From positions 1 to 64,000 of the forward strand of contig JAUNSK010000003.1 of assembly GCA_030539275.1 (NCBI GenBank): a stretch of 64,000 nucleotides of DNA. Direction: 5' to 3'. Below, piece by piece: positions 1-64,000 of the stretch. Made by a program: the position numbers and the translations under genes. Every line of letters starts with the position of its first letter. Position 1 is the stretch's first letter. This DNA is from Oscillospiraceae bacterium (GTDB lineage: Bacteria; Bacillota; Clostridia; Oscillospirales; Ruminococcaceae). Below the pieces are notes generated by a model. That model did not search any database and was not told the DNA's origin. It worked only from the letters and a program-made list of their open reading frames with translations.

Positions 1-133
1 TGTGAAAGTTACTTTCATGTCAGACGATGGCACTTATTTAAGCAAAAAAGAGAATTGCTTTGACAAACAAGACAAAAGAATTTTTCAAATAATGTTTTCA
101 AAAAGAAAGGAAATAATAAATGATACCATGTAA
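1..133 (+). CDS. 3' end of an unidentified element gene (partial)
   Basis: Frame 2 is open from the left edge of the window to a TAA at 131-133, giving 43 codons of a C-terminus rich in Lys, Asp and Phe. It overlaps the start of the next gene by 14 bases, a spacing typical of co-transcribed phage genes. The other two + frames have stops in this stretch. No domain can be named from so short a tail. It could also be untranslated leader, but the overlap with the following ribosome binding site favours a real gene end. Confidence 0.45.
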   Translation, partial: VKVTFMSDDGTYLSKKENCFDKQDKRIFQIMFSKRKEIINDTM

Positions 134-2006
134 TGTGAAATATGACGTAGATCTGGCTAAGATACCAGATCTGCTTGAGTTTATCCTTACCAATAAAGGA
201 GTAACCGATATGAGAGGGTTTATGAACCCTACTAGAGGATATGTCAATGATCCGTTTCTTTTGCAAGGGATGGACAAGGCTGTCAACATTCTGAGAGACA
301 TAGCAATTAATAAACCGAAAGTCGACATCGTGGTAGACGCAGATGTTGACGGAATTACTTCTTCTACAATGCTCGTGAATTTCTTTCATGATAATTTTGA
401 AGTCGATTTTAATTATTATTTGCCAATAGGTAAGGAACATGGTCTCAACAATAAAAGACTTCAGTCTCTTAAAGAGTCGGATGCGTCTATAGTAATCATC
501 CCGGACGCAGGTTCTTCAGATGTTGATCAGTGTAAAGAACTATATGAAATGGGTAAGACCATACTGATTATAGACCATCATGTATTTGAAAATCCAGATA
601 TAAGAAAATATACAACAATTGTAAACTGTACAGATGGTGCTTATCCGAATGTGAATATGTCTGGTGCTACAATGGTACAGAAAGTATTTGATGCCCTATT
701 TCAGAGGTTCGGCAAAGAACTAAACCTTGACGAGGGAAAAAGAGACGCATACCTTGAGTTATGTGCGTTAGGTACGATTGCAGACAGCATCAGCTTAACA
801 GATATTGAAACAAGATACTATGTCTGCGAGGGACTCAAGCCTGAGAATGCTCACAACGAATGCCTTAAACAGCTATGCTACAAGAAAGATTACGAAATGT
901 CAGTCGGCAGAACAATTTTTACAATGGGGTATTACATTGCTCCAATGATTAATGCTGTTGTTCGATATGGCAAATGTGCAAACGAAAAGAAGAACACAGA
1001 AAGCGAATTAAAGATGCTATTTGATGCATTTATTAATAAACAAGGTGTGTTTGAATATAAGCCCAGAAAAAGTAAGGGCAACCCAGATCCACAAATTGAA
1101 TATCACTCATTGCAGATGACTGCTGCCAGACTAGCCTTAAACGCTCACAGCAGGCAGAGTAAGGCGGTCTCAACGTTGGTGGACAAACTTGTCGATAAAG
1201 TTTCTGACACGCATAAGGTTATTGTTGTAGACGGCACAGAGGACTTCGAAAAACTTGACCACAATGCCACTGGGCTAGTGGCAAACAGACTAATGAATCA
1301 TTTCATGAAACCTACTTTTGTCTTAGTCAACAAAGGAGGGTCTGGTAGAAGTAATGCAATTGGTAGACTAAAAGATGCAAGAAGTTTCTTCAACGAGTCT
1401 GGTACAATTCATTGCGAGGGTCATCCAAGAGCATTTGGTATTAAATCAATTGACAAAGATGCTTTCATTAAGTTCTGCGATGAAAATATTAAAGATGATG
1501 AACTTCAGAACGCACACGAAGTGGACTTCATGGTGAGTCCAGACAATATCAGACAGAAAGATATCAATGAAATAGGGGACAATCTTCATATCTTCGGTAA
1601 TACAATTAATGCACCTATATTTTATATACCCGGTATAAAAATCAGGAGTGATAAGATAAAAGGTTTGGCTTCATTGGACAGTGATTATATCAGCACATTT
1701 AACTTTAAAGTAAACGGTATTGAGTTTATGAAGAAGTATTGTAAAAGGAATGACTTTAATGAGTTTACATGTCGACCAATGAAAGGATTCGGAGAACCAA
1801 AGCCAAGAGATCTTTGTATTGATATTGTTGCTGAAGTATATACATACATTGATAGCAGCGGTGAAAGAAAATCTGTCCTGAAAATAATGGACTTTCATTC
1901 GGAGAATCTGGGTATTGTAAAAGATACTTCGTTTGATTCTAACCTTGGAAAGAAAACAGATACTAATTCAGAAATAGACAAGACTGACTTCATGTCTTTC
2001 TTCTAA
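120..2006 (+). CDS. RecJ-like DHH-family single-strand DNA exonuclease
   Basis: This 628-residue protein belongs to the DHH/RecJ phosphoesterase family, which degrades single-stranded DNA 5' to 3' using two metal ions. Motif I is DADVDG at residues 73-78; a second acidic motif lies in PDAGSSD (about 129-134); the DHH triad is at 152-154. The N-terminal GFMNPTRGYVNDP stretch is the usual RecJ lead-in. The C-terminal half should hold the DHHA1 domain, seen as SGRSNAIGR and GHPRAFG around 413-450. The ATG follows AAAGAAAGG by nine bases. It is the first full gene of a replication block and is followed by a terminator. Role inferred: recombination or DNA turnover in the element; not a housekeeping recJ because of its company. 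Confidence 0.85.
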   Translation: MIPCNVKYDVDLAKIPDLLEFILTNKGVTDMRGFMNPTRGYVNDPFLLQGMDKAVNILRDIAINKPKVDIVVDADVDGITSSTMLVNFFHDNFEVDFNYYLPIGKEHGLNNKRLQSLKESDASIVIIPDAGSSDVDQCKELYEMGKTILIIDHHVFENPDIRKYTTIVNCTDGAYPNVNMSGATMVQKVFDALFQRFGKELNLDEGKRDAYLELCALGTIADSISLTDIETRYYVCEGLKPENAHNECLKQLCYKKDYEMSVGRTIFTMGYYIAPMINAVVRYGKCANEKKNTESELKMLFDAFINKQGVFEYKPRKSKGNPDPQIEYHSLQMTAARLALNAHSRQSKAVSTLVDKLVDKVSDTHKVIVVDGTEDFEKLDHNATGLVANRLMNHFMKPTFVLVNKGGSGRSNAIGRLKDARSFFNESGTIHCEGHPRAFGIKSIDKDAFIKFCDENIKDDELQNAHEVDFMVSPDNIRQKDINEIGDNLHIFGNTINAPIFYIPGIKIRSDKIKGLASLDSDYISTFNFKVNGIEFMKKYCKRNDFNEFTCRPMKGFGEPKPRDLCIDIVAEVYTYIDSSGERKSVLKIMDFHSENLGIVKDTSFDSNLGKKTDTNSEIDKTDFMSFF

Positions 2007-2015
2007 AGTCTTTAG
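2003..2015. promoter_or_regulatory. Operator-like palindrome at the recJ-like stop codon
   Basis: The 13-mer CTAAAGTCTTTAG overlaps the stop codon. It is a perfect inverted repeat except for the central base and is the most symmetric member of the family found in the promoter spacers of this element. Confidence 0.45.
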
Positions 2016-2031
2016 TAAACAATGTATAATT

Positions 2032-2069
2032 AATATGAGCAGATCATTTGGTTTGCTCATATTTTTTTG
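2032..2069 (+). terminator. Intrinsic terminator after the RecJ-like gene
   Basis: A nine-base-pair stem (ATATGAGCA at 2033-2041 with TGCTCATAT at 2054-2062) is followed by a run of T. It separates the RecJ-like gene from the next operator-promoter. Confidence 0.8.
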
Positions 2070-2092
2070 TTTAATGGATACTAGTAAAAGAC

Positions 2093-2121
2093 TTGACATT
2101 CTAGAAACTTTAGCGTATAAT
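2093..2121 (+). promoter_or_regulatory. Sigma-A promoter with operator in the spacer (P1)
   Basis: TTGACA at 2093-2098 and TATAAT at 2116-2121 are both consensus and 17 bp apart. The spacer contains the operator CTAGAAACTTTAG (2101-2113). A further operator copy lies downstream at 2164-2176 (CTAAAAACTTTAT). The promoter drives the polymerase-helicase pair. A repressor bound in the spacer would block RNA polymerase directly. Confidence 0.85.
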
Positions 2122-2200
2122 AGAATAGTAGTAAAAACATGACGTTAAACATCCGTCTATTTTCTAAAAACTTTATTAAACGCATAGGAAAGGAGAAAAT

Positions 2201-5200
2201 ATGTATTACTCTAATCATAACCACACTGAAGAAAGTAACATCAGATTCTCAGATAGTACAATTAAAGTTGAATCTTTGATAGACAGAGCCATAGAATTAG
2301 GCTACTCTGGCGTCAATATCTCAGATCATGAATGTATATCTGGACATGTTAGGTTTCTTCACCATTATGAAAAACTTAAGAAAGATAATAAATTGCCAAA
2401 AGATTTTAAAGTATCTTTAGGCAATGAGATTTACCTGATTGAAAGTCTCGACAATATATTCTCTGGTAAGGAGAGGTTTTGGCATTTTGTTCTAACTGCA
2501 AAAAATGAAAAAGGTTTCTTTCAGTTAAAACAGTTAAGTTCTCAGGCATGGGGAAACATGATAACTTTTAAGGGCATTGACAGACCTTATATTACTTATT
2601 CCCAACTCCAAGAAATTATAGGTGACAATAAAGGAAATTTAATTGCCACAAGTGCATGTCTTGGCTCTTATTTGAACGAATGCATCTTTGAATATTTCCG
2701 AGACAATAAGCCAGAGGGGAAACAAGGCATCCACAAATATATTTGTTGGTGCATTGACACTTTTGGAGAAGAGAATTTCTTCTTGGAGATACAGCCATCA
2801 AGCCTGTTAGATACCGAGCAAGCACACAGACAGGAATATGCTAACAAAAAACTTGCAATGTTAGCTGAATTATATGGCGTTGGTACAATCGTTGCCACAG
2901 ACTCACATTATCTAAAGAAAGAACACAAGCCATTACACATGTCTTTCCTTAAGGGTAATGATGACGAGGGATCAGGAAGAGAGACAGGAGACTTCTACGA
3001 TGCAACTTATATGATGTCTGAAAATGAGATCAGAAAACATCTTGCAAATCACCTTACACCAGAAGAAATCGATCGTTGTTTTGCAGGCACTATGAAAATA
3101 TACAGTATGATTGAAGAATACACTCTTGATAAGCCGATCATCGTACCGCAAGACAAGCATATCAAGGATGATTTTAAGATCAGACACATCTTCAGAAAGT
3201 GGTATGACAGATGCCCTGATATAAAGCAGTTTGCATACAGTAAAGAACTTAACGACAGATATTTCTTATATCTTGTTGAACAAGGATTCTTACGTCATAA
3301 GCAGCCATTTGATGAACTTCATATTGACCGTATTAATATAGAGATTCATCAGTTGATAGCGATCACACAGCAGTTAGGGCAGTGTATGAGTAAATATTAC
3401 ACACTTGTCCGTAATCTTATACACAATGTTCTTTGGAACGTTACATTAATCCCACCGGGACGTGGTTCTGTAGGTGGATTTTATTGTGCTTATCTTTTGG
3501 ATATCTGCCAACTCTCTGCTATTGATTATGATCTTCCTTGGTGGAGACATATTCACGAAAGTAAGGTGTCTCTTGCCGATATCGATATTGATACTGAGAA
3601 AGCAAAGAGGGGACTTATCCTTGAAGAAATGCAGAAGTATTATGGCAAAGACAATGTACTTAACTGCTTGACCATGACTACCGTTGGTAGTAAATCAGCC
3701 ATCCTTATTTCAGGCAGAGGACTTGGCTATAATAAAGATGAAATGCAGGTACTTGCTGATCTCATTCCGGTGGACAGAGGAAAAGTAAGGTCACTCAAAG
3801 AATGTTTCGAGGGAAACAAAGAAAAAGACATGAGACCAGTAACCGAACTTGTCAACAAAATGAAGAACTACCCAGAACTAATGGAGACTACATTGTTAAT
3901 TGAGGGTCTTATTAACGGCAGGTCAATCCATGCATCGGCGGTTTACATTTTCGAAAACGGATATATCCATCAAAATTCCCTGATGATGTCTAAGAACAAA
4001 GTTCCTACGACAGCATTCACAATGGAGGATTCAGACGCACTGTCTGCTCTTAAGATGGATCTATTAACGGTCGAAGCAGCGGATAAAATTAGAAAATGTG
4101 TGGAACTTCTTTGTGACTATGGATATCTTGAGAAACAGCCGACATTCAAAGAAACTTATTACAAGTATCTCTATCCAGATAAGCTTAACTATGATAATAA
4201 TAAAATGTGGCAAAGACTTGACGAGGGCAAAATATTTGATGCCTTTCAAATGGATACTATAGATGGGTCTAAAGCTATCAGAATGATACAACCACAGAAT
4301 CTGAGAGAACTAGCTGCAGCGAACAGCCTTATGCGACTACAGGGTGATATTCCTCCAATTAATAAGTATGTTGTGTACAAAAAAGACATTAATTTTTGGT
4401 ATGAGGACATGCAAAAAGAGGGTCTAAACCAAGATGAAATAGATGTCCTTAAAGATATCCTTGGTAGTAGCTATGGAATTGCATGTGAACAAGAAGCTGT
4501 AATGATACTCAGTCAGAGTCCTAAAATCTCAAACTTTACAATGAAACAAAGTGATAAACTTCGTAAGGTAATTGCAAAGAAAAAGATTAAAGAAATTGAT
4601 GCCATCAAACAGTTATACTACGAAAATGGTTATAAAGCAGGAACAAGGAAAGAAATGCTTGACTATGTTTGGAATCATCAGATCTCATATTCACTTGGGT
4701 ACAGCTTTTCTCTTCTGCATACAACAGCTTATTCATTGATCTTATTACAGGAAATGAACCTTGCTTGCCATTTTCCGAGTGTATTCTGGGACACTTCATG
4801 TTTGATAATCAATTCATCTTCGGATGAAGAAAATACCGGAGACAAAATAAACTATGTCAAGATATCAAAAACCCTTTCAAGTCTCGGCAGAGAAATAATA
4901 TCTCCACCAGATATCAATACAGCAAATTTTTCTTTCGTACCGGACCCTGTAAAAAACAAGATCATCTATTCACTTAAAGCCATCCCTGGGGTTAATGAGA
5001 CAGCAGCGAAAGAAATCGTGGCAAATAGACCTTATGAGTCATTCGGTAACTTCATTGAAAAAATGAATCAAGTAAAAGAAAGATATAAGAATACAAACAC
5101 AGACGAAGAGAATGCAGATGAAGAGAGTACAGATGTCAATGAAACTGAAGAAGAGGACACAAAGAAATTCCGACTTAATACAGTTGGCATCATCAATCTG

Positions 5201-6193
5201 ATAAAAGCAGGGTCATTTGACAGCATAGAGCCTAGACAACAGTTGTTAATGGAATATGCAAACTCAATATCTAGTCCTCTGAAGTCAGTTACAACTGTTC
5301 AGATCCCAACATTAGAACAGCTTGGATATTTTACCGATGATGATATGATCTTCGTTAATCATTTCAAATATAAAAAGCAGTTGTTTACGGCTTTAAATGT
5401 TTCAAAAAAAATAGGAAAGTCTTCTTCGACTTGGTGGTATCGCATACCGAAAAATCTTGAAGATTATTTTGCGTCAAATTTCCTTATGTATCTTAATGAA
5501 GATCAGTATACCTATTCCGACAGCGGTATTGTGGTCAAGAGACAGGCACTTGAAAAAACAATCGACACCATATGCATGGACTTTAAAGAAAAACTGAAGT
5601 CACCAGAAGTACTTTCATTCATTAATGAGCATAAGGCGGATGAAATACTTAACAAATATGAATGCAACCAGTCTTTCAGCCATTATGAAATGAAAACTCT
5701 TGGAGTTTACCTACACGAACATGAACTGAAAAAGATAGATTATAAGAAATACAATATCACAAAGTATGGGGACATCCCTGCTGCTCCGGTAATACTTGAC
5801 AGTAGAGAATACAGAGGAAGAATATGTTACACATATGAACTTAATAGAATATGTGGCGTTTGCCTTGGAGTAAACAAAGCAAAGCATGTAGTCTTCTTAC
5901 TCACACCAGAGGACGATATTGTTACTGTAAAATTCTATAGTGGGGCATTCGTCCATTATAATCAGAATATCAGTAGAAAAGAAAACGGAAAAAATGTAAC
6001 TCTTGAAGAATCATGGTTTAAAAGAGGAACACTGCTCATGATATGTGGCATAAAACGAGACAGTATGTTTTTTGCTAAAAGTTACAAAGCATCATTGTTT
6101 TCACATTCAGTAATGAAAATAACACAAGTAACAAACGATAGCGAAATAAGAGTTCAGGCAGAACGTTTCGGAGAGATAAGAGAGGACGGATAA
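2201..6193 (+). CDS. dnaE: DNA polymerase III alpha subunit, DnaE type (element replicase)
   Basis: The protein has 1330 residues, somewhat longer than host DnaE. An N-terminal PHP domain begins at once (NHNHTEES, then NISDHE). The C-family polymerase core follows: GRGSVGGFYCAYLL near 423-436, and the catalytic acidic motif ADIDIDTE with Asp 460, 462 and 464. HASAVYIF and the CEQEAVMILSQSP region of the fingers lie further on, then helix-hairpin-helix and OB-like C-terminal parts. A low-complexity Glu/Asp stretch sits near residues 965-990. It starts at an ATG after AGGAAAGGAG, and its stop is one base before the helicase start, so translation is coupled. Role: replicative polymerase of the element, as in large phages that bring their own C-family enzyme. 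Confidence 0.93.
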   Translation: MYYSNHNHTEESNIRFSDSTIKVESLIDRAIELGYSGVNISDHECISGHVRFLHHYEKLKKDNKLPKDFKVSLGNEIYLIESLDNIFSGKERFWHFVLTAKNEKGFFQLKQLSSQAWGNMITFKGIDRPYITYSQLQEIIGDNKGNLIATSACLGSYLNECIFEYFRDNKPEGKQGIHKYICWCIDTFGEENFFLEIQPSSLLDTEQAHRQEYANKKLAMLAELYGVGTIVATDSHYLKKEHKPLHMSFLKGNDDEGSGRETGDFYDATYMMSENEIRKHLANHLTPEEIDRCFAGTMKIYSMIEEYTLDKPIIVPQDKHIKDDFKIRHIFRKWYDRCPDIKQFAYSKELNDRYFLYLVEQGFLRHKQPFDELHIDRINIEIHQLIAITQQLGQCMSKYYTLVRNLIHNVLWNVTLIPPGRGSVGGFYCAYLLDICQLSAIDYDLPWWRHIHESKVSLADIDIDTEKAKRGLILEEMQKYYGKDNVLNCLTMTTVGSKSAILISGRGLGYNKDEMQVLADLIPVDRGKVRSLKECFEGNKEKDMRPVTELVNKMKNYPELMETTLLIEGLINGRSIHASAVYIFENGYIHQNSLMMSKNKVPTTAFTMEDSDALSALKMDLLTVEAADKIRKCVELLCDYGYLEKQPTFKETYYKYLYPDKLNYDNNKMWQRLDEGKIFDAFQMDTIDGSKAIRMIQPQNLRELAAANSLMRLQGDIPPINKYVVYKKDINFWYEDMQKEGLNQDEIDVLKDILGSSYGIACEQEAVMILSQSPKISNFTMKQSDKLRKVIAKKKIKEIDAIKQLYYENGYKAGTRKEMLDYVWNHQISYSLGYSFSLLHTTAYSLILLQEMNLACHFPSVFWDTSCLIINSSSDEENTGDKINYVKISKTLSSLGREIISPPDINTANFSFVPDPVKNKIIYSLKAIPGVNETAAKEIVANRPYESFGNFIEKMNQVKERYKNTNTDEENADEESTDVNETEEEDTKKFRLNTVGIINLIKAGSFDSIEPRQQLLMEYANSISSPLKSVTTVQIPTLEQLGYFTDDDMIFVNHFKYKKQLFTALNVSKKIGKSSSTWWYRIPKNLEDYFASNFLMYLNEDQYTYSDSGIVVKRQALEKTIDTICMDFKEKLKSPEVLSFINEHKADEILNKYECNQSFSHYEMKTLGVYLHEHELKKIDYKKYNITKYGDIPAAPVILDSREYRGRICYTYELNRICGVCLGVNKAKHVVFLLTPEDDIVTVKFYSGAFVHYNQNISRKENGKNVTLEESWFKRGTLLMICGIKRDSMFFAKSYKASLFSHSVMKITQVTNDSEIRVQAERFGEIREDG

Positions 6194-6194
6194 G

Positions 6195-9100
6195 ATGGAA
6201 AATGATACAATTAAAATTAAAATAGGTGAGAAAGTAGAATTTAAGGGTAGAGCAACATATGTTCTCTACCCACCTAAAAAGGGTGGCAAAGTAATAAACT
6301 CTGATAATCCGTGGGCATGTATCAAATTTGCAGTTATAGACTTAATTACTGGTACGCTTTCTTCTGACGAATATACGGATGGAATAATATTAACAGGAGA
6401 TTTTGGTTTCGATCCAATAAACGGAGAAAATAGAAATGATATTTACAAAATATCATTTACAAGAGGTTTTAACAATAAGCGTAATGCTCCAGAAAATACT
6501 TTAGTAAACATAGGAGTTGATTATGACTTCAATTCAGAAGTAGACCAGAAAAATTTTCTGAGACATTTTCTTACCGATAAGCAAATCAGTTCTCTTTACG
6601 CTCTTCCTCAGTCTCCATTTAAGAGTATAGCAGATGGAAATGTTGAAGCACTATGTCAGGCGAAAGGGATAGGAGATACGGTTGCTCAGAGGATAATAGA
6701 TAAGTATAAAGATCATCTGGCATACGCAGAGTTCTATGTTGAGTTTCCTAATCTTGATTTAACAAACCATCAGATCATGACTTTAATTAAATATTATGGC
6801 TCTGTAACCGCAGCAGTTTCAGCCATAAAAGAAAACCCATATTCACTAATGAAAGTCAATGGATTTTCATTCATTAAATGTGACAATATAGCAATAATGA
6901 ATGGATTGTCGAAAAATAGTGTTGAAAGAATTAAAGCGTTTCTCACTACATATCTTCAAGAAAAGTCGGACAGTGGATTGAACTGGATGGAGGGATCTGA
7001 ACTTAATGCAGATATCTTTAAATACCTTGGAGATCCGAAAGAGGTAGTTGAGATCTTTACAGAAGAAAGAAAGCAGGAAAAAGGATATACTGAAGCGAAT
7101 TGTATTGCAGAAGCTATAAAACAGCTTAAGCAAGAAGATACAATGAGCGTAGCAATTGACTTCGAAAAACCCGGTGAAAAAAAATACTACCTCAATAGCA
7201 TATACAAAATAGAACAGGATGTTGCAAAGATGCTTTGTAAATTAGTTCACTCACCAGTTGCTCCAGTCGATGATAAGTGGGAAGAAAGAGTACGTAGCAT
7301 CGAACAAAAAAATGGTTGGGAATTTAATAAGGGACAGTGGGACGGTATTAAAAAAGGTTGCGAAAACAACGTTTTGGTCATCTCAGGTGGAGCAGGTTGC
7401 GTAGATGCCGATACAGAGTTTTTTAACGGCATTGAGTGGAAACGTATTGCAGACTTTGAACCTACAGATAAGGTATTACAATACAAGGCAAACGGATATT
7501 CGGAGTTGGTCAAGCCTGCAAGCTATATCAAACAGAAAGCAAGTGTATTGTGTGAGTTAAAAGGTAAGAAAAAAGAAGATATCGACATGTGCCTTTCAAT
7601 GGATCACAATTGCTTATACATTGACACAGACGGAGTTTGGAAAAAGGATAGTCTTAACGATATTCTCAACATGCACAAGCAACAGCATGGCTTCCGTGGC
7701 AGATTCCCAAGTATATTTAAATGCAGTGAGGAAGATGAAGAATTAACAGATACAGAAGTTTTATTTATAGCAGCCTTAATCCACAGCGGAGAATTTTGTA
7801 TCAACAACAACAATTTAATGTGTCTTATAAGAGTCGGATTAAATGATCTTACTGCAAGAACGTTAAAGGAATGCTTGAGTCAGATGTCTTTACAGTATAC
7901 CCTTGATGTACTAGGTAGCCCACACAAGGTGTATTGTATACAGCTTTCACTGCGAATATATAACGCTATGCGTGATTGGACTTGTTTCTCAGTACGTCAG
8001 GCAGAAATAATGAAAAAACATTTTGAAGAGTACTACACAGCATACTCAGGCAATGAAATACTAAGAAATAAAAATAAACAGTGTGCTGACTTTATTCAGG
8101 GTATCTACGCTATATGTGGTAAGACAATAGGCATAACAAAAGAGGAGAGTCATTATAGTCTTTTTAATTGTGAAAAGACAACCTATACACTGACAAACAG
8201 TACTCCAAAGAAAAAAATATTAATTCCTAAAATTGTAGATACAAAAGATGGATACCAATATTGTTTCTCAGTCCCAAGTGGAAATCTTGTTTTAAGAAGA
8301 AACGGTAAGATATTTATTACTGGTAATTGTGGCAAGACAGCTTTACTTAAGGGTCTGTTATCTGCATTAAATATAGACCCACACTATATTGCTATGTGTG
8401 CATTTACTGGAAAAGCAGCTGCAAGGATGCAAGAGTCTACTGGTAGAAAAGCAAGTACAATTCATAAGCTTTTAAAGATCCAAGGAGATACACCAGAATA
8501 TAATGAAAACAACCCTTTGCCATACAAAGTTATAATAATGGACGAGTTTTCAATGACTCCTATCGCACTTCTGCGATCATTATTAAAGGCTATGGACAGT
8601 GAGTGTAGGTTTATATTACTTGGCGATATGGGACAGCTACAGAGCATATCAATGGGAAATGTGGCACATGATCTTATTAATTCTAAAGCCATCCCAAGTG
8701 TGACTCTAACAGAAGTTATGCGTCAGGCACAGGACAGTGGCATTATATGTACAGCACACGATATCTCACATGGTAAGAAGATATTTCAGAATAGTTTCTC
8801 TGGTGATATGCTTATAAAAAATGATACTTATGTTTTTGTGCATAAGGATAGTCAGGTATTACTTGACACAATAATATCGGACTTCAAAAAAAGATGGGAC
8901 AACAAAAAGATTGAAAATAAGAAAGACTTCATCTTCCTTGCTCCTGTCAAAAATAAAGGCAGCTTATGCACGGCAGTACTAAATAATGCTATACAGGAAG
9001 TCGTTAATCCACAGTCGAAGATCCAACAATTTTTTAAAGAAGAACTTGCTATAGAGTTCGCAGATGAAAAAAAGAATTTCAAATTAAGAGTGGGAGACTG

Positions 9101-9593
9101 TATCATTTGTAACCGTAATAAATATGGTGTAGAAACTACTACTATCGTCAAAGTTCCGACCGAGGACGGAGATCATTTGATGGATAAGCCAATTACAACA
9201 GATATATTCAATGGTTGGACAGGGGAACTTATAAAGCTTGACAAAGAAAATCAGATGGGTTATTTTAAGTTTTTTGAATGTAACTACACGGTTGTTTTGG
9301 GAGTGGACGATATCAAAGAGAATATATCTCTTGGCTATGCGATCAGTGTACACAAAAGCCAAGGAGGCGAGTGGAAAGAAGTCTATGTAGCTGTTGACAA
9401 TAGTGCTTATACAATGCTGACAAGGGAGATACTGTATACAGTAACTACAAGAGCAAAGAGTAAACTACTAATGTACGTTTCGCCTACAGCCTTTAATAGA
9501 GCAATAAATATAATTGATAGTAGTTTACGTAGGACATTCTTAATGGAGACATTGGAAGAAGAAGACGCAATGTATAATGAAATACCTTTTTAA
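6195..9593 (+). CDS. RecD2-like superfamily 1B helicase containing an intein
   Basis: The precursor has 1132 residues; removal of the intein (residues 402-711) leaves an 822-residue 5'-3' helicase. The N-terminal part has the helix-hairpin-helix of RecD2 (AKGIGDTVAQRI). The Walker A motif is split: GGAG before the intein and CGKTA after it. After the intein come GKAAARM (motif Ia), IIMDEFSM (Walker B), GDMGQLQSI (motif III) and the RecD C-terminal SVHKSQGGEW motif. The gene starts two bases after the polymerase stop and probably works with it at the fork. Activity depends on splicing, since the unspliced protein has no P-loop. Confidence 0.93.
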   Translation: MENDTIKIKIGEKVEFKGRATYVLYPPKKGGKVINSDNPWACIKFAVIDLITGTLSSDEYTDGIILTGDFGFDPINGENRNDIYKISFTRGFNNKRNAPENTLVNIGVDYDFNSEVDQKNFLRHFLTDKQISSLYALPQSPFKSIADGNVEALCQAKGIGDTVAQRIIDKYKDHLAYAEFYVEFPNLDLTNHQIMTLIKYYGSVTAAVSAIKENPYSLMKVNGFSFIKCDNIAIMNGLSKNSVERIKAFLTTYLQEKSDSGLNWMEGSELNADIFKYLGDPKEVVEIFTEERKQEKGYTEANCIAEAIKQLKQEDTMSVAIDFEKPGEKKYYLNSIYKIEQDVAKMLCKLVHSPVAPVDDKWEERVRSIEQKNGWEFNKGQWDGIKKGCENNVLVISGGAGCVDADTEFFNGIEWKRIADFEPTDKVLQYKANGYSELVKPASYIKQKASVLCELKGKKKEDIDMCLSMDHNCLYIDTDGVWKKDSLNDILNMHKQQHGFRGRFPSIFKCSEEDEELTDTEVLFIAALIHSGEFCINNNNLMCLIRVGLNDLTARTLKECLSQMSLQYTLDVLGSPHKVYCIQLSLRIYNAMRDWTCFSVRQAEIMKKHFEEYYTAYSGNEILRNKNKQCADFIQGIYAICGKTIGITKEESHYSLFNCEKTTYTLTNSTPKKKILIPKIVDTKDGYQYCFSVPSGNLVLRRNGKIFITGNCGKTALLKGLLSALNIDPHYIAMCAFTGKAAARMQESTGRKASTIHKLLKIQGDTPEYNENNPLPYKVIIMDEFSMTPIALLRSLLKAMDSECRFILLGDMGQLQSISMGNVAHDLINSKAIPSVTLTEVMRQAQDSGIICTAHDISHGKKIFQNSFSGDMLIKNDTYVFVHKDSQVLLDTIISDFKKRWDNKKIENKKDFIFLAPVKNKGSLCTAVLNNAIQEVVNPQSKIQQFFKEELAIEFADEKKNFKLRVGDCIICNRNKYGVETTTIVKVPTEDGDHLMDKPITTDIFNGWTGELIKLDKENQMGYFKFFECNYTVVLGVDDIKENISLGYAISVHKSQGGEWKEVYVAVDNSAYTMLTREILYTVTTRAKSKLLMYVSPTAFNRAINIIDSSLRRTFLMETLEEEDAMYNEIPF
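7398..8327 (+). other. Intein inserted in the helicase Walker A motif
   Basis: The intein is 310 residues long and in frame. It starts with Cys1 (CVDADTEFF, block A), has block B as CLSMDHNCL with the conserved His, and ends with block F (VPSGNLVLRRNGKIFITGN) followed by Cys+1 of the C-extein. The penultimate residue is Gly where His is usual; Gly is tolerated in some phage inteins. The middle part contains LFIAALIHSGEF, which resembles a worn LAGLIDADG homing endonuclease helix, so homing activity may be lost. Insertion exactly between GGAG and CGKT matches the known habit of inteins to sit in ATP-binding loops. Confidence 0.92.
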
Positions 9594-9599
9594 ATTTTT

Positions 9600-9650
9600 C
9601 TAAAAACTTTGTCAAAAACTCTTGACATTCTAAAAAGTTTGGCGTATAAT
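9600..9650 (+). promoter_or_regulatory. Dual-operator promoter (P2)
   Basis: TTGACA at 9622-9627 and TATAAT at 9645-9650 with a 17-bp spacer. One operator copy fills the spacer (CTAAAAAGTTTGG, 9630-9642); a second (CTAAAAACTTTGT, 9600-9612) lies exactly 30 bp upstream. It controls the gene at 9710. Confidence 0.85.
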
Positions 9651-9686
9651 TATGAATAGATTCAAGGGGATCTATTCATAATTTTT
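9649..9686 (+). promoter_or_regulatory. Perfect 13-bp leader hairpin at the transcript start
   Basis: ATTATGAATAGAT (9649-9661) pairs perfectly with ATCTATTCATAAT (9670-9682) around an eight-base loop TCAAGGGG, followed by TTTTA. The 5' arm begins in the -10 box, so the mRNA starts with the stem. It could stabilise the 5' end or act as an early attenuator. Confidence 0.65.
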
Positions 9687-9709
9687 ATATAATAATGGAG
9701 GAAATAAAA

Positions 9710-10078
9710 ATGACTAAGACAAAAATTTTATGGTTATCAAGACATGACATGACAGACGCTCAGAAAGCAGATTTGGATCGTATCTACGGAGAATGTGAAG
9801 TAAAGAAGTATAGTCAGACGGTAACATCTTTCAGAGATGTCCTTGATGCAGGAGCAGACTGTGACGTTCTTGCGGTTGTACTGCCACCAAATATCATCGG
9901 TGATCTGGTAAACCCTAGAAACAATGACAAGCCTGTAATCAGAGCAATCGCTAACAGGATTGAAACAGGAGGGACAATAATTAACCCGGCAACAGGCAAG
10001 GAAGAAAAGGAGTTCAAATTTGAACATGCGGGTTGGGAGCATGTTATCAAAATAGAAATCGTAACAGAAAAGTTGTAA
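9710..10078 (+). CDS. Small conserved-looking hypothetical protein
   Basis: A 122-residue soluble acidic protein. The ATG at 9710 follows GGAGG by about ten bases and is preferred to the in-frame ATG at 9695, which overlaps the ribosome binding site. Visible features are an N-terminal KILWLSRHDMT strand and a DVLAVVLPPNIIGDLV stretch, suggesting alternating strands and helices, and a central GGTIINPATGKEE turn. It has its own dual-operator promoter and leader hairpin, so it is a monocistronic, tightly controlled gene. No family was recognised. Confidence 0.75.
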   Translation: MTKTKILWLSRHDMTDAQKADLDRIYGECEVKKYSQTVTSFRDVLDAGADCDVLAVVLPPNIIGDLVNPRNNDKPVIRAIANRIETGGTIINPATGKEEKEFKFEHAGWEHVIKIEIVTEKL

Positions 10079-10083
10079 AGTTT

Positions 10084-10125
10084 CTAAAAAAAAGGATTGA
10101 CTTTCTAAAAACTTTAGTGTATAAT
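10084..10125 (+). promoter_or_regulatory. Operator promoter (P3)
   Basis: TTGACT at 10097-10102 and TATAAT at 10120-10125, 17 bp apart, with operator CTAAAAACTTTAG at 10105-10117. A half-site CTAAAAA lies at 10084. A further copy, CTAAAAACTTCAG, is in the leader at 10178-10190. Confidence 0.82.
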
Positions 10126-10130
10126 ATAAG

Positions 10131-10175
10131 TATAGAAAACAAGGAAGTTATATTCCTTGTTTTTATAAAACTATA
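10131..10175 (+). promoter_or_regulatory. Leader hairpin after P3
   Basis: AAAACAAGGAA (10136-10146) pairs with TTCCTTGTTTT (10153-10163), a perfect 11-bp stem with a six-base loop, followed by TATAAAA. The stem begins about five bases after the expected start site. Confidence 0.6.
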
Positions 10176-10222
10176 TTCTAAAAACTTCAGTGAAAATTGA
10201 AGAGAAAGGAAACCTTACACTA

Positions 10223-10399
10223 ATGAAAAACACTGAATCTACCAAAGAGTTTGCTGATATATTCAAGCAATTGCCTAAAGATTCTTCTCCTCTTACAGAG
10301 GATGAAATAAATTTCGTTTATCGAGATAGCAAATATGAAGTCAACAGCAAAAGGTGGAATAAAACCTATAGAAAAGCTTACAACAAGAAAGGAAAATAG
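10223..10399 (+). CDS. Small hypothetical protein
   Basis: A 58-residue, Lys-rich protein with a predicted helical middle (TEDEINFVYRDSKYEV) and a basic C-terminus. The ATG at 10223 is chosen because the in-frame GTG at 10190 lies inside an operator copy. An AGAAAGGA ribosome binding site is 12 bases upstream. The gene ends in TAG, which shows that TAG is a working stop in this element, and the kinase gene follows one base later. Function unknown. Confidence 0.55.
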   Translation: MKNTESTKEFADIFKQLPKDSSPLTEDEINFVYRDSKYEVNSKRWNKTYRKAYNKKGK

Positions 10400-10400
10400 T

Positions 10401-11000
10401 ATGGACGTAATTTTTATAGCAGGAAAGTCTGCCGTAGGGAAAGATACATTCTTTCAGAATATAACAGATAAAAAATATAATAAGATCATCCCGTACACAA
10501 CAAGACCAAAAAGGTCAAATGAAGTTGACGGAGTTGATTACCACTTCATTTCAGATAAAACAGTTTTAAACCATGAAGATATCGCAGCTATGGCTCAGTA
10601 TCATCCTGCAATTGGTGGGACATGGACATTCATTATTGATAAAAAGTCTTTTATTGAAGACAAGATCAATGTAGTTATCGCACCACCAAGTATGATAAAA
10701 ACAATTCAGGAAACGATGGGCGTAACTGGAACAATCATATACCTGTATACATTTGCACATTCAAGAATATCTCGTATGTTAAATAGGGATACTTCTTCAG
10801 CTGCAATATCAGAAAGTTGTAGAAGATATCTTGCAGACGAAAAAGATTTCAAAGAATACTACGACAGATGCAACAGCAAAGAGTTTTGCAATGTCTTGTC
10901 AGAACATGAAGTCTACCAATATATGTGTGTAACCTTTACCAGACATGAAGTTAATAACCTGATGGATATTATATATTCAACAGCGAAGACGGAGGGGTAA
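10401..11000 (+). CDS. Guanylate-kinase-like nucleoside monophosphate kinase
   Basis: A 199-residue protein with the P-loop GKSAVGKDT at residues 8-16 and the GMP-binding lid signature PYTTRPKRSNEVDGVDYHF at about 31-49, which are hallmarks of guanylate kinases. The ATG at 10401 is preceded by AGAAAGGAAAA and gives the standard N-terminal strand MDVIFIAGKS. In-frame codons reach upstream into the previous gene but without a good initiation site. Known role of the family: GMP or dGMP to the diphosphate. In this context it would feed dGTP synthesis alongside NrdD, ThyX and dUTPase. The C-terminal half is more divergent than in host Gmk. Confidence 0.8.
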   Translation: MDVIFIAGKSAVGKDTFFQNITDKKYNKIIPYTTRPKRSNEVDGVDYHFISDKTVLNHEDIAAMAQYHPAIGGTWTFIIDKKSFIEDKINVVIAPPSMIKTIQETMGVTGTIIYLYTFAHSRISRMLNRDTSSAAISESCRRYLADEKDFKEYYDRCNSKEFCNVLSEHEVYQYMCVTFTRHEVNNLMDIIYSTAKTEG

Positions 11001-11001
11001 T

Positions 11002-11283
11002 ATGAAATTATATAATAGAAACGACACAAAACGAATCAAAAAGAATGATAAAGCATTCCTTAAAACTTTTTCCAAAGATGTGATAAAGTCTTTGGAAAAA
11101 GTAAGATTGGTTGCTATGGCTACTGCAATAAGAGTTTTATCATCCGTCATTCTTGAAATAGCAAACGATACTTCAAAAAGTCTTGAAGACAGGATAGAAG
11201 AAATCAAATCTTACTGCAAAGTACAGTGTCAGGTCAAAGACAATGTGGAGGAGACCATCGATGAAGCAGAGAAGAAACTCTAA
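11002..11283 (+). CDS. Small helical hypothetical protein
   Basis: A 93-residue protein, almost entirely helical by appearance, with basic first half and acidic second half (KSLEDRIEEIKSY, NVEETIDEAEKKL). It starts one base after the kinase stop, behind GACGGAGGGGTA. Its end overlaps the next gene by 23 bases. No family was recognised. Confidence 0.65.
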   Translation: MKLYNRNDTKRIKKNDKAFLKTFSKDVIKSLEKVRLVAMATAIRVLSSVILEIANDTSKSLEDRIEEIKSYCKVQCQVKDNVEETIDEAEKKL

Positions 11284-11482
11284 GACAAATGCAAAGTCTT
11301 TTCTTTCGGTTCAGAAGTTATCTGGGTTCGGAACTGGAGTGCAAATGACACTGATTGTACTTAAGATCAGTAAAGCAATCACACTCAAGTGGGGATTAAT
11401 TTTACTCCCTACTTGGTTGCCAATTGTAGCATGTGCAATGATCGGACTTGTCTTAGCATTTGAAAAAGACGAGAAGAAATAA
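11261..11482 (+). CDS. Small membrane protein
   Basis: A 73-residue protein with a basic N-terminus (MKQRRNSKTNAKS) and one or two hydrophobic segments (WGLILLPTWLPIVACAMIGLVLAF) before a charged tail. The ATG at 11261 follows GGAGGAG by seven bases, which makes it preferable to the ATG at 11243. It overlaps the end of the preceding gene, implying coupled translation. Holin-like size, but nothing else supports lysis; function unknown. Confidence 0.6.
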   Translation: MKQRRNSKTNAKSFLSVQKLSGFGTGVQMTLIVLKISKAITLKWGLILLPTWLPIVACAMIGLVLAFEKDEKK

Positions 11483-11499
11483 CAGAGGAGAAAGTTGAA

Positions 11500-12066
11500 A
11501 TGGCAAAGAAAGATGAAATAATTACAGACCTTTGGAAATTGACTACAAGCATAGCTAAAAAATGCGAAGAGGTTGTAAGTCATAATCCTCACTTGCATGG
11601 ACTTCAAAAGTGTGTTAATTCAGTGAGTCAGTTTTGGCAAGACAACTGTATGGACTTAACTTACAGTTTCAGAGAAACACTAGGTTCAAATATTCCAGAC
11701 AATAAGGAAAGTAAAGACAAGTCCACAACAATCGGATGGAAATCTACAGACGATGCGTTACCGACATCTGAAAGTCATGTTTTGGCAATTGTTGACCGAA
11801 CAGACAAAAACGGCAAAAAGTTACGGTTTGTAACTCACTTAGTCAGAGAAGACGGAGAGGTTTTTGATGGCAGTAGTGATTATGGCGTTGATTACTGTAT
11901 GGAAAATTCAATCTTCGACTATGACAGAGGAGATTATAAAATTCCTGCAGGATGGTATCGATTTGTGGATGGGGAAGCAGGATGTCATTTATCCGAAATC
12001 TCTCCATCAGATAAAGTACTATATTGGTGTTACATAAGTGACACCACAGACGGATTGGTCAAGTAA
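11500..12066 (+). CDS. DUF551-like domain protein
   Basis: A 188-residue protein. The C-terminal half matches the DUF551 pattern seen in phage and accessory proteins: GWKSTDDALPTSESHVLAIV (about residues 80-99) and a closing aromatic stretch KVLYWCYIS. The N-terminal 70 residues are helical and of unknown type. The start follows AGAGGAGAAAG. DUF551 has no established function. It sits in the run of small genes between the kinase and RNase H. Confidence 0.7.
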   Translation: MAKKDEIITDLWKLTTSIAKKCEEVVSHNPHLHGLQKCVNSVSQFWQDNCMDLTYSFRETLGSNIPDNKESKDKSTTIGWKSTDDALPTSESHVLAIVDRTDKNGKKLRFVTHLVREDGEVFDGSSDYGVDYCMENSIFDYDRGDYKIPAGWYRFVDGEAGCHLSEISPSDKVLYWCYISDTTDGLVK

Positions 12067-12088
12067 ATACAAGGAAAGGATGTTAGAA

Positions 12089-12399
12089 ATGCAACTCTAT
12101 GAAAACTATTATCTTGAAGCCGACAGCAATCAGTTCATTATTATGGCTGAAATAACAAAGCCAAAGATAGATCTTAAGACAAGAAAAGAAACGGGAAATG
12201 GTTTCAAGGCTTGAAACAGTCGGCTACTATGGTGAGTTATCAAGTCAATAAAGGAACTATTAATGATCTGATAAAAAGAAAGGTTGCTTCAGACCAGTTC
12301 AGCTGTCTCGGTGATTTACTAGCTGAAATTCAGAAAGTTCATAAGGCAATTGATAAAGCAACATGTATGACAAATGATTCAACAGAGGAGGAAAATTAA
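12089..12399 (+). pseudogene. DUF5405-like phage gene broken by two frameshifts
   Basis: The first frame (ATG 12089, after AAGGAAAGG) encodes MQLYENYYLEADSNQF and ends at TGA 12212-12214. The next frame, from 12210, carries the family signature ETVGYYGELSS and stops soon after. The third frame continues with INDLIKRKVASDQFSCLGDLL to TAA at 12397-12399. Put together these three pieces resemble a DUF5405-type phage protein (E/D-x-Y-Y-L start, central VGYYG, then helical FIKKKV-like end). Each step is a +1 shift, so they do not cancel. Either two indels disabled the gene, or the sequence has errors. The last 62 codons could still be translated from TTG 12211. Confidence 0.6.
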
Positions 12400-13014
12400 A
12401 TGGCATACTTAAACGAAAAAACTTTGGTAGTTAATTTTTTTGGGTCTCCGGGTGCAGGGAAGAGTACTGGTGCTGCATATGTCTTCAGTCTTCTTAAGAT
12501 GATGGGCATTAATGCTGAACTCATTACCGAATATATGAAAGGCAAGGCTTGGGAAGACAATCAGGAAATCCGTAAACCTATGAATCAGGTGTATGTATTT
12601 TCTAAACAGCTTTATGCACTTAACCGATGCATGGGCAAAGCTGATGTCGTAATCGTAGACAGTCCTCTACCTTTGTCCATCCTGTATAATACTAGTCCTG
12701 TGTTAGGTGAAGACTTCAACAAGACAGTCATGAATTGCTTCAATTCATTTAACAATTTAAATTATTTTATCAACAGGGTCAAACCTTACAACACTTCTGG
12801 TCGTTTTCACAGCGAAGAGCAGAGCAATCAGCTTGCAGACAATCTAAAGCATGTCATCAATGACAGATGTATCAACATTAGATACAGAGACGGTGAGGAT
12901 GAATCGTACAAATCAATCGCAGATGAAATAGCTGAAAAGCTATTTGAAAGCAATACCATTACATGGGGAGAAGATAACAAAATTGTAGATCATGTTTCCC
13001 CAGAAAGAAACTGA
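12400..13014 (+). CDS. P-loop nucleoside or nucleotide kinase-like ATPase
   Basis: A 204-residue protein with Walker A GSPGAGKST at about residues 15-23 and a likely Walker B, ADVVIVDSPLPLS, near 84-96. The arrangement, with an Arg-rich lid region (RVKPYNTSGRFHSEEQ), fits small phage kinases of the AAA_33 or NadK/NadR-like type. The substrate cannot be read from sequence. The ATG follows AGAGGAGGAAAATTAA and abuts the previous stop. The neighbourhood of nucleotide enzymes suggests a nucleotide or RNA/DNA-end kinase; a replication accessory ATPase is the main alternative. Confidence 0.65.
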   Translation: MAYLNEKTLVVNFFGSPGAGKSTGAAYVFSLLKMMGINAELITEYMKGKAWEDNQEIRKPMNQVYVFSKQLYALNRCMGKADVVIVDSPLPLSILYNTSPVLGEDFNKTVMNCFNSFNNLNYFINRVKPYNTSGRFHSEEQSNQLADNLKHVINDRCINIRYRDGEDESYKSIADEIAEKLFESNTITWGEDNKIVDHVSPERN

Positions 13015-13054
13015 AGATGAAAAAGATAAAATATTTTTAGGAGGAAATAGCGAT

Positions 13055-13291
13055 ATGGATAAAACAATTCAGGCATATGAAGAGGTAATTGCAAAGCTTA
13101 AGGAATGGGTCAATGAGAACTATGATCCAGAAGACGCAGGCAGAAACGGAGACTGCTTAGATGGACTAGGTAGTGATGACTGCTATGAAATTGGATGTTG
13201 TAAGGGATCTTCAAGAAGTGCCTACGACATAGGTCAAATTCTTGACATGGACTTGGAAGACATCATATATGAAGATGAAGAAGACGATTAA
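13055..13291 (+). CDS. Small acidic hypothetical protein
   Basis: A 78-residue, very acidic protein ending in DLEDIIYEDEEDD, with several Cys residues in the middle (DCLDGL, DDCYEIGCC). The ATG at 13055 is chosen for the TTAGGAGGAAATAGCG ribosome binding site. The open frame upstream of it overlaps the kinase gene. Strong negative charge is common in phage DNA-mimic and inhibitor proteins, but there is no further support for such a role. Confidence 0.6.
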   Translation: MDKTIQAYEEVIAKLKEWVNENYDPEDAGRNGDCLDGLGSDDCYEIGCCKGSSRSAYDIGQILDMDLEDIIYEDEEDD

Positions 13292-13316
13292 GTAATACTT
13301 CAAGAAAGGAGAGTTT

Positions 13317-14015
13317 ATGAAATACTATGCAGTAAAGGTTGGCGTTAAAACTGGCATATATGACACATGGGAAGAATGCCAAAAACAGACCAAAGGATTC
13401 TCAGGAGCAGTATTTAAAAGTTTTTCTACCAAGAAAGAAGCTGAAGATTACTTAAACGTGAAGACTGAAGAAATCAAAGACAGCGTCACGGAATCTGATA
13501 ATGGTGTTGTCCATGTCTACACAGACGGTAGCTATAACGAAGAAACAAAACAGTATGGGTATGGTTTTGTTATAGTGGCACAAAATGAAATTTTAACTGT
13601 CGTAAGTAACTATGGCAATGATTCTAAATATATTGAATCTAGAAATATCAGTGGAGAAGTTATGGCAGTTATTGATGCTGTGCAGTTGCTCTGTAAGCCA
13701 ATGTTATATTCTGTTTTTGAGTGTGAAAAGCATCTTAAAATCGTGTTACACCATGACTATATCGGTTTGTCTAAATGGGTTTCAGGTGAATGGAAAAGTA
13801 AGAAAGCCATCTCCGTAAAGTATGTTGATTTTATGAGATTAACGCATGAGATATTTAAGAATGTTGATATCGTTTTTGAACACGTCAAAGGACATACCGG
13901 AGATAAATATAATGAGTTGGCAGACAAACTTGCAGGTTACAAGATCAATATGATAACTGACAATGAAAGAGCAGAAATAGATCAACTCATAGACAAGATG
14001 GAAAAAATAGTCTGA
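13317..14015 (+). CDS. rnhA: Ribonuclease HI with N-terminal hybrid-binding domain
   Basis: A 232-residue two-domain protein. Residues 1-45 (KYYAVKVGVKTGIYDTWEEC, then FSTKKEAEDYL) are the RNase H1 N-terminal / viroplasmin domain that binds RNA-DNA hybrids. Residues about 63-215 are the catalytic RNase H fold: YTDGS carries the first Asp, NISGEVMAV the Glu, HVKGHTGDKYNELAD the final His and Asp. It removes RNA primers and hybrids. Together with the polymerase and the downstream ligase it would complete lagging-strand processing for the element. The start follows AAGAAAGGAGAGTTT. Confidence 0.92.
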   Translation: MKYYAVKVGVKTGIYDTWEECQKQTKGFSGAVFKSFSTKKEAEDYLNVKTEEIKDSVTESDNGVVHVYTDGSYNEETKQYGYGFVIVAQNEILTVVSNYGNDSKYIESRNISGEVMAVIDAVQLLCKPMLYSVFECEKHLKIVLHHDYIGLSKWVSGEWKSKKAISVKYVDFMRLTHEIFKNVDIVFEHVKGHTGDKYNELADKLAGYKINMITDNERAEIDQLIDKMEKIV

Positions 14016-14039
14016 AAGACAACGAAAAGGAGAATAAGT

Positions 14040-15299
14040 ATGGTATCTATATTCAATGAATTGCAGAACACCAGTTCTAAACTTGGTAAGGCTGCCATTC
14101 TTAAAAATAACATAGGCAATGAGCGTTTTAAATCAACGCTCAGATGGCTGCTGAATCCATTCGTTCTTACTGGTATCTCAGCGAAAAGGCTATCTAAAAC
14201 GATAGTCAAAAGCAGTTCTATAGAGTTGGCTTCTTGGGAAGAAGTAATGGCATTTTTTGAAACTCATACAAGTGTTAGAGACGAAGATGTAAAGGCAATA
14301 CAGAACTTTATTGGCAATCAGGATGAAGACTATCAGAACCTTTACAGAAAGCTTGTGACTAAAACACTTAAGCTTGGCATGGACGCTAAAACGGTAAACT
14401 CTGTATACGGCAAAGGTTTTATTCCAGTGTTTGAAGTACAGCTTGGTACACCACTGAAGAACCGCAAGATAAAACCGAACACATGGTTTTCTTTAAGTCG
14501 TAAGCTGAATGGTACAAGATGCCTTTACTACAAGGGTGAAATGTATGCAAGATCAGGCAAAAAGTACTGTGGACTTGACCACATCATTGAGAGCATCAAA
14601 AAGTTGGTTGCTGACGGCATAGTGCTTGATGGAGAACTCTTGTACAAGAATTATGAGCATTTATCTGACAGCGAAGCTTTTCAAAAGGGTGCCGGTATAG
14701 CTAACAGCAAAGCGGAGTCTAAACCAGAACTAAAGCTTTGTGTGTTTGATATCATTACAGTTGAAGATTTTGATAACGGTAAGTCTTCTGCTACATATCG
14801 TGAACGTAAGAAGAAGTTACTTGAACTTAAGGACAAGCTGTCGGATGATAACATCGAAGTTGTAAGTTTCTTATATGAGGGAACGGATTAGTCTCAGATT
14901 GCTTATTGGCTCAACAAGTGCGAAACAGAACTTGATTGGGAGGGCGTTATGATTAATTTGGACTCTCCTTACGAATGTAAGAGAACTAAAAACCTAATCA
15001 AGGTTAAAGAATTTTACACTTGTGATCTGAAGTGTATCGGTGTAGAAGAGGGGAAGACAGACAGCACAAAGGGAACGGTTGGAGCGTTGATACTTGACTA
15101 TAAGGGGAATCCCACTGGATGCAGTGGCTTTAAGGCTGACTTTGCTAAGTATTATTGGGAACATCCAGAAGAGATCATTGGGAAGATCATCGAAGTAAGA
15201 TATAAGGAGCAGACATCAAACAAACAGGGCGGTGAGTCCATACAGTTTGCAAAGTTTGTCTGTATCAGAGAAGATAAAACAGAAGAAAGTTATAGCTAA
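14040..15299 (+). pseudogene. ATP-dependent DNA ligase interrupted by one amber codon
   Basis: The reading frame 14040-15299 encodes a complete ATP-dependent DNA ligase of about 419 residues, except for one in-frame TAG at 14889-14891. Before it lie motif I (KLNGTR, with the adenylated Lys, about residue 157) and motif III-like DGELLYK. After it, in the same frame, are motif IV (EGVMINLD), the linker YECKRTKNLIK and motif V (LIKVKEFY). A 283-residue fragment without motifs IV and V cannot be active. A restart at ATG 14949 lacks motif I. TAG ends three other genes here, so the whole element is not recoded. Nonsense mutation, suppression or sequencing error remain possible. Confidence 0.85.
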
Positions 15300-15348
15300 G
15301 ACATTATGACACATCAGAAATATATAGATTAAACAGTAAAACATTTTT

Positions 15349-15399
15349 CTAAAAACTTTAGTGAAAATTATTGACATTCTAGAAACTTTGCTGTATAAT
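15349..15399 (+). promoter_or_regulatory. Dual-operator promoter (P4)
   Basis: TTGACA 15371-15376, 17-bp spacer, TATAAT 15394-15399. Operators at 15349-15361 (CTAAAAACTTTAG) and in the spacer at 15379-15391 (CTAGAAACTTTGC), again 30 bp apart. It drives the gene at 15464 and probably the genes following. Confidence 0.85.
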
Positions 15400-15463
15400 A
15401 TAATCATAGCAAAGATACAAAACCAAAAACAAAAATTTGAAGAATTAAAAGGAGTAAAAATCA

Positions 15464-16024
15464 ATGGACAATAATGAATCAAACAGATCAAACAACTCAC
15501 CACTTCCAAAAGGAGTAAAGGTAATAGCCGTACAGAAAGATATCTCACCGTATTCCTACACTCGTCCTTACTTGAGCGACTATGAGAGAGTATCAGAAGT
15601 ACCTCTTGAAATCAAAAACTGTCATATAAAATGTGACCTGACAAAGGATACACCAACTGTTACAATCAACGGTAATGCCGATGTCAGTGTAGACGATATC
15701 GAAAATTTCGTACACTATCGTGACTTCGATGGAAAACTTATCTCTCAGATGCGTTGGACTGATGGGACAGTAACTAGGTGCGTTTACTCAAGTCCGTACA
15801 TCCCAAATAAGAAAATAGCAGACGATCTACAGTGGTCAGGCTTCGCAATTTGCATAGCAAAGAAAATGATGGGTAACGGCAATGAACTCTGCGAACTTTA
15901 CAACGACCTTAAGACAAAGACAATAACAAAGAAGAAAGAGGAAGAGGAAAAACTAAAGCTAATCAATGAGTTAGAAAAGAAAAAGGCTCTCATCGATCTG
16001 CAGCTTAGAGACCTCAGAGCATAA
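15464..16024 (+). CDS. Hypothetical protein with C-terminal coiled coil
   Basis: A 186-residue protein. The N-terminus is Asn/Ser-rich and likely disordered (MDNNESNRSNNSPLPKG), the middle looks like a small beta-rich domain (TVTINGNADVSVDD, then MRWTDGTVTRCVYSS), and the last 45 residues are a strongly charged heptad-like helix (KKEEEEKLKLINELEKKKALI). It is the first gene after a dual-operator promoter. The start follows AAAAGGAGTAAAAATCA. No family was recognised. Confidence 0.75.
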   Translation: MDNNESNRSNNSPLPKGVKVIAVQKDISPYSYTRPYLSDYERVSEVPLEIKNCHIKCDLTKDTPTVTINGNADVSVDDIENFVHYRDFDGKLISQMRWTDGTVTRCVYSSPYIPNKKIADDLQWSGFAICIAKKMMGNGNELCELYNDLKTKTITKKKEEEEKLKLINELEKKKALIDLQLRDLRA

Positions 16025-16042
16025 AATAGTTATAATCGCATT

Positions 16043-16055
16043 CTAAAAACTTTTC
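16043..16055. promoter_or_regulatory. Single operator copy without a clear promoter
   Basis: CTAAAAACTTTTC lies 18 bases after the preceding stop and just before the ribosome binding site of the zinc-ribbon gene. No -35 or -10 box of the usual layout is seen. Confidence 0.5.
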
Positions 16056-16081
16056 TATAGAAATTTGAAAGGAGTGATAGC

Positions 16082-16282
16082 ATAGTTAAGTTTGAAAATG
16101 AATGTGTTGGTTGCAGCATCCCTTGTCTGGGGTGCTGTTGCCCTCTTCTGAAAGTTCCACATTACTACTGTGACAAATGTGGAGAAGAGGATGAAACACT
16201 TTATGAACTTAACGATAAGCAACTGTGTGCAAAATGTACGTTAAAAGAGTTGCCTATTGTTAGTGTCGCAGTAACAGATTAA
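16082..16282 (+). CDS. Small Cys-rich zinc-ribbon protein with an ATA start
   Basis: The frame encodes 66 residues with five Cys-pair motifs: CVGC, CLGCC, CDKC and CAKC, plus VPHYYCDKCGEE. This resembles small zinc-ribbon proteins common in Firmicutes accessory DNA. No ATG, GTG or TTG precedes the conserved part in frame; an ATA at 16082 lies seven bases after a good GAAAGGAG site, exactly where a start is expected. Either AUA is used, or an ATG to ATA mutation has lowered expression. Function unknown; such ribbons often bind nucleic acid or partner proteins. Confidence 0.55.
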   Translation: MVKFENECVGCSIPCLGCCCPLLKVPHYYCDKCGEEDETLYELNDKQLCAKCTLKELPIVSVAVTD

Positions 16283-16298
16283 CTAAAAGGATGTGAAA

Positions 16299-16589
16299 AT
16301 GATGGATGGACATTTGAACGTGTGTTACGCAATTTTTATGGCTGATGTCGCAACACAACTTGATCTCTATTTTATGATCGTTCGTGGTGTCGAGAAACTA
16401 GATGCTACAGATCAAGGAACAATACGTTCTGTACTACAGAGAGCATTAGCGTCTTATCCTAAGATTAATGATGACAATGAATCTGACATACTGGATGATA
16501 TAGAATTATCTCTTATGGAAGTTGAACCAAAGGTTGCGAAGCTTTTTATCATTGGACGATACTTACGAGAACATGATGATAAAAAGTAG
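16299..16589 (+). CDS. Hypothetical protein
   Basis: A 96-residue, mostly helical, acidic protein. The ATG at 16299 is eight bases after AAAAGG and preferred to the GTG at 16293. It ends in TAG, again an ordinary stop. It lies between the zinc-ribbon gene and the nrdDG operon, and no family was recognised. Confidence 0.6.
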   Translation: MMDGHLNVCYAIFMADVATQLDLYFMIVRGVEKLDATDQGTIRSVLQRALASYPKINDDNESDILDDIELSLMEVEPKVAKLFIIGRYLREHDDKK

Positions 16590-16642
16590 CAAAAGGAATA
16601 CAAGGACTACAAGGATATTTTTAAACTATAGGAGAATAAACA

Positions 16643-18913
16643 ATGCAGAACATTAAAGTAATCAAAAGAGACGGGTCAAAGGTTGAGTTTGACGAAGACA
16701 AGATTGTATCAGCAATCGAAAGAGCAATCTTAGAGGTATTGCCTGATGGCAAAGAAGAACTTGCAAAGAAAGCATCACTGAATTTCGCTGCTGTAGTTAT
16801 TGCAACTATCATTACACGTTTCAAGAATGTCGAAGAGCCTGAGATATCTGTTGAAGACATTCAGGATGTAGTTGAATCTTTCCTCATGGATGTAAATAAG
16901 CCGGTGGCTAAAGCTTATATTACTTATCGTTACAAGAGAAGTCTTGTGAGAGACAGTAATACAACTGACAAGACTATTATGGAACTTATCGATGGTACAA
17001 GCGATTATTGGAATCATGAAAATTCTAATAAAAATGCTCAGATCTCAACAGTACAGAGAGACTATATGGCAGGAATCACAAGTACAGACATAACAGAGAG
17101 GTTCTTACTCCCACAGGACATTCTTGATGCTCATAAGGCAGGCATTTTACATTTTCATGATGCAGACTATTTCGTTCAGCATATTACAAACTGTTGTCTT
17201 ATCAATTTGGAGGACATGCTTCAGAATGGTACTGTAATCAATGGTGTGTGGATAGACAAGCCACACAGAATACTGACAGCAGCTACGATATCTACTCAGA
17301 TCATCACAGGCGTTGCATCTTCTCAATATGGTGGTACAACAGTATCACTTTCACATCTTGCTCCATTTGTAAGAGATAGCTATAAGAAACATTATGAGAA
17401 GTATCAGAACAGAGGTCTCACACCAGATCTTTGCGTTCAGTATGCCAAAGAAGACCTCAAAGACGAGATAGAAGCAAGTGTTCAGACATTCAATTATCAG
17501 GTCAATTCCATGTTTACAACAAATGGACAAGCACCTTTCCTCTCTGTATTTATGTACATTTCAGAAGATCCGGAATACAGCGAAGAAGTTGCCATGCTTA
17601 TTGAAGAATTTCTCAAACAGAGAATACTCGGTATGAAAAATGAAGAGGGAGTATATACAACTCCTGCATTCCCTAAGTTGCTTTATGTACTTGAAGAGAG
17701 CAATGTAACTGGCAAGTATGCCTACTTAACTGAAATGGCTGCAAAGTGTTCAGCTAAAAGACTTGTCCCAGACTATATCTCTGAGAAGATAATGAAACAG
17801 CTTAAAGTTGATGACAACGGAGACGGTCAGTGTTATGGATGTATGGGATGTAGAAGTTTCCTTACTCCATATCTTGATGAAAACGGAAAGCCGAAGTACT
17901 ATGGTAGATTTAATCAGGGTGTAGTTACGATCAATTTGGTGGACTTAGCATTGTCTTCTGGTGGTGACATGGATAGGTTCTGGGATCTCTTTGAAAAGAG
18001 AACTGAATTATGCCACAAGGCTTTACAGTGCAGACACGAAAGACTTGAGGGTACTTTATCTGATGTAGCACCTATCTTCTGGCAGTATGGAGCAATTGCA
18101 CGTCTGAAAAAAGGTGAAAAAATTGATAAGCTACTTCATGGTGGCTATTCAACATTGTCTCTCGGATATGCAGGATTATATGAATGCGTCAAGTACATGA
18201 CTGGACACAGCCATACTGATGGGGACATCGGTAAAGAGTTCGGACTTAAAGTCATGAAAGCTTTAAACGATAAGTGCAATGCATGGAGAGCAGATGAAGA
18301 TATAGCGTACAGCCTATACGGCTCTCCGATTGAAAGCACAACATATAAGTTTGCTAAGTGCTTACAGGAACGCTTCGGTGTCATTGAGGGCATTACAGAT
18401 AGAGACTATATTACAAATAGCTATCACGTACATGTAACCGAACCAATTGATCCATTTGAGAAACTTTCTCTTGAAAGTGAATTTCAGGCACTCAGTCCCG
18501 GTGGTGCAATTTCCTATGTTGAAACAGCAGATATGAATGATAACATTCCGGCTGTACTTGATGTTATATACTATATCTACGACCACATCATGTATGCTGA
18601 GTTAAATACCAAGTCTGACTATTGTCAGGTGTGTGGATATACAGGTGAAATAAAAATCATCGATGAAAACGGTGAACTTATCTGGGAATGCCCAAACTGT
18701 GGCAACAGAGATCAGAATAAGATGAACGTTGCAAGACGTACATGCGGATATATTGGAACTAATTTCTGGAATCAAGGTCGCACACAGGAAATTCTGGAGA
18801 GATATGTCCATCTTGACAATCATGTAATCGAAATCGAAATGTCAGACGTTCAGACTATAGATTACATTCCAGACGATATAAAACAGATAGACGTAAAAGA
18901 GGAGGAAAAATAA
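16643..18913 (+). CDS. nrdD: Anaerobic (class III) ribonucleoside-triphosphate reductase
   Basis: The 756-residue protein makes dNTPs from NTPs without oxygen. An ATP-cone regulatory domain covers about residues 4-95 (IKVIKRDGSKVEFDEDKI). The ten-stranded barrel core follows, with HFHDADYF and the NCCLIN loop. The zinc site is C661, C664, C683 and C686. The glycyl-radical segment RRTCGYIG places the radical on Gly 702. The last 16 residues form an acidic tail. It is one base from nrdG, so the pair is translated together. Class III enzymes of the E. coli/T4 group take electrons from formate; which subgroup this one belongs to was not settled by eye. Confidence 0.96.
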   Translation: MQNIKVIKRDGSKVEFDEDKIVSAIERAILEVLPDGKEELAKKASLNFAAVVIATIITRFKNVEEPEISVEDIQDVVESFLMDVNKPVAKAYITYRYKRSLVRDSNTTDKTIMELIDGTSDYWNHENSNKNAQISTVQRDYMAGITSTDITERFLLPQDILDAHKAGILHFHDADYFVQHITNCCLINLEDMLQNGTVINGVWIDKPHRILTAATISTQIITGVASSQYGGTTVSLSHLAPFVRDSYKKHYEKYQNRGLTPDLCVQYAKEDLKDEIEASVQTFNYQVNSMFTTNGQAPFLSVFMYISEDPEYSEEVAMLIEEFLKQRILGMKNEEGVYTTPAFPKLLYVLEESNVTGKYAYLTEMAAKCSAKRLVPDYISEKIMKQLKVDDNGDGQCYGCMGCRSFLTPYLDENGKPKYYGRFNQGVVTINLVDLALSSGGDMDRFWDLFEKRTELCHKALQCRHERLEGTLSDVAPIFWQYGAIARLKKGEKIDKLLHGGYSTLSLGYAGLYECVKYMTGHSHTDGDIGKEFGLKVMKALNDKCNAWRADEDIAYSLYGSPIESTTYKFAKCLQERFGVIEGITDRDYITNSYHVHVTEPIDPFEKLSLESEFQALSPGGAISYVETADMNDNIPAVLDVIYYIYDHIMYAELNTKSDYCQVCGYTGEIKIIDENGELIWECPNCGNRDQNKMNVARRTCGYIGTNFWNQGRTQEILERYVHLDNHVIEIEMSDVQTIDYIPDDIKQIDVKEEEK

Positions 18914-18914
18914 T

Positions 18915-19415
18915 ATGCGTTATGCTCAGATCCGTTCGCTTGATATAAGTAATGGAACTGGGGTTGGGGTAGCTTTGTTCACACAAGGCTGCCACTTCCA
19001 TTGTTCTGGTTGTTTTAATGCGAACACTTGGGATTTCAAAGGTGGTATAGAGTGGACTAAAGAAACTCATGAGTCATTTATGAAACTTGTAGATAGACCA
19101 TACATTCAGAGAGTTACCATTTTAGGTGGAGAACCACTTGAAGAATGCAACTATGACGCTCTTATTGATTTACTTCGTGAAATCAAAAGTAAACATAGTG
19201 ATAAAATAATATGGCTTTACACAGGGTTTACATGGGAAGACGCACTGAAGAGTGAGAAACGTAAAGAAATACTTCAGTATGCAGACGTAGTTGTTGAGGG
19301 TCAGTACAAAGAAGCTCTCAAAGATCCGAACCTACATTTCAGGGGTTCATCCAATCAGAGAATAATTAATTCTCAGGAAAGCTTAAAGAAAGGCAAGGTT
19401 GTTGCTTATGTTTGA
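18915..19415 (+). CDS. nrdG: Class III RNR activating enzyme (radical SAM)
   Basis: A 166-residue radical SAM enzyme that installs the glycyl radical on NrdD. The iron-sulfur cluster motif CxxxCxxC is C26, C30 and C33 in TQGCHFHCSGCFNANTW. The GGEPL SAM-binding motif follows near residue 75. Size and layout are those of NrdG. It directly follows nrdD and overlaps the next gene by eight bases. Confidence 0.95.
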   Translation: MRYAQIRSLDISNGTGVGVALFTQGCHFHCSGCFNANTWDFKGGIEWTKETHESFMKLVDRPYIQRVTILGGEPLEECNYDALIDLLREIKSKHSDKIIWLYTGFTWEDALKSEKRKEILQYADVVVEGQYKEALKDPNLHFRGSSNQRIINSQESLKKGKVVAYV

Positions 19416-19665
19416 GGTTAGATCAAATCCGGAACCGGGTGAACAGTACAGACATTTTAAAGGATTCGTAGCCACTATAATCACTATTGCTACTCACACA
19501 GAAACAGGTGAAAAACTAGTAGTATATCGTTGCGTTGACACTTCAGAAAACAGTAACCACGAAGATGGTATATATGCCAGACCTCTTGAAATGTTTATGT
19601 CTAAAGTAGATCGAGAAGCTTATCCAAATGCTAAACAGGAATTTAGATTTGAAAAAATATTCTAA
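19408..19665 (+). CDS. DUF1653-like protein
   Basis: An 85-residue protein with the DUF1653 pattern: PEPGEQYRHFKG near the N-terminus, then LVVYRCVDTSENS and YARPLEMFMSKVD. DUF1653 proteins are small, widespread and uncharacterised. The ATG at 19408 overlaps the nrdG stop. It sits between the RNR activase and the transporter in one tight operon. Confidence 0.75.
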   Translation: MFEVRSNPEPGEQYRHFKGFVATIITIATHTETGEKLVVYRCVDTSENSNHEDGIYARPLEMFMSKVDREAYPNAKQEFRFEKIF

Positions 19666-19677
19666 GGAGAATAATAA

Positions 19678-20841
19678 ATGCCTAATTATTTAAATAATAA
19701 ATGGATAAGAGGAGTACTACCTGCTTTATTCATCCATCTGAGTATAGGTTCTGTGTATGCTTTTAGTCTGCTATCTAAGCCAATAGCAGACTACATAGGC
19801 AGAACACAATCGTCAGTACAGTTCGCCTTTAGTTTGGCTATATTCTTCCTCGGCACATCGGCTGCCTTTGGAGGAAATATAGTAGAAAAAAATATAAGAA
19901 GAAGTAGCTTACTGAGCATGTTCTTCTTTATTTCTGGACTTATAATAACTGGTATATCAGTGTACTTAAAATCGCTCCTAGGCGTGTATATAGGGTACGG
20001 TTGCATTATGGGGATAGGATTAGGCATAGGGTACTTAACCCCTGTCAAAACCCTCATGTTGTGGTTCTCAGAGCATAGAGGACTAGCAACTGGAATAGCT
20101 GTATGCTCATTTGGATTCGGTTCTGCTCTTGCAACTCCAATAATAAACAAATTAATAACTACACTGCCGGTATATCAGGTGTTTTGGGGCTTAGCAGGTG
20201 TTTATGCCTTACCTATGTTACTGTCCCATTGGCTTATAAGGAAACCACATGTTGCCGTGGCACATTCAGAATCGAATGATTTTAAGTTAAAAGAACTTCT
20301 TAAAAATCCAACCTTTATATGTATATGGTTAATGGTCTATATTAATATTGGCTGTGGATTAGCAGTCATACCAAACGCAGTATCAATATTATCATCGTAT
20401 AATGTTGGAAAAGTTGCACTCACCGTAGGCATAATGGGAATCTTTAATGGAGCAGGAAGACTGATCTTTTCTGCTGTATCTGATAAGTTCCCTAAAAGAG
20501 AAGTCATTTATTATTTAATATTTACTCTATCGTTTATAGCCTGTATTATAGGTATGATATTTAAAACTTGCTTACCAATTACATTGGTTGTTGTTTCAGC
20601 TTGCTATGGAGCAGGATTCAGCTGCTTACCAAGTCTGCTTTCAGATAGATTTGGAATGAACAACATAAGCAAGATTCATGGATGGTCATTAACTGCATGG
20701 GCATTAGCAGGGCTTACCGGAAATCAGATGGCTAATTTGATTAACGGAAAAACCGGAAGTTATACACCAGTGTTCATTGTAATATCAGCATTGTATCTTA
20801 TAGGCTTATTCATTAGTCTCAGGATAAAAGAAAAGAACTAA
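19678..20841 (+). CDS. MFS transporter of the oxalate/formate antiporter (OFA) family
   Basis: A 387-residue membrane protein with about twelve hydrophobic segments. The first (LPALFIHLSIGSVYAFSLLSKPI) and the GIGLGIGYLTPVKTLMLWFSEHRGLATGIAVCSFGFGSA region are typical of OFA-type carriers, which move oxalate, formate and other small carboxylates. It starts 12 bases after the DUF1653 stop behind AAGGAG, so it shares a transcript with nrdDG. A carrier gene is unusual cargo for a phage-like element. Formate supply for NrdD is a reasonable but unproven link; the substrate cannot be fixed from sequence. Confidence 0.82.
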   Translation: MPNYLNNKWIRGVLPALFIHLSIGSVYAFSLLSKPIADYIGRTQSSVQFAFSLAIFFLGTSAAFGGNIVEKNIRRSSLLSMFFFISGLIITGISVYLKSLLGVYIGYGCIMGIGLGIGYLTPVKTLMLWFSEHRGLATGIAVCSFGFGSALATPIINKLITTLPVYQVFWGLAGVYALPMLLSHWLIRKPHVAVAHSESNDFKLKELLKNPTFICIWLMVYINIGCGLAVIPNAVSILSSYNVGKVALTVGIMGIFNGAGRLIFSAVSDKFPKREVIYYLIFTLSFIACIIGMIFKTCLPITLVVVSACYGAGFSCLPSLLSDRFGMNNISKIHGWSLTAWALAGLTGNQMANLINGKTGSYTPVFIVISALYLIGLFISLRIKEKN

Positions 20842-20859
20842 TAAGATCAATGCAAATTT

Positions 20860-20910
20860 CTAAAAACTTTAGGGAAATATATTGACTTTCTAGAAACTTT
20901 AGTGTAGAAT
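20860..20910 (+). promoter_or_regulatory. Dual-operator promoter (P5)
   Basis: TTGACT 20882-20887, 17-bp spacer, TAGAAT 20905-20910. Operators at 20860-20872 (CTAAAAACTTTAG) and 20890-20902 (CTAGAAACTTTAG), 30 bp apart. Confidence 0.83.
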
Positions 20911-20944
20911 ATAAGTGTAGTCGAAATGTCTATACTTATATTCT
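20906..20944 (+). promoter_or_regulatory. Leader hairpin after P5
   Basis: AGAATATAAGTGTAG (20906-20920) pairs with CTATACTTATATTCT (20930-20944): 15 bp with one G-U pair and a nine-base loop. The 5' arm begins in the -10 box, as at P2. Confidence 0.62.
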
Positions 20945-20961
20945 ATTATTAGGAGGGTAAA

Positions 20962-21447
20962 ATGAAATACCAAGAGATCAAATATAAGCCACATGTTGCT
21001 CCTAAGAGAAGTCCACCAAAGAAACAAGGATTTTCTAAGATGGCTTACAGTGTTGTTCCTCTACACAGAGACAAAGAGAATCCTTATGACATAATTGTCA
21101 TAGCTAAGGATATCAAGATAAATCCTCTGTTTCAAATTCTTGAGAACAAGTACTGCCCTATAATAGCGAATGGATTAATTTTATTTGACTTAGCCATCTT
21201 CCATGGGTTTAAATACAATCGATTCATGGATGTAGTTATTATAAATACCATTCCGCAGCCTTTCTCGTCAGCACATGTAGAGCCTGATTTACTTAACAAA
21301 CAAGCAAAAGAGGAATTGCTCAAGTACTATACCAAGTATCCAGACATATTTAATCAAACGCCTATTTTGCCACGAATGAAACAAAAAATATTGAGTGGAT
21401 ATGGGATTGAAAATGAAAAATATTTAAAGAAAACAAGGGAGAACTAA
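20962..21447 (+). CDS. Hypothetical protein
   Basis: A 161-residue basic protein starting after TTAGGAGGGTAAA. The N-terminus is Lys/Pro-rich (KPHVAPKRSPPKKQG); the middle has a hydrophobic core (IIANGLILFDLAIFHGF). It lies two bases before thyX and probably shares its transcript. No family was recognised. Confidence 0.72.
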   Translation: MKYQEIKYKPHVAPKRSPPKKQGFSKMAYSVVPLHRDKENPYDIIVIAKDIKINPLFQILENKYCPIIANGLILFDLAIFHGFKYNRFMDVVIINTIPQPFSSAHVEPDLLNKQAKEELLKYYTKYPDIFNQTPILPRMKQKILSGYGIENEKYLKKTREN

Positions 21448-21449
21448 AA

Positions 21450-22142
21450 ATGAAGATTACAATTTTATCAGAAACTACTTTAAATCCTATTACAAAGATA
21501 GGTGAACGTGCAGGCATTTGTCAGGGAGCAAACATCACTGACCCGGTTGCTAATTACAAAAGAGGTATTGAATGCCTTGAATCTAATCATGGCAGAGCAT
21601 TTGAATATGTTAATGTTGAACTCTGTATTGCAGACGTTTCTGCAAGAGTCATTCGAGAATGGTACACACATATTGGTGGAATGCCAACTAGACTACAGGA
21701 GTCTACAAGATATGTCAACTTTGATAAGAAACCTTTCGGATATGTTATTCCTCCAAGTATTAAGGGCAACCCAAGAGCATTGAAAGTATACCAGACAGCA
21801 ATGGCTTTCATTCTTCAGAGCATGAGAGCATTAAAGGCTATGGGTGTACCGAATGAAGATGCGACAATGTTACTGCCACTCGGATCGACAACAATGGTCG
21901 TTGATAAGCGTAATCTGAGAAGTCATATGGATATGTCTCATACTCGTCTGTGCGATAGAGCATTCTGGGAATATAGAGATATCGAAAGAGAAATAATGCG
22001 TCAGCTTTCTGCATTGTCGGAAGAGTGGGCGTACATAATCGAACACTATTTCATGCCAAACTGCCAGTTCTTCGGAAGATGCAGAGAAACAAGAAAGTGT
22101 AAAAAAAATAAAGAAAGAAGTAATGCTAATGGGAACTCCTAA
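21450..22142 (+). CDS. thyX: FAD-dependent thymidylate synthase
   Basis: The 230-residue protein methylates dUMP to dTMP using FAD and methylenetetrahydrofolate. The ThyX signature region appears in variant form as REWYTHIGGMPTRLQESTRYVNF (about residues 71-93), keeping the Q-E-S-x-R substrate-binding end of the motif. The C-terminal AFWEYRDIEREIM and the closing MPNCQ segment fit the family. The start follows AAGGGAGAACTAAAA. With dUTPase downstream it gives a dUTP to dTTP route in the element. The 3' end overlaps the next gene. Confidence 0.9.
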   Translation: MKITILSETTLNPITKIGERAGICQGANITDPVANYKRGIECLESNHGRAFEYVNVELCIADVSARVIREWYTHIGGMPTRLQESTRYVNFDKKPFGYVIPPSIKGNPRALKVYQTAMAFILQSMRALKAMGVPNEDATMLLPLGSTTMVVDKRNLRSHMDMSHTRLCDRAFWEYRDIEREIMRQLSALSEEWAYIIEHYFMPNCQFFGRCRETRKCKKNKERSNANGNS

Positions 22143-22488
22143 AAATACTGACTCTGTAGCAATCGTTATGGCGAATGCGAAGAACCTCAAAGACGATGAC
22201 TTAATGACTTCGTTCAATGAGGAAAAACCGCCTTTTGTCTCAACATTCTCAAGAAAAGACAAGAGTGTAAGACCAGAAGTAGTTGATATTCTTAATAAAT
22301 ACAATTATAAGATTGTGCATAAGCAGCACTATAAAGAACTCCTCTGTGATGCATATGAACTATCGTGCCGTACAACACCACAGAAATTGCTAGAGGGATG
22401 TGTCTGTCCACATTGTCATAAAGAAATTTCAGCCGATCCCAAGCCAAGATTTTGTGCTTATTGTGGTTATGAAGTAATAGTCGAATAG
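22123..22488 (+). CDS. Zinc-ribbon protein overlapping thyX
   Basis: A 121-residue protein whose C-terminus has two Cys pairs, CPHCHKE and CAYCGYE, forming a likely zinc ribbon; the first 90 residues are unassigned. It overlaps the end of thyX by 20 bases, so translation is coupled. The start may be 22123 or the ATG six bases later. It ends in TAG. Function unknown. Confidence 0.7.
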   Translation: MLMGTPKNTDSVAIVMANAKNLKDDDLMTSFNEEKPPFVSTFSRKDKSVRPEVVDILNKYNYKIVHKQHYKELLCDAYELSCRTTPQKLLEGCVCPHCHKEISADPKPRFCAYCGYEVIVE

Positions 22489-22496
22489 TTATATTG

Positions 22497-22523
22497 GAAA
22501 GCCACACTTAATGTATGGCTTTC
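22497..22523 (+). repeat. Intergenic hairpin without T-run
   Basis: GAAAGCCA and TGGCTTTC form an eight-bp stem with an 11-base loop between two genes of the operon. No T-tract follows, so it is more likely an RNA-processing or stability element than a terminator. Confidence 0.4.
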
Positions 22524-22548
22524 TGTATGTAGTAAAAGGATGAACGTT

Positions 22549-22776
22549 ATGATAAAACAAGACTTTACAAGCTGTGAAATGTTCAAGAAAAGACCCAACG
22601 AACCTTGCGAACCTGAAATGTGTGAGAAGTATCGCAAGAAACAAGACAAATACTCTATCTGTGGATGCGACTGTTGCATCAACTTTCGTATCATTGAGGG
22701 AGAGCCTACTTGTGCTATTGAGAGTATTGACAAGCTGACTTTTAAAGATATGATCTCAACTGCATTAAACAACTAA
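22549..22776 (+). CDS. Small Cys-rich hypothetical protein
   Basis: A 75-residue protein with eight Cys residues, including CEPEMCEKY and CGCDCC, a likely metal-binding fold. The ATG at 22549 is nine bases after AAAAGG and is preferred to the ATG at 22540. The C-terminal IDKLTFKDMIS part is helical. No family was recognised. Confidence 0.6.
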   Translation: MIKQDFTSCEMFKKRPNEPCEPEMCEKYRKKQDKYSICGCDCCINFRIIEGEPTCAIESIDKLTFKDMISTALNN

Positions 22777-22786
22777 GGAGAGCAGC

Positions 22787-22984
22787 ATGAAACTACAAAA
22801 GATAGAAAGAACCGAAACTGAAAAAGATAAGATGTTTAATGATTTGCTCAAAAGCTATGGTATCACATTCAATGAAACACATGATAAGGATGTCAGACTT
22901 GTTGTGATAGATGATGACGGTAATTCTATAGATGCCACATCATTTGAATCTATATTTCCTATGATTCCTAAGTCAAAAGATTAA
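22787..22984 (+). CDS. Small hypothetical protein
   Basis: A 65-residue acidic protein, start behind AAGGAGAGCAGC. Contains a DVRLVVIDDDGNSID beta-type stretch. It is the last gene before promoter P6. No family was recognised. Confidence 0.58.
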   Translation: MKLQKIERTETEKDKMFNDLLKSYGITFNETHDKDVRLVVIDDDGNSIDATSFESIFPMIPKSKD

Positions 22985-22995
22985 AAAAAATAATT

Positions 22996-23046
22996 CTAAA
23001 AACTTTAGTGAAAATTATTGACATTCTAGAAACTTTAGCATATAAT
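22996..23046 (+). promoter_or_regulatory. Dual-operator promoter (P6)
   Basis: TTGACA 23018-23023, 17-bp spacer, TATAAT 23041-23046. Operators at 22996-23008 and 23026-23038, both intact and 30 bp apart. The leader to the next good start is about 130 bases. Confidence 0.86.
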
Positions 23047-23178
23047 ATAAACATGCCAAGGAAACAACAGAAAGTTCAGTCTACGAAAAGTACAGAAGAG
23101 TCAATGGAGACGATTTAAGAAATCTTCTTCTGTCATTTGTAGGACTTCATGATAAAAAATAAAACAAGAGGTGTGAAA

Positions 23179-23535
23179 ATGCAAGAGATAGCAAAGTTGA
23201 AAGATGTATCTGAAATTCGTCAATTAATTATTGATAATCCAGATCTACCTCTGATAGTTGCTGTAAGCAAAGATCTTACCGGTGAAGACATGGATTACAA
23301 CTATAGCATTGCTACAAATACAATTGCTTCAGTTGACTCTATGACTGTCTGTGAAGATAAGAAACACGACACGATGTTGTGGCTTACTAAAGAAGAGTTT
23401 GCCGATGCCTTATCTGATATTTATGGTGATAATCCCAAGTACAGGGATATGTCAGACAAGGAATTTGAAAAGGTAATCCAAGAGAAAGTAAACCAAGCAG
23501 AGTTTACAAAGGCAATTGTAATTTATGCAAACTAA
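23179..23535 (+). CDS. Hypothetical protein
   Basis: A 118-residue acidic protein. The ATG at 23179 follows AAGAGGTGTGAAA and is preferred to the upstream in-frame ATG at 23149. The pattern DNPDLPLIVAVSKDLTG and a C-terminal amphipathic helix (KEFEKVIQEKVNQAEFTKAI) can be seen. First solid gene after dual-operator promoter P6. No family was recognised. Confidence 0.7.
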   Translation: MQEIAKLKDVSEIRQLIIDNPDLPLIVAVSKDLTGEDMDYNYSIATNTIASVDSMTVCEDKKHDTMLWLTKEEFADALSDIYGDNPKYRDMSDKEFEKVIQEKVNQAEFTKAIVIYAN

Positions 23536-23566
23536 ATAACAATCCTCTATAGTAGGAGCAACCAGA

Positions 23567-23650
23567 ATGAATAGAAAGCGAGAGAAACCCTTGTACACAA
23601 TTGAAGAAATCTGTAAGATGAATGGTATTGAAACAGGAGGTACTTTATGA
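23567..23650 (+). CDS. 27-codon ORF coupled to the next gene
   Basis: ATG at 23567, eight bases after TAGGAG, opens 27 codons (MNRKREKPLYTIEEICKMNG...) that end in an ATGA overlap with the following start. The YTIEEICKMNG piece looks like the first helix of a DNA-binding domain. It may be a short real peptide, a coupling leader, or the stub of a degraded gene. Confidence 0.4.
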   Translation: MNRKREKPLYTIEEICKMNGIETGGTL

Positions 23651-24168
23651 CCAAAGAACGTGAAGAAAGGCTTGCCAAGCTTGAAGAACTTAGAAAACAG
23701 AAAGGAGAGATTTGCAGTGAAATCATTAAACTAGAAAAAGAAGAAAAGCAACTCGAAAGATATACTCCTTTGGTAGGTTATCCTGATAATGGTTATTTAT
23801 ATATAACATTACACAACAAAGTTATATCAGATGTTTTTACTTACACGACTGATGATCGAAAACAGGTTGATGGTTTATTTAAGGACTATAATATTTGGAA
23901 ACCTGATCAAAAAACAGAGGTGGCTTTACAAACTCTTTGTGAAATGAAAATTGATCTTTATAAGAAGATGCAGTTAAAGCTTAAACTGTGTCCTAATTTT
24001 AAACCAATTCTGGAAAATGGGGTTTATCACTATTGTGTGTTGGGAAAATCTCTTGATGGTAAATATGTTCCTATGGATATACTTGAATCTAATTTAATAA
24101 ATGAACCAACTTTTCCAGATATGGAGACTGCTCAGAAAGCTTGCGATATGATAGAGGATGGATTTTAA
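23647..24168 (+). CDS. Hypothetical protein with N-terminal coiled coil
   Basis: A 173-residue protein. Residues 1-37 are a strongly charged coiled coil (EREERLAKLEELRKQKGEI). The rest is mixed and aromatic-rich. Start by ATGA overlap with the small upstream ORF; an AACAGGAGGTACTTT site precedes it. No family was recognised. Confidence 0.68.
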   Translation: MTKEREERLAKLEELRKQKGEICSEIIKLEKEEKQLERYTPLVGYPDNGYLYITLHNKVISDVFTYTTDDRKQVDGLFKDYNIWKPDQKTEVALQTLCEMKIDLYKKMQLKLKLCPNFKPILENGVYHYCVLGKSLDGKYVPMDILESNLINEPTFPDMETAQKACDMIEDGF

Positions 24169-24213
24169 AATCATATAAAGTTAATTCGGTATTGCGTTTC
24201 TAGTCAATCAATT

Positions 24214-24226
24214 CTAGAAACTTTAA
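24214..24226. promoter_or_regulatory. Operator copy upstream of dut
   Basis: CTAGAAACTTTAA lies 34 bases before the dUTPase start. The matching -35 position reads AATCAA and the -10 region TAAATT, so the promoter itself is weak or decayed. A second CTAG half-site is at 24200. Confidence 0.5.
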
Positions 24227-24259
24227 TATAAATTCTATAATAAATAAGGAGAAAAGTAC

Positions 24260-24772
24260 ATGAAGTATGTAGCACAGTTTAGCAAAGTATCATTTGAAGA
24301 GTTTTACAAGGCAGTAAAGGATGCCATAAATGAGCCAACGGCTTATTCAATATGGGGAACAATCCCTCTTCCAGTTAGAGCGACATCTGGTTCAGCAGGC
24401 TATGATTTCGTTGCACCTTTTGATATCACTCTTAGACCGGGACAGGAGATAAAGATTCCAACAGGAATACGTGCAAGAATCGATGAAAGTTGGGTTCTCA
24501 AGTGCTATCCCAGAAGCGGACTCGGATTCAAGTACAGAGTATCGCTTGCAAATACAGTTGGTATCATTGACTCTGATTACTACTACTCAGATAATGAGGG
24601 ACACATCATGATAAAGCTTTACAATCCCATAGACGGCAAGCAGACCATCTTCATAAAAAAGGGTGAGGGTTTTGCACAGGGCATTTTCTCACAATACGGC
24701 ATTACAGTAGACGATCATGCAGTAGCAAGGCGAAATGGTGGTTTCGGTAGTACAAGTAAGTCAGCCAAGTAA
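24260..24772 (+). CDS. dut: dUTP diphosphatase (trimeric dUTPase)
   Basis: A 170-residue enzyme that converts dUTP to dUMP, keeping uracil out of DNA and supplying ThyX. The five dUTPase motifs can be read in order: SGSAGYDF (I), PRSGLGFK (II), NTVGIIDSDYY (III), EGFAQGIF (IV) and the glycine-rich RRNGGFGST (V). The first 35 residues form an extension before motif I. Start after AAGGAGAAAAGTAC. Motif I has SAGYD where DAGYD is usual. Confidence 0.93.
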   Translation: MKYVAQFSKVSFEEFYKAVKDAINEPTAYSIWGTIPLPVRATSGSAGYDFVAPFDITLRPGQEIKIPTGIRARIDESWVLKCYPRSGLGFKYRVSLANTVGIIDSDYYYSDNEGHIMIKLYNPIDGKQTIFIKKGEGFAQGIFSQYGITVDDHAVARRNGGFGSTSKSAK

Positions 24773-24817
24773 GACAATCAAGTAAAATAAAATTCAAATA
24801 TAACGGAGGAAATTTAA

Positions 24818-25453
24818 ATGGATAACACAAATGAAGTACAGGAAATAATTAATCAGGCTATTACAACAATTCAGCAGGTAGCAACCGATGCAATAAAAGC
24901 TTTGGGAAATATCGCTCCTGCTCCTACGATTGCACCTATACCCAAAAAGGTAGAAGATAGCTATAACAGCGAAGATGGTAGTGCTTACTATATAATAGAC
25001 TGTAATGGACGCATCCAAGATGACTGTTTCGGTGGATATACCTATGACAGGATGAGAGCAGAATCTCACAGATGTTTTAAAAATAAAGAAATGGCAGAAC
25101 TTTACCTCAAAAAAAATCAGCCATTGCTTGATATGATGTACTTTAAAGAGTGCTATGACATTAACTATAAGCCAGATTTAAATGATATGGCAGAAACAAA
25201 GTATTCTATATTGTTTGATGTAGACTTATCTAAGTTCATAACATGTACATCTAATTCTTTTTACTATCCATCAATTGTTTTCTTCTCAAGTGAAGAAATA
25301 GCTGCTAAATGTGCAGACTGGATGAACGACAGGTTGTCTTGTAAAAAGTCAAGTAAAATGTACAACTTTTCGCCAAGAAATGTACAAGAAATTTTTCGCC
25401 ACAAAATGTACAAGTCAGTGCGTAATGGATTTGCGGTGAGACAAGCGGTATGA
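24818..25453 (+). pseudogene. Hypothetical element gene cut off by an IS21 remnant
   Basis: The frame runs 211 codons, but only about the first 178 look native. From about 25,352 on the codons read through IS21-type terminal repeats, giving the tail after SSKM. The native part begins with a helical Gln/Ile-rich stretch, a proline-rich linker (IAPAPTIAPIPKK), and an aromatic, Cys-containing domain (DCNGRIQDDCFGGYTYDRMR). The middle resembles phage proteins that present YYIID and YLKKNQPLLDMM segments, but no family was named. The true C-terminus is lost. Confidence 0.65.
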
Positions 25454-25565
25454 ATCTCCTGCCATCGTAATGATTTCACAATGATGGATAAGCCTGTCCA
25501 AAATTGCAGTCGTAATTGTTGCGTCGCCCATGAAATCGATCCATTCATCAAACCCCTTGTATGAG
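25352..25565 (-). mobile_element. IS21-family remnant: terminal repeats and IstB C-terminus
   Basis: Three TGTACA-centred repeats at 25359, 25381 and 25407, two of them followed by TTTTCGCCA, are the multiple terminal repeats typical of an IS21-family end. Next to them on the minus strand (25415-25565) is the end of IstB, readable as [20 protein letters not shown], then [10 protein letters not shown] and GDSYRL, with stop at 25417-25415. The remaining istB, istA and the other end are absent. The fragment inserted into the preceding gene and was later deleted from its right side. Confidence 0.85.
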
Positions 25566-25629
25566 GGAAATGTTTATGAATAGAAAAATGAAGAGATAAT
25601 GATACAAATTATAGAAAGGAGTATTATAG

Positions 25630-25830
25630 TTGAACAATCTTTCTGCTACAGAATTACCTGTACTTCTCAGAGCATCTGATGTAAAAGTCTATCTTGGATG
25701 TAATGATAATAAATTATATGCTTTACTTAAAAGACGTGATTTCCCCTCATTCAGGATAGATCGTAAATGGTATGTCGACAAAGAAGAATTTATTGCTTGG
25801 ATGAAAAAGAGCATGGTTAAAAAGAAATAA
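25630..25830 (+). CDS. Excisionase-like helix-turn-helix protein
   Basis: A 66-residue MerR/Xis-type DNA-binding protein. The helix-turn-helix is LRASDVKVYLGCNDNKLYAL; the wing is FPSFRIDRKWYVDKEEFIAWM, the usual pattern of excisionase-family proteins. It starts at TTG 25630, eight bases after AAAGGAG. It is the last gene before attR, where recombination directionality factors are often found. The partner integrase is not in the window. Confidence 0.75.
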   Translation: MNNLSATELPVLLRASDVKVYLGCNDNKLYALLKRRDFPSFRIDRKWYVDKEEFIAWMKKSMVKKK

Positions 25831-25908
25831 ACTCACTTACATACATCAACTCACAAACGAACTCACAAAAATATTTTTTAAATATAAACTCACAATAAAC
25901 TCACAAAT
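25829..25908 (+). repeat. Five AACTCAC direct repeats, likely integrase or Xis arm sites
   Basis: Copies of AACTCAC(AAA) start at 25829 (variant), 25848, 25860, 25887 and 25898. They lie between the excisionase-like gene and the tRNA fragment, as do the arm-type binding sites of tyrosine recombinases. Confidence 0.65.
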
Positions 25909-25958
25909 TCAGAAAACATGTTCTTCAAACGGCTTAACTACGTGGGTTAAAAAAATGT

Positions 25959-26019
25959 AACGTTGGACTTAAAATCCCTCGGTAGCGATATCGTACCGGT
26001 TCAAGTCCGGTCAGCGGCA
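25959..26019 (+). tRNA. 3' part of tRNA-Leu(UAA), right attachment site (attR)
   Basis: From the anticodon loop (CTTAAAA, anticodon TAA at 25969-25971) to the discriminator the sequence is a normal class II tRNA-Leu: long variable arm, T stem ACCGG (25995) with CCGGT (26007), acceptor strand CAGCGGC and A at 26019; CCA is not encoded. No 5' half precedes it, and the left side of the anticodon stem pairs poorly. The element-host junction is therefore at the anticodon stem, near 25964. The intact gene should be rebuilt at the far left end. Confidence 0.85.
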
Positions 26020-26028
26020 TTAAATTTG

Positions 26029-26074
26029 GAAGTCCTTAAATAACGTAAATACGTTGTTTAAGGACTTTTTTTAT
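26029..26074 (+). terminator. Intrinsic terminator of the tRNA gene
   Basis: AAGTCCTTAAA pairs with TTTAAGGACTT, with further pairing AACGTA/TACGTT inside, and TTTTT follows. It ended the original tRNA transcript and now shields the host region from element transcription. Confidence 0.8.
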
Positions 26075-26117
26075 ATCTAAACATATGTTCTTAATCAGCT
26101 TTTCTGTAATTCTCACC

Positions 26118-26268
26118 CACATACTTTCACAACGGGTATTATCTCAAGCTCATTTTCATGAGTTACTGAGATAACGTGATATTTAGCAGGTACCCTGACT
26201 TTACAGCAATCTTCCTCAAAAACTTAAATCTTTTCCCCAAATAATGCCTTTATTATTGGTATATCGTC
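26118..26268 (-). pseudogene. Possible minus-strand gene remnant
   Basis: The minus strand reads KALFGEKI, a stop, then VFEEDCCKVRVPAKYHVISV and ENELEIIPVVKVCG to a stop. The composition is protein-like but there is no start and one internal stop. Otherwise the 26,075-26,376 stretch holds nothing recognisable. Confidence 0.25.
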
Positions 26269-26376
26269 AACATGAACGATTACAGGTACTTTCAGGAAAA
26301 TAAATTGACTAAAAAGAGGGAGCAAGGTATAATAAAGTATTACTTAACAATAACAGAAGGACCGGTGGATTATTTA

Positions 26377-29300
26377 ATGATAAACTTTGCGCTTACCGTA
26401 CCTCAGACAAATATATTAAATCTACTGCGGTATTACTCAAACACAAGCATATCAAATATATGCGGTGCGGTATTGTTTGACAGAATGTATGATAAAGACA
26501 TTCTTGAGCAGACAGTCAACGAAGAAATCCGTTTACAGCAAGGACTGCGAATACGTTTTTGCGAATGTGACGGCAGAACGGTGCAGTACATACATGAGTA
26601 TAACTACGTTAAATTTGATTATAAAGAGTTTATCAGCACAGATGAGATGCATAGTTTCGGCGAGGAATATGCGCGGCGTTCATTTTCGCTTAATAATTCA
26701 CAGATGTTCCGTATTACGCTTTTTGAACTTAACGGGAAATCAGGAGTAGTGATGTGTTCAAGTCATCTCATATCGGACGCATGGTCCTGCAGCGTTTTTA
26801 CTGCGGATATTATACAGATATATAACTGCCTTGAGCAGAAAAAATGTGGTGAGGTGCCTTGTCAAAGCTACACAGACTACATTTTGGACGAGAACAGATA
26901 TTTCAATTCCTCACAATATATAAGTGACAAGGTTTTCTGGATAAATAAATACAGAGAAAAGCCCGAAAACAGCCCGATAAAACTTGTGCGGACTGCAACA
27001 TGCGGGGTGGAGGCAAAACGATATATAACGACTTTGTCAGCCAGACTGTCGGACCGTACCGACGAATTCTGCAAAGGAAGCGCAATATCGCAGGCTGTTG
27101 TTTTTGAAGCGGCGGTAATAGCATATCTTTCATTAATCAATCCGAAAAACAGCTCAGTCACCATAGGCATACCTGTTCTTAACCGAAAAAGTATTAAGGA
27201 GAAAAGAACAATAGGAATGTATGTATCCACCGTTCCGCTTACAGTCAGTATTTCTGCCGGAGAATCACTGATGTCGCTGTGCTCAAAGATTTCAGACATT
27301 CACAGGCAGGTATTCAGACACAGGATGTATCCTTACAGTAATATTTTGCGCGATATTCGCTCGAACACCGGATTTTCGGGAAATCTGTACGACGTTCTGG
27401 TAAGCTGTCAGAATGCGAAAACAAATATTGAGGCGTCAACCGACTGGTTTTCAAACGGGTTCAGTGAAGTTCCGTTTTCCTTTCATATTGATAACCGTGA
27501 CAGCAAAACAGGATATACAATCACTGTAGATTATCAGACAGAATTGTTTATGAATGATGATGAAATACCAATGGTTGTGAATCGTCTGCTGCACATTATC
27601 AATCAGATAGTATCCGGTAATGATGTTTTACTGGATGACGTATCCATACTGCCTGATGATGAGTACGAAAAGATAGTCACACAGATCAATCATACAGACG
27701 CTGACTATTCCAGGGATAAGTGCGTTCATGAACTGTTCTGTGAAACTGCGAAAAATAACCGCGGCAAGACTGCACTTTTATTTGACGATATGAAATTTAC
27801 ATACGAGCGCCTTGACGAGATGTCAAACGCTGTTGCTCACCGCCTGCGTGAAAAAGGTATAAAGCCAAACGAAGTTGTGGGGATTATTGCAGTGAGAAGT
27901 CCGTACATTATAGTAGCGATGATGGGTATTCTGAAGTCCGGAGGGGCATATATGCCGGTGTCTCCGGAATATCCTGCCCAGCGGATCGACTTTATGCTGG
28001 AAACGGCGGGGTGCAGGCTTGCGCTGACATATGGCTGTTCCTGCAGGAACGCAGAAGAGATTCCTCTGCAGGAGATAGACTATACATTGAATACACAGCG
28101 TGTAGAAAATGTTAATCGTCCTGATGACCTTTGCTATGTTATTTTTACCTCCGGTTCGACCGGGAAACCCAAGGGAACCTCAGTTACGCACAGAAATGTC
28201 GTGAATTATTGTGCATGCAATGACTTCAATGTGTGCGGGAAGATAATCAGGGGCAATCATCACAGCATAGTCTCCGTCACAAACTTTATCTTTGATATTT
28301 TTGTTACGGAGAGCATATTTGCGCTGCTCAATGGCATAAAAATATACCTTGCAGACGATTCGCAGATTGTTTCGCAAAAGGAACTCAGCAGGCTTATCAG
28401 TGATAAAGGCATTGATATAATTCAGACAACACCGACAAAAATGAGAAGTTACATCCTCGACAAGAACAACCTTGGATTTCTGTCAACGCTTAAGATCATT
28501 ATTTTAGGAGGAGAAGAGTTTCCGGCGGATTTATATACAAAACTGCGTGAACACTCGCAAGCAGAGATCTATAATATCTACGGTCCTGCCGAAACGACAG
28601 TATGGTCGACCATTCAACTCATAAGCGACGGTAGGATTTCAATCGGTTTACCGATCGCCAACACACGGATATATATTCTTGGCTTAAACGGAAAGCCTGT
28701 TCCGATAGGGATAGCGGGGGAGCTCTGCATATCCGGCGACGGTGTCGGTAAAGGATACATTAATATGCCGGAGCTTACAGCCCAAAGGTTCCTATGCAGC
28801 ACATTTGCAGAAAGCGAAACGATTTACCGCACCGGTGACTTTGTCCGAATGAGAACCGACAACAGCATTGAGTTTCTCGGACGTATCGATACGCAGGTAA
28901 AAATACATGGTCTTCGTATTGAGCTGGGCGAAATAGAAAGCGTCATGAGCTGTTTTGACGGGATATGTCTTGCAGCGGTAACTGATAAATTATCCGACAG
29001 CGGCAGACAGTATCTGGCGGGATACTATACATCCGACGTCGAAATTGACGAAAAGAAGCTGTGCGATTATCTTGTTACAAAGCTTCCGTCATATATGGTT
29101 CCGAATTATTTCATGAGACTCTCCGAAATCCCTGTTACGCCGAGCGGAAAGATCGATAGAAAAAACCTTCCCATTCCTGATCTAAATTGCCTTTCAGCGG
29201 ATTATGAAGAGCCGGAAACGGAGAAAGAAAAAATACTCTGTGATATTGTTTCGGATCTGCTTGAAGTTGACCATGTCGGAGTAAACGACGATTTTTTTAT

Positions 29301-30132
29301 GCTGGGCGGCGACAGCCTCGGCTCAATTCAATATGTCACCCGGGCGCATGAGAAAGGTATTGAGTTTTCATTGCAGAGCATATCTGAGTGCCGTACCGTC
29401 AGAAAGCTGTGTTTGTACACCGAGAATCATTCGGACGAAAACATAAAGGAAGAGAGCTTTGATGAATATCCCGGAAAGCGGACAAGAGGCGATCTGCGTC
29501 TGTTTGGTGTGTTTGCGAAACTTACTAAGATGTTCTACAGATTTGAGGTTGACGGAATTGAAAACCTTGATAGAAACAAGGCATACATTTTCTGTCCTAA
29601 CCACGAAAGCGATCTTGACTGTATGTGGGTGTTGACTGCACTTGGCAAAGCGGTGAACATCAATAACATATGCGCGCTTATAGCGAGCGAACATCTGGAA
29701 AAAGCCGTTCATCGGAGAATTTTCAGGATAACGGGCGGCATTCCTCTGGACAGAAACGGTGATTTTGTTCCTGCAATGAAGCGAGCATTAAATGTGATCA
29801 TGGATATGAAGCATAGCCTTATCATTCATCCGGAAGGGACACGAACAAGAAATGGTGATCTTGGTATATTTAAAAAAGGAGCGGCATTGCTTTCAATAAA
29901 GTCGGGCTTAAGCGTTGTTCCCGTCTGCATAAACGGAGCTCACGACATCTTCCCGCCGGACAGAAAAGTACCGGGAATTATTAACTTCCGGATGCTGAAA
30001 AAATATCCGCTTCGTATTACGTTTGGTACACCAATAGAACCATACGGAAAGAATGAAAACATTATCACAGAGGAAATTCGCAGCATGATAATCAACATTA
30101 AATCAGGAGGCAGAGATGATTATAGGAATTGA
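26377..30132 (+). CDS. Mini-NRPS (C-A-T) fused to a PlsC-type acyltransferase
   Basis: A 1251-residue protein from ATG 26377, with GGTGG eight bases upstream; an earlier in-frame ATG (26272) has no such site. Order: condensation domain (about 1-430; active-site motif as SHLISDAWS), adenylation domain (about 450-930; TSGSTGKPKG, IYGPAETT, YRTGDF, TPSGKIDRKNLP), carrier domain (DDFFMLGGDSLGS with the phosphopantetheine Ser), then a PlsC/LPLAT domain (NHESDLD and HPEGTRTRNG). By-eye alignment to GrsA gives specificity residues D-I-T-Q-I-L-I-V-W-K, nearest to glycine codes. No thioesterase is present. A lipid-linked amino acid product is inferred, with the acyltransferase releasing or adding an acyl chain. 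Confidence 0.88.
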   Translation: MINFALTVPQTNILNLLRYYSNTSISNICGAVLFDRMYDKDILEQTVNEEIRLQQGLRIRFCECDGRTVQYIHEYNYVKFDYKEFISTDEMHSFGEEYARRSFSLNNSQMFRITLFELNGKSGVVMCSSHLISDAWSCSVFTADIIQIYNCLEQKKCGEVPCQSYTDYILDENRYFNSSQYISDKVFWINKYREKPENSPIKLVRTATCGVEAKRYITTLSARLSDRTDEFCKGSAISQAVVFEAAVIAYLSLINPKNSSVTIGIPVLNRKSIKEKRTIGMYVSTVPLTVSISAGESLMSLCSKISDIHRQVFRHRMYPYSNILRDIRSNTGFSGNLYDVLVSCQNAKTNIEASTDWFSNGFSEVPFSFHIDNRDSKTGYTITVDYQTELFMNDDEIPMVVNRLLHIINQIVSGNDVLLDDVSILPDDEYEKIVTQINHTDADYSRDKCVHELFCETAKNNRGKTALLFDDMKFTYERLDEMSNAVAHRLREKGIKPNEVVGIIAVRSPYIIVAMMGILKSGGAYMPVSPEYPAQRIDFMLETAGCRLALTYGCSCRNAEEIPLQEIDYTLNTQRVENVNRPDDLCYVIFTSGSTGKPKGTSVTHRNVVNYCACNDFNVCGKIIRGNHHSIVSVTNFIFDIFVTESIFALLNGIKIYLADDSQIVSQKELSRLISDKGIDIIQTTPTKMRSYILDKNNLGFLSTLKIIILGGEEFPADLYTKLREHSQAEIYNIYGPAETTVWSTIQLISDGRISIGLPIANTRIYILGLNGKPVPIGIAGELCISGDGVGKGYINMPELTAQRFLCSTFAESETIYRTGDFVRMRTDNSIEFLGRIDTQVKIHGLRIELGEIESVMSCFDGICLAAVTDKLSDSGRQYLAGYYTSDVEIDEKKLCDYLVTKLPSYMVPNYFMRLSEIPVTPSGKIDRKNLPIPDLNCLSADYEEPETEKEKILCDIVSDLLEVDHVGVNDDFFMLGGDSLGSIQYVTRAHEKGIEFSLQSISECRTVRKLCLYTENHSDENIKEESFDEYPGKRTRGDLRLFGVFAKLTKMFYRFEVDGIENLDRNKAYIFCPNHESDLDCMWVLTALGKAVNINNICALIASEHLEKAVHRRIFRITGGIPLDRNGDFVPAMKRALNVIMDMKHSLIIHPEGTRTRNGDLGIFKKGAALLSIKSGLSVVPVCINGAHDIFPPDRKVPGIINFRMLKKYPLRITFGTPIEPYGKNENIITEEIRSMIINIKSGGRDDYRN

Positions 30133-30703
30133 CGCTGACGGCGTACTAACGGACATGGCCGGATTCAACTGTAAATACGGGGAGATATTCTTCAAACGCA
30201 AACCCGTTGATCCTTTTGCTTATAAAACAGGCGATATGTTCGGAGTAGGGCACTCACAGGAGATCCTTTTCGGAACCAGATATTTCTATGAATACTGCTG
30301 CAAACTTCAGCCGAGGGAAGATGCTCAGGAAGTAAACCGGCAGCTATCAGATGACAGTCATCAGCTGTATGCCATCACAGCAAGAAAATATGCCGTCCAG
30401 CATAATCCGCTGGGATGGTTAAGCAGACATTTGTTTACCGGCTGGCTTAAGAAGAATGAGCTCCGCTTTGAGGACATTTTGTTCTGTACCGAAAGCAATA
30501 CTCCGGCAGAGAAGCTTGATTACTGCAAACGTATTTCCGCCGAAATCATGATAGATGATAATCCGGAGGTGGCGCTGTTTCTGGCTAGAAACGGCATGAC
30601 CGTACTGCTTTTCGATGCGCCGTACAATAAAGATATTGCTCATGAAAAAATCATTCGTGTATACGGATGGAAAGAGATATATAAATATGTAATTCAAACA
30701 TAA
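30116..30703 (+). CDS. HAD-like phosphatase, 5'(3')-nucleotidase type
   Basis: A 195-residue protein with the HAD nucleophile motif DADGVLTD at residues 5-12 and a late acidic motif MIDDNPEVALFL near 145-156, as in the NT5C / YorS-like 5'(3')-deoxyribonucleotidase and related HAD families. The start follows AGGAGG and overlaps the NRPS-PlsC end by 17 bases, so the two are co-translated. That suggests it works on the same pathway, e.g. dephosphorylating an intermediate. The true substrate is unknown. Confidence 0.75.
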   Translation: MIIGIDADGVLTDMAGFNCKYGEIFFKRKPVDPFAYKTGDMFGVGHSQEILFGTRYFYEYCCKLQPREDAQEVNRQLSDDSHQLYAITARKYAVQHNPLGWLSRHLFTGWLKKNELRFEDILFCTESNTPAEKLDYCKRISAEIMIDDNPEVALFLARNGMTVLLFDAPYNKDIAHEKIIRVYGWKEIYKYVIQT

Positions 30704-31269
30704 CTATCAGAAATTCTTTGTGAAGAATACTAATTTGATAAAAGAACAGGTGTATTATTGTATTAAGTGTAAAGCAGAGATTATTGGCACAACAGTCAAT
30801 AAAGATATTGATCAAGTAAAAGACTCAGACAGGCGTTAATGGTTTTATCTGATTTTGAAGCAGATTAATAAATAAATTGTATAAAAACATAAAAAAATGT
30901 ATATTAATAAATATTTTGGAATTATTATATAATAAAAACTAAAAAAATTTGTATAAAAAATGTATTGTGTTAAATGTAAGAAAATGCTATAATAATCTTG
31001 CTTGATATAATACTGGTTATGATGTAATAAAATACTTATAAATACAAAAATACAATCCAAGTGTATACAAATTTTATATATTGATATACTGCCTTTTTGC
31101 TTTATTGTATCAGGATAAAATACTTTTTTGCAATAATAGTATTTTAAAAACATATTATAATCATTATTAAACAAGCACTTGATATTCTGGCAAAATATTA
31201 CTTGACTATTAAAAAATACAATTTATGTTTACTTATAGTTAAAATAACTTACTTAGGAGGGAATTGTTA
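30704..31269 (+). other. AT-rich intergenic region
   Basis: No convincing gene. A 39-codon frame from GTG 30720 to TAA 30839 contains CIKCKAE and may be a degraded zinc-ribbon tail. The rest (30,840-31,200) is over 75% A+T by appearance. Near its end TTGACT (31202) and TATGTT (31224), 16 bp apart, may form the promoter of the peptidase gene. Confidence 0.4.
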
Positions 31270-31983
31270 ATGAAAAAGAAAACTATTTTATCCATAATGC
31301 TTGGACTTGTTGGCTCTGTTTGTATTGCTTCATCTTCTATGACAGTAGGTGCTAAAGATGTTCGTCTTACTAATATGTCTCAACATCCACAGGAGAAAAA
31401 TTATTGGTGCGGCTATTCTGCAATGCAGTCTGTTATTCAGCGTGAATCATATATAGGAAATCTAAGAAGTAATGCATACTATAATTTGAGTCAGACTGGT
31501 GTGGCAAACTATATGAGAGACTCGATGTATGTAGGTGATCCGTATAATGGTACTGAATGTCCTTGGTACAGCGGAAATCAAAGTGTAGATACAAATCAAA
31601 ATAATTATAAAGCTTCTAAGGCTTTGTCAAATATGTCTAATTTTCATTGGGTGGCATATGGATGCGGCACTACAGGAAGTGGCGATCTGTCATATAGCGA
31701 AGTTAAGTGGAGATTGGTTTCGACTTTAAACGCCGGTCATGGTTGTTTGATTAGCGGACGGTCAAACCCAAACGGATCTAGTTATTTACCAGGATATCCA
31801 AGTTATTTTGTGTGTCATTGGGTTGCAACAGACGGATATACTAATGATGGAAATTATATATGGATAATAGATCCTGCTGCACATGGAACAGGTGTTTCAT
31901 TTAGAGACAGTGTTAGTGCATATTATAAAGTTACACTTGAAAAAATAACAGACTTTGCTTGGTATCATGGAATAATGTGGTAA
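31270..31983 (+). CDS. Secreted C39-like (papain-fold) cysteine peptidase
   Basis: A 237-residue protein from ATG 31270 after TAGGAGGGAATTGTT. An N-terminal signal peptide ends near TVGA-KD (residue 27-29). Mature part: QHPQEKNYWCGYSAMQSV with likely nucleophile Cys 47, then CHWVATDGY with His 183 and WIIDPAAHG with Asp 201, the Cys-His-Asp order of C39-type peptidases. Here it stands alone, not fused to an ABC transporter. It may cleave peptides at the cell surface or act as a toxin-like effector. A hairpin and then a lipoprotein gene follow. Confidence 0.8.
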   Translation: MKKKTILSIMLGLVGSVCIASSSMTVGAKDVRLTNMSQHPQEKNYWCGYSAMQSVIQRESYIGNLRSNAYYNLSQTGVANYMRDSMYVGDPYNGTECPWYSGNQSVDTNQNNYKASKALSNMSNFHWVAYGCGTTGSGDLSYSEVKWRLVSTLNAGHGCLISGRSNPNGSSYLPGYPSYFVCHWVATDGYTNDGNYIWIIDPAAHGTGVSFRDSVSAYYKVTLEKITDFAWYHGIMW

Positions 31984-32011
31984 TCTATTAATAGAAGTTA
32001 ATCTAATATTG

Positions 32012-32045
32012 AGCCCCGGTTCTGTTGAAAACAGTAAACGGGGCT
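32012..32045 (+). terminator. Hairpin between peptidase and lipoprotein genes
   Basis: AGCCCCG (32012) pairs with CGGGGCT (32039), with an inner CTGTT/AACAG stem. Only a weak T-rich stretch follows, so it may be a partial terminator lowering downstream expression. Confidence 0.5.
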
Positions 32046-32078
32046 GATTATATTTATAGGTTCGAAAGGAAAACATTT

Positions 32079-33266
32079 ATGAAGAAAAAAATCTTTGCTT
32101 GTTTAATTATTGCATTAAGTTTATATTCATGTAATTCTCAGGGAGATTCAATATCAGAATCTGTACCAGACTCATCTGAAGTTACCTCAGCCACATCTGT
32201 AAGTACAACTGTTTCAGGTACTGACAGTGAAGCACACAATGATATCGAAAAAATTGAAAATGATAAAAAAGAATCAGAAAGCAAGTATGACATTAAAACA
32301 GATACAATACAAGCAGAGGATATTTATGACTGCAGCTATTTTACCATGCCTGAAACTATAAATGGATATAATTACTTCATATCCGGTATTAATCAGAATA
32401 AACTCATTGTTGCTTTATCTCAATCAGGGCAAGAAGAAGAACATATTGACTATCAGTATGGATTATATGATCTTACAAATGACAGTTACTGTGCTGTTAC
32501 AGATTTTATGACAGATGCTTTTTATTTATGTTCAGATGAACGATACTGGATATTCAGCAGTATAACTGATGAAGTTACAAGTTATATTTATTATGATACT
32601 GAGACTCAGACATCGGGTACAATTATTAATTTTGTTAATGATATAACACAAACTGCTGATGGTCCGATTATTAATGGTAACAGAATATATTTTGATGTGT
32701 ATAAGACAATTGATGATAATACAGCTATTCCTATGGTATATGAATATAATTCAGAAGATCAGAGTCTGAATCTGATTTATGAAAATGCAATGAAACCGAT
32801 GTGTTCTGAGGACAATCTGAGGGTAATCACATACAACGAAGAAAATCAAAAGTATGACAGAATTATCAGTGTAACAAATCCGGCTGAAGAGTGTTTTCAG
32901 AATAAAGACAAGTTGTTTGATATTTCATGCAGCAGCGGAAAAATAATTGGGATAGTAACTGATCATGGACGCACATATAGTGTTAAAGATCTTACTAGCT
33001 CACAGGAAATATTATCAACATATGAGGATAATGGTGATATGCTAGGAAATATGGCGGCGAATGACAACTTTGTATGTTGGTATGATATTACAGGCGAAAA
33101 TAATACCCCATGTGTTTATGATACTAAATACAAAAAAATAGTTACATTTGATAATATGTCACAGTGTTATTACAGAACATATATATATGATAAATATGGT
33201 CTAATATTTGATCAGGCTTCCGGAGAAAATTTTAAGATATGTCTGTTCAGTATTAAAGGAGAATGA
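32079..33266 (+). CDS. Lipoprotein with beta-propeller-like repeats
   Basis: A 395-residue protein; ATG 32079 follows GAAAGGAAAAC. A lipobox (SLYSC) anchors it at about Cys 18, followed by a Ser/Thr/Glu-rich linker to about residue 85. The rest has repeated strands such as YQYGLYDLTNDSYC, DERYWIFSS and TSYIYYDTETQTSG, like TolB or related propellers that report values and labels. No enzymatic motif was seen. It overlaps the next lipoprotein gene's ribosome binding site, and both may form one surface complex. Confidence 0.65.
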   Translation: MKKKIFACLIIALSLYSCNSQGDSISESVPDSSEVTSATSVSTTVSGTDSEAHNDIEKIENDKKESESKYDIKTDTIQAEDIYDCSYFTMPETINGYNYFISGINQNKLIVALSQSGQEEEHIDYQYGLYDLTNDSYCAVTDFMTDAFYLCSDERYWIFSSITDEVTSYIYYDTETQTSGTIINFVNDITQTADGPIINGNRIYFDVYKTIDDNTAIPMVYEYNSEDQSLNLIYENAMKPMCSEDNLRVITYNEENQKYDRIISVTNPAEECFQNKDKLFDISCSSGKIIGIVTDHGRTYSVKDLTSSQEILSTYEDNGDMLGNMAANDNFVCWYDITGENNTPCVYDTKYKKIVTFDNMSQCYYRTYIYDKYGLIFDQASGENFKICLFSIKGE

Positions 33267-33268
33267 AA

Positions 33269-36268
33269 ATGAAAAAAAAAATAATTTTTTCACTGCTTTG
33301 CAGTGTTGTTTTGATATTCTCCTCATGCCGTAATGATAAAAATAAGAGTTCAATGTCTGCAACGAATACATCATCTTCATTGTCAGACGTATATAAAGTA
33401 TCTGACACTGGTCTGGTTATTGATGAAGAAATATTTATAGATGCTTATTTGGAAAATGACAGTATTAGCATTACAAAGGCAAAATATGATAATTATCTGG
33501 AGATAAGGATATTTGATTGCCTGAATGAAAAAGAAACTTCATATGAGATAGGACAGTCTGAATTTTGCAATGGGTTAGGTGAAGACTTGTCAGTCTGTAC
33601 AGATGACAACAATATATACATACTCAGCAAATCAAGCGGTTCCACATATTTATATACAATAAATAAAAAAAATAAAACTGTATCAGATCCTGTAGAGTTT
33701 AAAGATGCTTATGCATGCAGCATGAAAACGGATACTGCAGGTAAAATATATATATTATATTCATGTTACGGTATACAGGATAAAACAACCACAATAGAAG
33801 TATTTCAGAATAGTGCACAAGTAAATAAGATAGATATTTCGGATGTTTTTTCTCAGAATAATGGGAAGACTCTGAGAGATATGTATGCTGATAAACAGGG
33901 TAATATTTATTGTTTATACAGTTCATCCAGCGGCGCTGATTCATATGGTGTTATGAAACTAAATACAGACGGCCGGATTGCAGCGGATTGTGAAGTAAGG
34001 GGAATAAGCGGGGATTATATCAGTATGCTTGCCAGCAGCTCAGGAAAGATTTTTGTCACTAGTAAATCGGATGATAATAATTTGCTTCTTGTAAATGAAA
34101 TTGATAAGGATTCATGTGACACAATAAATTTTTATGAGACTGAGGCCTACAGTATTGTGACAGGCGGAACAGGAGACTACGACCTGATATTGTCAGACAC
34201 AAGCAAATTTATGGGCTATAAGGCAGACAGTAACATAACACAGGATATAGAGGGAATAAGTAATAACTCACAAAATATCTTTTCAAATGGTAATGAGATT
34301 ATTTCTTATGAGTTTGGTACACACTTTAAAAACTCTCTTATAACAGCTGATATGAACTCATACGAAATATCTGCTCAGAAAGATCTTGATGCGGACGAAG
34401 AAACGGCATTTGTCAGCTGTGCTGCTTTTAGTAATGGCTGTCATTACTATGTACGGAAAACAGGTGATAAGAACATACTGACTGTAACAGATCACAGCGG
34501 AGCAGTTACTGATAAACAGGAAATTAATAACTTAAACAATGAAGATATTGTATCTGTTGCAGTTGACAAGGACTCTGATATATATTTACTGACCTGCAAC
34601 TATAGTGATGAGCTGTACAGTATAAAAAAATATGATTCACACATTAACCTGATCTCAGAATTCCAGATGAAGGATGTAAAATCGTCAGAAAAGATTTTGG
34701 TGTATGATGACGTACTATATGTAACTTATTATTCAGCTCTTGATAATAAAAATATTCTCTCTCAGGTGGATTTTGATAACAAGAAGCTGAACAATACAGA
34801 GATAATAATTGATAATGTTGTTGACATATGCCTTGATAGTGCTGATGATACGTTGATTCTGAAGGATAGCCGGAACAAAATATATAAATATAATGACAGT
34901 GATAAAACATGCAAAGAAATTTTTGTTCTTGACAATATTTCTATGATTAATACAGTTGCAACCAGAAACATTCTAGTTGTCGATGACAGTATTTTTTTTC
35001 TGTACTCGGAGTATGACAATAAGCTATACAAAGTAAAAAGACTTAATAAGTCTGAGACAGAAGATATGAATATAGTCTCTATAGCATGTGACAGTGATGT
35101 ACATGGATTAAACCAGATAATTCAGCAGTTCAATAATGCACAGGATGATGTAACTTATGTTTTAACAAGTTATAATGATAATGAAAAACGTAAAAATTTT
35201 AATATGGATATCTCAACCGGTAAAGTACCTGATATAATAATATCATCCGGACAGTTGGATACAAGTATATTTGAAAACAAAAATGTACTGGTCGATTTAT
35301 CTGAATATATAAAAACTGATGATACATTGAATTCACAAGATTATTATATGAACATTTCACAGTCCTGCTCGTCCGGGAATAAGATAACCCAGTTAGTTCC
35401 TTCATTTACTGTACTGACAGCAGTCGGAAGTTCATCAATGCTTGGAGATAAAACAGGATGGACTTATAAAGAATTCCTGGATTTTGTTGATCAAAAAGAA
35501 GGTCAGGATATATTCTATAAAGGGGTGATATGTGATACAATCAGTGTTACGCCTGATAAAGTTCCTTTTGCGACGTATTCTGATTTTATAGAATTGAAAA
35601 AAGGTGCCTGCAATATTGATAAAGATTATAACAGGTTGCTTGAAATATATAAATCAAGTCGTGTTGAGGACGATAAATCAGATGAGGATTGTGATAAAAA
35701 CGCATTGACGGATGCTTTTCAAGCAAGATTTCTTAATGGACAATGCCTTATTGATGTTCAGAAAATATATAATGTTAATATTATAAGCAAAATGAAATAC
35801 GCATATATTAATGACGATATTGTGTTCAAAGGAATTCCATCACAAAATTGCAATGGTTCATATGTTATACCTGATTTTAAAATATCTATGCTTGAAACAT
35901 GTAAATGTCAGGATGAAGCGTGGAATTTTATTAAATATTTTATTTCAGAAGAATATCAGAATAAAGTGGTTCAAGACGGAACGTTTCCTGTTAAGAGGTC
36001 TTCATTTGAAAAACTTTATGATGAATGTGTAGAAGATGATATATTGATAAATGAGAAAGAATACCGTGTTCCGGTTCCTGATGAAAAACTAAAAAATCAG
36101 ATCAATAACTGGATAGAATCAATAACTTCTTCAGTGCTTAATGATGATAGTTTAAGCAGTATAGCACAGCAGGAAATACAGTGTTATTATGATGATGGTC
36201 AGACGTCAGAAGAAACTATTAAGAATATGATGAGCAAGATAAAGCTTTATTTATCTGAAAGTAAATAA
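33269..36268 (+). CDS. Large lipoprotein: beta-propeller region fused to a solute-binding domain
   Basis: A 999-residue protein (ATG 33269, six bases after AAAGGAG; ATG 33263 is also possible). Lipobox near LIFSSC. Residues about 60-610 show repeated propeller-like strands (NIYILSKSSGSTYLYTINKK, GNIYCLYSS). From about 615 the sequence changes to a family 1 extracellular solute-binding fold: VSIACDSDVHGLNQIIQQFN, GKVPDIIISSG, VLVDLSEYI, and the late AWNFIKYFISEEYQNK plus FPVKRSSFE. No permease or ATPase gene is nearby, so transport is doubtful; a sensor or scavenger role is possible. Confidence 0.75.
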   Translation: MKKKIIFSLLCSVVLIFSSCRNDKNKSSMSATNTSSSLSDVYKVSDTGLVIDEEIFIDAYLENDSISITKAKYDNYLEIRIFDCLNEKETSYEIGQSEFCNGLGEDLSVCTDDNNIYILSKSSGSTYLYTINKKNKTVSDPVEFKDAYACSMKTDTAGKIYILYSCYGIQDKTTTIEVFQNSAQVNKIDISDVFSQNNGKTLRDMYADKQGNIYCLYSSSSGADSYGVMKLNTDGRIAADCEVRGISGDYISMLASSSGKIFVTSKSDDNNLLLVNEIDKDSCDTINFYETEAYSIVTGGTGDYDLILSDTSKFMGYKADSNITQDIEGISNNSQNIFSNGNEIISYEFGTHFKNSLITADMNSYEISAQKDLDADEETAFVSCAAFSNGCHYYVRKTGDKNILTVTDHSGAVTDKQEINNLNNEDIVSVAVDKDSDIYLLTCNYSDELYSIKKYDSHINLISEFQMKDVKSSEKILVYDDVLYVTYYSALDNKNILSQVDFDNKKLNNTEIIIDNVVDICLDSADDTLILKDSRNKIYKYNDSDKTCKEIFVLDNISMINTVATRNILVVDDSIFFLYSEYDNKLYKVKRLNKSETEDMNIVSIACDSDVHGLNQIIQQFNNAQDDVTYVLTSYNDNEKRKNFNMDISTGKVPDIIISSGQLDTSIFENKNVLVDLSEYIKTDDTLNSQDYYMNISQSCSSGNKITQLVPSFTVLTAVGSSSMLGDKTGWTYKEFLDFVDQKEGQDIFYKGVICDTISVTPDKVPFATYSDFIELKKGACNIDKDYNRLLEIYKSSRVEDDKSDEDCDKNALTDAFQARFLNGQCLIDVQKIYNVNIISKMKYAYINDDIVFKGIPSQNCNGSYVIPDFKISMLETCKCQDEAWNFIKYFISEEYQNKVVQDGTFPVKRSSFEKLYDECVEDDILINEKEYRVPVPDEKLKNQINNWIESITSSVLNDDSLSSIAQQEIQCYYDDGQTSEETIKNMMSKIKLYLSESK

Positions 36269-36493
36269 CATCAGACAGAAAACACTGGCCTTAACAGATT
36301 ATACAAATTGATAAATCAGTAAAGCAGATTTTTAATTTGACATACTAAATAATATTCTGCTTTCTATATTTTAAAGAGCCTGTGTAGGATTGATGATAAC
36401 AATATGCATATCCATAAAATATAAACAGCAGTCAGAATTTGTCGAAAAGAATACCCCGTCAGCTCAGGCTTATTCTCAGATTTGGAGGTAACT

Positions 36494-37438
36494 ATGAAAA
36501 ATAAATCGGTCGCAGCGCTGCTGATGACGTTGTGTTTACTTACAGGATGCAGTAATAACGCCACATCAGAAAACGCTTATACCACAGACAATACTACCTC
36601 AGCTGCTGTGGAAACCACGCAGCTGACAACAGCCGGAACTTCACAAGGCAGATCTGATGACTCTGAGTACACTAATGTATCAAAAAATGAGAAAGAAATG
36701 ATCTTTTACAGAGATAACATGAAAATATTCGGAAAACTATATCTTCCTGAAGGTGAAGGACCGTTTCCGGCAGTGATTTTTTCGGGTGGAATGCGTGAAT
36801 CATACACTGATCTGGAGACTTTCGCCAGTCTATGTGCGCAAAACGGGATCGCAGGCGTTGTATTTGACTTTATCGGAACAGGGGGTCAGAGCCAGAGCGA
36901 AGGATCACCTCTTGACATGTCACCGCTTACTGAGGCAGCTGATCTGAATGCTGTGTTTGATAAGATAGCTTCTGAGCCTGAGATAGACAGCAAAAACATC
37001 TTTTTGTGGGGACACAGCCTCGGAGGTCTGGTATCTACATATGTTGCCGAACAAAGACACGATGATATAAAAGCACTGATCCTGGTTGAACCATCATACC
37101 AGATGCGTGACCAGGTCAGGGAAAGGTACCCGGAAGGATCAGAAATACCGGATGTTGTGGATGCATCTCAGTCACTGGGCAAGGCCTTTGCTGAGGATAT
37201 TCTTTCGTTTGACATCTACGACAAGATGCCTGATTTTGATTCAGATGTACTGCTTTTTGAGGGGACAACTTCTGAATCAATAGGCGGCGCTTTTCCTGAG
37301 TATCTTGAAAGAGCGGCTCAAACATTCAGGTCTGTGCATGTTGAAGCTGTTGAGGGAGCAAATCACTTCTTTTCAGGTGATGCAGGAGTTCAGATGAGGG
37401 AGAAGACAATAGACTTTATTAAAGAAAACATCGGTTGA
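36494..37438 (+). CDS. Alpha/beta-hydrolase lipoprotein
   Basis: A 314-residue protein from ATG 36494 after GGAGGTAACT. Lipobox LLTGC near residue 18, then a Thr-rich linker to about 60. The hydrolase fold has GHSLGG with nucleophile Ser 175, an oxyanion loop near FSGGMRES and a late His in GANHFFSG. Family members are esterases, acyl or peptidyl hydrolases on the cell surface. The Ser/Thr linker resembles that of the two upstream lipoproteins. The substrate, perhaps an acetyl or feruloyl ester, is not known. Confidence 0.85.
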   Translation: MKNKSVAALLMTLCLLTGCSNNATSENAYTTDNTTSAAVETTQLTTAGTSQGRSDDSEYTNVSKNEKEMIFYRDNMKIFGKLYLPEGEGPFPAVIFSGGMRESYTDLETFASLCAQNGIAGVVFDFIGTGGQSQSEGSPLDMSPLTEAADLNAVFDKIASEPEIDSKNIFLWGHSLGGLVSTYVAEQRHDDIKALILVEPSYQMRDQVRERYPEGSEIPDVVDASQSLGKAFAEDILSFDIYDKMPDFDSDVLLFEGTTSESIGGAFPEYLERAAQTFRSVHVEAVEGANHFFSGDAGVQMREKTIDFIKENIG

Positions 37439-37478
37439 CGAGAGCGCTATTAAAATATAAGCTCAACCATGGGTATGA

Positions 37479-37520
37479 AAACAGCCTGCTAACCAGAAAC
37501 ATCTGGCCGGCAGGCTGTTT
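37479..37520 (+). terminator. Intrinsic terminator
   Basis: AAACAGCCTGC (37479) pairs with GCAGGCTGTTT (37510), with an inner CCAG/CTGG stem, and a TTT end. It closes the hydrolase gene. Confidence 0.75.
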
Positions 37521-37628
37521 GTGTATAAGTTAATGGTTGCTGCTATAAAGATATTCTGAAATACAATAGGGTTGCCATATTGTTGCTGAAGACGTGGGGC
37601 TGGTCATAGGTATAATTAGTAAAAATAA

Positions 37629-37657
37629 TTGATTTAAACTCACTGACATGGTATAAT
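37629..37657 (+). promoter_or_regulatory. Promoter of the XpaC-TelA operon
   Basis: TTGATT at 37629-37634 and TATAAT at 37652-37657, 17 bp apart, with an extended -10 (TGG before TATAAT). The start codon is 54 bases further on. Confidence 0.75.
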
Positions 37658-37710
37658 AGAAAGTAAAGGGAAAAATATCAAAATAAATATTCCTGTGAGG
37701 GGGAGGAAAA

Positions 37711-38460
37711 GTGCTGCCTAAAAAAAGAATTGCAGAACTTGCAGGGCTTAACGGCGGGATAGCCGCTGCAAACATTATTGCTTTTTCAAAGGGACTTCTG
37801 GGGCTGTCTTTATTCAGTGGAAATATTGTAACTACTGCGCTTAGTCTTACTACACTGGGTATGAGTACACTGGCTTTTTTTTATGGAAACTATAAAATAA
37901 TTACATCTCCTGAAAAAATCGCTGTATACAAAGAGGAAAACCTTATTGAAGAGCAGGATTATGTTCAGGCACTTAAGGATAACCAGGGAAAAAAGATCTT
38001 TTCGGAGGATATTGAGCTGGTTATAAGTCAGATCGGAAGACTTAAACAAAAAAATCAAATGCTTCAGACACTGCTTGAACAGGAGTTTTCATCTGCTGAA
38101 ATGAGTTATGCAAGATTCATGCAGATAATTTCATCAGTGGTTGACCTGTTCTACTCAGATGTCAGAAGTATAATAAACAGACTGATTATTTTTGACTACT
38201 CTGAATATACAAATGTCAAAAGCGGAAAGCTCAGAGGTCTTACACAGGAGCAGACTCAGGCAAAGCTTAAAATATTTGATGAACATGTTGACTATATTCA
38301 TAATAAAATAGATAAGAATGAAAATATTTTACTGAAGCTGGACAGTCTTCTTCTTGAGGTTTCAAAGCTTGATGATGTTACGGAAAGTGAAATAGAAAAG
38401 CTTGAGGCAATAAAAAATTTAAATGATCTTATAGAGCAGACAAAGCTTTATAAAGACTAA
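37711..38460 (+). CDS. XpaC-like membrane protein
   Basis: A 249-residue protein starting at GTG 37711, behind GGGGGAGGAAAA. Two hydrophobic segments at about 15-60 (NIIAFSKGLLGLSLF and TLGMSTLAFFYGNY) are followed by a long helical domain with several coiled-coil-like stretches. It resembles the 5-bromo-4-chloroindolyl phosphate hydrolysis (XpaC) family, usually found beside TelA. It leads a three-gene operon with an SBP-VWA protein and a TelA homologue. Its biochemical activity is not established. Confidence 0.7.
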   Translation: MLPKKRIAELAGLNGGIAAANIIAFSKGLLGLSLFSGNIVTTALSLTTLGMSTLAFFYGNYKIITSPEKIAVYKEENLIEEQDYVQALKDNQGKKIFSEDIELVISQIGRLKQKNQMLQTLLEQEFSSAEMSYARFMQIISSVVDLFYSDVRSIINRLIIFDYSEYTNVKSGKLRGLTQEQTQAKLKIFDEHVDYIHNKIDKNENILLKLDSLLLEVSKLDDVTESEIEKLEAIKNLNDLIEQTKLYKD

Positions 38461-38475
38461 AAGGGGTATAGTGGT

Positions 38476-40164
38476 ATGAATAAGAAAGTAAAACTCATAG
38501 CGACCTTTGCCGCAATAGCGGTTCTGATGTTTACCGGAATTGCAGTCGGTCTTAACGTAACAAAAAATATTGGTAAAAAATCTTATGAAATTTCAGAAGA
38601 TAAGGCTATGAAAAGTCTTGAAAAAAAAGTATCGGATATAGACGTCACACAGGTTAAGGCAAGGAAGGAACCAATACAGCTGGACAGCACATCACTTAAA
38701 GATGAACTTCCTGAAATAGAAAAATATCCTCTTAGTGTAGAAAACACAACCGATACATATATTGAGATTTTTTCATCAACTGAAAAATCAGGAGAAGGAA
38801 ATGACGGATGGCTTAATGATGTTGCAGAGGCATTTAACAATTCCGGAATAAAGATAAACGGAAAGGAAGTATCCGTAGCAGTCAGACCTGTTGCTTCAGG
38901 TATGGGAATGGATTATATTTCGTCAGGCAAGTATGTGCCGGATCTGTATTCACCTTCAAATGAACTCTGGGGTGAAATGCTCAAGTCAAACGGCATTGAA
39001 ATCAATATGGAGCAGGAAAAACTCATTGAAAATGTTGCCGGCGTGCTTCTTTCAAAGAAAAAATATGACGAACTTATATCTAAGTATGGTTCAATAGATA
39101 TGAAAACAATCACTGAAGCCACAGCAAACAGCGAAATTTCTATGGGATACACAAATCCTTTTGCAAGTGCAACAGGACTTAACTTCCTTATTTCCACGCT
39201 TCTTAATTTTGATGCTCAGGACCCTCTGAGTGATACTGCAATAGCAGGGTTTGAAAACTTTCAGGCAAATGTACCGTATGTAGCATACACAACACTCCAG
39301 ATGAGAGAATCAGCGAAGTCAGGTATACTTGACGGTTTTATTATGGAATATCAGACATATGTAAACTCAGCTGATTTACGCAGCAAATACGTTTTTACTC
39401 CTTTTGGTGTATATCACAACAGTCCTGTTTATTCTATAGGCAGACTTTCAGATGACAAGAAACAGATAGCAAAAGAATTTCTTGACTTCTGCGAGAAGGA
39501 TGAGTATCAGGATCTGGCTAAGAAATATGGTTTTGATTATCCTGACAAGTACGTATGTGAACTCCCTGAAATATCAGGAGATACGCTTATTCAGGCACAG
39601 AGTCTTTGGAAAGAAAATAAAGACGGCGATAAACCGATAAGTGCTGTTTTTGTAGCTGATATCTCAGGAAGTATGAATGGTGAGCCTCTTAATGAGTTAA
39701 AAAGATCCCTGCTTAACGGAGCTCAGTATATAAACTCTGATAACTCAATAGGTCTTGTTACATATTCAACCGGTGTTTATGTAAATCTTCCTATAGCAAA
39801 GTTTGATGTAAACCAGCGTTCGCTGTTTGCCGGTGCGGTCACTGACCTTGATGCCTCAGGAAGTACAGCAACGTTTGATGCAATACTTGTTGCTCTTAAC
39901 ATGCTTATGGAAGATAAAAAAGCAAATCCTGAAACAAAGCCGATGCTTTTTGTACTTAGCGACGGTGAAACGAATTTCGGCAACAAATTAAACGATATAC
40001 AGGATATTCTGCAAGCGCTGAAGGTTCCTGTTTACACAATAGGTTATAATGCAAATATTTCAGCTCTTGACCAGATATCAGCAATAAATGAAGCTGCGAG
40101 CATAAATGCAGATTCTGATGACGTTGTTTATCAGCTTAAAAATCTGTTTAATGCTCAGATGTAA
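38476..40164 (+). CDS. Membrane-anchored solute-binding plus von Willebrand A protein
   Basis: A 562-residue protein. One N-terminal membrane segment (LIATFAAIAVLMFTGIAVGL), then an extracellular solute-binding-like region (about 80-370; IEIFSSTEKSGEG, TNPFASATGLNF), and a C-terminal VWA domain with the MIDAS motif DISGS (Asp 395, Ser 397, Ser 399), a conserved Thr region (GSTATFD) and LSDGETNFG. It thus binds a metal ion and probably a protein partner outside the cell. It lies between the xpaC-like and telA-like genes with spacings of 15 and 17 bases. Confidence 0.85.
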   Translation: MNKKVKLIATFAAIAVLMFTGIAVGLNVTKNIGKKSYEISEDKAMKSLEKKVSDIDVTQVKARKEPIQLDSTSLKDELPEIEKYPLSVENTTDTYIEIFSSTEKSGEGNDGWLNDVAEAFNNSGIKINGKEVSVAVRPVASGMGMDYISSGKYVPDLYSPSNELWGEMLKSNGIEINMEQEKLIENVAGVLLSKKKYDELISKYGSIDMKTITEATANSEISMGYTNPFASATGLNFLISTLLNFDAQDPLSDTAIAGFENFQANVPYVAYTTLQMRESAKSGILDGFIMEYQTYVNSADLRSKYVFTPFGVYHNSPVYSIGRLSDDKKQIAKEFLDFCEKDEYQDLAKKYGFDYPDKYVCELPEISGDTLIQAQSLWKENKDGDKPISAVFVADISGSMNGEPLNELKRSLLNGAQYINSDNSIGLVTYSTGVYVNLPIAKFDVNQRSLFAGAVTDLDASGSTATFDAILVALNMLMEDKKANPETKPMLFVLSDGETNFGNKLNDIQDILQALKVPVYTIGYNANISALDQISAINEAASINADSDDVVYQLKNLFNAQM

Positions 40165-40181
40165 AAAAGGAGGATTTGTTG

Positions 40182-41273
40182 ATGGAGTTCTCCATGGAGA
40201 CTGCGGATGCAGAAAAAATCAGCACGTTTATTTCAGAAAAAGTAGCGCTGAGCGAAAAACAGAAGGATGAACTGAAACGCAAAACTGAGTTTAATATTGA
40301 GGCAATCAAAAAGCTTGATATGAGTTCGCTCACAGCAAAAAGCGGGATAGTAAAGGCAATTGACAGCTTTGGTCTTGATACAATGAAAAGATCAGCAGGG
40401 CAGAATACAGTTCTTCAGTCAAAGTTTATGGGAGTAAACAGTCTGTGGGGTGAAAGCAGCAGTATAGTTGCAGGTCTTCTTTCACTTCGCACTCAGATGA
40501 AAAAGCTCTCGCCGGATGATACAGAGTTTGACGGTTCAGGATTTCTCGGAAAACTTTTCAACCCTGTAAAAGCGTATTTTGATAAATACAATAAGGCTGA
40601 GGAAAGTATAAATGAAATAATGCAGACTCTTGATAAAGGAAAATCTGTTCTGAAAAATGACAATATCACTCTGGAAATAGAGGAACAGACACTCAAAAAA
40701 ATAACTCTTGAGCTTAGCCAGGAAATAGAATTCGGAACTCAGATGGATAATGAGATCTCCGCTTTTCTTGACAGCTACAGTACACAGATAAGTGAAGAAA
40801 AACGAGAATTTATTACAAATGAGGTGCTTTATTCTCTGAAACAGAGACTCTTTGATCTGAATCAGCTTATGATGGTAAATCAGCAGGGAATGGTATCTCT
40901 TGAAATTCTTAAAAAAAACAACCGTGAGCTTATACGTGGAATTGACCGTGCTCAGACTGTTACATTATCAGTACTCAGAACAGCTGTTCTTGTAGCAGGT
41001 TCAATGTATAACCAGAAACTGGTGCTGAAGAAAATAAAGTCACTTGGAAACATGACTGACAGCATTATGGCAGGAACTTCGGGGATACTCAGACAGCAGG
41101 GAGCCCAGATAGGAAGTATGGCTCAACAGTCAGGAAATCTGTCAGTTCAGACACTGAAGGCAGCATTTGAGGATACATTTGAAACTCTTGACATAATCAG
41201 CGGCTATAAGGATCAGGCTCTTGATTCAATGGATGAGGCAATACGTAAATTTGATTCATTAAAAAATTCATAG
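40182..41273 (+). CDS. telA: TelA-like toxic anion resistance protein
   Basis: A 363-residue all-helical cytoplasmic protein. ATG 40182 is eight bases after AGGAGG; the TTG codons at 40176 and 40179 are too close. The family signature is visible as FNPVKAYFDKYNKAEESINEIMQTLDKG and QRLFDLNQLMMVNQQGMVSLEILKKNNRELI. TelA proteins are linked to tellurite and other toxic-anion or cell-envelope stress, by an unknown mechanism. Last gene of the operon, followed by a terminator. Confidence 0.85.
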   Translation: MEFSMETADAEKISTFISEKVALSEKQKDELKRKTEFNIEAIKKLDMSSLTAKSGIVKAIDSFGLDTMKRSAGQNTVLQSKFMGVNSLWGESSSIVAGLLSLRTQMKKLSPDDTEFDGSGFLGKLFNPVKAYFDKYNKAEESINEIMQTLDKGKSVLKNDNITLEIEEQTLKKITLELSQEIEFGTQMDNEISAFLDSYSTQISEEKREFITNEVLYSLKQRLFDLNQLMMVNQQGMVSLEILKKNNRELIRGIDRAQTVTLSVLRTAVLVAGSMYNQKLVLKKIKSLGNMTDSIMAGTSGILRQQGAQIGSMAQQSGNLSVQTLKAAFEDTFETLDIISGYKDQALDSMDEAIRKFDSLKNS

Positions 41274-41310
41274 TATCCCAAGCAGAATACATAAACAAAT
41301 AATATATGCA

Positions 41311-41357
41311 AAATGCAGATATCGTACAGGCGAGTGTATGATATCTGCATTTTTTTA
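41311..41357 (+). terminator. Intrinsic terminator of the XpaC-TelA operon
   Basis: AAATGCAGATATC (41311) pairs with GATATCTGCATTT (41340), 13 bp, then a T-run. It also lies just downstream of the minus-strand FAD gene's end. Confidence 0.85.
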
Positions 41358-41383
41358 TCTTCGCATAGTAAGCGGAGCACATG

Positions 41384-42988
41384 TTAAATACCTGTATACT
41401 TCTGAATTATCTTCTCTGCGCAAAGCATGCCGTCTACTGCGGCTGAGATAATTCCTCCGGCGTATCCGGCACCTTCACCGCATGGATACAGTCCGTTGGT
41501 TCCAACAGCTTCAAGAGCTTCAGTGCGGCTTAAACGGACCGGGGAGGTCGTTCTTGTTTCAGGGCCAGTAAGGAGTGCATCAGCGTAGTAATAACCCGGC
41601 ATCCAGTCAAACATATCAAGAAGTCCCTGCTTGAGTGAATCAGTAATATAACGGGGAAGATAATCTGAAAGAGGTGCAGATACAGTACCTGGAGTATATG
41701 TCGGCCTGACATCTCCAAGACGAGTGGTTTTTGTGTTGTTTATGAAGTCCTCCAGTCGCTGAACCGGCGCAAAATAATTGCCGCCGCCGCTTATAAAACC
41801 ACTGTGTTCTATCGTGCGCTGATATTCAATTCCGGCAAGAGGATGATCAGAACCGAAGTCGGCAGGTGTAATGCTTACAAGCATGGCAGTGTTTGCATTT
41901 TGAGAGTCACGTGCAAATTCACTCATTCCGTTTGTACATATCCCGTTTTCTTCACTGGCTGCCGCAACTACATATCCGCCCGGACACATACAGAATGTGT
42001 ATACACTTCGCCCGTTTTTAAGATGCGTTACGAGTTTGTAATCTGCTGAGCCCAGAGCAGGGTGTCCGGCAGATTTTCCGTACTGCAGTTTATTTATCAG
42101 TGACTGCGGATGTTCTATTCTTACTCCGACTGCAAAATTTTTCTGCTGCATCTGTATTCCTTCGCTGTACAGATACTCTATTGTATCGCGGGCACTGTGT
42201 CCGATGGCAAGAATAACGTTGTCGGTCTCAATTTCATTGTACTCTGAGCCACACTCATATCCGACTGCACAGATGCGGCCGTTTTTCTTAATAATTTTTG
42301 TAAGTCTGCATCCGAAACGCACATGCGCGCCAAGTGATATTATTTTTTCACGAAGATTTTTAACTGCTGTGTGAAGTCTGTCACTTCCTATGTGAGCTTT
42401 TTCAAGATACAATATACTTTCATCAGCACCGGCGAGAACAAATTCTGTGAGAATTTTAAATTTCCGTGCGTCCACATAGCCGGTTTTCAGTTTGCCGTCA
42501 GAAAAAGCACCTGCACCGCCTTCACCAAACTGTATGTTGCTGCTTGTATTAAGCTTTCCGCCGCCATGAAAGATGCTTACATCATTGCTTCGGCGTGCAA
42601 TATCATATCCGCGTTCAAGTACTATCGGTGCTGCCCCGGCTTCGGCCAGCACAAGGGATGCAAATATTCCGGCCGGACCGAAGCCTATTACCACCGGCCT
42701 TTTTTCTGTTTTTATCTTTGGAACACAATATGTGTTATCTTCTGCTAGTGAGGCATTTTTGCACTTTGAGTGAATAATTACATCCTTGTCAATAAGCTTA
42801 TCTGACAGCTTAACATTTACTGTCCCTTCAAAATGAACATCATTTTTATCCTTATTGATAGTTTTTCGTCTTGTAAGTACGCATGACTCAATATCCGTTT
42901 CATCTGTCTTCAGCATCATTGCTGCAAGCCTTTTCAGATCATTTTCTGTATAATCAAGCGGCAGCCGTATCCTGACAACCTTAATCAT
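41384..42988 (-). CDS. FAD-dependent oxidoreductase (COG2509-type)
   Basis: A 534-residue flavoprotein. The FAD-binding Rossmann motif is VIGFGPAGIFASLVLAEAG (about 98-116), followed by LERG. Later GSGGG-like and CPGGYVVAAASEENG segments and a final GEGAGYAGGIISAAVDG fit the uncharacterised FAD-dependent dehydrogenase family near HI0933/YhiN. About 90 N-terminal residues form a small extra domain. It is 25 bases downstream of the TrmH gene on the same strand, with GGGAG before its start, so the two form an operon. The reaction is not known. Confidence 0.85.
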   Translation of the reverse strand: MIKVVRIRLPLDYTENDLKRLAAMMLKTDETDIESCVLTRRKTINKDKNDVHFEGTVNVKLSDKLIDKDVIIHSKCKNASLAEDNTYCVPKIKTEKRPVVIGFGPAGIFASLVLAEAGAAPIVLERGYDIARRSNDVSIFHGGGKLNTSSNIQFGEGGAGAFSDGKLKTGYVDARKFKILTEFVLAGADESILYLEKAHIGSDRLHTAVKNLREKIISLGAHVRFGCRLTKIIKKNGRICAVGYECGSEYNEIETDNVILAIGHSARDTIEYLYSEGIQMQQKNFAVGVRIEHPQSLINKLQYGKSAGHPALGSADYKLVTHLKNGRSVYTFCMCPGGYVVAAASEENGICTNGMSEFARDSQNANTAMLVSITPADFGSDHPLAGIEYQRTIEHSGFISGGGNYFAPVQRLEDFINNTKTTRLGDVRPTYTPGTVSAPLSDYLPRYITDSLKQGLLDMFDWMPGYYYADALLTGPETRTTSPVRLSRTEALEAVGTNGLYPCGEGAGYAGGIISAAVDGMLCAEKIIQKYTGI

Positions 42989-43013
42989 TTATTTATTCTC
43001 CCGAAAATATATT

Positions 43014-43841
43014 TTATTTTACTCTGAGCTGCCAGAATGCCACTGCACTGGATGCAGCAACATTAAGTGAATCTACGTTATGATACATCGGAATACGTAC
43101 TGTGTAATCACACTCAGCTATGGTTTCTTGACATAATCCTGTGCCTTCAGTACCGAAAATGACAGCAAGCCTGTCCTCTGCCATCAGATCCGGATCATCA
43201 ATACTTACAGAGTCATCACTCAGCGCCATGGCTGCAGTTTTAAACCCGAGATTTCTTAACCGTTCTATTCCTTCATGCGGCCACCCGGATGCATCATCTC
43301 CTATATGGGTCCATGGTATCTGAAAAACTGTACCCATGCTGACTCTGACAGCACGGCGGCAGAGCGGATCACAGCAGGAAGGTGTTACAAGTACTGCATC
43401 AATATTCAGAGCAGCAGCACTGCGGATTATTGCTCCGACATTTGTCGAGTCAGCGATATTTTCGAGAACAGCAATACGGCGTGCGTTTTTACAGATCTCT
43501 TCGACACAGGGGAGCACCGGTCGTCTCATTGCACACAGCATACCACGAACAAGCTTGTATCCGGTGAGTTTTGTGAGCAGAATTTCATCAGCTGTGTATA
43601 CCGGGATATCTCCGATACGTTCAATAATTTTCTGTTCAGGGCCATATAATCGTTTCTTCTCAATAAGTACTGACAGCGGTTCATAGCCTTCTTCAAGTGC
43701 AAGTCTGATTACCTCAGCGCTTTCTGCAATAAAAATACCCTTCTGAGGATCCTTGCGATTTCGCAGCTGCACCTCTGTGAGCCGCGCAAATACATCAAGT
43801 TCAGGTGATTCAAAGTCAGTGATTTCAATAATTTGAGGCAT
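43014..43841 (-). CDS. SpoU/TrmH-family RNA 2'-O-methyltransferase
   Basis: A 275-residue protein. An N-terminal RNA-binding-like region (SPELDVFARLTEVQLRNR, IFIAESAEVIRLAL) precedes the SPOUT methyltransferase domain: ENIADSTNVGAIIRSAAAL (motif 1, with the Asn and Arg), AVIFGTEGTGL (motif 2) and YNVDSLNVAASSAVAFW (motif 3). It transfers methyl from SAM to a ribose in rRNA or tRNA. Start after CGGAGAATA. It is the first gene of the minus-strand pair. Confidence 0.9.
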   Translation of the reverse strand: MPQIIEITDFESPELDVFARLTEVQLRNRKDPQKGIFIAESAEVIRLALEEGYEPLSVLIEKKRLYGPEQKIIERIGDIPVYTADEILLTKLTGYKLVRGMLCAMRRPVLPCVEEICKNARRIAVLENIADSTNVGAIIRSAAALNIDAVLVTPSCCDPLCRRAVRVSMGTVFQIPWTHIGDDASGWPHEGIERLRNLGFKTAAMALSDDSVSIDDPDLMAEDRLAVIFGTEGTGLCQETIAECDYTVRIPMYHNVDSLNVAASSAVAFWQLRVK

Positions 43842-43982
43842 ATTATTCTCCGTTATATTTTTTAAGTTTAAGATTTTAAGGTTTTTAAAAAGTCAATAGT
43901 ATTTTAAACTATATGATAATACGTTTATCGATCAGCATTTCAGTTTTAGTTTTCATACATATGCATTTAAACACATAAAATA

Positions 43983-44011
43983 ATTATACCATACGCTTAA
44001 GCGCAATTCAA
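43983..44011 (-). promoter_or_regulatory. Promoter of the TrmH-FAD operon
   Basis: On the minus strand TTGAAT (44011-44006) and TATAAT (43988-43983) are 17 bp apart, with TGG before the -10. The leader is about 140 bases. Confidence 0.72.
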
Positions 44012-44229
44012 TTAAATAATTGTTGCAGTATGACAACTCAGTCAGATATTCAGAAGATATAAGACAGATCTTGTATTTGTGCTGTCAGTAGTTTTTCATA
44101 TTCTGTATTCACTGACAGGTAAGGGATTACATATAGTCATCAGTAAGAAAAAATCAGGAGTACATAAAAATCACAAAGGATCCGGACCGGAAAGTGACAA
44201 CAAAGATATTGAGAAAGCTGTATATGCGG

Positions 44230-44258
44230 TTGAAACAGGAAACTTAATATGATATAAT
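44230..44258 (+). promoter_or_regulatory. Promoter of the XRE regulator
   Basis: TTGAAA 44230-44235 and TATAAT 44253-44258, 17 bp apart. The transcript would carry a leader of about 180 bases. Confidence 0.65.
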
Positions 44259-44444
44259 GGAATAAAATACATGAAATGGTTATCGGGCAATACGGTGTGT
44301 CAAAGCACCTGATTACGTAATGTAAAAGAATTTTGACATCAGAAAATATGCAAAGTAAAGGCTTTTTGATAGACAAATTACAAAAAATATTTTATCCTTG
44401 GGATGTTGGTTTAATCCAGCAAAAATAATAGGGTGGGAGTACTT

Positions 44445-45095
44445 ATGGAAATAGGAATGAAAATTAAAAACGCGAGGAATGAGGCAAAACTTACACAGGA
44501 GAAGGCGGCCGAAGCTCTTGGTGTAAGCAGACAGACAATTTCAAACTGGGAAAATGAAAAATCATATCCTGATATAATAAGCGTTATTAAAATGAGTGAC
44601 CTTTATTGCGTAAGTCTTGATCACCTTCTCAAGGAGGAAATTAAAGTGAAACGAAGCTATATGGATTATCTTGAAGAAAGTACAGATGTCGTAAAAAGTA
44701 AGAACAAATTGTTCGCAGTCATTCTTATTGCAGCCTATCTTTTTATCTGGACCGGAGCTGAGATCATATTATGGTTCATTGATACCGGTCCGCATGATGC
44801 TGGAGTAAGCAGGTTGTTTCAGTGGATCCTGCTGCCTGTGGCAACGTTTATTATTTCACTGCTGACAGCCAGAAATGACTGTTTCGGAAAAGCAAAATGG
44901 TTTTTTTGCATATTTTACGGTATCATGTATATGCTTGTTCCTTATTCTGTTGTCAGCCGCATTGACTCAGATACGTCGCGAATTTTTTTATGGCCGAATA
45001 TATGGGCATTGCCGGTTGGTGCTGCTATCTCCGCTGCAGGTCTTGCTGCAGGATGGATCTTACATAACTCAAAGATAAATAAGAGCGGCAGTTAA
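44445..45095 (+). CDS. XRE-type regulator with membrane domain
   Basis: A 216-residue protein from ATG 44445 (ribosome site GGGTGGGAG). The N-terminal helix-turn-helix is IKNARNEAKLTQEKAAEALGVSRQTISNWENEKSYPD. The C-terminal half has four hydrophobic segments, starting with LFAVILIAAYLFIWTGAEIILW. Membrane-bound XRE proteins of this layout are common in Firmicutes and may sense envelope state. Its target is unknown; the GNAT gene follows on the same strand. Confidence 0.82.
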   Translation: MEIGMKIKNARNEAKLTQEKAAEALGVSRQTISNWENEKSYPDIISVIKMSDLYCVSLDHLLKEEIKVKRSYMDYLEESTDVVKSKNKLFAVILIAAYLFIWTGAEIILWFIDTGPHDAGVSRLFQWILLPVATFIISLLTARNDCFGKAKWFFCIFYGIMYMLVPYSVVSRIDSDTSRIFLWPNIWALPVGAAISAAGLAAGWILHNSKINKSGS

Positions 45096-45154
45096 AATCA
45101 GCAGGGTTTACATAGTGTTATCGATAACTGTATATATAGAAAGGAATACTGTAA

Positions 45155-45565
45155 ATGGTCAGATATGTGGAAAAGGCTGCATCTGCAGAGGAATTTAATG
45201 CACTTACCATGTCTGTAGGATGGGGAACAAGAGATTTATTAATAATAGAAAAAGCACTTAAAAACACAATATATGCTGTTAGTGTATATGATGATGAGAA
45301 AATAATTGGATTCGGAAGACTTATAGGAGACGCAGCAATATTCCTGTATATACAGGATATTATGGTTGTGCCTGAATATCAGGGAAGAAGAATAGGAACT
45401 CAGATCATGAATTACCTTATAAAAAAAGTAAATGAACTGAAAAAATTCAATCCGGAAATACGCACATATTGCGGTGCATCAGCTGGTAAGGAATTGTTTT
45501 ATAGAAAATTCGGATTTCAGATACGTGAAGAAGCCGGTCTGGGTGCAGGAATGGTTTTATTCTGA
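45155..45565 (+). CDS. GNAT-family N-acetyltransferase
   Basis: A 136-residue protein with the acetyl-CoA-binding motif A: IQDIMVVPEYQGRRIGTQIMNYLI (about 66-89), and a closing FYRKFGFQIREEAGLGAGMVLF as in GNAT enzymes close to YjcF/PhnO types. The start follows AGAAAGGAATACTGTAA. The acetylated substrate cannot be deduced. It ends at a bidirectional terminator. Confidence 0.85.
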   Translation: MVRYVEKAASAEEFNALTMSVGWGTRDLLIIEKALKNTIYAVSVYDDEKIIGFGRLIGDAAIFLYIQDIMVVPEYQGRRIGTQIMNYLIKKVNELKKFNPEIRTYCGASAGKELFYRKFGFQIREEAGLGAGMVLF

Positions 45566-45681
45566 TATTAAGTATCAGATGCCTGTATAGATGGCAGGTA
45601 CAATGCGTATTTTGCTTTTTTGGGGGTTAATAAATGCATTTGACTGCTAAGCCAATGTCAGTATTACTATAATAAAAAAAC

Positions 45682-45715
45682 ATCCGCAGATGTCTTATTT
45701 CAGACATCTGCGGAT
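45682..45715. terminator. Bidirectional terminator
   Basis: ATCCGCAGATGTCT and AGACATCTGCGGAT form a 14-bp stem, flanked by A-run on the left and T-rich sequence on the right, between convergent genes. Confidence 0.88.
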
Positions 45716-45722
45716 TATTTTA

Positions 45723-46304
45723 TTATAGTTTCTCAATATTTTCTTTACCGTAAAAATCAAGACATTTCTGATACTGCTGTTTTATTTTGTCACGATAACT
45801 GTTATATAGATTTATTTCCTTCTCAGTATATTTTTCAGTATCCAATAGGTTCATATCTTTATCAACGAAATAGTCACCGCCTCGTGACCACTCCGGGTTA
45901 TCATGTATAAAGTCTCCGTTATATGTAAGTTGAACATTGTATTCTGTTTTTTGAAGAAGATGGAGGTTTGCCTGTATCCTTATACTGTATTCGTCATCAG
46001 GTGATTTTTGTGTCTCTGTGTCACTGCACATGTCAAAATTCTGATAAACACAGACATTACCGTAACCGTGAAGATACTTTGGAATAGTAATATAGAAATT
46101 ATCAAAAGATGATACGTTTGCGTGAGAGTAAAAAGCATAACCGTCAACGGGAGTTTCCTCCTGTTCTTCAGGTGCATGATGCATTTTTAAAGACTCAAAT
46201 TTTACGTGCTGCCACATCCATGCAAAATTGTATACTGCGAATAATGCAAATGCTGATGAGAATACAAAAATCGCTGCTCTTTTAAGTACTTTGAGTTTTT
46301 TCAT
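45723..46304 (-). CDS. Membrane-anchored hypothetical protein A
   Basis: A 193-residue protein with one N-terminal membrane segment (AAIFVFSSAFALFAVYNFAWMW) and an outside domain with aromatic strands (DGYAFYSHANVS, YITIPKYLHGYGNV). Start after CAGGAGGATTTCAGA. The layout matches the next minus-strand protein. No family was recognised; surface exposure is inferred. Confidence 0.7.
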   Translation of the reverse strand: MKKLKVLKRAAIFVFSSAFALFAVYNFAWMWQHVKFESLKMHHAPEEQEETPVDGYAFYSHANVSSFDNFYITIPKYLHGYGNVCVYQNFDMCSDTETQKSPDDEYSIRIQANLHLLQKTEYNVQLTYNGDFIHDNPEWSRGGDYFVDKDMNLLDTEKYTEKEINLYNSYRDKIKQQYQKCLDFYGKENIEKL

Positions 46305-46516
46305 TCTGAAATCCTCCTGTTTTATATGTCTCAGACTTTAAATTATTCTTATTATGTAAAGCCGTTTATTCAGCTGACTTACAAGTAAATTGTACCATAA
46401 TAAAATAATTATGTAAAGTGATTATTAATTAATTCCATATTATTTGATCAGAACTTTTTTCCCTCATTTGTCTTATTAAAAATACTGCTGTATAATTTAC
46501 AGCAGATGATCGTCTG

Positions 46517-47041
46517 CTAAGAAAAAATATCCCACATATTATCCACTTTATCCAGAAGCATATCAAGCTCAGTTTTTTCAGCCTCAAAGATGCTGCGCTG
46601 CTGTTTTGAAGTTTTTGTAAGTTTTCTGTTGCGGGTCAGACAGAACTTACATTTAGTTGCACCTGCTGTCTGGTCCTGATCACCGGATGTGCTGCCGTCA
46701 AATCTTCGTGTGAAGAATTCTGCTTTATATTTACCGCCTATTTCGGGCCAGATAGTAAGTCTTGAAATTTTATTATTTAATATTTTACCTGATGAGTCTC
46801 TGATTTCTGTATCATCTACAGACACGTGCCAGTCTGTGTCAAGATATGAAGGTGCGATTATTGAATATGTGTATTTTTCATCATCATTTATATAACTTAC
46901 CGGACTCGAATTATCCAGTCCAAGATCTTTATAGCAGCTATAATATCTTAGCCAGACAAAAAAGAACCAGAGAATATTAATAAATAAAAATACAGCTGCA
47001 ATGAGTATGATAATTTTCCTTATAAAAGATCTGATCTTCAT
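46517..47041 (-). CDS. Membrane-anchored hypothetical protein B
   Basis: A 174-residue protein starting at ATG 47041 (AGAAGGG upstream). One N-terminal membrane segment (IIILIAAVFLFINILWFFFVW), then YTYSIIAPSYLDTDWHVSV, which resembles YITIPKYLHGYGNV of protein A in position and pattern. The C-terminus is Lys/Gln-rich with two Cys (CKFC). It may be a distant paralogue of protein A. Function unknown. Confidence 0.65.
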   Translation of the reverse strand: MKIRSFIRKIIILIAAVFLFINILWFFFVWLRYYSCYKDLGLDNSSPVSYINDDEKYTYSIIAPSYLDTDWHVSVDDTEIRDSSGKILNNKISRLTIWPEIGGKYKAEFFTRRFDGSTSGDQDQTAGATKCKFCLTRNRKLTKTSKQQRSIFEAEKTELDMLLDKVDNMWDIFS

Positions 47042-47315
47042 ATTCAGCAACACCCTTCTCAATTTTACATTTATGATCGTCAGATAAATGAGTTAGCTTA
47101 TATCATTTTCACTAAATTAATTTATCTGTTTTCTATATATTTACTGGTACACAATAATTATATATGTAATTTTCTGCTATTACAACATATATAAGAAAAA
47201 TCAGAGAAATATACAAATATTTCAAGTCTTAATTGTAGAGTGTTATAATTCCATATTAAAACACATTTATGAAAAATTCAAAAGAATGTGACTTTTAGAC
47301 CTCAGGCATAAAAAA
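47042..47315. other. Intergenic region
   Basis: AT-rich, no gene seen. It should contain the minus-strand promoter of protein B, but no clear consensus boxes were found. Confidence 0.4.
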
Positions 47316-47346
47316 ATCCCCTCAGTACACTATGCACTGAGGGGAT
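47311..47346 (-). terminator. Terminator of the beta-helix dockerin gene
   Basis: ACTGAGGGGAT (minus strand) pairs with ATCCCCTCAGT, 11 bp with a nine-base loop, followed on the minus strand by a run of T (A-run at 47311-47316). Confidence 0.85.
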
Positions 47347-47355
47347 AGATGTCGT

Positions 47356-50184
47356 TTAACTTTCTATCAGAATATTTATAAGAATAATCAGATCAACTAT
47401 ATTTACTGCTTCGTCATTATTTACATCGTACCCGTAGTTTTCTTTATCATCTGTGCCAAGGAGAAACTGTCTTAGTGCAATGAAGTCAGATGCATTTACA
47501 GATCCGTTTGCATCAACATCACCCGCAAGCTTAGTGTTCTGGATGATATTCGGCTTCCACCAGCGCATATTCAGCAGTGAGCCTTCGCCGCCTTTAAAAA
47601 CAAAATAAACATCCTGTATTCCCGTAGTGTTTTTAATATCACAGGTCTTTGTTATGTAAGTCTGCCAACCGTCAGTATTTCCAACTGATGCTGAACCGAT
47701 AAGCTGACCGTCAGGACCGCCGAGACGTATCTCGATATCTCCGCCGGAGCTGCCTGATGCCAGTCTCATATCTATCGAATCTGCACCGGGTGCAAAATCA
47801 ATGTTTTTAAAGCCTATATAATCACCGTTGTCAATATAAGCAACATCAAGACCGCCTTCGCTGCAGTTTTCAGTCTGTATTCCGGACATATCTGAATATG
47901 ATGAGGCGTCGATCTGTGAGGCACTTCCGCTGACTCTGAGTATTTTATCTGACTTGCTTATGATCCTGCCGTTTTCATCAACAACATATAATTTATATAT
48001 GCCTTCGTCTTCAGGTGTCATTATTGATAAAGAGCCTGACGATGATCTAGTCATGCTGCTGCCAAGCTTAAATGATGTTGTATTGTCAGGAGCAAACCAA
48101 ATAGTGTAGTTTTTGCCGGCCGATCTGACAGGCAGCTTAATGCCGCCCTTTGCCTGACAGCTTGCAGGGAATACAATGTCGCTTTGTGAGAAAAGTCCGT
48201 CAGGAATAATATCTCTGTATTCTTCCTGTATACCTGAGTTAAGGCATATCCTGTACTGTTCAAACGGCCATACATTATCTGCTACTACAACTGGTTTGTC
48301 AATTTTACTTGACGGAGGATCAATACCCATCCTGCAGACTGTAGCGTATGTTCTGAGTATTGTAAGATCATGTTTTTTTCCATAGTCTTCGCAGTTTATT
48401 GTATATGTAACATCAGGGCTTATTTCGAGTACATTATCATTTTCTTCAATATATGCCGTTCCTTCATCGTTATGAAGACCGTAGGTTGGCTGGTATGGAG
48501 CCGCTGCCGGTATGTTCTGGATATAGTTTTCATTGATAACTGTTCCCGGCATCTGGCCGATGGTATATATTCCGCCGCTGTCATGCAGACGGTTAAGTGA
48601 GTCAATGACCCTGTTGTAGCTTATAACGTTATCTCTGCAGGTCGTTGAGTCAAGGAAATTGCACCAGCCCCAGCCAAGATGAATTCCGTTATATGCAGTC
48701 TTTTTTATCTGGTTGTATGTGATCTTTACAGAATCAGCGTAATAAGCAGTAATGGCTGCACATCCGCCGAAACCATGAACCACGCTTATATCATAAAGCA
48801 TATTGTTGGTTATAATATCGTTCTTGCAGACACCTTCTACGCCCTTCGGATACTTTTCACGGTTTGAGCCGTTTGAGTCACCAATGTAGATATTTTGCGG
48901 GTGACCAACAGTAATTCCGCTTGATGTGATATCCGTGATATAGTTTCCTGACACTTCCGAATTTACAACGTCATTTGTAAATGACATTCCGTCAGCACCG
49001 CTGTGTTTTACTGTGTTTCCGGTAAGCTTAATTGAATCACAGCTTGTAACATGAATTATAGCTGGAAGTGTGTCAACCATCTCATAATTTTTGCTGTGCC
49101 AGTTAGAATCTGCAAAAGCAGTATAGGAGTTTGCACCCTGACATGTAGTTTTGCCGTATGAATCTCCTACTTTAGTAAGCTGATAGTCGGTGTTTTCAAA
49201 TGTAATTCCGTTAAATCCTATATTTTTAACACGGTTGCCTGTTGATTCGCCGGCTACAACGATAAGTTTATCAGTAACAGGGGCTTCAACATCAGCAGTC
49301 TCCATATTCTCTCCCTGTCTCGGATAGTAGTACAGAGTTTTTTGCGTCTTGTCAAAGTAAAATTCACCGGGTGAATCAAGAAACTCAAATGCGTTATAGA
49401 TCGTATGTGTTCCGCTGCATGAAAATCCTGCACCCCAGCCCGGAGTCTGAGCTATTGAACCATAAGGCTGCTGAAGCAGCATAACAGTAGAACCTCCCGC
49501 TGAGATTATATCTCTGGTGCAGACGATATTTTCATTCCATGTTGTGCCGTTGATTATTTCCAGGTCATCCTTGTTGGATTTTATCTGCGGAATATCTGAT
49601 GGATTGTATGAAATTCCGTCACTCTTTTTACCGCTGTCCCATGCCCATGAAGCCTGGCCTGCAGTAATTGAATATTCTCCGTATCCGCCTTTCGCATTTA
49701 CGGTTATGCTGTCCATATGTGCTCTGGAATCGTTTACATACAAGTTTCTGAGCTTATAGTTTCTGTCAAGCTTTGCCTTGTAAATATGATCATTGTATGC
49801 TGTCCAGCCGGTAACCTGTGTAGCACCGTTGATGACAGGAGTTTCAGATTCATATGCTGTGTAACAGATATTATATCCGTTAGTACCTGAATCACGTGTG
49901 TCAAATTCAACAGGCTGCGTGATTCGGTATGTACCTCCGCGCAGATAAACATAAATGTCTCCGCTCATATCCTTGTTTACTTCACGTACAGCATCTCTCG
50001 CTCTTTCAAGTGTCCCGAACGGAGAGCTTTTAGTACCGCTGCCCATATCATCCCCGTCAGGTGATACATAAAAAGCTGTCTGGATATTTTCCTGCGCAGA
50101 TGCCGTAATATTAAATGCAGGAACTGATGACATAAAAAATGCCATCGCGAGCGCAATAGAAAGTGCTCTTTTGGTTTTAGCCAT
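47356..50184 (-). CDS. Secreted beta-helix glycosidase with CBM6 and dockerin (GH141-like)
   Basis: A 942-residue protein from ATG 50184 with signal peptide (AKTKRALSIALAMAFF...ITASAQ). The catalytic region, about 35-640, opens with FYVSPDGDDMGSGTKSSPFGTLERA and GGTYRITQPVEF, then right-handed beta-helix rungs (NRVKNIGFNGITFENTDY, ITNNMLYDISVVHGFGG). The pattern fits GH141-like enzymes of plant-wall degraders. A CBM6 domain lies near 745-870 (QTENCSEGGLDVAYIDNGDYIGF). The C-terminal dockerin has two calcium loops (GDVDANGSVNASD, YDVNNDEAVNIVD). It would attach to a cellulosome scaffold and act on hemicellulose or pectin; the exact substrate is unknown. Confidence 0.85.
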   Translation of the reverse strand: MAKTKRALSIALAMAFFMSSVPAFNITASAQENIQTAFYVSPDGDDMGSGTKSSPFGTLERARDAVREVNKDMSGDIYVYLRGGTYRITQPVEFDTRDSGTNGYNICYTAYESETPVINGATQVTGWTAYNDHIYKAKLDRNYKLRNLYVNDSRAHMDSITVNAKGGYGEYSITAGQASWAWDSGKKSDGISYNPSDIPQIKSNKDDLEIINGTTWNENIVCTRDIISAGGSTVMLLQQPYGSIAQTPGWGAGFSCSGTHTIYNAFEFLDSPGEFYFDKTQKTLYYYPRQGENMETADVEAPVTDKLIVVAGESTGNRVKNIGFNGITFENTDYQLTKVGDSYGKTTCQGANSYTAFADSNWHSKNYEMVDTLPAIIHVTSCDSIKLTGNTVKHSGADGMSFTNDVVNSEVSGNYITDITSSGITVGHPQNIYIGDSNGSNREKYPKGVEGVCKNDIITNNMLYDISVVHGFGGCAAITAYYADSVKITYNQIKKTAYNGIHLGWGWCNFLDSTTCRDNVISYNRVIDSLNRLHDSGGIYTIGQMPGTVINENYIQNIPAAAPYQPTYGLHNDEGTAYIEENDNVLEISPDVTYTINCEDYGKKHDLTILRTYATVCRMGIDPPSSKIDKPVVVADNVWPFEQYRICLNSGIQEEYRDIIPDGLFSQSDIVFPASCQAKGGIKLPVRSAGKNYTIWFAPDNTTSFKLGSSMTRSSSGSLSIMTPEDEGIYKLYVVDENGRIISKSDKILRVSGSASQIDASSYSDMSGIQTENCSEGGLDVAYIDNGDYIGFKNIDFAPGADSIDMRLASGSSGGDIEIRLGGPDGQLIGSASVGNTDGWQTYITKTCDIKNTTGIQDVYFVFKGGEGSLLNMRWWKPNIIQNTKLAGDVDANGSVNASDFIALRQFLLGTDDKENYGYDVNNDEAVNIVDLIILINILIES

Positions 50185-55748
<5,564 letters not shown>

Positions 55749-55792
55749 TGCCGCACTGATAGTTGTTTTTTAGTACTGAAATAAACAAATAA

Positions 55793-55840
55793 GCCGCCTT
55801 CCGGAACCAGTGAAACTGGTTTTCGGAAGGCGGCATTTTT
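55793..55840. terminator. Bidirectional terminator between GH2 and GH43 genes
   Basis: GCCGCCTTCCG pairs with CGGAAGGCGGC, extended by an inner ACCAG/CTGGT stem. T-run on the + side and AAATAA on the other; the genes are convergent. Confidence 0.88.
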
Positions 55841-55866
55841 GCATGTTCAGTGAATAATACAGAATA

Positions 55867-58776
55867 TCATCTCACCGTTATTACTGCCGTAACCGATTGA
55901 AACCTTGATGAAAACTCTTCTTCCCTGTTCATGCTTATCGCCGGTTCTCCGTCAGGTGAAAAATATACTCGTTTTATGTGTGTATGACGGCATGGGTCAT
56001 AGAGCGGGTCTGAGGAGTACGTACCACATTCTTTATATGAATGAGATGACGGGCGTGCATGGTAAACCAGCAGAAGATCTCCGTTTTCATCAGTCACAAA
56101 GCTGTTGTGTCCGGGACCTGCCTGATCATATACATCAGCTGAAGTAAGAACAGGCTTTGATAGCTTTTTCCAGCTGACCGGATTCATAAGATCACTGTCA
56201 GCATCAGCCTCGAGCCTTCCGACACAATATTCGCTTCCTGTTCCTGAGGCTGAAAAATATACATATATCCTTGAATCGGTTTTAAGTACGCAGGCACCTT
56301 CATTAACCCTGTTATTCACCTTTTCCCAGTCGTATTCAGGTTTTGTAAGCATTATCGGTGCACAGATAAGCTTATTCGGTTCGTCAGGGTCAATCTGAGC
56401 CATGAACAGCGACGAATCACCCTTGATCTCAGCCCATATTACATAATGCTTACCATTATGTTCAAAATACGTAATATCAAGAGAAAAGTTCGCGAATGAC
56501 GATGTGTCGCCGTTTGATGCCTGCATCTGACCGCATTCGGTCCATGAACCTGTATACGGATCACCGCTGCATCTGAGTACGTAGGGTCTTATATTCCATA
56601 CATTATCACTGTCACCGGCCGCAAAAAATATGTACCATATACCTTTAATACAGTGCATTTCAGGAGCCCATATGTGTTTTGCCATTTTTCCGTCTGAGTG
56701 TGCTTTCCATATAGTTTTCTCCTGCGCATCTGCCAGTCCTGAAACTGTATCGCTGCGTCTGAGTATTATTCTGTCGTAGCCCTGATCTGCACTGCCGTAT
56801 GCAGGATATGATGCAGTAAAGTAATAATAACCACTGTCCGTGTCCTTTACAATATACGGATCGGCACGCTCCTTGATAAACGGATCATTATACATATCAG
56901 TCTGTACTGTGCCGGTAATCTTATATACTCCGGGAACTGACGTATTAACTGCGTCAAGCTCCGACTGATTCCATATAACGGGGAAGTCCGCAGTCATTGC
57001 GTTGCTGTACCTGGCAGCAACAGTCTCCGGCATATCCGGCTGTGTGTTCAGACTGACAGTCATCCTGACAGGAGCTAAGCCTGTATTCCTCGGTGACAGA
57101 GAGTCAGAAGGAAATGCACTTGTAAGAGCATCATACTGATCATCATTGATCGGTATGACATATCCGTGTCTTGGAGTAAAATCAAAACTGTATGAACTTC
57201 GGGGTATGGTGCTGAAGTTTTCAAGGTCAGCTGTTTCCTGCATTACATAGTATCCGTTTGCATATGCATCGGACATCATCAGCCACTTGTCCGTACCTGT
57301 AATATTGTATATGTTCGGTCCTTCAACGCCGATATTTCCCTCTGAGATCTGTTTTATTTCGCAAAACGGTCCGGATGCATTTTCCGACTGTGCAAGATAG
57401 ATGCGTTTGTTAGTCTCGTTTTTATAGTACATGTAGTATTTATTATTCCTGAATATAATATCTGCATCAATAGCACTGTCACCGTTCTTTGGTGCAAACA
57501 GAAGAGCAGGGGATGTATCCAGATTTTTAAGATCTCTGCTGTATGCATAGTACATGACAGTGGCATTACCTGTTTCATATGAATGGTTTGCCCAGTAGAT
57601 CATATATGATTTTTTAGCCGGATCATATATTGCCTGTGGTGCCCATGCTCTGTCTGATCCCATCATTGACGGATACTTGTCAGCTATCTCAATAAGTGTT
57701 TCATCGAACCAGTGAACAAGGTCTGTTGATTTTGCACTTATCAGATTTCTGTTGCTGCTCCAGCCGAGAGATGACTTCATGTCGGTTGCAAGCAGGTAGT
57801 AAAAGCCGTCTTCACCCTTGAAAATATATGGGTCACGCAGGCATTTTGTGCCTGTATCTGATGAAAATACAGGACTGCCGTTGTTAAGCGCATTAAAATG
57901 ATAACCGTCAAGGCTGACTGCATATGATAGTCGCTCCTGTGACGGATCATTGCCCCCGAAATATGCAAACAGATATGCGGTGTTTTGTTTTTTATGTGTT
58001 ATAGAGCACTGCTGAGGATCAGAACCTGTATCCATTCCGGATAAGATACTGTTCATTATATGTATGTCATCTGAGTTATTAATATCGTCTTCATTCATAT
58101 CGGCAACAGCAGAAGTATACTCATCATATCCATACAGACACCCGGCTCTCATGAGTACAAGATCTGAGATATCAACATTGCCGTCACCGTTTATATCTCC
58201 GTGCGTAAGAGTATATCTGTCATCTGCCGGATCAATATAGAACTTCTGGCCTTCACCTCCCCAGTAATCCCACTGGTCGATATTTGCCCCGTTGTCATAG
58301 CTTATATCATAGACGTCAAGTGCCGTATTTCCTGAACACTGAGCAGTTATGTAATATGCATCATCAGTTCGGTGCAGCTTAAAATGCTGCGATGAACTAT
58401 CTGTATACTGTGACAGATATATATTGTTTCCGTTATCAGAATTCCCGTTTTCAACTGTAAGTGCAAGTGAATGATCAGTCTCAGATAAGATCCTGCAGAA
58501 GCCGTCACCAGTTGATATTATCTGCCACTGCTGAGTTTTGCTGTCAAGAGATTCCCACTGATGTACGTTTCGGTCTTCTGCCGCTGTTAAAAATTTTCCG
58601 CTGAGTCTCGGTCTTATTGTGTATACAGCTGCACTGAGAACGTTTTCATTTTCATCAGCATAAATGCTGCGGATACTGCCTGAAGTTTCTGCGGCTGCCG
58701 GAGTTACAGGCACAGCAGCTGTCTGAAGGATCAGTGCAGCGCAAAGGATTACTGCCGCTTTTCTAAGAACAAGCAT
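55867..58776 (-). CDS. Secreted RicinB-dockerin-GH43-GH43 protein
   Basis: A 969-residue protein; ATG 58776 is seven bases after GGAGG, which lies inside the upstream ATG frame. A signal peptide is followed by a ricin-B lectin / CBM13 domain (about 50-185; GANIDQWDYWGGEGQKF), a dockerin in the middle (GDINGDGNVDISD, ADMNEDDINNSDD), a first GH43 propeller (about 265-560; LRDPYIFK, DADIIF, GVEGPNIY), a Big_4-like Ig domain (VIWNQSELDAVNTSVPGVY), and a second GH43 propeller (about 640-969; RADPYIVKD, IWAPEMH, NEGACVL). Typical activities are arabinofuranosidase and xylosidase. An internal dockerin is unusual. Confidence 0.9.
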   Translation of the reverse strand: MLVLRKAAVILCAALILQTAAVPVTPAAAETSGSIRSIYADENENVLSAAVYTIRPRLSGKFLTAAEDRNVHQWESLDSKTQQWQIISTGDGFCRILSETDHSLALTVENGNSDNGNNIYLSQYTDSSSQHFKLHRTDDAYYITAQCSGNTALDVYDISYDNGANIDQWDYWGGEGQKFYIDPADDRYTLTHGDINGDGNVDISDLVLMRAGCLYGYDEYTSAVADMNEDDINNSDDIHIMNSILSGMDTGSDPQQCSITHKKQNTAYLFAYFGGNDPSQERLSYAVSLDGYHFNALNNGSPVFSSDTGTKCLRDPYIFKGEDGFYYLLATDMKSSLGWSSNRNLISAKSTDLVHWFDETLIEIADKYPSMMGSDRAWAPQAIYDPAKKSYMIYWANHSYETGNATVMYYAYSRDLKNLDTSPALLFAPKNGDSAIDADIIFRNNKYYMYYKNETNKRIYLAQSENASGPFCEIKQISEGNIGVEGPNIYNITGTDKWLMMSDAYANGYYVMQETADLENFSTIPRSSYSFDFTPRHGYVIPINDDQYDALTSAFPSDSLSPRNTGLAPVRMTVSLNTQPDMPETVAARYSNAMTADFPVIWNQSELDAVNTSVPGVYKITGTVQTDMYNDPFIKERADPYIVKDTDSGYYYFTASYPAYGSADQGYDRIILRRSDTVSGLADAQEKTIWKAHSDGKMAKHIWAPEMHCIKGIWYIFFAAGDSDNVWNIRPYVLRCSGDPYTGSWTECGQMQASNGDTSSFANFSLDITYFEHNGKHYVIWAEIKGDSSLFMAQIDPDEPNKLICAPIMLTKPEYDWEKVNNRVNEGACVLKTDSRIYVYFSASGTGSEYCVGRLEADADSDLMNPVSWKKLSKPVLTSADVYDQAGPGHNSFVTDENGDLLLVYHARPSSHSYKECGTYSSDPLYDPCRHTHIKRVYFSPDGEPAISMNREEEFSSRFQSVTAVITVR

Positions 58777-58822
58777 AATAGATTCCTCCATTTGTTAAGG
58801 ATTTTTCTGGTCTGTTGATTTG

Positions 58823-58851
58823 ATTATACCATATAAGGAATGTGAAATCAA
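58823..58851 (-). promoter_or_regulatory. Promoter of the GH43 gene
   Basis: Minus strand TTGATT (58851-58846) and TATAAT (58828-58823), 17 bp apart, with TGG before the -10 box. Confidence 0.75.
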
Positions 58852-59101
58852 TTATGGTTTATTTTATCACAATAAGTCAGAAAATTAGTTAGCGTCAAAT
58901 ATCCCCGTGTCTGTCCAACTATGAAAAACTGTGAAATAATAAGTCTGATCAGGTCATAAGAGTAAATAAGAATATCAGAACCAGCTAATATACTCTTACG
59001 ACCAGATTAGTAAAGTTATACGTAGGTAAAAAATGATCAGATTATAAAGCTTACCTGCAAATGTCAGTCATGATTTCTACGGGACGGATTACGCTGGGTT
59101 C

Positions 59102-59130
59102 TTTACAGATTCAGAGTCAGGTGATATAAT
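59102..59130 (+). promoter_or_regulatory. Promoter of the VOC gene
   Basis: TTTACA 59102-59107 and TATAAT 59125-59130, 17 bp apart. Confidence 0.6.
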
Positions 59131-59166
59131 AAACAGGAATTTACCAAGCTGGAATTGAGGTGCGAT

Positions 59167-59553
59167 ATGAAGAATTATAATCAGGTTTATGTTAAAAACA
59201 GTTTTGAGGCAGCTGATTTATATTGTAAGGCTTTTGGTGCTGAGATAACATTTGAAATCAAAAATGATACCGGAACTGCTTACGAACACTGTGAATTATC
59301 CGTTAATGGTGAAGGATTTCTGGCGTTAGCTGAAGCTGTAAATCCCTGTGATATAAATATTGTTCATAAGATGAAATGGGAGACAATGACGTTTAACGTC
59401 TTTGAAATGGGAACAAAAGAAGCAGTAAACAATGCCTTTAATTTTTTGAGCGATGGTGGTGTAGTCATTCATCCTATTCAATCAGTTTCGTGGAATAAGT
59501 ACTGTGCGACGGTTATAGATAAATTCGGAGTGTGCTGGTGGATAGCAATTTAA
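59167..59553 (+). CDS. VOC (glyoxalase/PhnB-like) family protein
   Basis: A 128-residue protein from ATG 59167 (GAGG six bases upstream). It has the PhnB-like pattern: NQVYVKNSFEAADLYCKAFGAEI at the N-terminus, a central beta segment HCELSVNGEGFLALAEA and a C-terminal DKFGVCWWI. These proteins use a beta-alpha-beta-beta-beta metal-binding fold for varied reactions. The substrate is unknown. A NUDIX fragment follows. Confidence 0.85.
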   Translation: MKNYNQVYVKNSFEAADLYCKAFGAEITFEIKNDTGTAYEHCELSVNGEGFLALAEAVNPCDINIVHKMKWETMTFNVFEMGTKEAVNNAFNFLSDGGVVIHPIQSVSWNKYCATVIDKFGVCWWIAI

Positions 59554-59576
59554 AAAACTAAAATTAGAATAATGGT

Positions 59577-59747
59577 ATGAATGATAAATTTCTCGATTTT
59601 ACAATCCGTATTCAAAGCATTGCGCAGGCAGGGCTTCATTACGGCGAAAACTAATTTGATAAAGAGCGGTATGAAGAATTAAGACATATTGCAGCTCAAA
59701 TCTTTTCTGCCAGAACCCGATATTTAATATATAACAGTCAATCTTAA
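59577..59747 (+). pseudogene. NUDIX hydrolase pseudogene (N-terminal fragment)
   Basis: ATG 59577 begins FLDFTIRIQSIAQAGLHYGE, then TAA in frame at 59652-59654, then FDKERYEELRHIAAQI in the same frame. This is the N-terminal extension (Nudix_N-type) of a NUDIX hydrolase with one nonsense codon. The NUDIX box itself is missing; the frame ends at 59747. Confidence 0.7.
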
Positions 59748-59953
59748 AAAGTTTGGCTGTTTATTTTTACCCGGAAGGATAAAGTTATGTAAAATTTTAA
59801 TATGAAAACACTCTGAAAGTAAGCGATCAATCATGCTGCAATCATATAAATAGAACCGCGTAATTACATCATCAGTTTCCCTTACCAGTCAGTCATCATA
59901 TGATGATAATAAATACAGTGTTATTTTTACCGAAAGGAGAATCCAAAAGAAAC

Positions 59954-60775
59954 ATGAACAGAACAGGTCTTGTTTTTGAAGGCGGCGGAGGCAAGGGGGC
60001 ATACCACATCGGAGTATGGAAGGCACTCAGGGAAAGCGGTTACGACAAAAATATTTCTGTAGTATCAGGTACTTCAGTCGGTGCTCTTAATGCACTGCTG
60101 TTTGCAAACGGTGACTATGAAACAGCTGAGAAAATATGGCTCAACATTTCACCTGACAGTATCCTGAAAATGAATGCTGCAAATTTACTGTCACTTGGGG
60201 TGTTCCTCAGATACAATCCTCTTATCCTTTATCAGGTTATTGTCAGATATTTTGGAAGAGGTGTTTTTACAAGCGATGGAATAAAGAAAATAATAGATGA
60301 AAATATTGACCTCTTATATGTAAGCCGAAGGGATATGAAGATATTTGCAGGTGCCTATAATATCTCAAAAGCTAAGATGGAATATCTGACAATAACGGGC
60401 AGAACCCCTGAATATATTGAAAAAGCTGTACTTGCATCATCTGCACTTCCTTTTGTATTCGGACCCCAGAAACTAGAAGGCAGTACTTATATTGACGGGG
60501 GTGTGAAAGACAATATCCCTGTAAAACCTGTTTACGATTCCGGTGTCAGAAATATTATAGTATGCCGTCTGAACGCAAATAAGCAGACAGATCTGAAAGG
60601 TATGAATGATGCCTCTGTACTTGAAATAGTTCCTGAAAAATCCCAGGGCCTTATCTTCAGCGGAACACTTGATTTTACACCTGAAGGTTCAGGGAGAAGA
60701 ATCAGTCAGGGGTATGAGGATACGGTAAAAATTATAGAAAAAGCACAAAAGCATAGTTCGTTCAGACTAACTTAG
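59954..60775 (+). CDS. Patatin-like phospholipase
   Basis: A 273-residue protein. The oxyanion loop is EGGGGKGAYHIGVWKAL near the N-terminus, the GXSXG motif is GTSVG with Ser 41, and the catalytic Asp 181 lies in YIDGGVKDN. These define a Ser-Asp dyad lipid acyl hydrolase. ATG 59954 gives the usual N-terminus; an AAAGGAGA site lies 13 bases upstream, a longer spacing than usual. An in-frame ATG at 59900 has no ribosome site. No signal peptide, so it is cytoplasmic. Confidence 0.88.
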   Translation: MNRTGLVFEGGGGKGAYHIGVWKALRESGYDKNISVVSGTSVGALNALLFANGDYETAEKIWLNISPDSILKMNAANLLSLGVFLRYNPLILYQVIVRYFGRGVFTSDGIKKIIDENIDLLYVSRRDMKIFAGAYNISKAKMEYLTITGRTPEYIEKAVLASSALPFVFGPQKLEGSTYIDGGVKDNIPVKPVYDSGVRNIIVCRLNANKQTDLKGMNDASVLEIVPEKSQGLIFSGTLDFTPEGSGRRISQGYEDTVKIIEKAQKHSSFRLT

Positions 60776-60820
60776 CTGTAGCTTATAACAAATATATATA
60801 TATTTAAATTTGATAAAAGG

Positions 60821-60849
60821 TTGACGCATGGAATTTTATATGCTATTAT
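60821..60849 (+). promoter_or_regulatory. Promoter of the riboswitch-ABC operon
   Basis: TTGACG 60821-60826 and TATTAT 60844-60849, 17 bp apart, directly before the riboswitch. Confidence 0.7.
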
Positions 60850-60863
60850 GTATATATAAAATT

Positions 60864-60957
60864 TCCATGAGGGAGTAACAGGCGTATTTATTACGTAGTA
60901 AGTCAACATCCTGACCATTATGGTCTGGCTTGCTTTAAATTGCGAGACTCATGTATA
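60864..60957 (+). ncRNA. yybP-ykoY-type (Mn2+) riboswitch
   Basis: P1 is CATGAG (60866) with CTCATG (60948). The conserved segment GGGAGTAAC follows the 5' strand, and TTGCGAGACTCATG closes the 3' side, both hallmarks of this class. The inner arm has GACCATTATGGTC-like hairpin pairing (60913-60925). The class senses Mn2+ and usually turns genes on. Confidence 0.82.
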
Positions 60958-61037
60958 ACTTATTAAGCTATACATGAAGACTGCAGATATGAAAATTGCA
61001 ACCGGGTATAGCTTATAGGTTATACCCGGTTTTTTTA
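60950..61037 (+). terminator. Riboswitch expression platform: terminator and antiterminator
   Basis: Terminator: ACCGGGTATA (61001) pairs with TATACCCGGT (61021), then TTTTTT. Antiterminator: AAGCTATAC (60965-60973) can pair with GTATAGCTT (61007-61015). A third helix, CATGTATA (60950) with TATACATG (60968), competes both with P1 and with the antiterminator. So P1 formation (Mn2+ bound) would free the antiterminator: an ON switch. Confidence 0.78.
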
Positions 61038-61068
61038 TGTCTATTAAACAAAAGAGAGGATGGTAGTT

Positions 61069-61767
61069 ATGTTTTTGGAGATAAGCAAAATCAAAAAACA
61101 TTTCGGAGAGGGGGACAGTCTGGTTGAAGTACTGAAGGGAATAGATATACAAATAGAAAAAGGTGAGATATGCGTACTGCTCGGACCTTCAGGCAGCGGA
61201 AAATCAACACTTCTGAATATTATCGGAGGAATTGACAGCGCAGACAGCGGAACAATATCAATAAACGGTGAAAAAACAGAGGATATGAATGAGAAAGCAC
61301 TTACTCTGTACCGCAGAAAACATCTTGGATTTATTTTTCAGATGTACAATCTGATACCTAACCTTAATATCAAGGAAAATGTTGAAGTCGGAGCATATTT
61401 AAGCGACAATCCGCTTGATGTTGACGAGCTGCTGAAAACACTCGGCCTTTATGAACACAGACACAAGCTGCCGAACCAGCTGTCAGGCGGTCAGCAGCAG
61501 AGAACAGCAATAGGCAGGGCAATCGTTAAAAATCCTGATATACTTCTGTGTGATGAACCGACAGGTGCACTTGACTACAATACATCAAAGGAAATTCTCA
61601 AGCTTATTGAAGACGTTAATCACAAGTACGGCAACACTGTAGTCATGGTAACACATAATGATGCAATAAAAAATATGGCTGACAGAGTTATAAAGCTCAG
61701 AGACGGAATGATACGTGAGAACATAGTAAATAAAAAGAAAACAGCTGCAGCTGATCTTGAATGGTAA
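61069..61767 (+). CDS. ABC exporter ATP-binding protein (MacB/LolD type)
   Basis: A 232-residue ATPase. Walker A GPSGSGKST, Q-loop QMYNLIPNLN, signature LSGGQQQR, Walker B LLCDEPTGALD and the H-loop MVTHN are all intact. Start taken at ATG 61069, ten bases after GAGAGG; ATG 61060 is possible. It lies 12 bases before the FtsX-type permease gene and downstream of a Mn2+ riboswitch. Such pairs export peptides, lipoproteins or antibiotics, or move lipids. Confidence 0.92.
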   Translation: MFLEISKIKKHFGEGDSLVEVLKGIDIQIEKGEICVLLGPSGSGKSTLLNIIGGIDSADSGTISINGEKTEDMNEKALTLYRRKHLGFIFQMYNLIPNLNIKENVEVGAYLSDNPLDVDELLKTLGLYEHRHKLPNQLSGGQQQRTAIGRAIVKNPDILLCDEPTGALDYNTSKEILKLIEDVNHKYGNTVVMVTHNDAIKNMADRVIKLRDGMIRENIVNKKKTAAADLEW

Positions 61768-61779
61768 GGAGGGATTTTT

Positions 61780-64000
61780 ATGAGAAACCCGCTTAACCGC
61801 CGCCTGCCAAGAGAACTGAAAAGTGAATCAGGAAAGTATATTGTAATATTTATTTTTGTATGCGGAATGATTGCTATAGTATCAGGTTTTCTTGTTGCAA
61901 ATGACAGTATGGTCACGGCATACGATGAGGGATTTACAAAGTACAACATAGAGGACGGCAACTTCGAACTGGGCGCAAAGGCCGATGATAAACTTATTGA
62001 AGAGCTCGAAAAACAAAACCTCACTATATATGAAAACTTCTATAAAGAAGAAAAAACAGGCGGTTTTGACAGCACACTTCGTATTTTTATCAACAGAGAG
62101 AAAATCAACAGGGTTTGTCTCATGGACGGCAGATTTCCTGAAAGTGAGAATGAAATAGCAATAGACAGAATGTATGCGGATAACAACAAGCTGACAACGG
62201 GTGAAGAAATAGAATTAGGTTCAAAAACTCTTAAGATCTCAGGTCTTGTGGCGCTCTCAGACTATAGTGCACTGTATTCCAGCCCTTCAGATCTGATGTT
62301 TGATGCATCAAAGTTTGGTGTATCTGTTATGACCAGAGAGGGATATGACAGCATAAATGACAAAAACCTGCATTACAGCTATTCATTCAAGTATGATAAC
62401 CCTCCCGGTGACGATGAAGAAGCAAAGAAAATGAGTGATGACTTTATTGACGTTCTATCTGAAAAAGCCATAGAGTCAATGAACTATGTAACAAACTATA
62501 TTCCTGAGTATTCAAATCAGGCTATTATTTTTACAGGTGACGATCTCAAGGGCGATAATATGGCATTCACGGTTTTCCTGTACTTAGTTATTGCAATTAT
62601 CGCATTTATCTTTGCTATCATGACAAGCAATACTATTACAAAAGAAGCTAACGTAATTGGAACACTGAGAGCCTCAGGATACTCAAGAGGGGAACTGGTG
62701 CGTCATTATCTGACTATGCCGATGATAGTAGTATTGATTGCGGCGGCTGTTGGAAATGTGCTCGGATATACATGTCTCAAGGACTATATGGCAGATGCAT
62801 ATTACGGCAGCTACAGTCTTCCTACATATGTTACACTATGGAATGCAGACGCATTTATCAAAACAACAGCAGGTCCGCTAATACTTATGTTCATCATAAA
62901 TCTAGCGGTACTTGAAGACAAACTGCGTCTTTCACCGCTCAAATTTATCAGACGTGATCTTGCCAGAAAAACTAAGAAGAAGGCACTTCACCTTAATACA
63001 AAAATTCCGATATTGCACAGATTCAGGATCCGTGTAATATTTCAGAATATACCTAACTACATAACGATCTTTACAGGTGTATTACTTGCAAATGTAATTC
63101 TTCTTTTCGGTCTGGGATTAGACCCTCTGCTTACACATTATGAGCATGATATCACATCAAATATGATATGTGATTATCAGTATCTGCTCAAAGCGGGGCA
63201 GGAGACAAAGACAGACGGCGCTGAAAAATTCTGCGCAGGTGCACTTGATACTGTTGACATCAAACATAAAAGTGAAACTGCTTCGGTTTATGGAATTGCA
63301 GCTGACAGCAGATACATTGATATTGATTTCAAAGACGGTGTATATATTACAAATGCATATTCAGAAAAGTTCGGACTGCACAAAGGTGACACACTCAAAG
63401 TTAAGGAAAAATACAGCCATGATGAATACAGTTTTGTTATTGACGGTGTTTATTATTATCCTTCATCAATAGCGATCTTTATGGACCAGGATAAATTTAA
63501 TGAAACGTTTGATAATGAAGACGGATATTTCAACGGATACTTTACTGATAATGAAATAACCGATATAGAGGATGTATATATTGCCTCAAAGATCACACAG
63601 GATGACTTTACAAAGGTATCACGTCAGCTTGAGATATCTATGGGCAACATGATGACGCTTTTCGTAGGTTTCGGAGTTATTATGTTTGTCCTGATAATAT
63701 ATCTTCTGTCAAAAATAATCATTGAAAAGAATGCACAGTCGATATCAATGACGAAAATACTCGGATATAAAGCATCAGAGATCGGAGGACTTTACGTTTT
63801 ATCTACTGCACTTGTAGTTGCCGCTTCACTTCTTATCACGATCCCGGTCTGCAATGTACTGATGGATAAACTTATCACTGTTGCTATGTCAGGCTATTCA
63901 GGCTGGCTGCCATACTATGTTCCGTTCAGTGTATTTGTAAAAATGGCTGCACTGGGACTTGGTTCATATGCTGTGGTTGCTGCACTTCAGTATATCAAGA
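61780..64000 (+). CDS. ABC exporter permease, FtsX/MacB type (cut by window end)
   Basis: At least 740 residues, open to the window edge. The start ATG follows AAGGAGGGATTTTT. One N-terminal membrane segment (YIVIFIFVCGMIAIVSGFLV), a large outside domain, then FtsX-type membrane groups: FLYLVIAIIAFIFAIMTSNTI with the RASGYSRGEL coupling loop, a second long outside domain, and MMTLFVGFGVIMFVLIIYLL with TKILGYKASEI. The last helix group is not complete. This is a two-FtsX-domain permease like those of large exporter systems. Confidence 0.9.
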   Translation, partial: MRNPLNRRLPRELKSESGKYIVIFIFVCGMIAIVSGFLVANDSMVTAYDEGFTKYNIEDGNFELGAKADDKLIEELEKQNLTIYENFYKEEKTGGFDSTLRIFINREKINRVCLMDGRFPESENEIAIDRMYADNNKLTTGEEIELGSKTLKISGLVALSDYSALYSSPSDLMFDASKFGVSVMTREGYDSINDKNLHYSYSFKYDNPPGDDEEAKKMSDDFIDVLSEKAIESMNYVTNYIPEYSNQAIIFTGDDLKGDNMAFTVFLYLVIAIIAFIFAIMTSNTITKEANVIGTLRASGYSRGELVRHYLTMPMIVVLIAAAVGNVLGYTCLKDYMADAYYGSYSLPTYVTLWNADAFIKTTAGPLILMFIINLAVLEDKLRLSPLKFIRRDLARKTKKKALHLNTKIPILHRFRIRVIFQNIPNYITIFTGVLLANVILLFGLGLDPLLTHYEHDITSNMICDYQYLLKAGQETKTDGAEKFCAGALDTVDIKHKSETASVYGIAADSRYIDIDFKDGVYITNAYSEKFGLHKGDTLKVKEKYSHDEYSFVIDGVYYYPSSIAIFMDQDKFNETFDNEDGYFNGYFTDNEITDIEDVYIASKITQDDFTKVSRQLEISMGNMMTLFVGFGVIMFVLIIYLLSKIIIEKNAQSISMTKILGYKASEIGGLYVLSTALVVAASLLITIPVCNVLMDKLITVAMSGYSGWLPYYVPFSVFVKMAALGLGSYAVVAALQYIK

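Follow-up and report, generated by a model that had tools for sequence, protein, structure and literature searches.

A repeated, oriented 13-mer in promoter spacers of a putative SPβ-like prophage: candidate operators of a lysogeny repressor

What reads a 13-bp word that recurs between the replication and nucleotide-metabolism genes at one end of a contig from an Oscillospiraceae bacterium? The window, i.e., the whole stretch of 64,000 nucleotides analysed here, carries an element in positions 1-26000, followed by host DNA. A sequence-only reading had described in this element a dispersed palindrome placed between genes, absent from the host half and seated in promoter spacers, through which one regulator encoded elsewhere would control the whole module. 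All 15 13-mers listed there were recovered in place (Table 1), and 14 of them lie outside ORFs, the exception at 2003 overlapping the recJ stop. This coding test used 30 hand-chosen ORFs, which leave 9.5% of 1-26000 non-coding; with a GTG start for ORF 10190, the site at 10178 overlaps that ORF by one base.

A 13-bp matrix derived from the 15 copies gives 17 matches of at least 12 bits in the element and none in the host part (26001-64000), as the reading had it. The 17 comprise the 15 sites, the reverse strand of the 2003 copy and a minus-strand match at 10075, against a mean of 1.25 and a maximum of 5 in 40 dinucleotide shuffles of the element. Leave-one-out scores of the 15 sites range from 11.5 to 20.1 bits, with 2003 the weakest. 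Across the 3.68-Mb genome, the 15-mer TTCTARAAACTTTRG with at most one mismatch has 16 matches, 13 of them in the element (2-24 kb of contig C9), so that no similar density exists in the host for close matches. With up to two mismatches, the 45 genomic matches compare with 108 for the reversed control, and two-mismatch matches outside the element are therefore noise; for a looser pattern allowing three mismatches, enrichment is lacking in the window itself (83 matches versus 81.5 expected). The restriction to the element thus holds solely for close matches.

The word retains some symmetry, but it is no true palindrome. TTCTA is invariant in 15/15 sites while the right end varies, and 14 of the 15 score higher in the direction of transcription; for the copy at 2003, the most symmetric of the set, the minus strand gives the higher score. 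In six promoters the 17-bp spacer is filled by a site in a single fixed register, five with TATAAT and the sixth, P5, with TAGAAT, as had been reported. When both hexamers are sought at this register with at most two mismatches in all, these are the 6/15 sites that qualify, and 12 of 25,880 element positions do so, the six included. Each of the six promoters is also accompanied by one further copy no more than 75 bp away, placed exactly 30 bp upstream at four of them and 63 or 73 bp downstream at the other two. The companions were already among the listed sites, where their spacing had passed unremarked.

Table 1. Operator copies, promoters and principal genes of the element (window positions).
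Feature	Position	Strand	Remark
RecJ-like exonuclease, SPβ YorK counterpart	120..2006	+	phrog_2484; tblastn 29.3% identity over 85%
Operator copy overlapping recJ stop	2003..2015	.	weakest, most symmetric
P1, TTGACA-N17-TATAAT	2093..2121	+	spacer operator 2101-2113; precedes polymerase gene
Leader operator copy	2164..2176	+	63 bp downstream of P1 copy
DnaE-type polymerase, SPβ YorL counterpart	2201..6193	+	37.5% identity over 99%
RecD2-like helicase	6195..9593	+	
Tandem operator copy	9600..9612	+	30 bp upstream of P2 copy
P2, TTGACA-N17-TATAAT	9622..9650	+	operator 9630-9642
P3, TTGACT-N17-TATAAT	10097..10125	+	operator 10105-10117
Leader operator copy	10178..10190	+	73 bp downstream of P3 copy
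Guanylate kinase-like	10335..11000	+	
Tandem operator copy	15349..15361	+	30 bp upstream of P4 copy
P4, TTGACA-N17-TATAAT	15371..15399	+	operator 15379-15391
Lone operator copy	16043..16055	+	upstream of 16293 and nrdD; adjoins weak -10-like TAGAAA
NrdD and NrdG, anaerobic ribonucleotide reductase and activase	16643..19415	+	two ORFs
Tandem operator copy	20860..20872	+	30 bp upstream of P5 copy
P5, TTGACT-N17-TAGAAT	20882..20910	+	operator 20890-20902
ThyX thymidylate synthase	21450..22142	+	
Tandem operator copy	22996..23008	+	30 bp upstream of P6 copy
P6, TTGACA-N17-TATAAT	23018..23046	+	operator 23026-23038
Lone operator copy	24214..24226	+	directly upstream of dUTPase gene; weak -10-like sequence
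dUTPase	24260..24772	+	

The genes around these sites point to the kind of element involved. The counterparts of YorK and YorL adjoin in the SPβ order, forming a replication block of the SPβ type, and with a polymerase that shares 37.5% identity with YorL over 99%, the element is, judging from its sequence, a partly assembled SPβ-like prophage. The contig begins inside it: the left arm is missing, and a search by its first 43 bases did not find it in the assembly. Integrase matches on contigs C6, C25, C28 and C35, seen in ORF lists only, are unlike the missing arm, and a DnaB match on C13 was set aside as well, in an ORF whose start we take to resemble RadA. By eye, the right end of the element resembles a tRNA site. 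Megablast of 1-25000 against phages and plasmids returned no matches; distant blastn of 9600-10330 returned 98 records at E ≤ 1, the five listed having E values of 0.2-0.8 and covering 6-8% of the query; and with a cutoff of E 1e-100 the polymerase matched its own genome alone among 394 of the order, that genome included. A search of 11 genomes of the genus, again with its own among them, likewise returned just that one.

The best-known parallel is SPβ of Bacillus subtilis, in which MrpR (YopR) binds the SPBRE element at ten promoters, as seen by ChAP-seq (PMC10516654). In the 75,901 of 134,416 SPβ bases that were searched we found nine SPBRE matches, all oriented with the adjacent gene, and four of them fill the 17-bp spacers of TAGACA-N17-TATAAT or TATCAT promoters. 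The fixed promoter-spacer geometry, which the sequence-only reading had considered distinctive, is therefore not peculiar to our element; what is new is the operator letters and the constant 30-bp pairing. Both phages encode a related polymerase and a RecJ-like exonuclease, and both have dispersed, mostly intergenic copies confined to the phage, several within promoter spacers and oriented with transcription. They differ in the letters of the operator (ACAAATAATATGTA versus TTCTARAAACTTTAG), and no match to the window's 13-mer with fewer than two mismatches occurs in 49,901 bases of SPβ. They also differ in the 30-bp pairs at four promoters of the element, with SPβ yorE preceded at 38 bp by a less faithful copy, and in the site that directly precedes the polymerase gene here. 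Finally, the MrpR gene is known in SPβ, whereas the repressor of our element was not found in an assembly without the left arm: an SPβ MrpR query gave no match at E 10, and a seven-row MrpR profile gave a best E value of 0.031, in a host recombinase. In agreement with the claim that the regulator gene lies outside the window, the scanned ORFs of the element showed no clear regulator gene. The suggested helix-turn-helix regulator bearing its own site did not materialise: the sole such protein among these ORFs (HTH_17, 25630-25830) has no site before its gene and looks like an excisionase.

A like layout with other letters is found in SPβ and in two MrpR-bearing relatives. A plain-protein search of IMG/VR confirmed no relative; an alignment search confirmed at least 582 among 600 candidates, of which 80 loci were kept, and 14 of the 24 kept records that were searched encode an MrpR relative. 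One of these (L070, MrpR 38%) carries the same spacer operator three times, in two cases together with a copy 32 bp upstream, and in another (L064, MrpR 30%) one spacer operator is joined by a copy at 31 bp on its upstream side; the letters of both differ from ours. In nine of the 14 MrpR-bearing records, a repeated spacer operator was absent from the stretches searched, four of the nine having been followed up by motif. Scanning 1,852 promoters for upstream copies gave 17 matches against 3-7 in five shuffles: four in the window, six of the SPβ type at 38 bp, which come from near-identical relatives and are not independent, those of L064 and L070, and five others (two in L073, one each in L081, L114 and L121) that were not counted. 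In a spacer-cluster test, nine of 87 stretches exceeded their 30 shuffles; five of these were counted as operator-like (the window, L060, L092, L086 and L101) and four were not (L040, L042, L084 and L100). This test is neither specific nor sensitive: the Enterocloster phages CB457P1 (10, its shuffles reaching at most 6) and PMBT24 (7 versus 6; virulent according to its authors) pass through AT-rich spacers of the extended -10 kind, while the stretches of SPβ fail; L080 and L095, which carry the SPβ spacer word, fail too. A repeat scan returned mostly AT-rich words and served only to choose L101 and the Geobacillus phage GR1. Exact promoter-operator patterns found 0 and 1 stretches in IMG/VR and 7 in GTDB genomes, and these eight were dismissed as chance, a TTGAC -35 being in register in 0/8; in the stretches fetched, six have one near match each, and L019 and L022 have one more, on the other strand.

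Based on these observations, we propose that the sites, with the element restriction, register, pairing and orientation observed directly here, are probably operators of the master repressor of lysogeny of an SPβ-like prophage. Such an element-restricted set, lying before replication and nucleotide genes, suits a single regulator, as had been suggested, and we lean slightly towards an MrpR-type protein with a tyrosine-recombinase fold. We infer both repression and cooperativity at the sites. In the lysogen, the repressor would occupy the spacers of the six near-consensus, host-type promoters and block RNA polymerase, while the companion copy, some three helical turns upstream or six to seven turns downstream, would let two repressor units bind cooperatively. 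Its release would jointly switch on the polymerase, helicase, nucleotide-metabolism and small early genes. Control that turns these promoters off rather than on is favoured because they are near-consensus and because of the SPβ precedent.

A reading that overlaps with this proposal, and that we consider rather unlikely, is that the repressor also halts elongating polymerase, as the two-domain repressor of mycobacteriophage L5 does, so that copies outside the spacers (2164, 10178, 16043 and 24214) serve as roadblocks. The L5 sites are asymmetric and oriented, measure 13 bp and occur within promoters as well as in short intergenic gaps (PMC9283540), and the element shares this pattern, with 14/15 copies oriented with transcription and 14/15 non-coding. 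However, of the nine copies outside spacers, four precede a promoter by 30 bp; from there they could halt transcription arriving from upstream, but not the transcript that starts at that promoter. L5 is an unrelated phage, SPβ being the closer relative of the element, and the fixed -35/-10 register and the 30-bp pairs set the element apart from L5. The scanned ORFs of the element yielded no recognisable repressor of the L5 type.

It is less probable still that the spacer word marks a phage-specific promoter class recognised by a sigma factor or activator of the phage, comparable to the TTTACGTTTTTAA-CAGATATAA class of GR1. That phage, which has a related polymerase, likewise repeats one word at many promoter-like places (20 plus-strand matches with at most two mismatches) and has an annotated sigma-70 family gene, but its repeated word includes the hexamers themselves. 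In our element, the hexamers are already near the host consensus, 9/15 copies lack an in-register promoter at two mismatches or fewer, and the ORFs scanned include no recognisable sigma gene. Spread of the copies by duplication of a promoter cassette, without a common regulator, would fit P4 and P6, which are near-identical over a long stretch spanning both copies; it is very improbable for the set, in which other copies have different flanks, some stand alone, companion spacing is 30, 63 or 73 bp and the TTCTA core is kept in 15/15.

The lysogeny-repressor reading would extend SPBRE-type control from Bacillus subtilis to a prophage in another host, which is probably an anaerobe of the gut type, and suggests that the layout stays while the letters change. 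More speculatively, and with considerable doubt on our part, SPβ-like prophages may share a conserved promoter 'socket', in which a repressor site fills the 17-bp spacer and a copy in the same orientation lies about three turns upstream, its letters becoming lineage-specific as the MrpR-type repressor diverges; the downstream copies here would then be roadblocks, taking stoperator-like function beyond mycobacteriophages. A layout that stays while letters change would in any case offer a simple route, from sequence alone, to the operators of large SPβ-like prophages and through them to their immunity groups, and the natural operator-repressor pairs so obtained may tell how a recombinase-fold repressor reads DNA.

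The 15 palindrome-type 13-mers that the sequence-only reading located in the element, the SPβ-like prophage part of the window, are all present as given (15/15; Table) and yield the consensus TTCTARAAACTTTAG, in which TTCTA is identical in 15/15 sites and the right end is variable. A 13-bp matrix built from these sites matches 17 times at ≥12 bits in window 1-26000, compared with a mean of 1.25 and a maximum of 5 in 40 dinucleotide shuffles of the element, and 0 times in 26001-64000, in agreement with the initial view that the motif is lacking in the host half. When up to one mismatch to the 15-mer is allowed, the genome (49 contigs, 3.68 Mb) has 16 matches, of which 13 lie inside the element. 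Only such close matches are meaningful, since up to two mismatches give 45 matches vs 108 for the reversed control and, even inside the window, a pattern allowing three mismatches does no better than chance.

Table. Promoters, site copies and other features (P1-P6, promoters with a spacer copy; offsets are from that copy)
Feature	Position	Spacer copy	Companion copy	Remark
P1	2093 (-35 start)	2101	2164 (+63)	CTAGA in spacer copy
P2	9622 (-35 start)	9630	9600 (-30)	CTAAA in spacer copy
P3	10097 (-35 start)	10105	10178 (+73)	CTAAA in spacer copy
P4	15371 (-35 start)	15379	15349 (-30)	CTAGA in spacer copy
P5	20882 (-35 start)	20890	20860 (-30)	CTAGA in spacer copy
P6	23018 (-35 start)	23026	22996 (-30)	CTAGA in spacer copy
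Other copies	2003, 16043, 24214			CTAGA in 24214
Hairpin, P2 leader start	9648-9683			z -2.3; terminator-like prediction at 9648
Hairpin, P3 leader start	10135-10164			z -4.5
ATP-dependent DNA ligase	14040-15299			two ORFs: adenylation part 283 aa, OB part 116 aa
MFS transporter gene	19678-20841			within phage early region
First gene behind P5	20962-21447			weak RnlB antitoxin family likeness (E 1.1e-4; 22.9 bits vs cut-off 27)
Possible IS21-type remnant	25360-25570			read by eye; cuts 24818-25453 ORF
Small HTH_17 protein	25630-25830			adjoins element right end
tRNA-like end	25960-26019			by eye, leucine tRNA gene 3' half; weak model match (16.4 bits, E 0.85)

Six of the 15 copies occupy the fixed promoter placing proposed earlier, with TTGAC(A/T) starting at -8 and TATAAT or TAGAAT at +15 from the 13-mer start. 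Allowing up to two mismatches, this register is found at 12 of 25,880 element positions, the six promoter copies among them, and within 60 bases either side every other register is unique to one copy, save that from the 30-bp pairs. Each promoter has a companion copy, at spacings (-30, +63, +73) that we infer to be close to whole helical turns. The earlier term palindrome holds in part: the site is a dyad but an imperfect, oriented one rather than a plain palindrome, because 14/15 sites score better in the transcribed direction; the exception, 2003, scores better in reverse and is the most symmetric of the 15. All four upstream companions carry CTAAA. Hairpins stronger than shuffles stand at the start of the P2 and P3 leaders, and none at that of P1, P4, P5 or P6.

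The element runs, left to right, through genes for a RecJ-like protein, a DnaE-type polymerase, a RecD2-like helicase, guanylate kinase, a P-loop kinase, RNase H, ligase parts (either a split gene or a two-piece enzyme), NrdD, NrdG, an MFS protein, ThyX and dUTPase. SPβ YorL and the polymerase share 37.5% identity over 99%, YorK and the RecJ-like protein 29.3% over 85%, and the two genes are adjacent as in SPβ. Enterocloster phage PMBT24, called virulent by its authors in the available text of PMC11035940, has similar gene content (single-strand exonuclease, polymerase, exonuclease V, anaerobic ribonucleotide reductase, dUTPase). The product of the first gene behind P5 has no NCBIfam or PADLOC match; SPβ-type YosL and AimX have been proposed as antitoxins (proposal cited in PMC10516654, available text). 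The tRNA-like end is a likely attachment site, and its final 23 bases have no other copy in the assembly with up to 2 mismatches. Beyond it, the host part (26272-64000) encodes two proteins with dockerins, of which one also has a GH43 domain, and contains an NRPS-like gene that includes an acyltransferase domain; this content suggests a cellulosome-type Ruminococcus relative as host.

SPβ offers a precedent for this promoter layout. According to the available text of PMC10516654, a 2023 paper, MrpR, which has a tyrosine-recombinase fold without recombinase activity, is bound at ten SPβ promoters whose 15-bp motif matches SPBRE, a repeat first described, as cited there, in 1999. A pattern read from MrpR-bound promoters matches 9 times in two stretches of NC_001884 (75,901/134,416 bases in total; yosX lies outside them), 9/9 pointing with the adjacent gene. 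At yonP, yorE, yorZ and yorM (the last match just within that gene's annotated start), SPBRE fills the 17-bp spacer from TAGACA to TATAAT or TATCAT, a register taken from NC_001884 and not described in the available text of PMC10516654.

That the regulator gene is not in the window is borne out by the element ORF scans, which give no repressor-like protein save the small HTH_17 protein. A search with SPβ MrpR finds nothing in the assembly at E 10, and the best match of a seven-row MrpR profile (E 0.031) falls within a recombinase of 333 aa that itself matches Phage_integrase strongly. The window and contig C9 begin together, inside the element, and their first 43 bases do not recur in the assembly with up to 2 mismatches; since the element's left arm is missing from the assembly, failure to find the repressor gene there does not argue against its existence.

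Hexamers this close to consensus require no activator; a spacer-bound protein would therefore most simply block polymerase, as in the SPβ precedent, rather than switch it on. A putative repressor would occupy the promoter spacer, and same-orientation pairs three turns apart point to a pair of repressor units bound to the same face of the DNA. The downstream copies may strengthen binding via a loop or serve as roadblocks, for which L5 stoperators, oriented and acting as roadblocks (PMC9283540, available text), provide a model.

Of 80 IMG/VR records kept for a related polymerase, 24 were searched, and 14 of these encode an MrpR relative (26-100% identity). L080, L092 and L095 (MrpR 99-100%) use SPβ's own spacer word; L070 (38%) carries AAAATACAAATAACATA in three spacers and, for two of these, a further copy 32 bp upstream; L064 (30%) has one spacer with TTTAATACAAAATAAGT, also present 31 bp upstream of it, and a second spacer with a four-change variant. 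The other 9/14 show no repeated spacer site in the ~14-24 kb surrounding the polymerase gene, with motif follow-up covering four of these nine. L086, a 37-kb fragment with no mrpR match, repeats a different spacer word three times, and phage L101, also with no MrpR match, has seven promoter-like places on the plus strand, each with CACCCCAA or a close variant at the end of its spacer, before TATAAT, possibly another operator or promoter class. In Geobacillus phage GR1 the repeated promoter word is a different one, TTTACGTTTTTAA...CAGATATAA, and a sigma factor gene is annotated. A spacer-cluster test was passed by two Enterocloster phages with AT-rich spacers (CB457P1, PMBT24) and missed SPβ itself, so the case for the layout rests on the inspected examples and not on this test.

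Among the papers listed in searches of the open-access literature, none deals with this element or with operator letters in SPβ-like phages at large. The data make it very probable that the sites form a genuine operator regulon in an SPβ-like prophage, of a kind already known; across SPβ, L070, L064, L086, L101 and the window, its layout recurs while its letters change.
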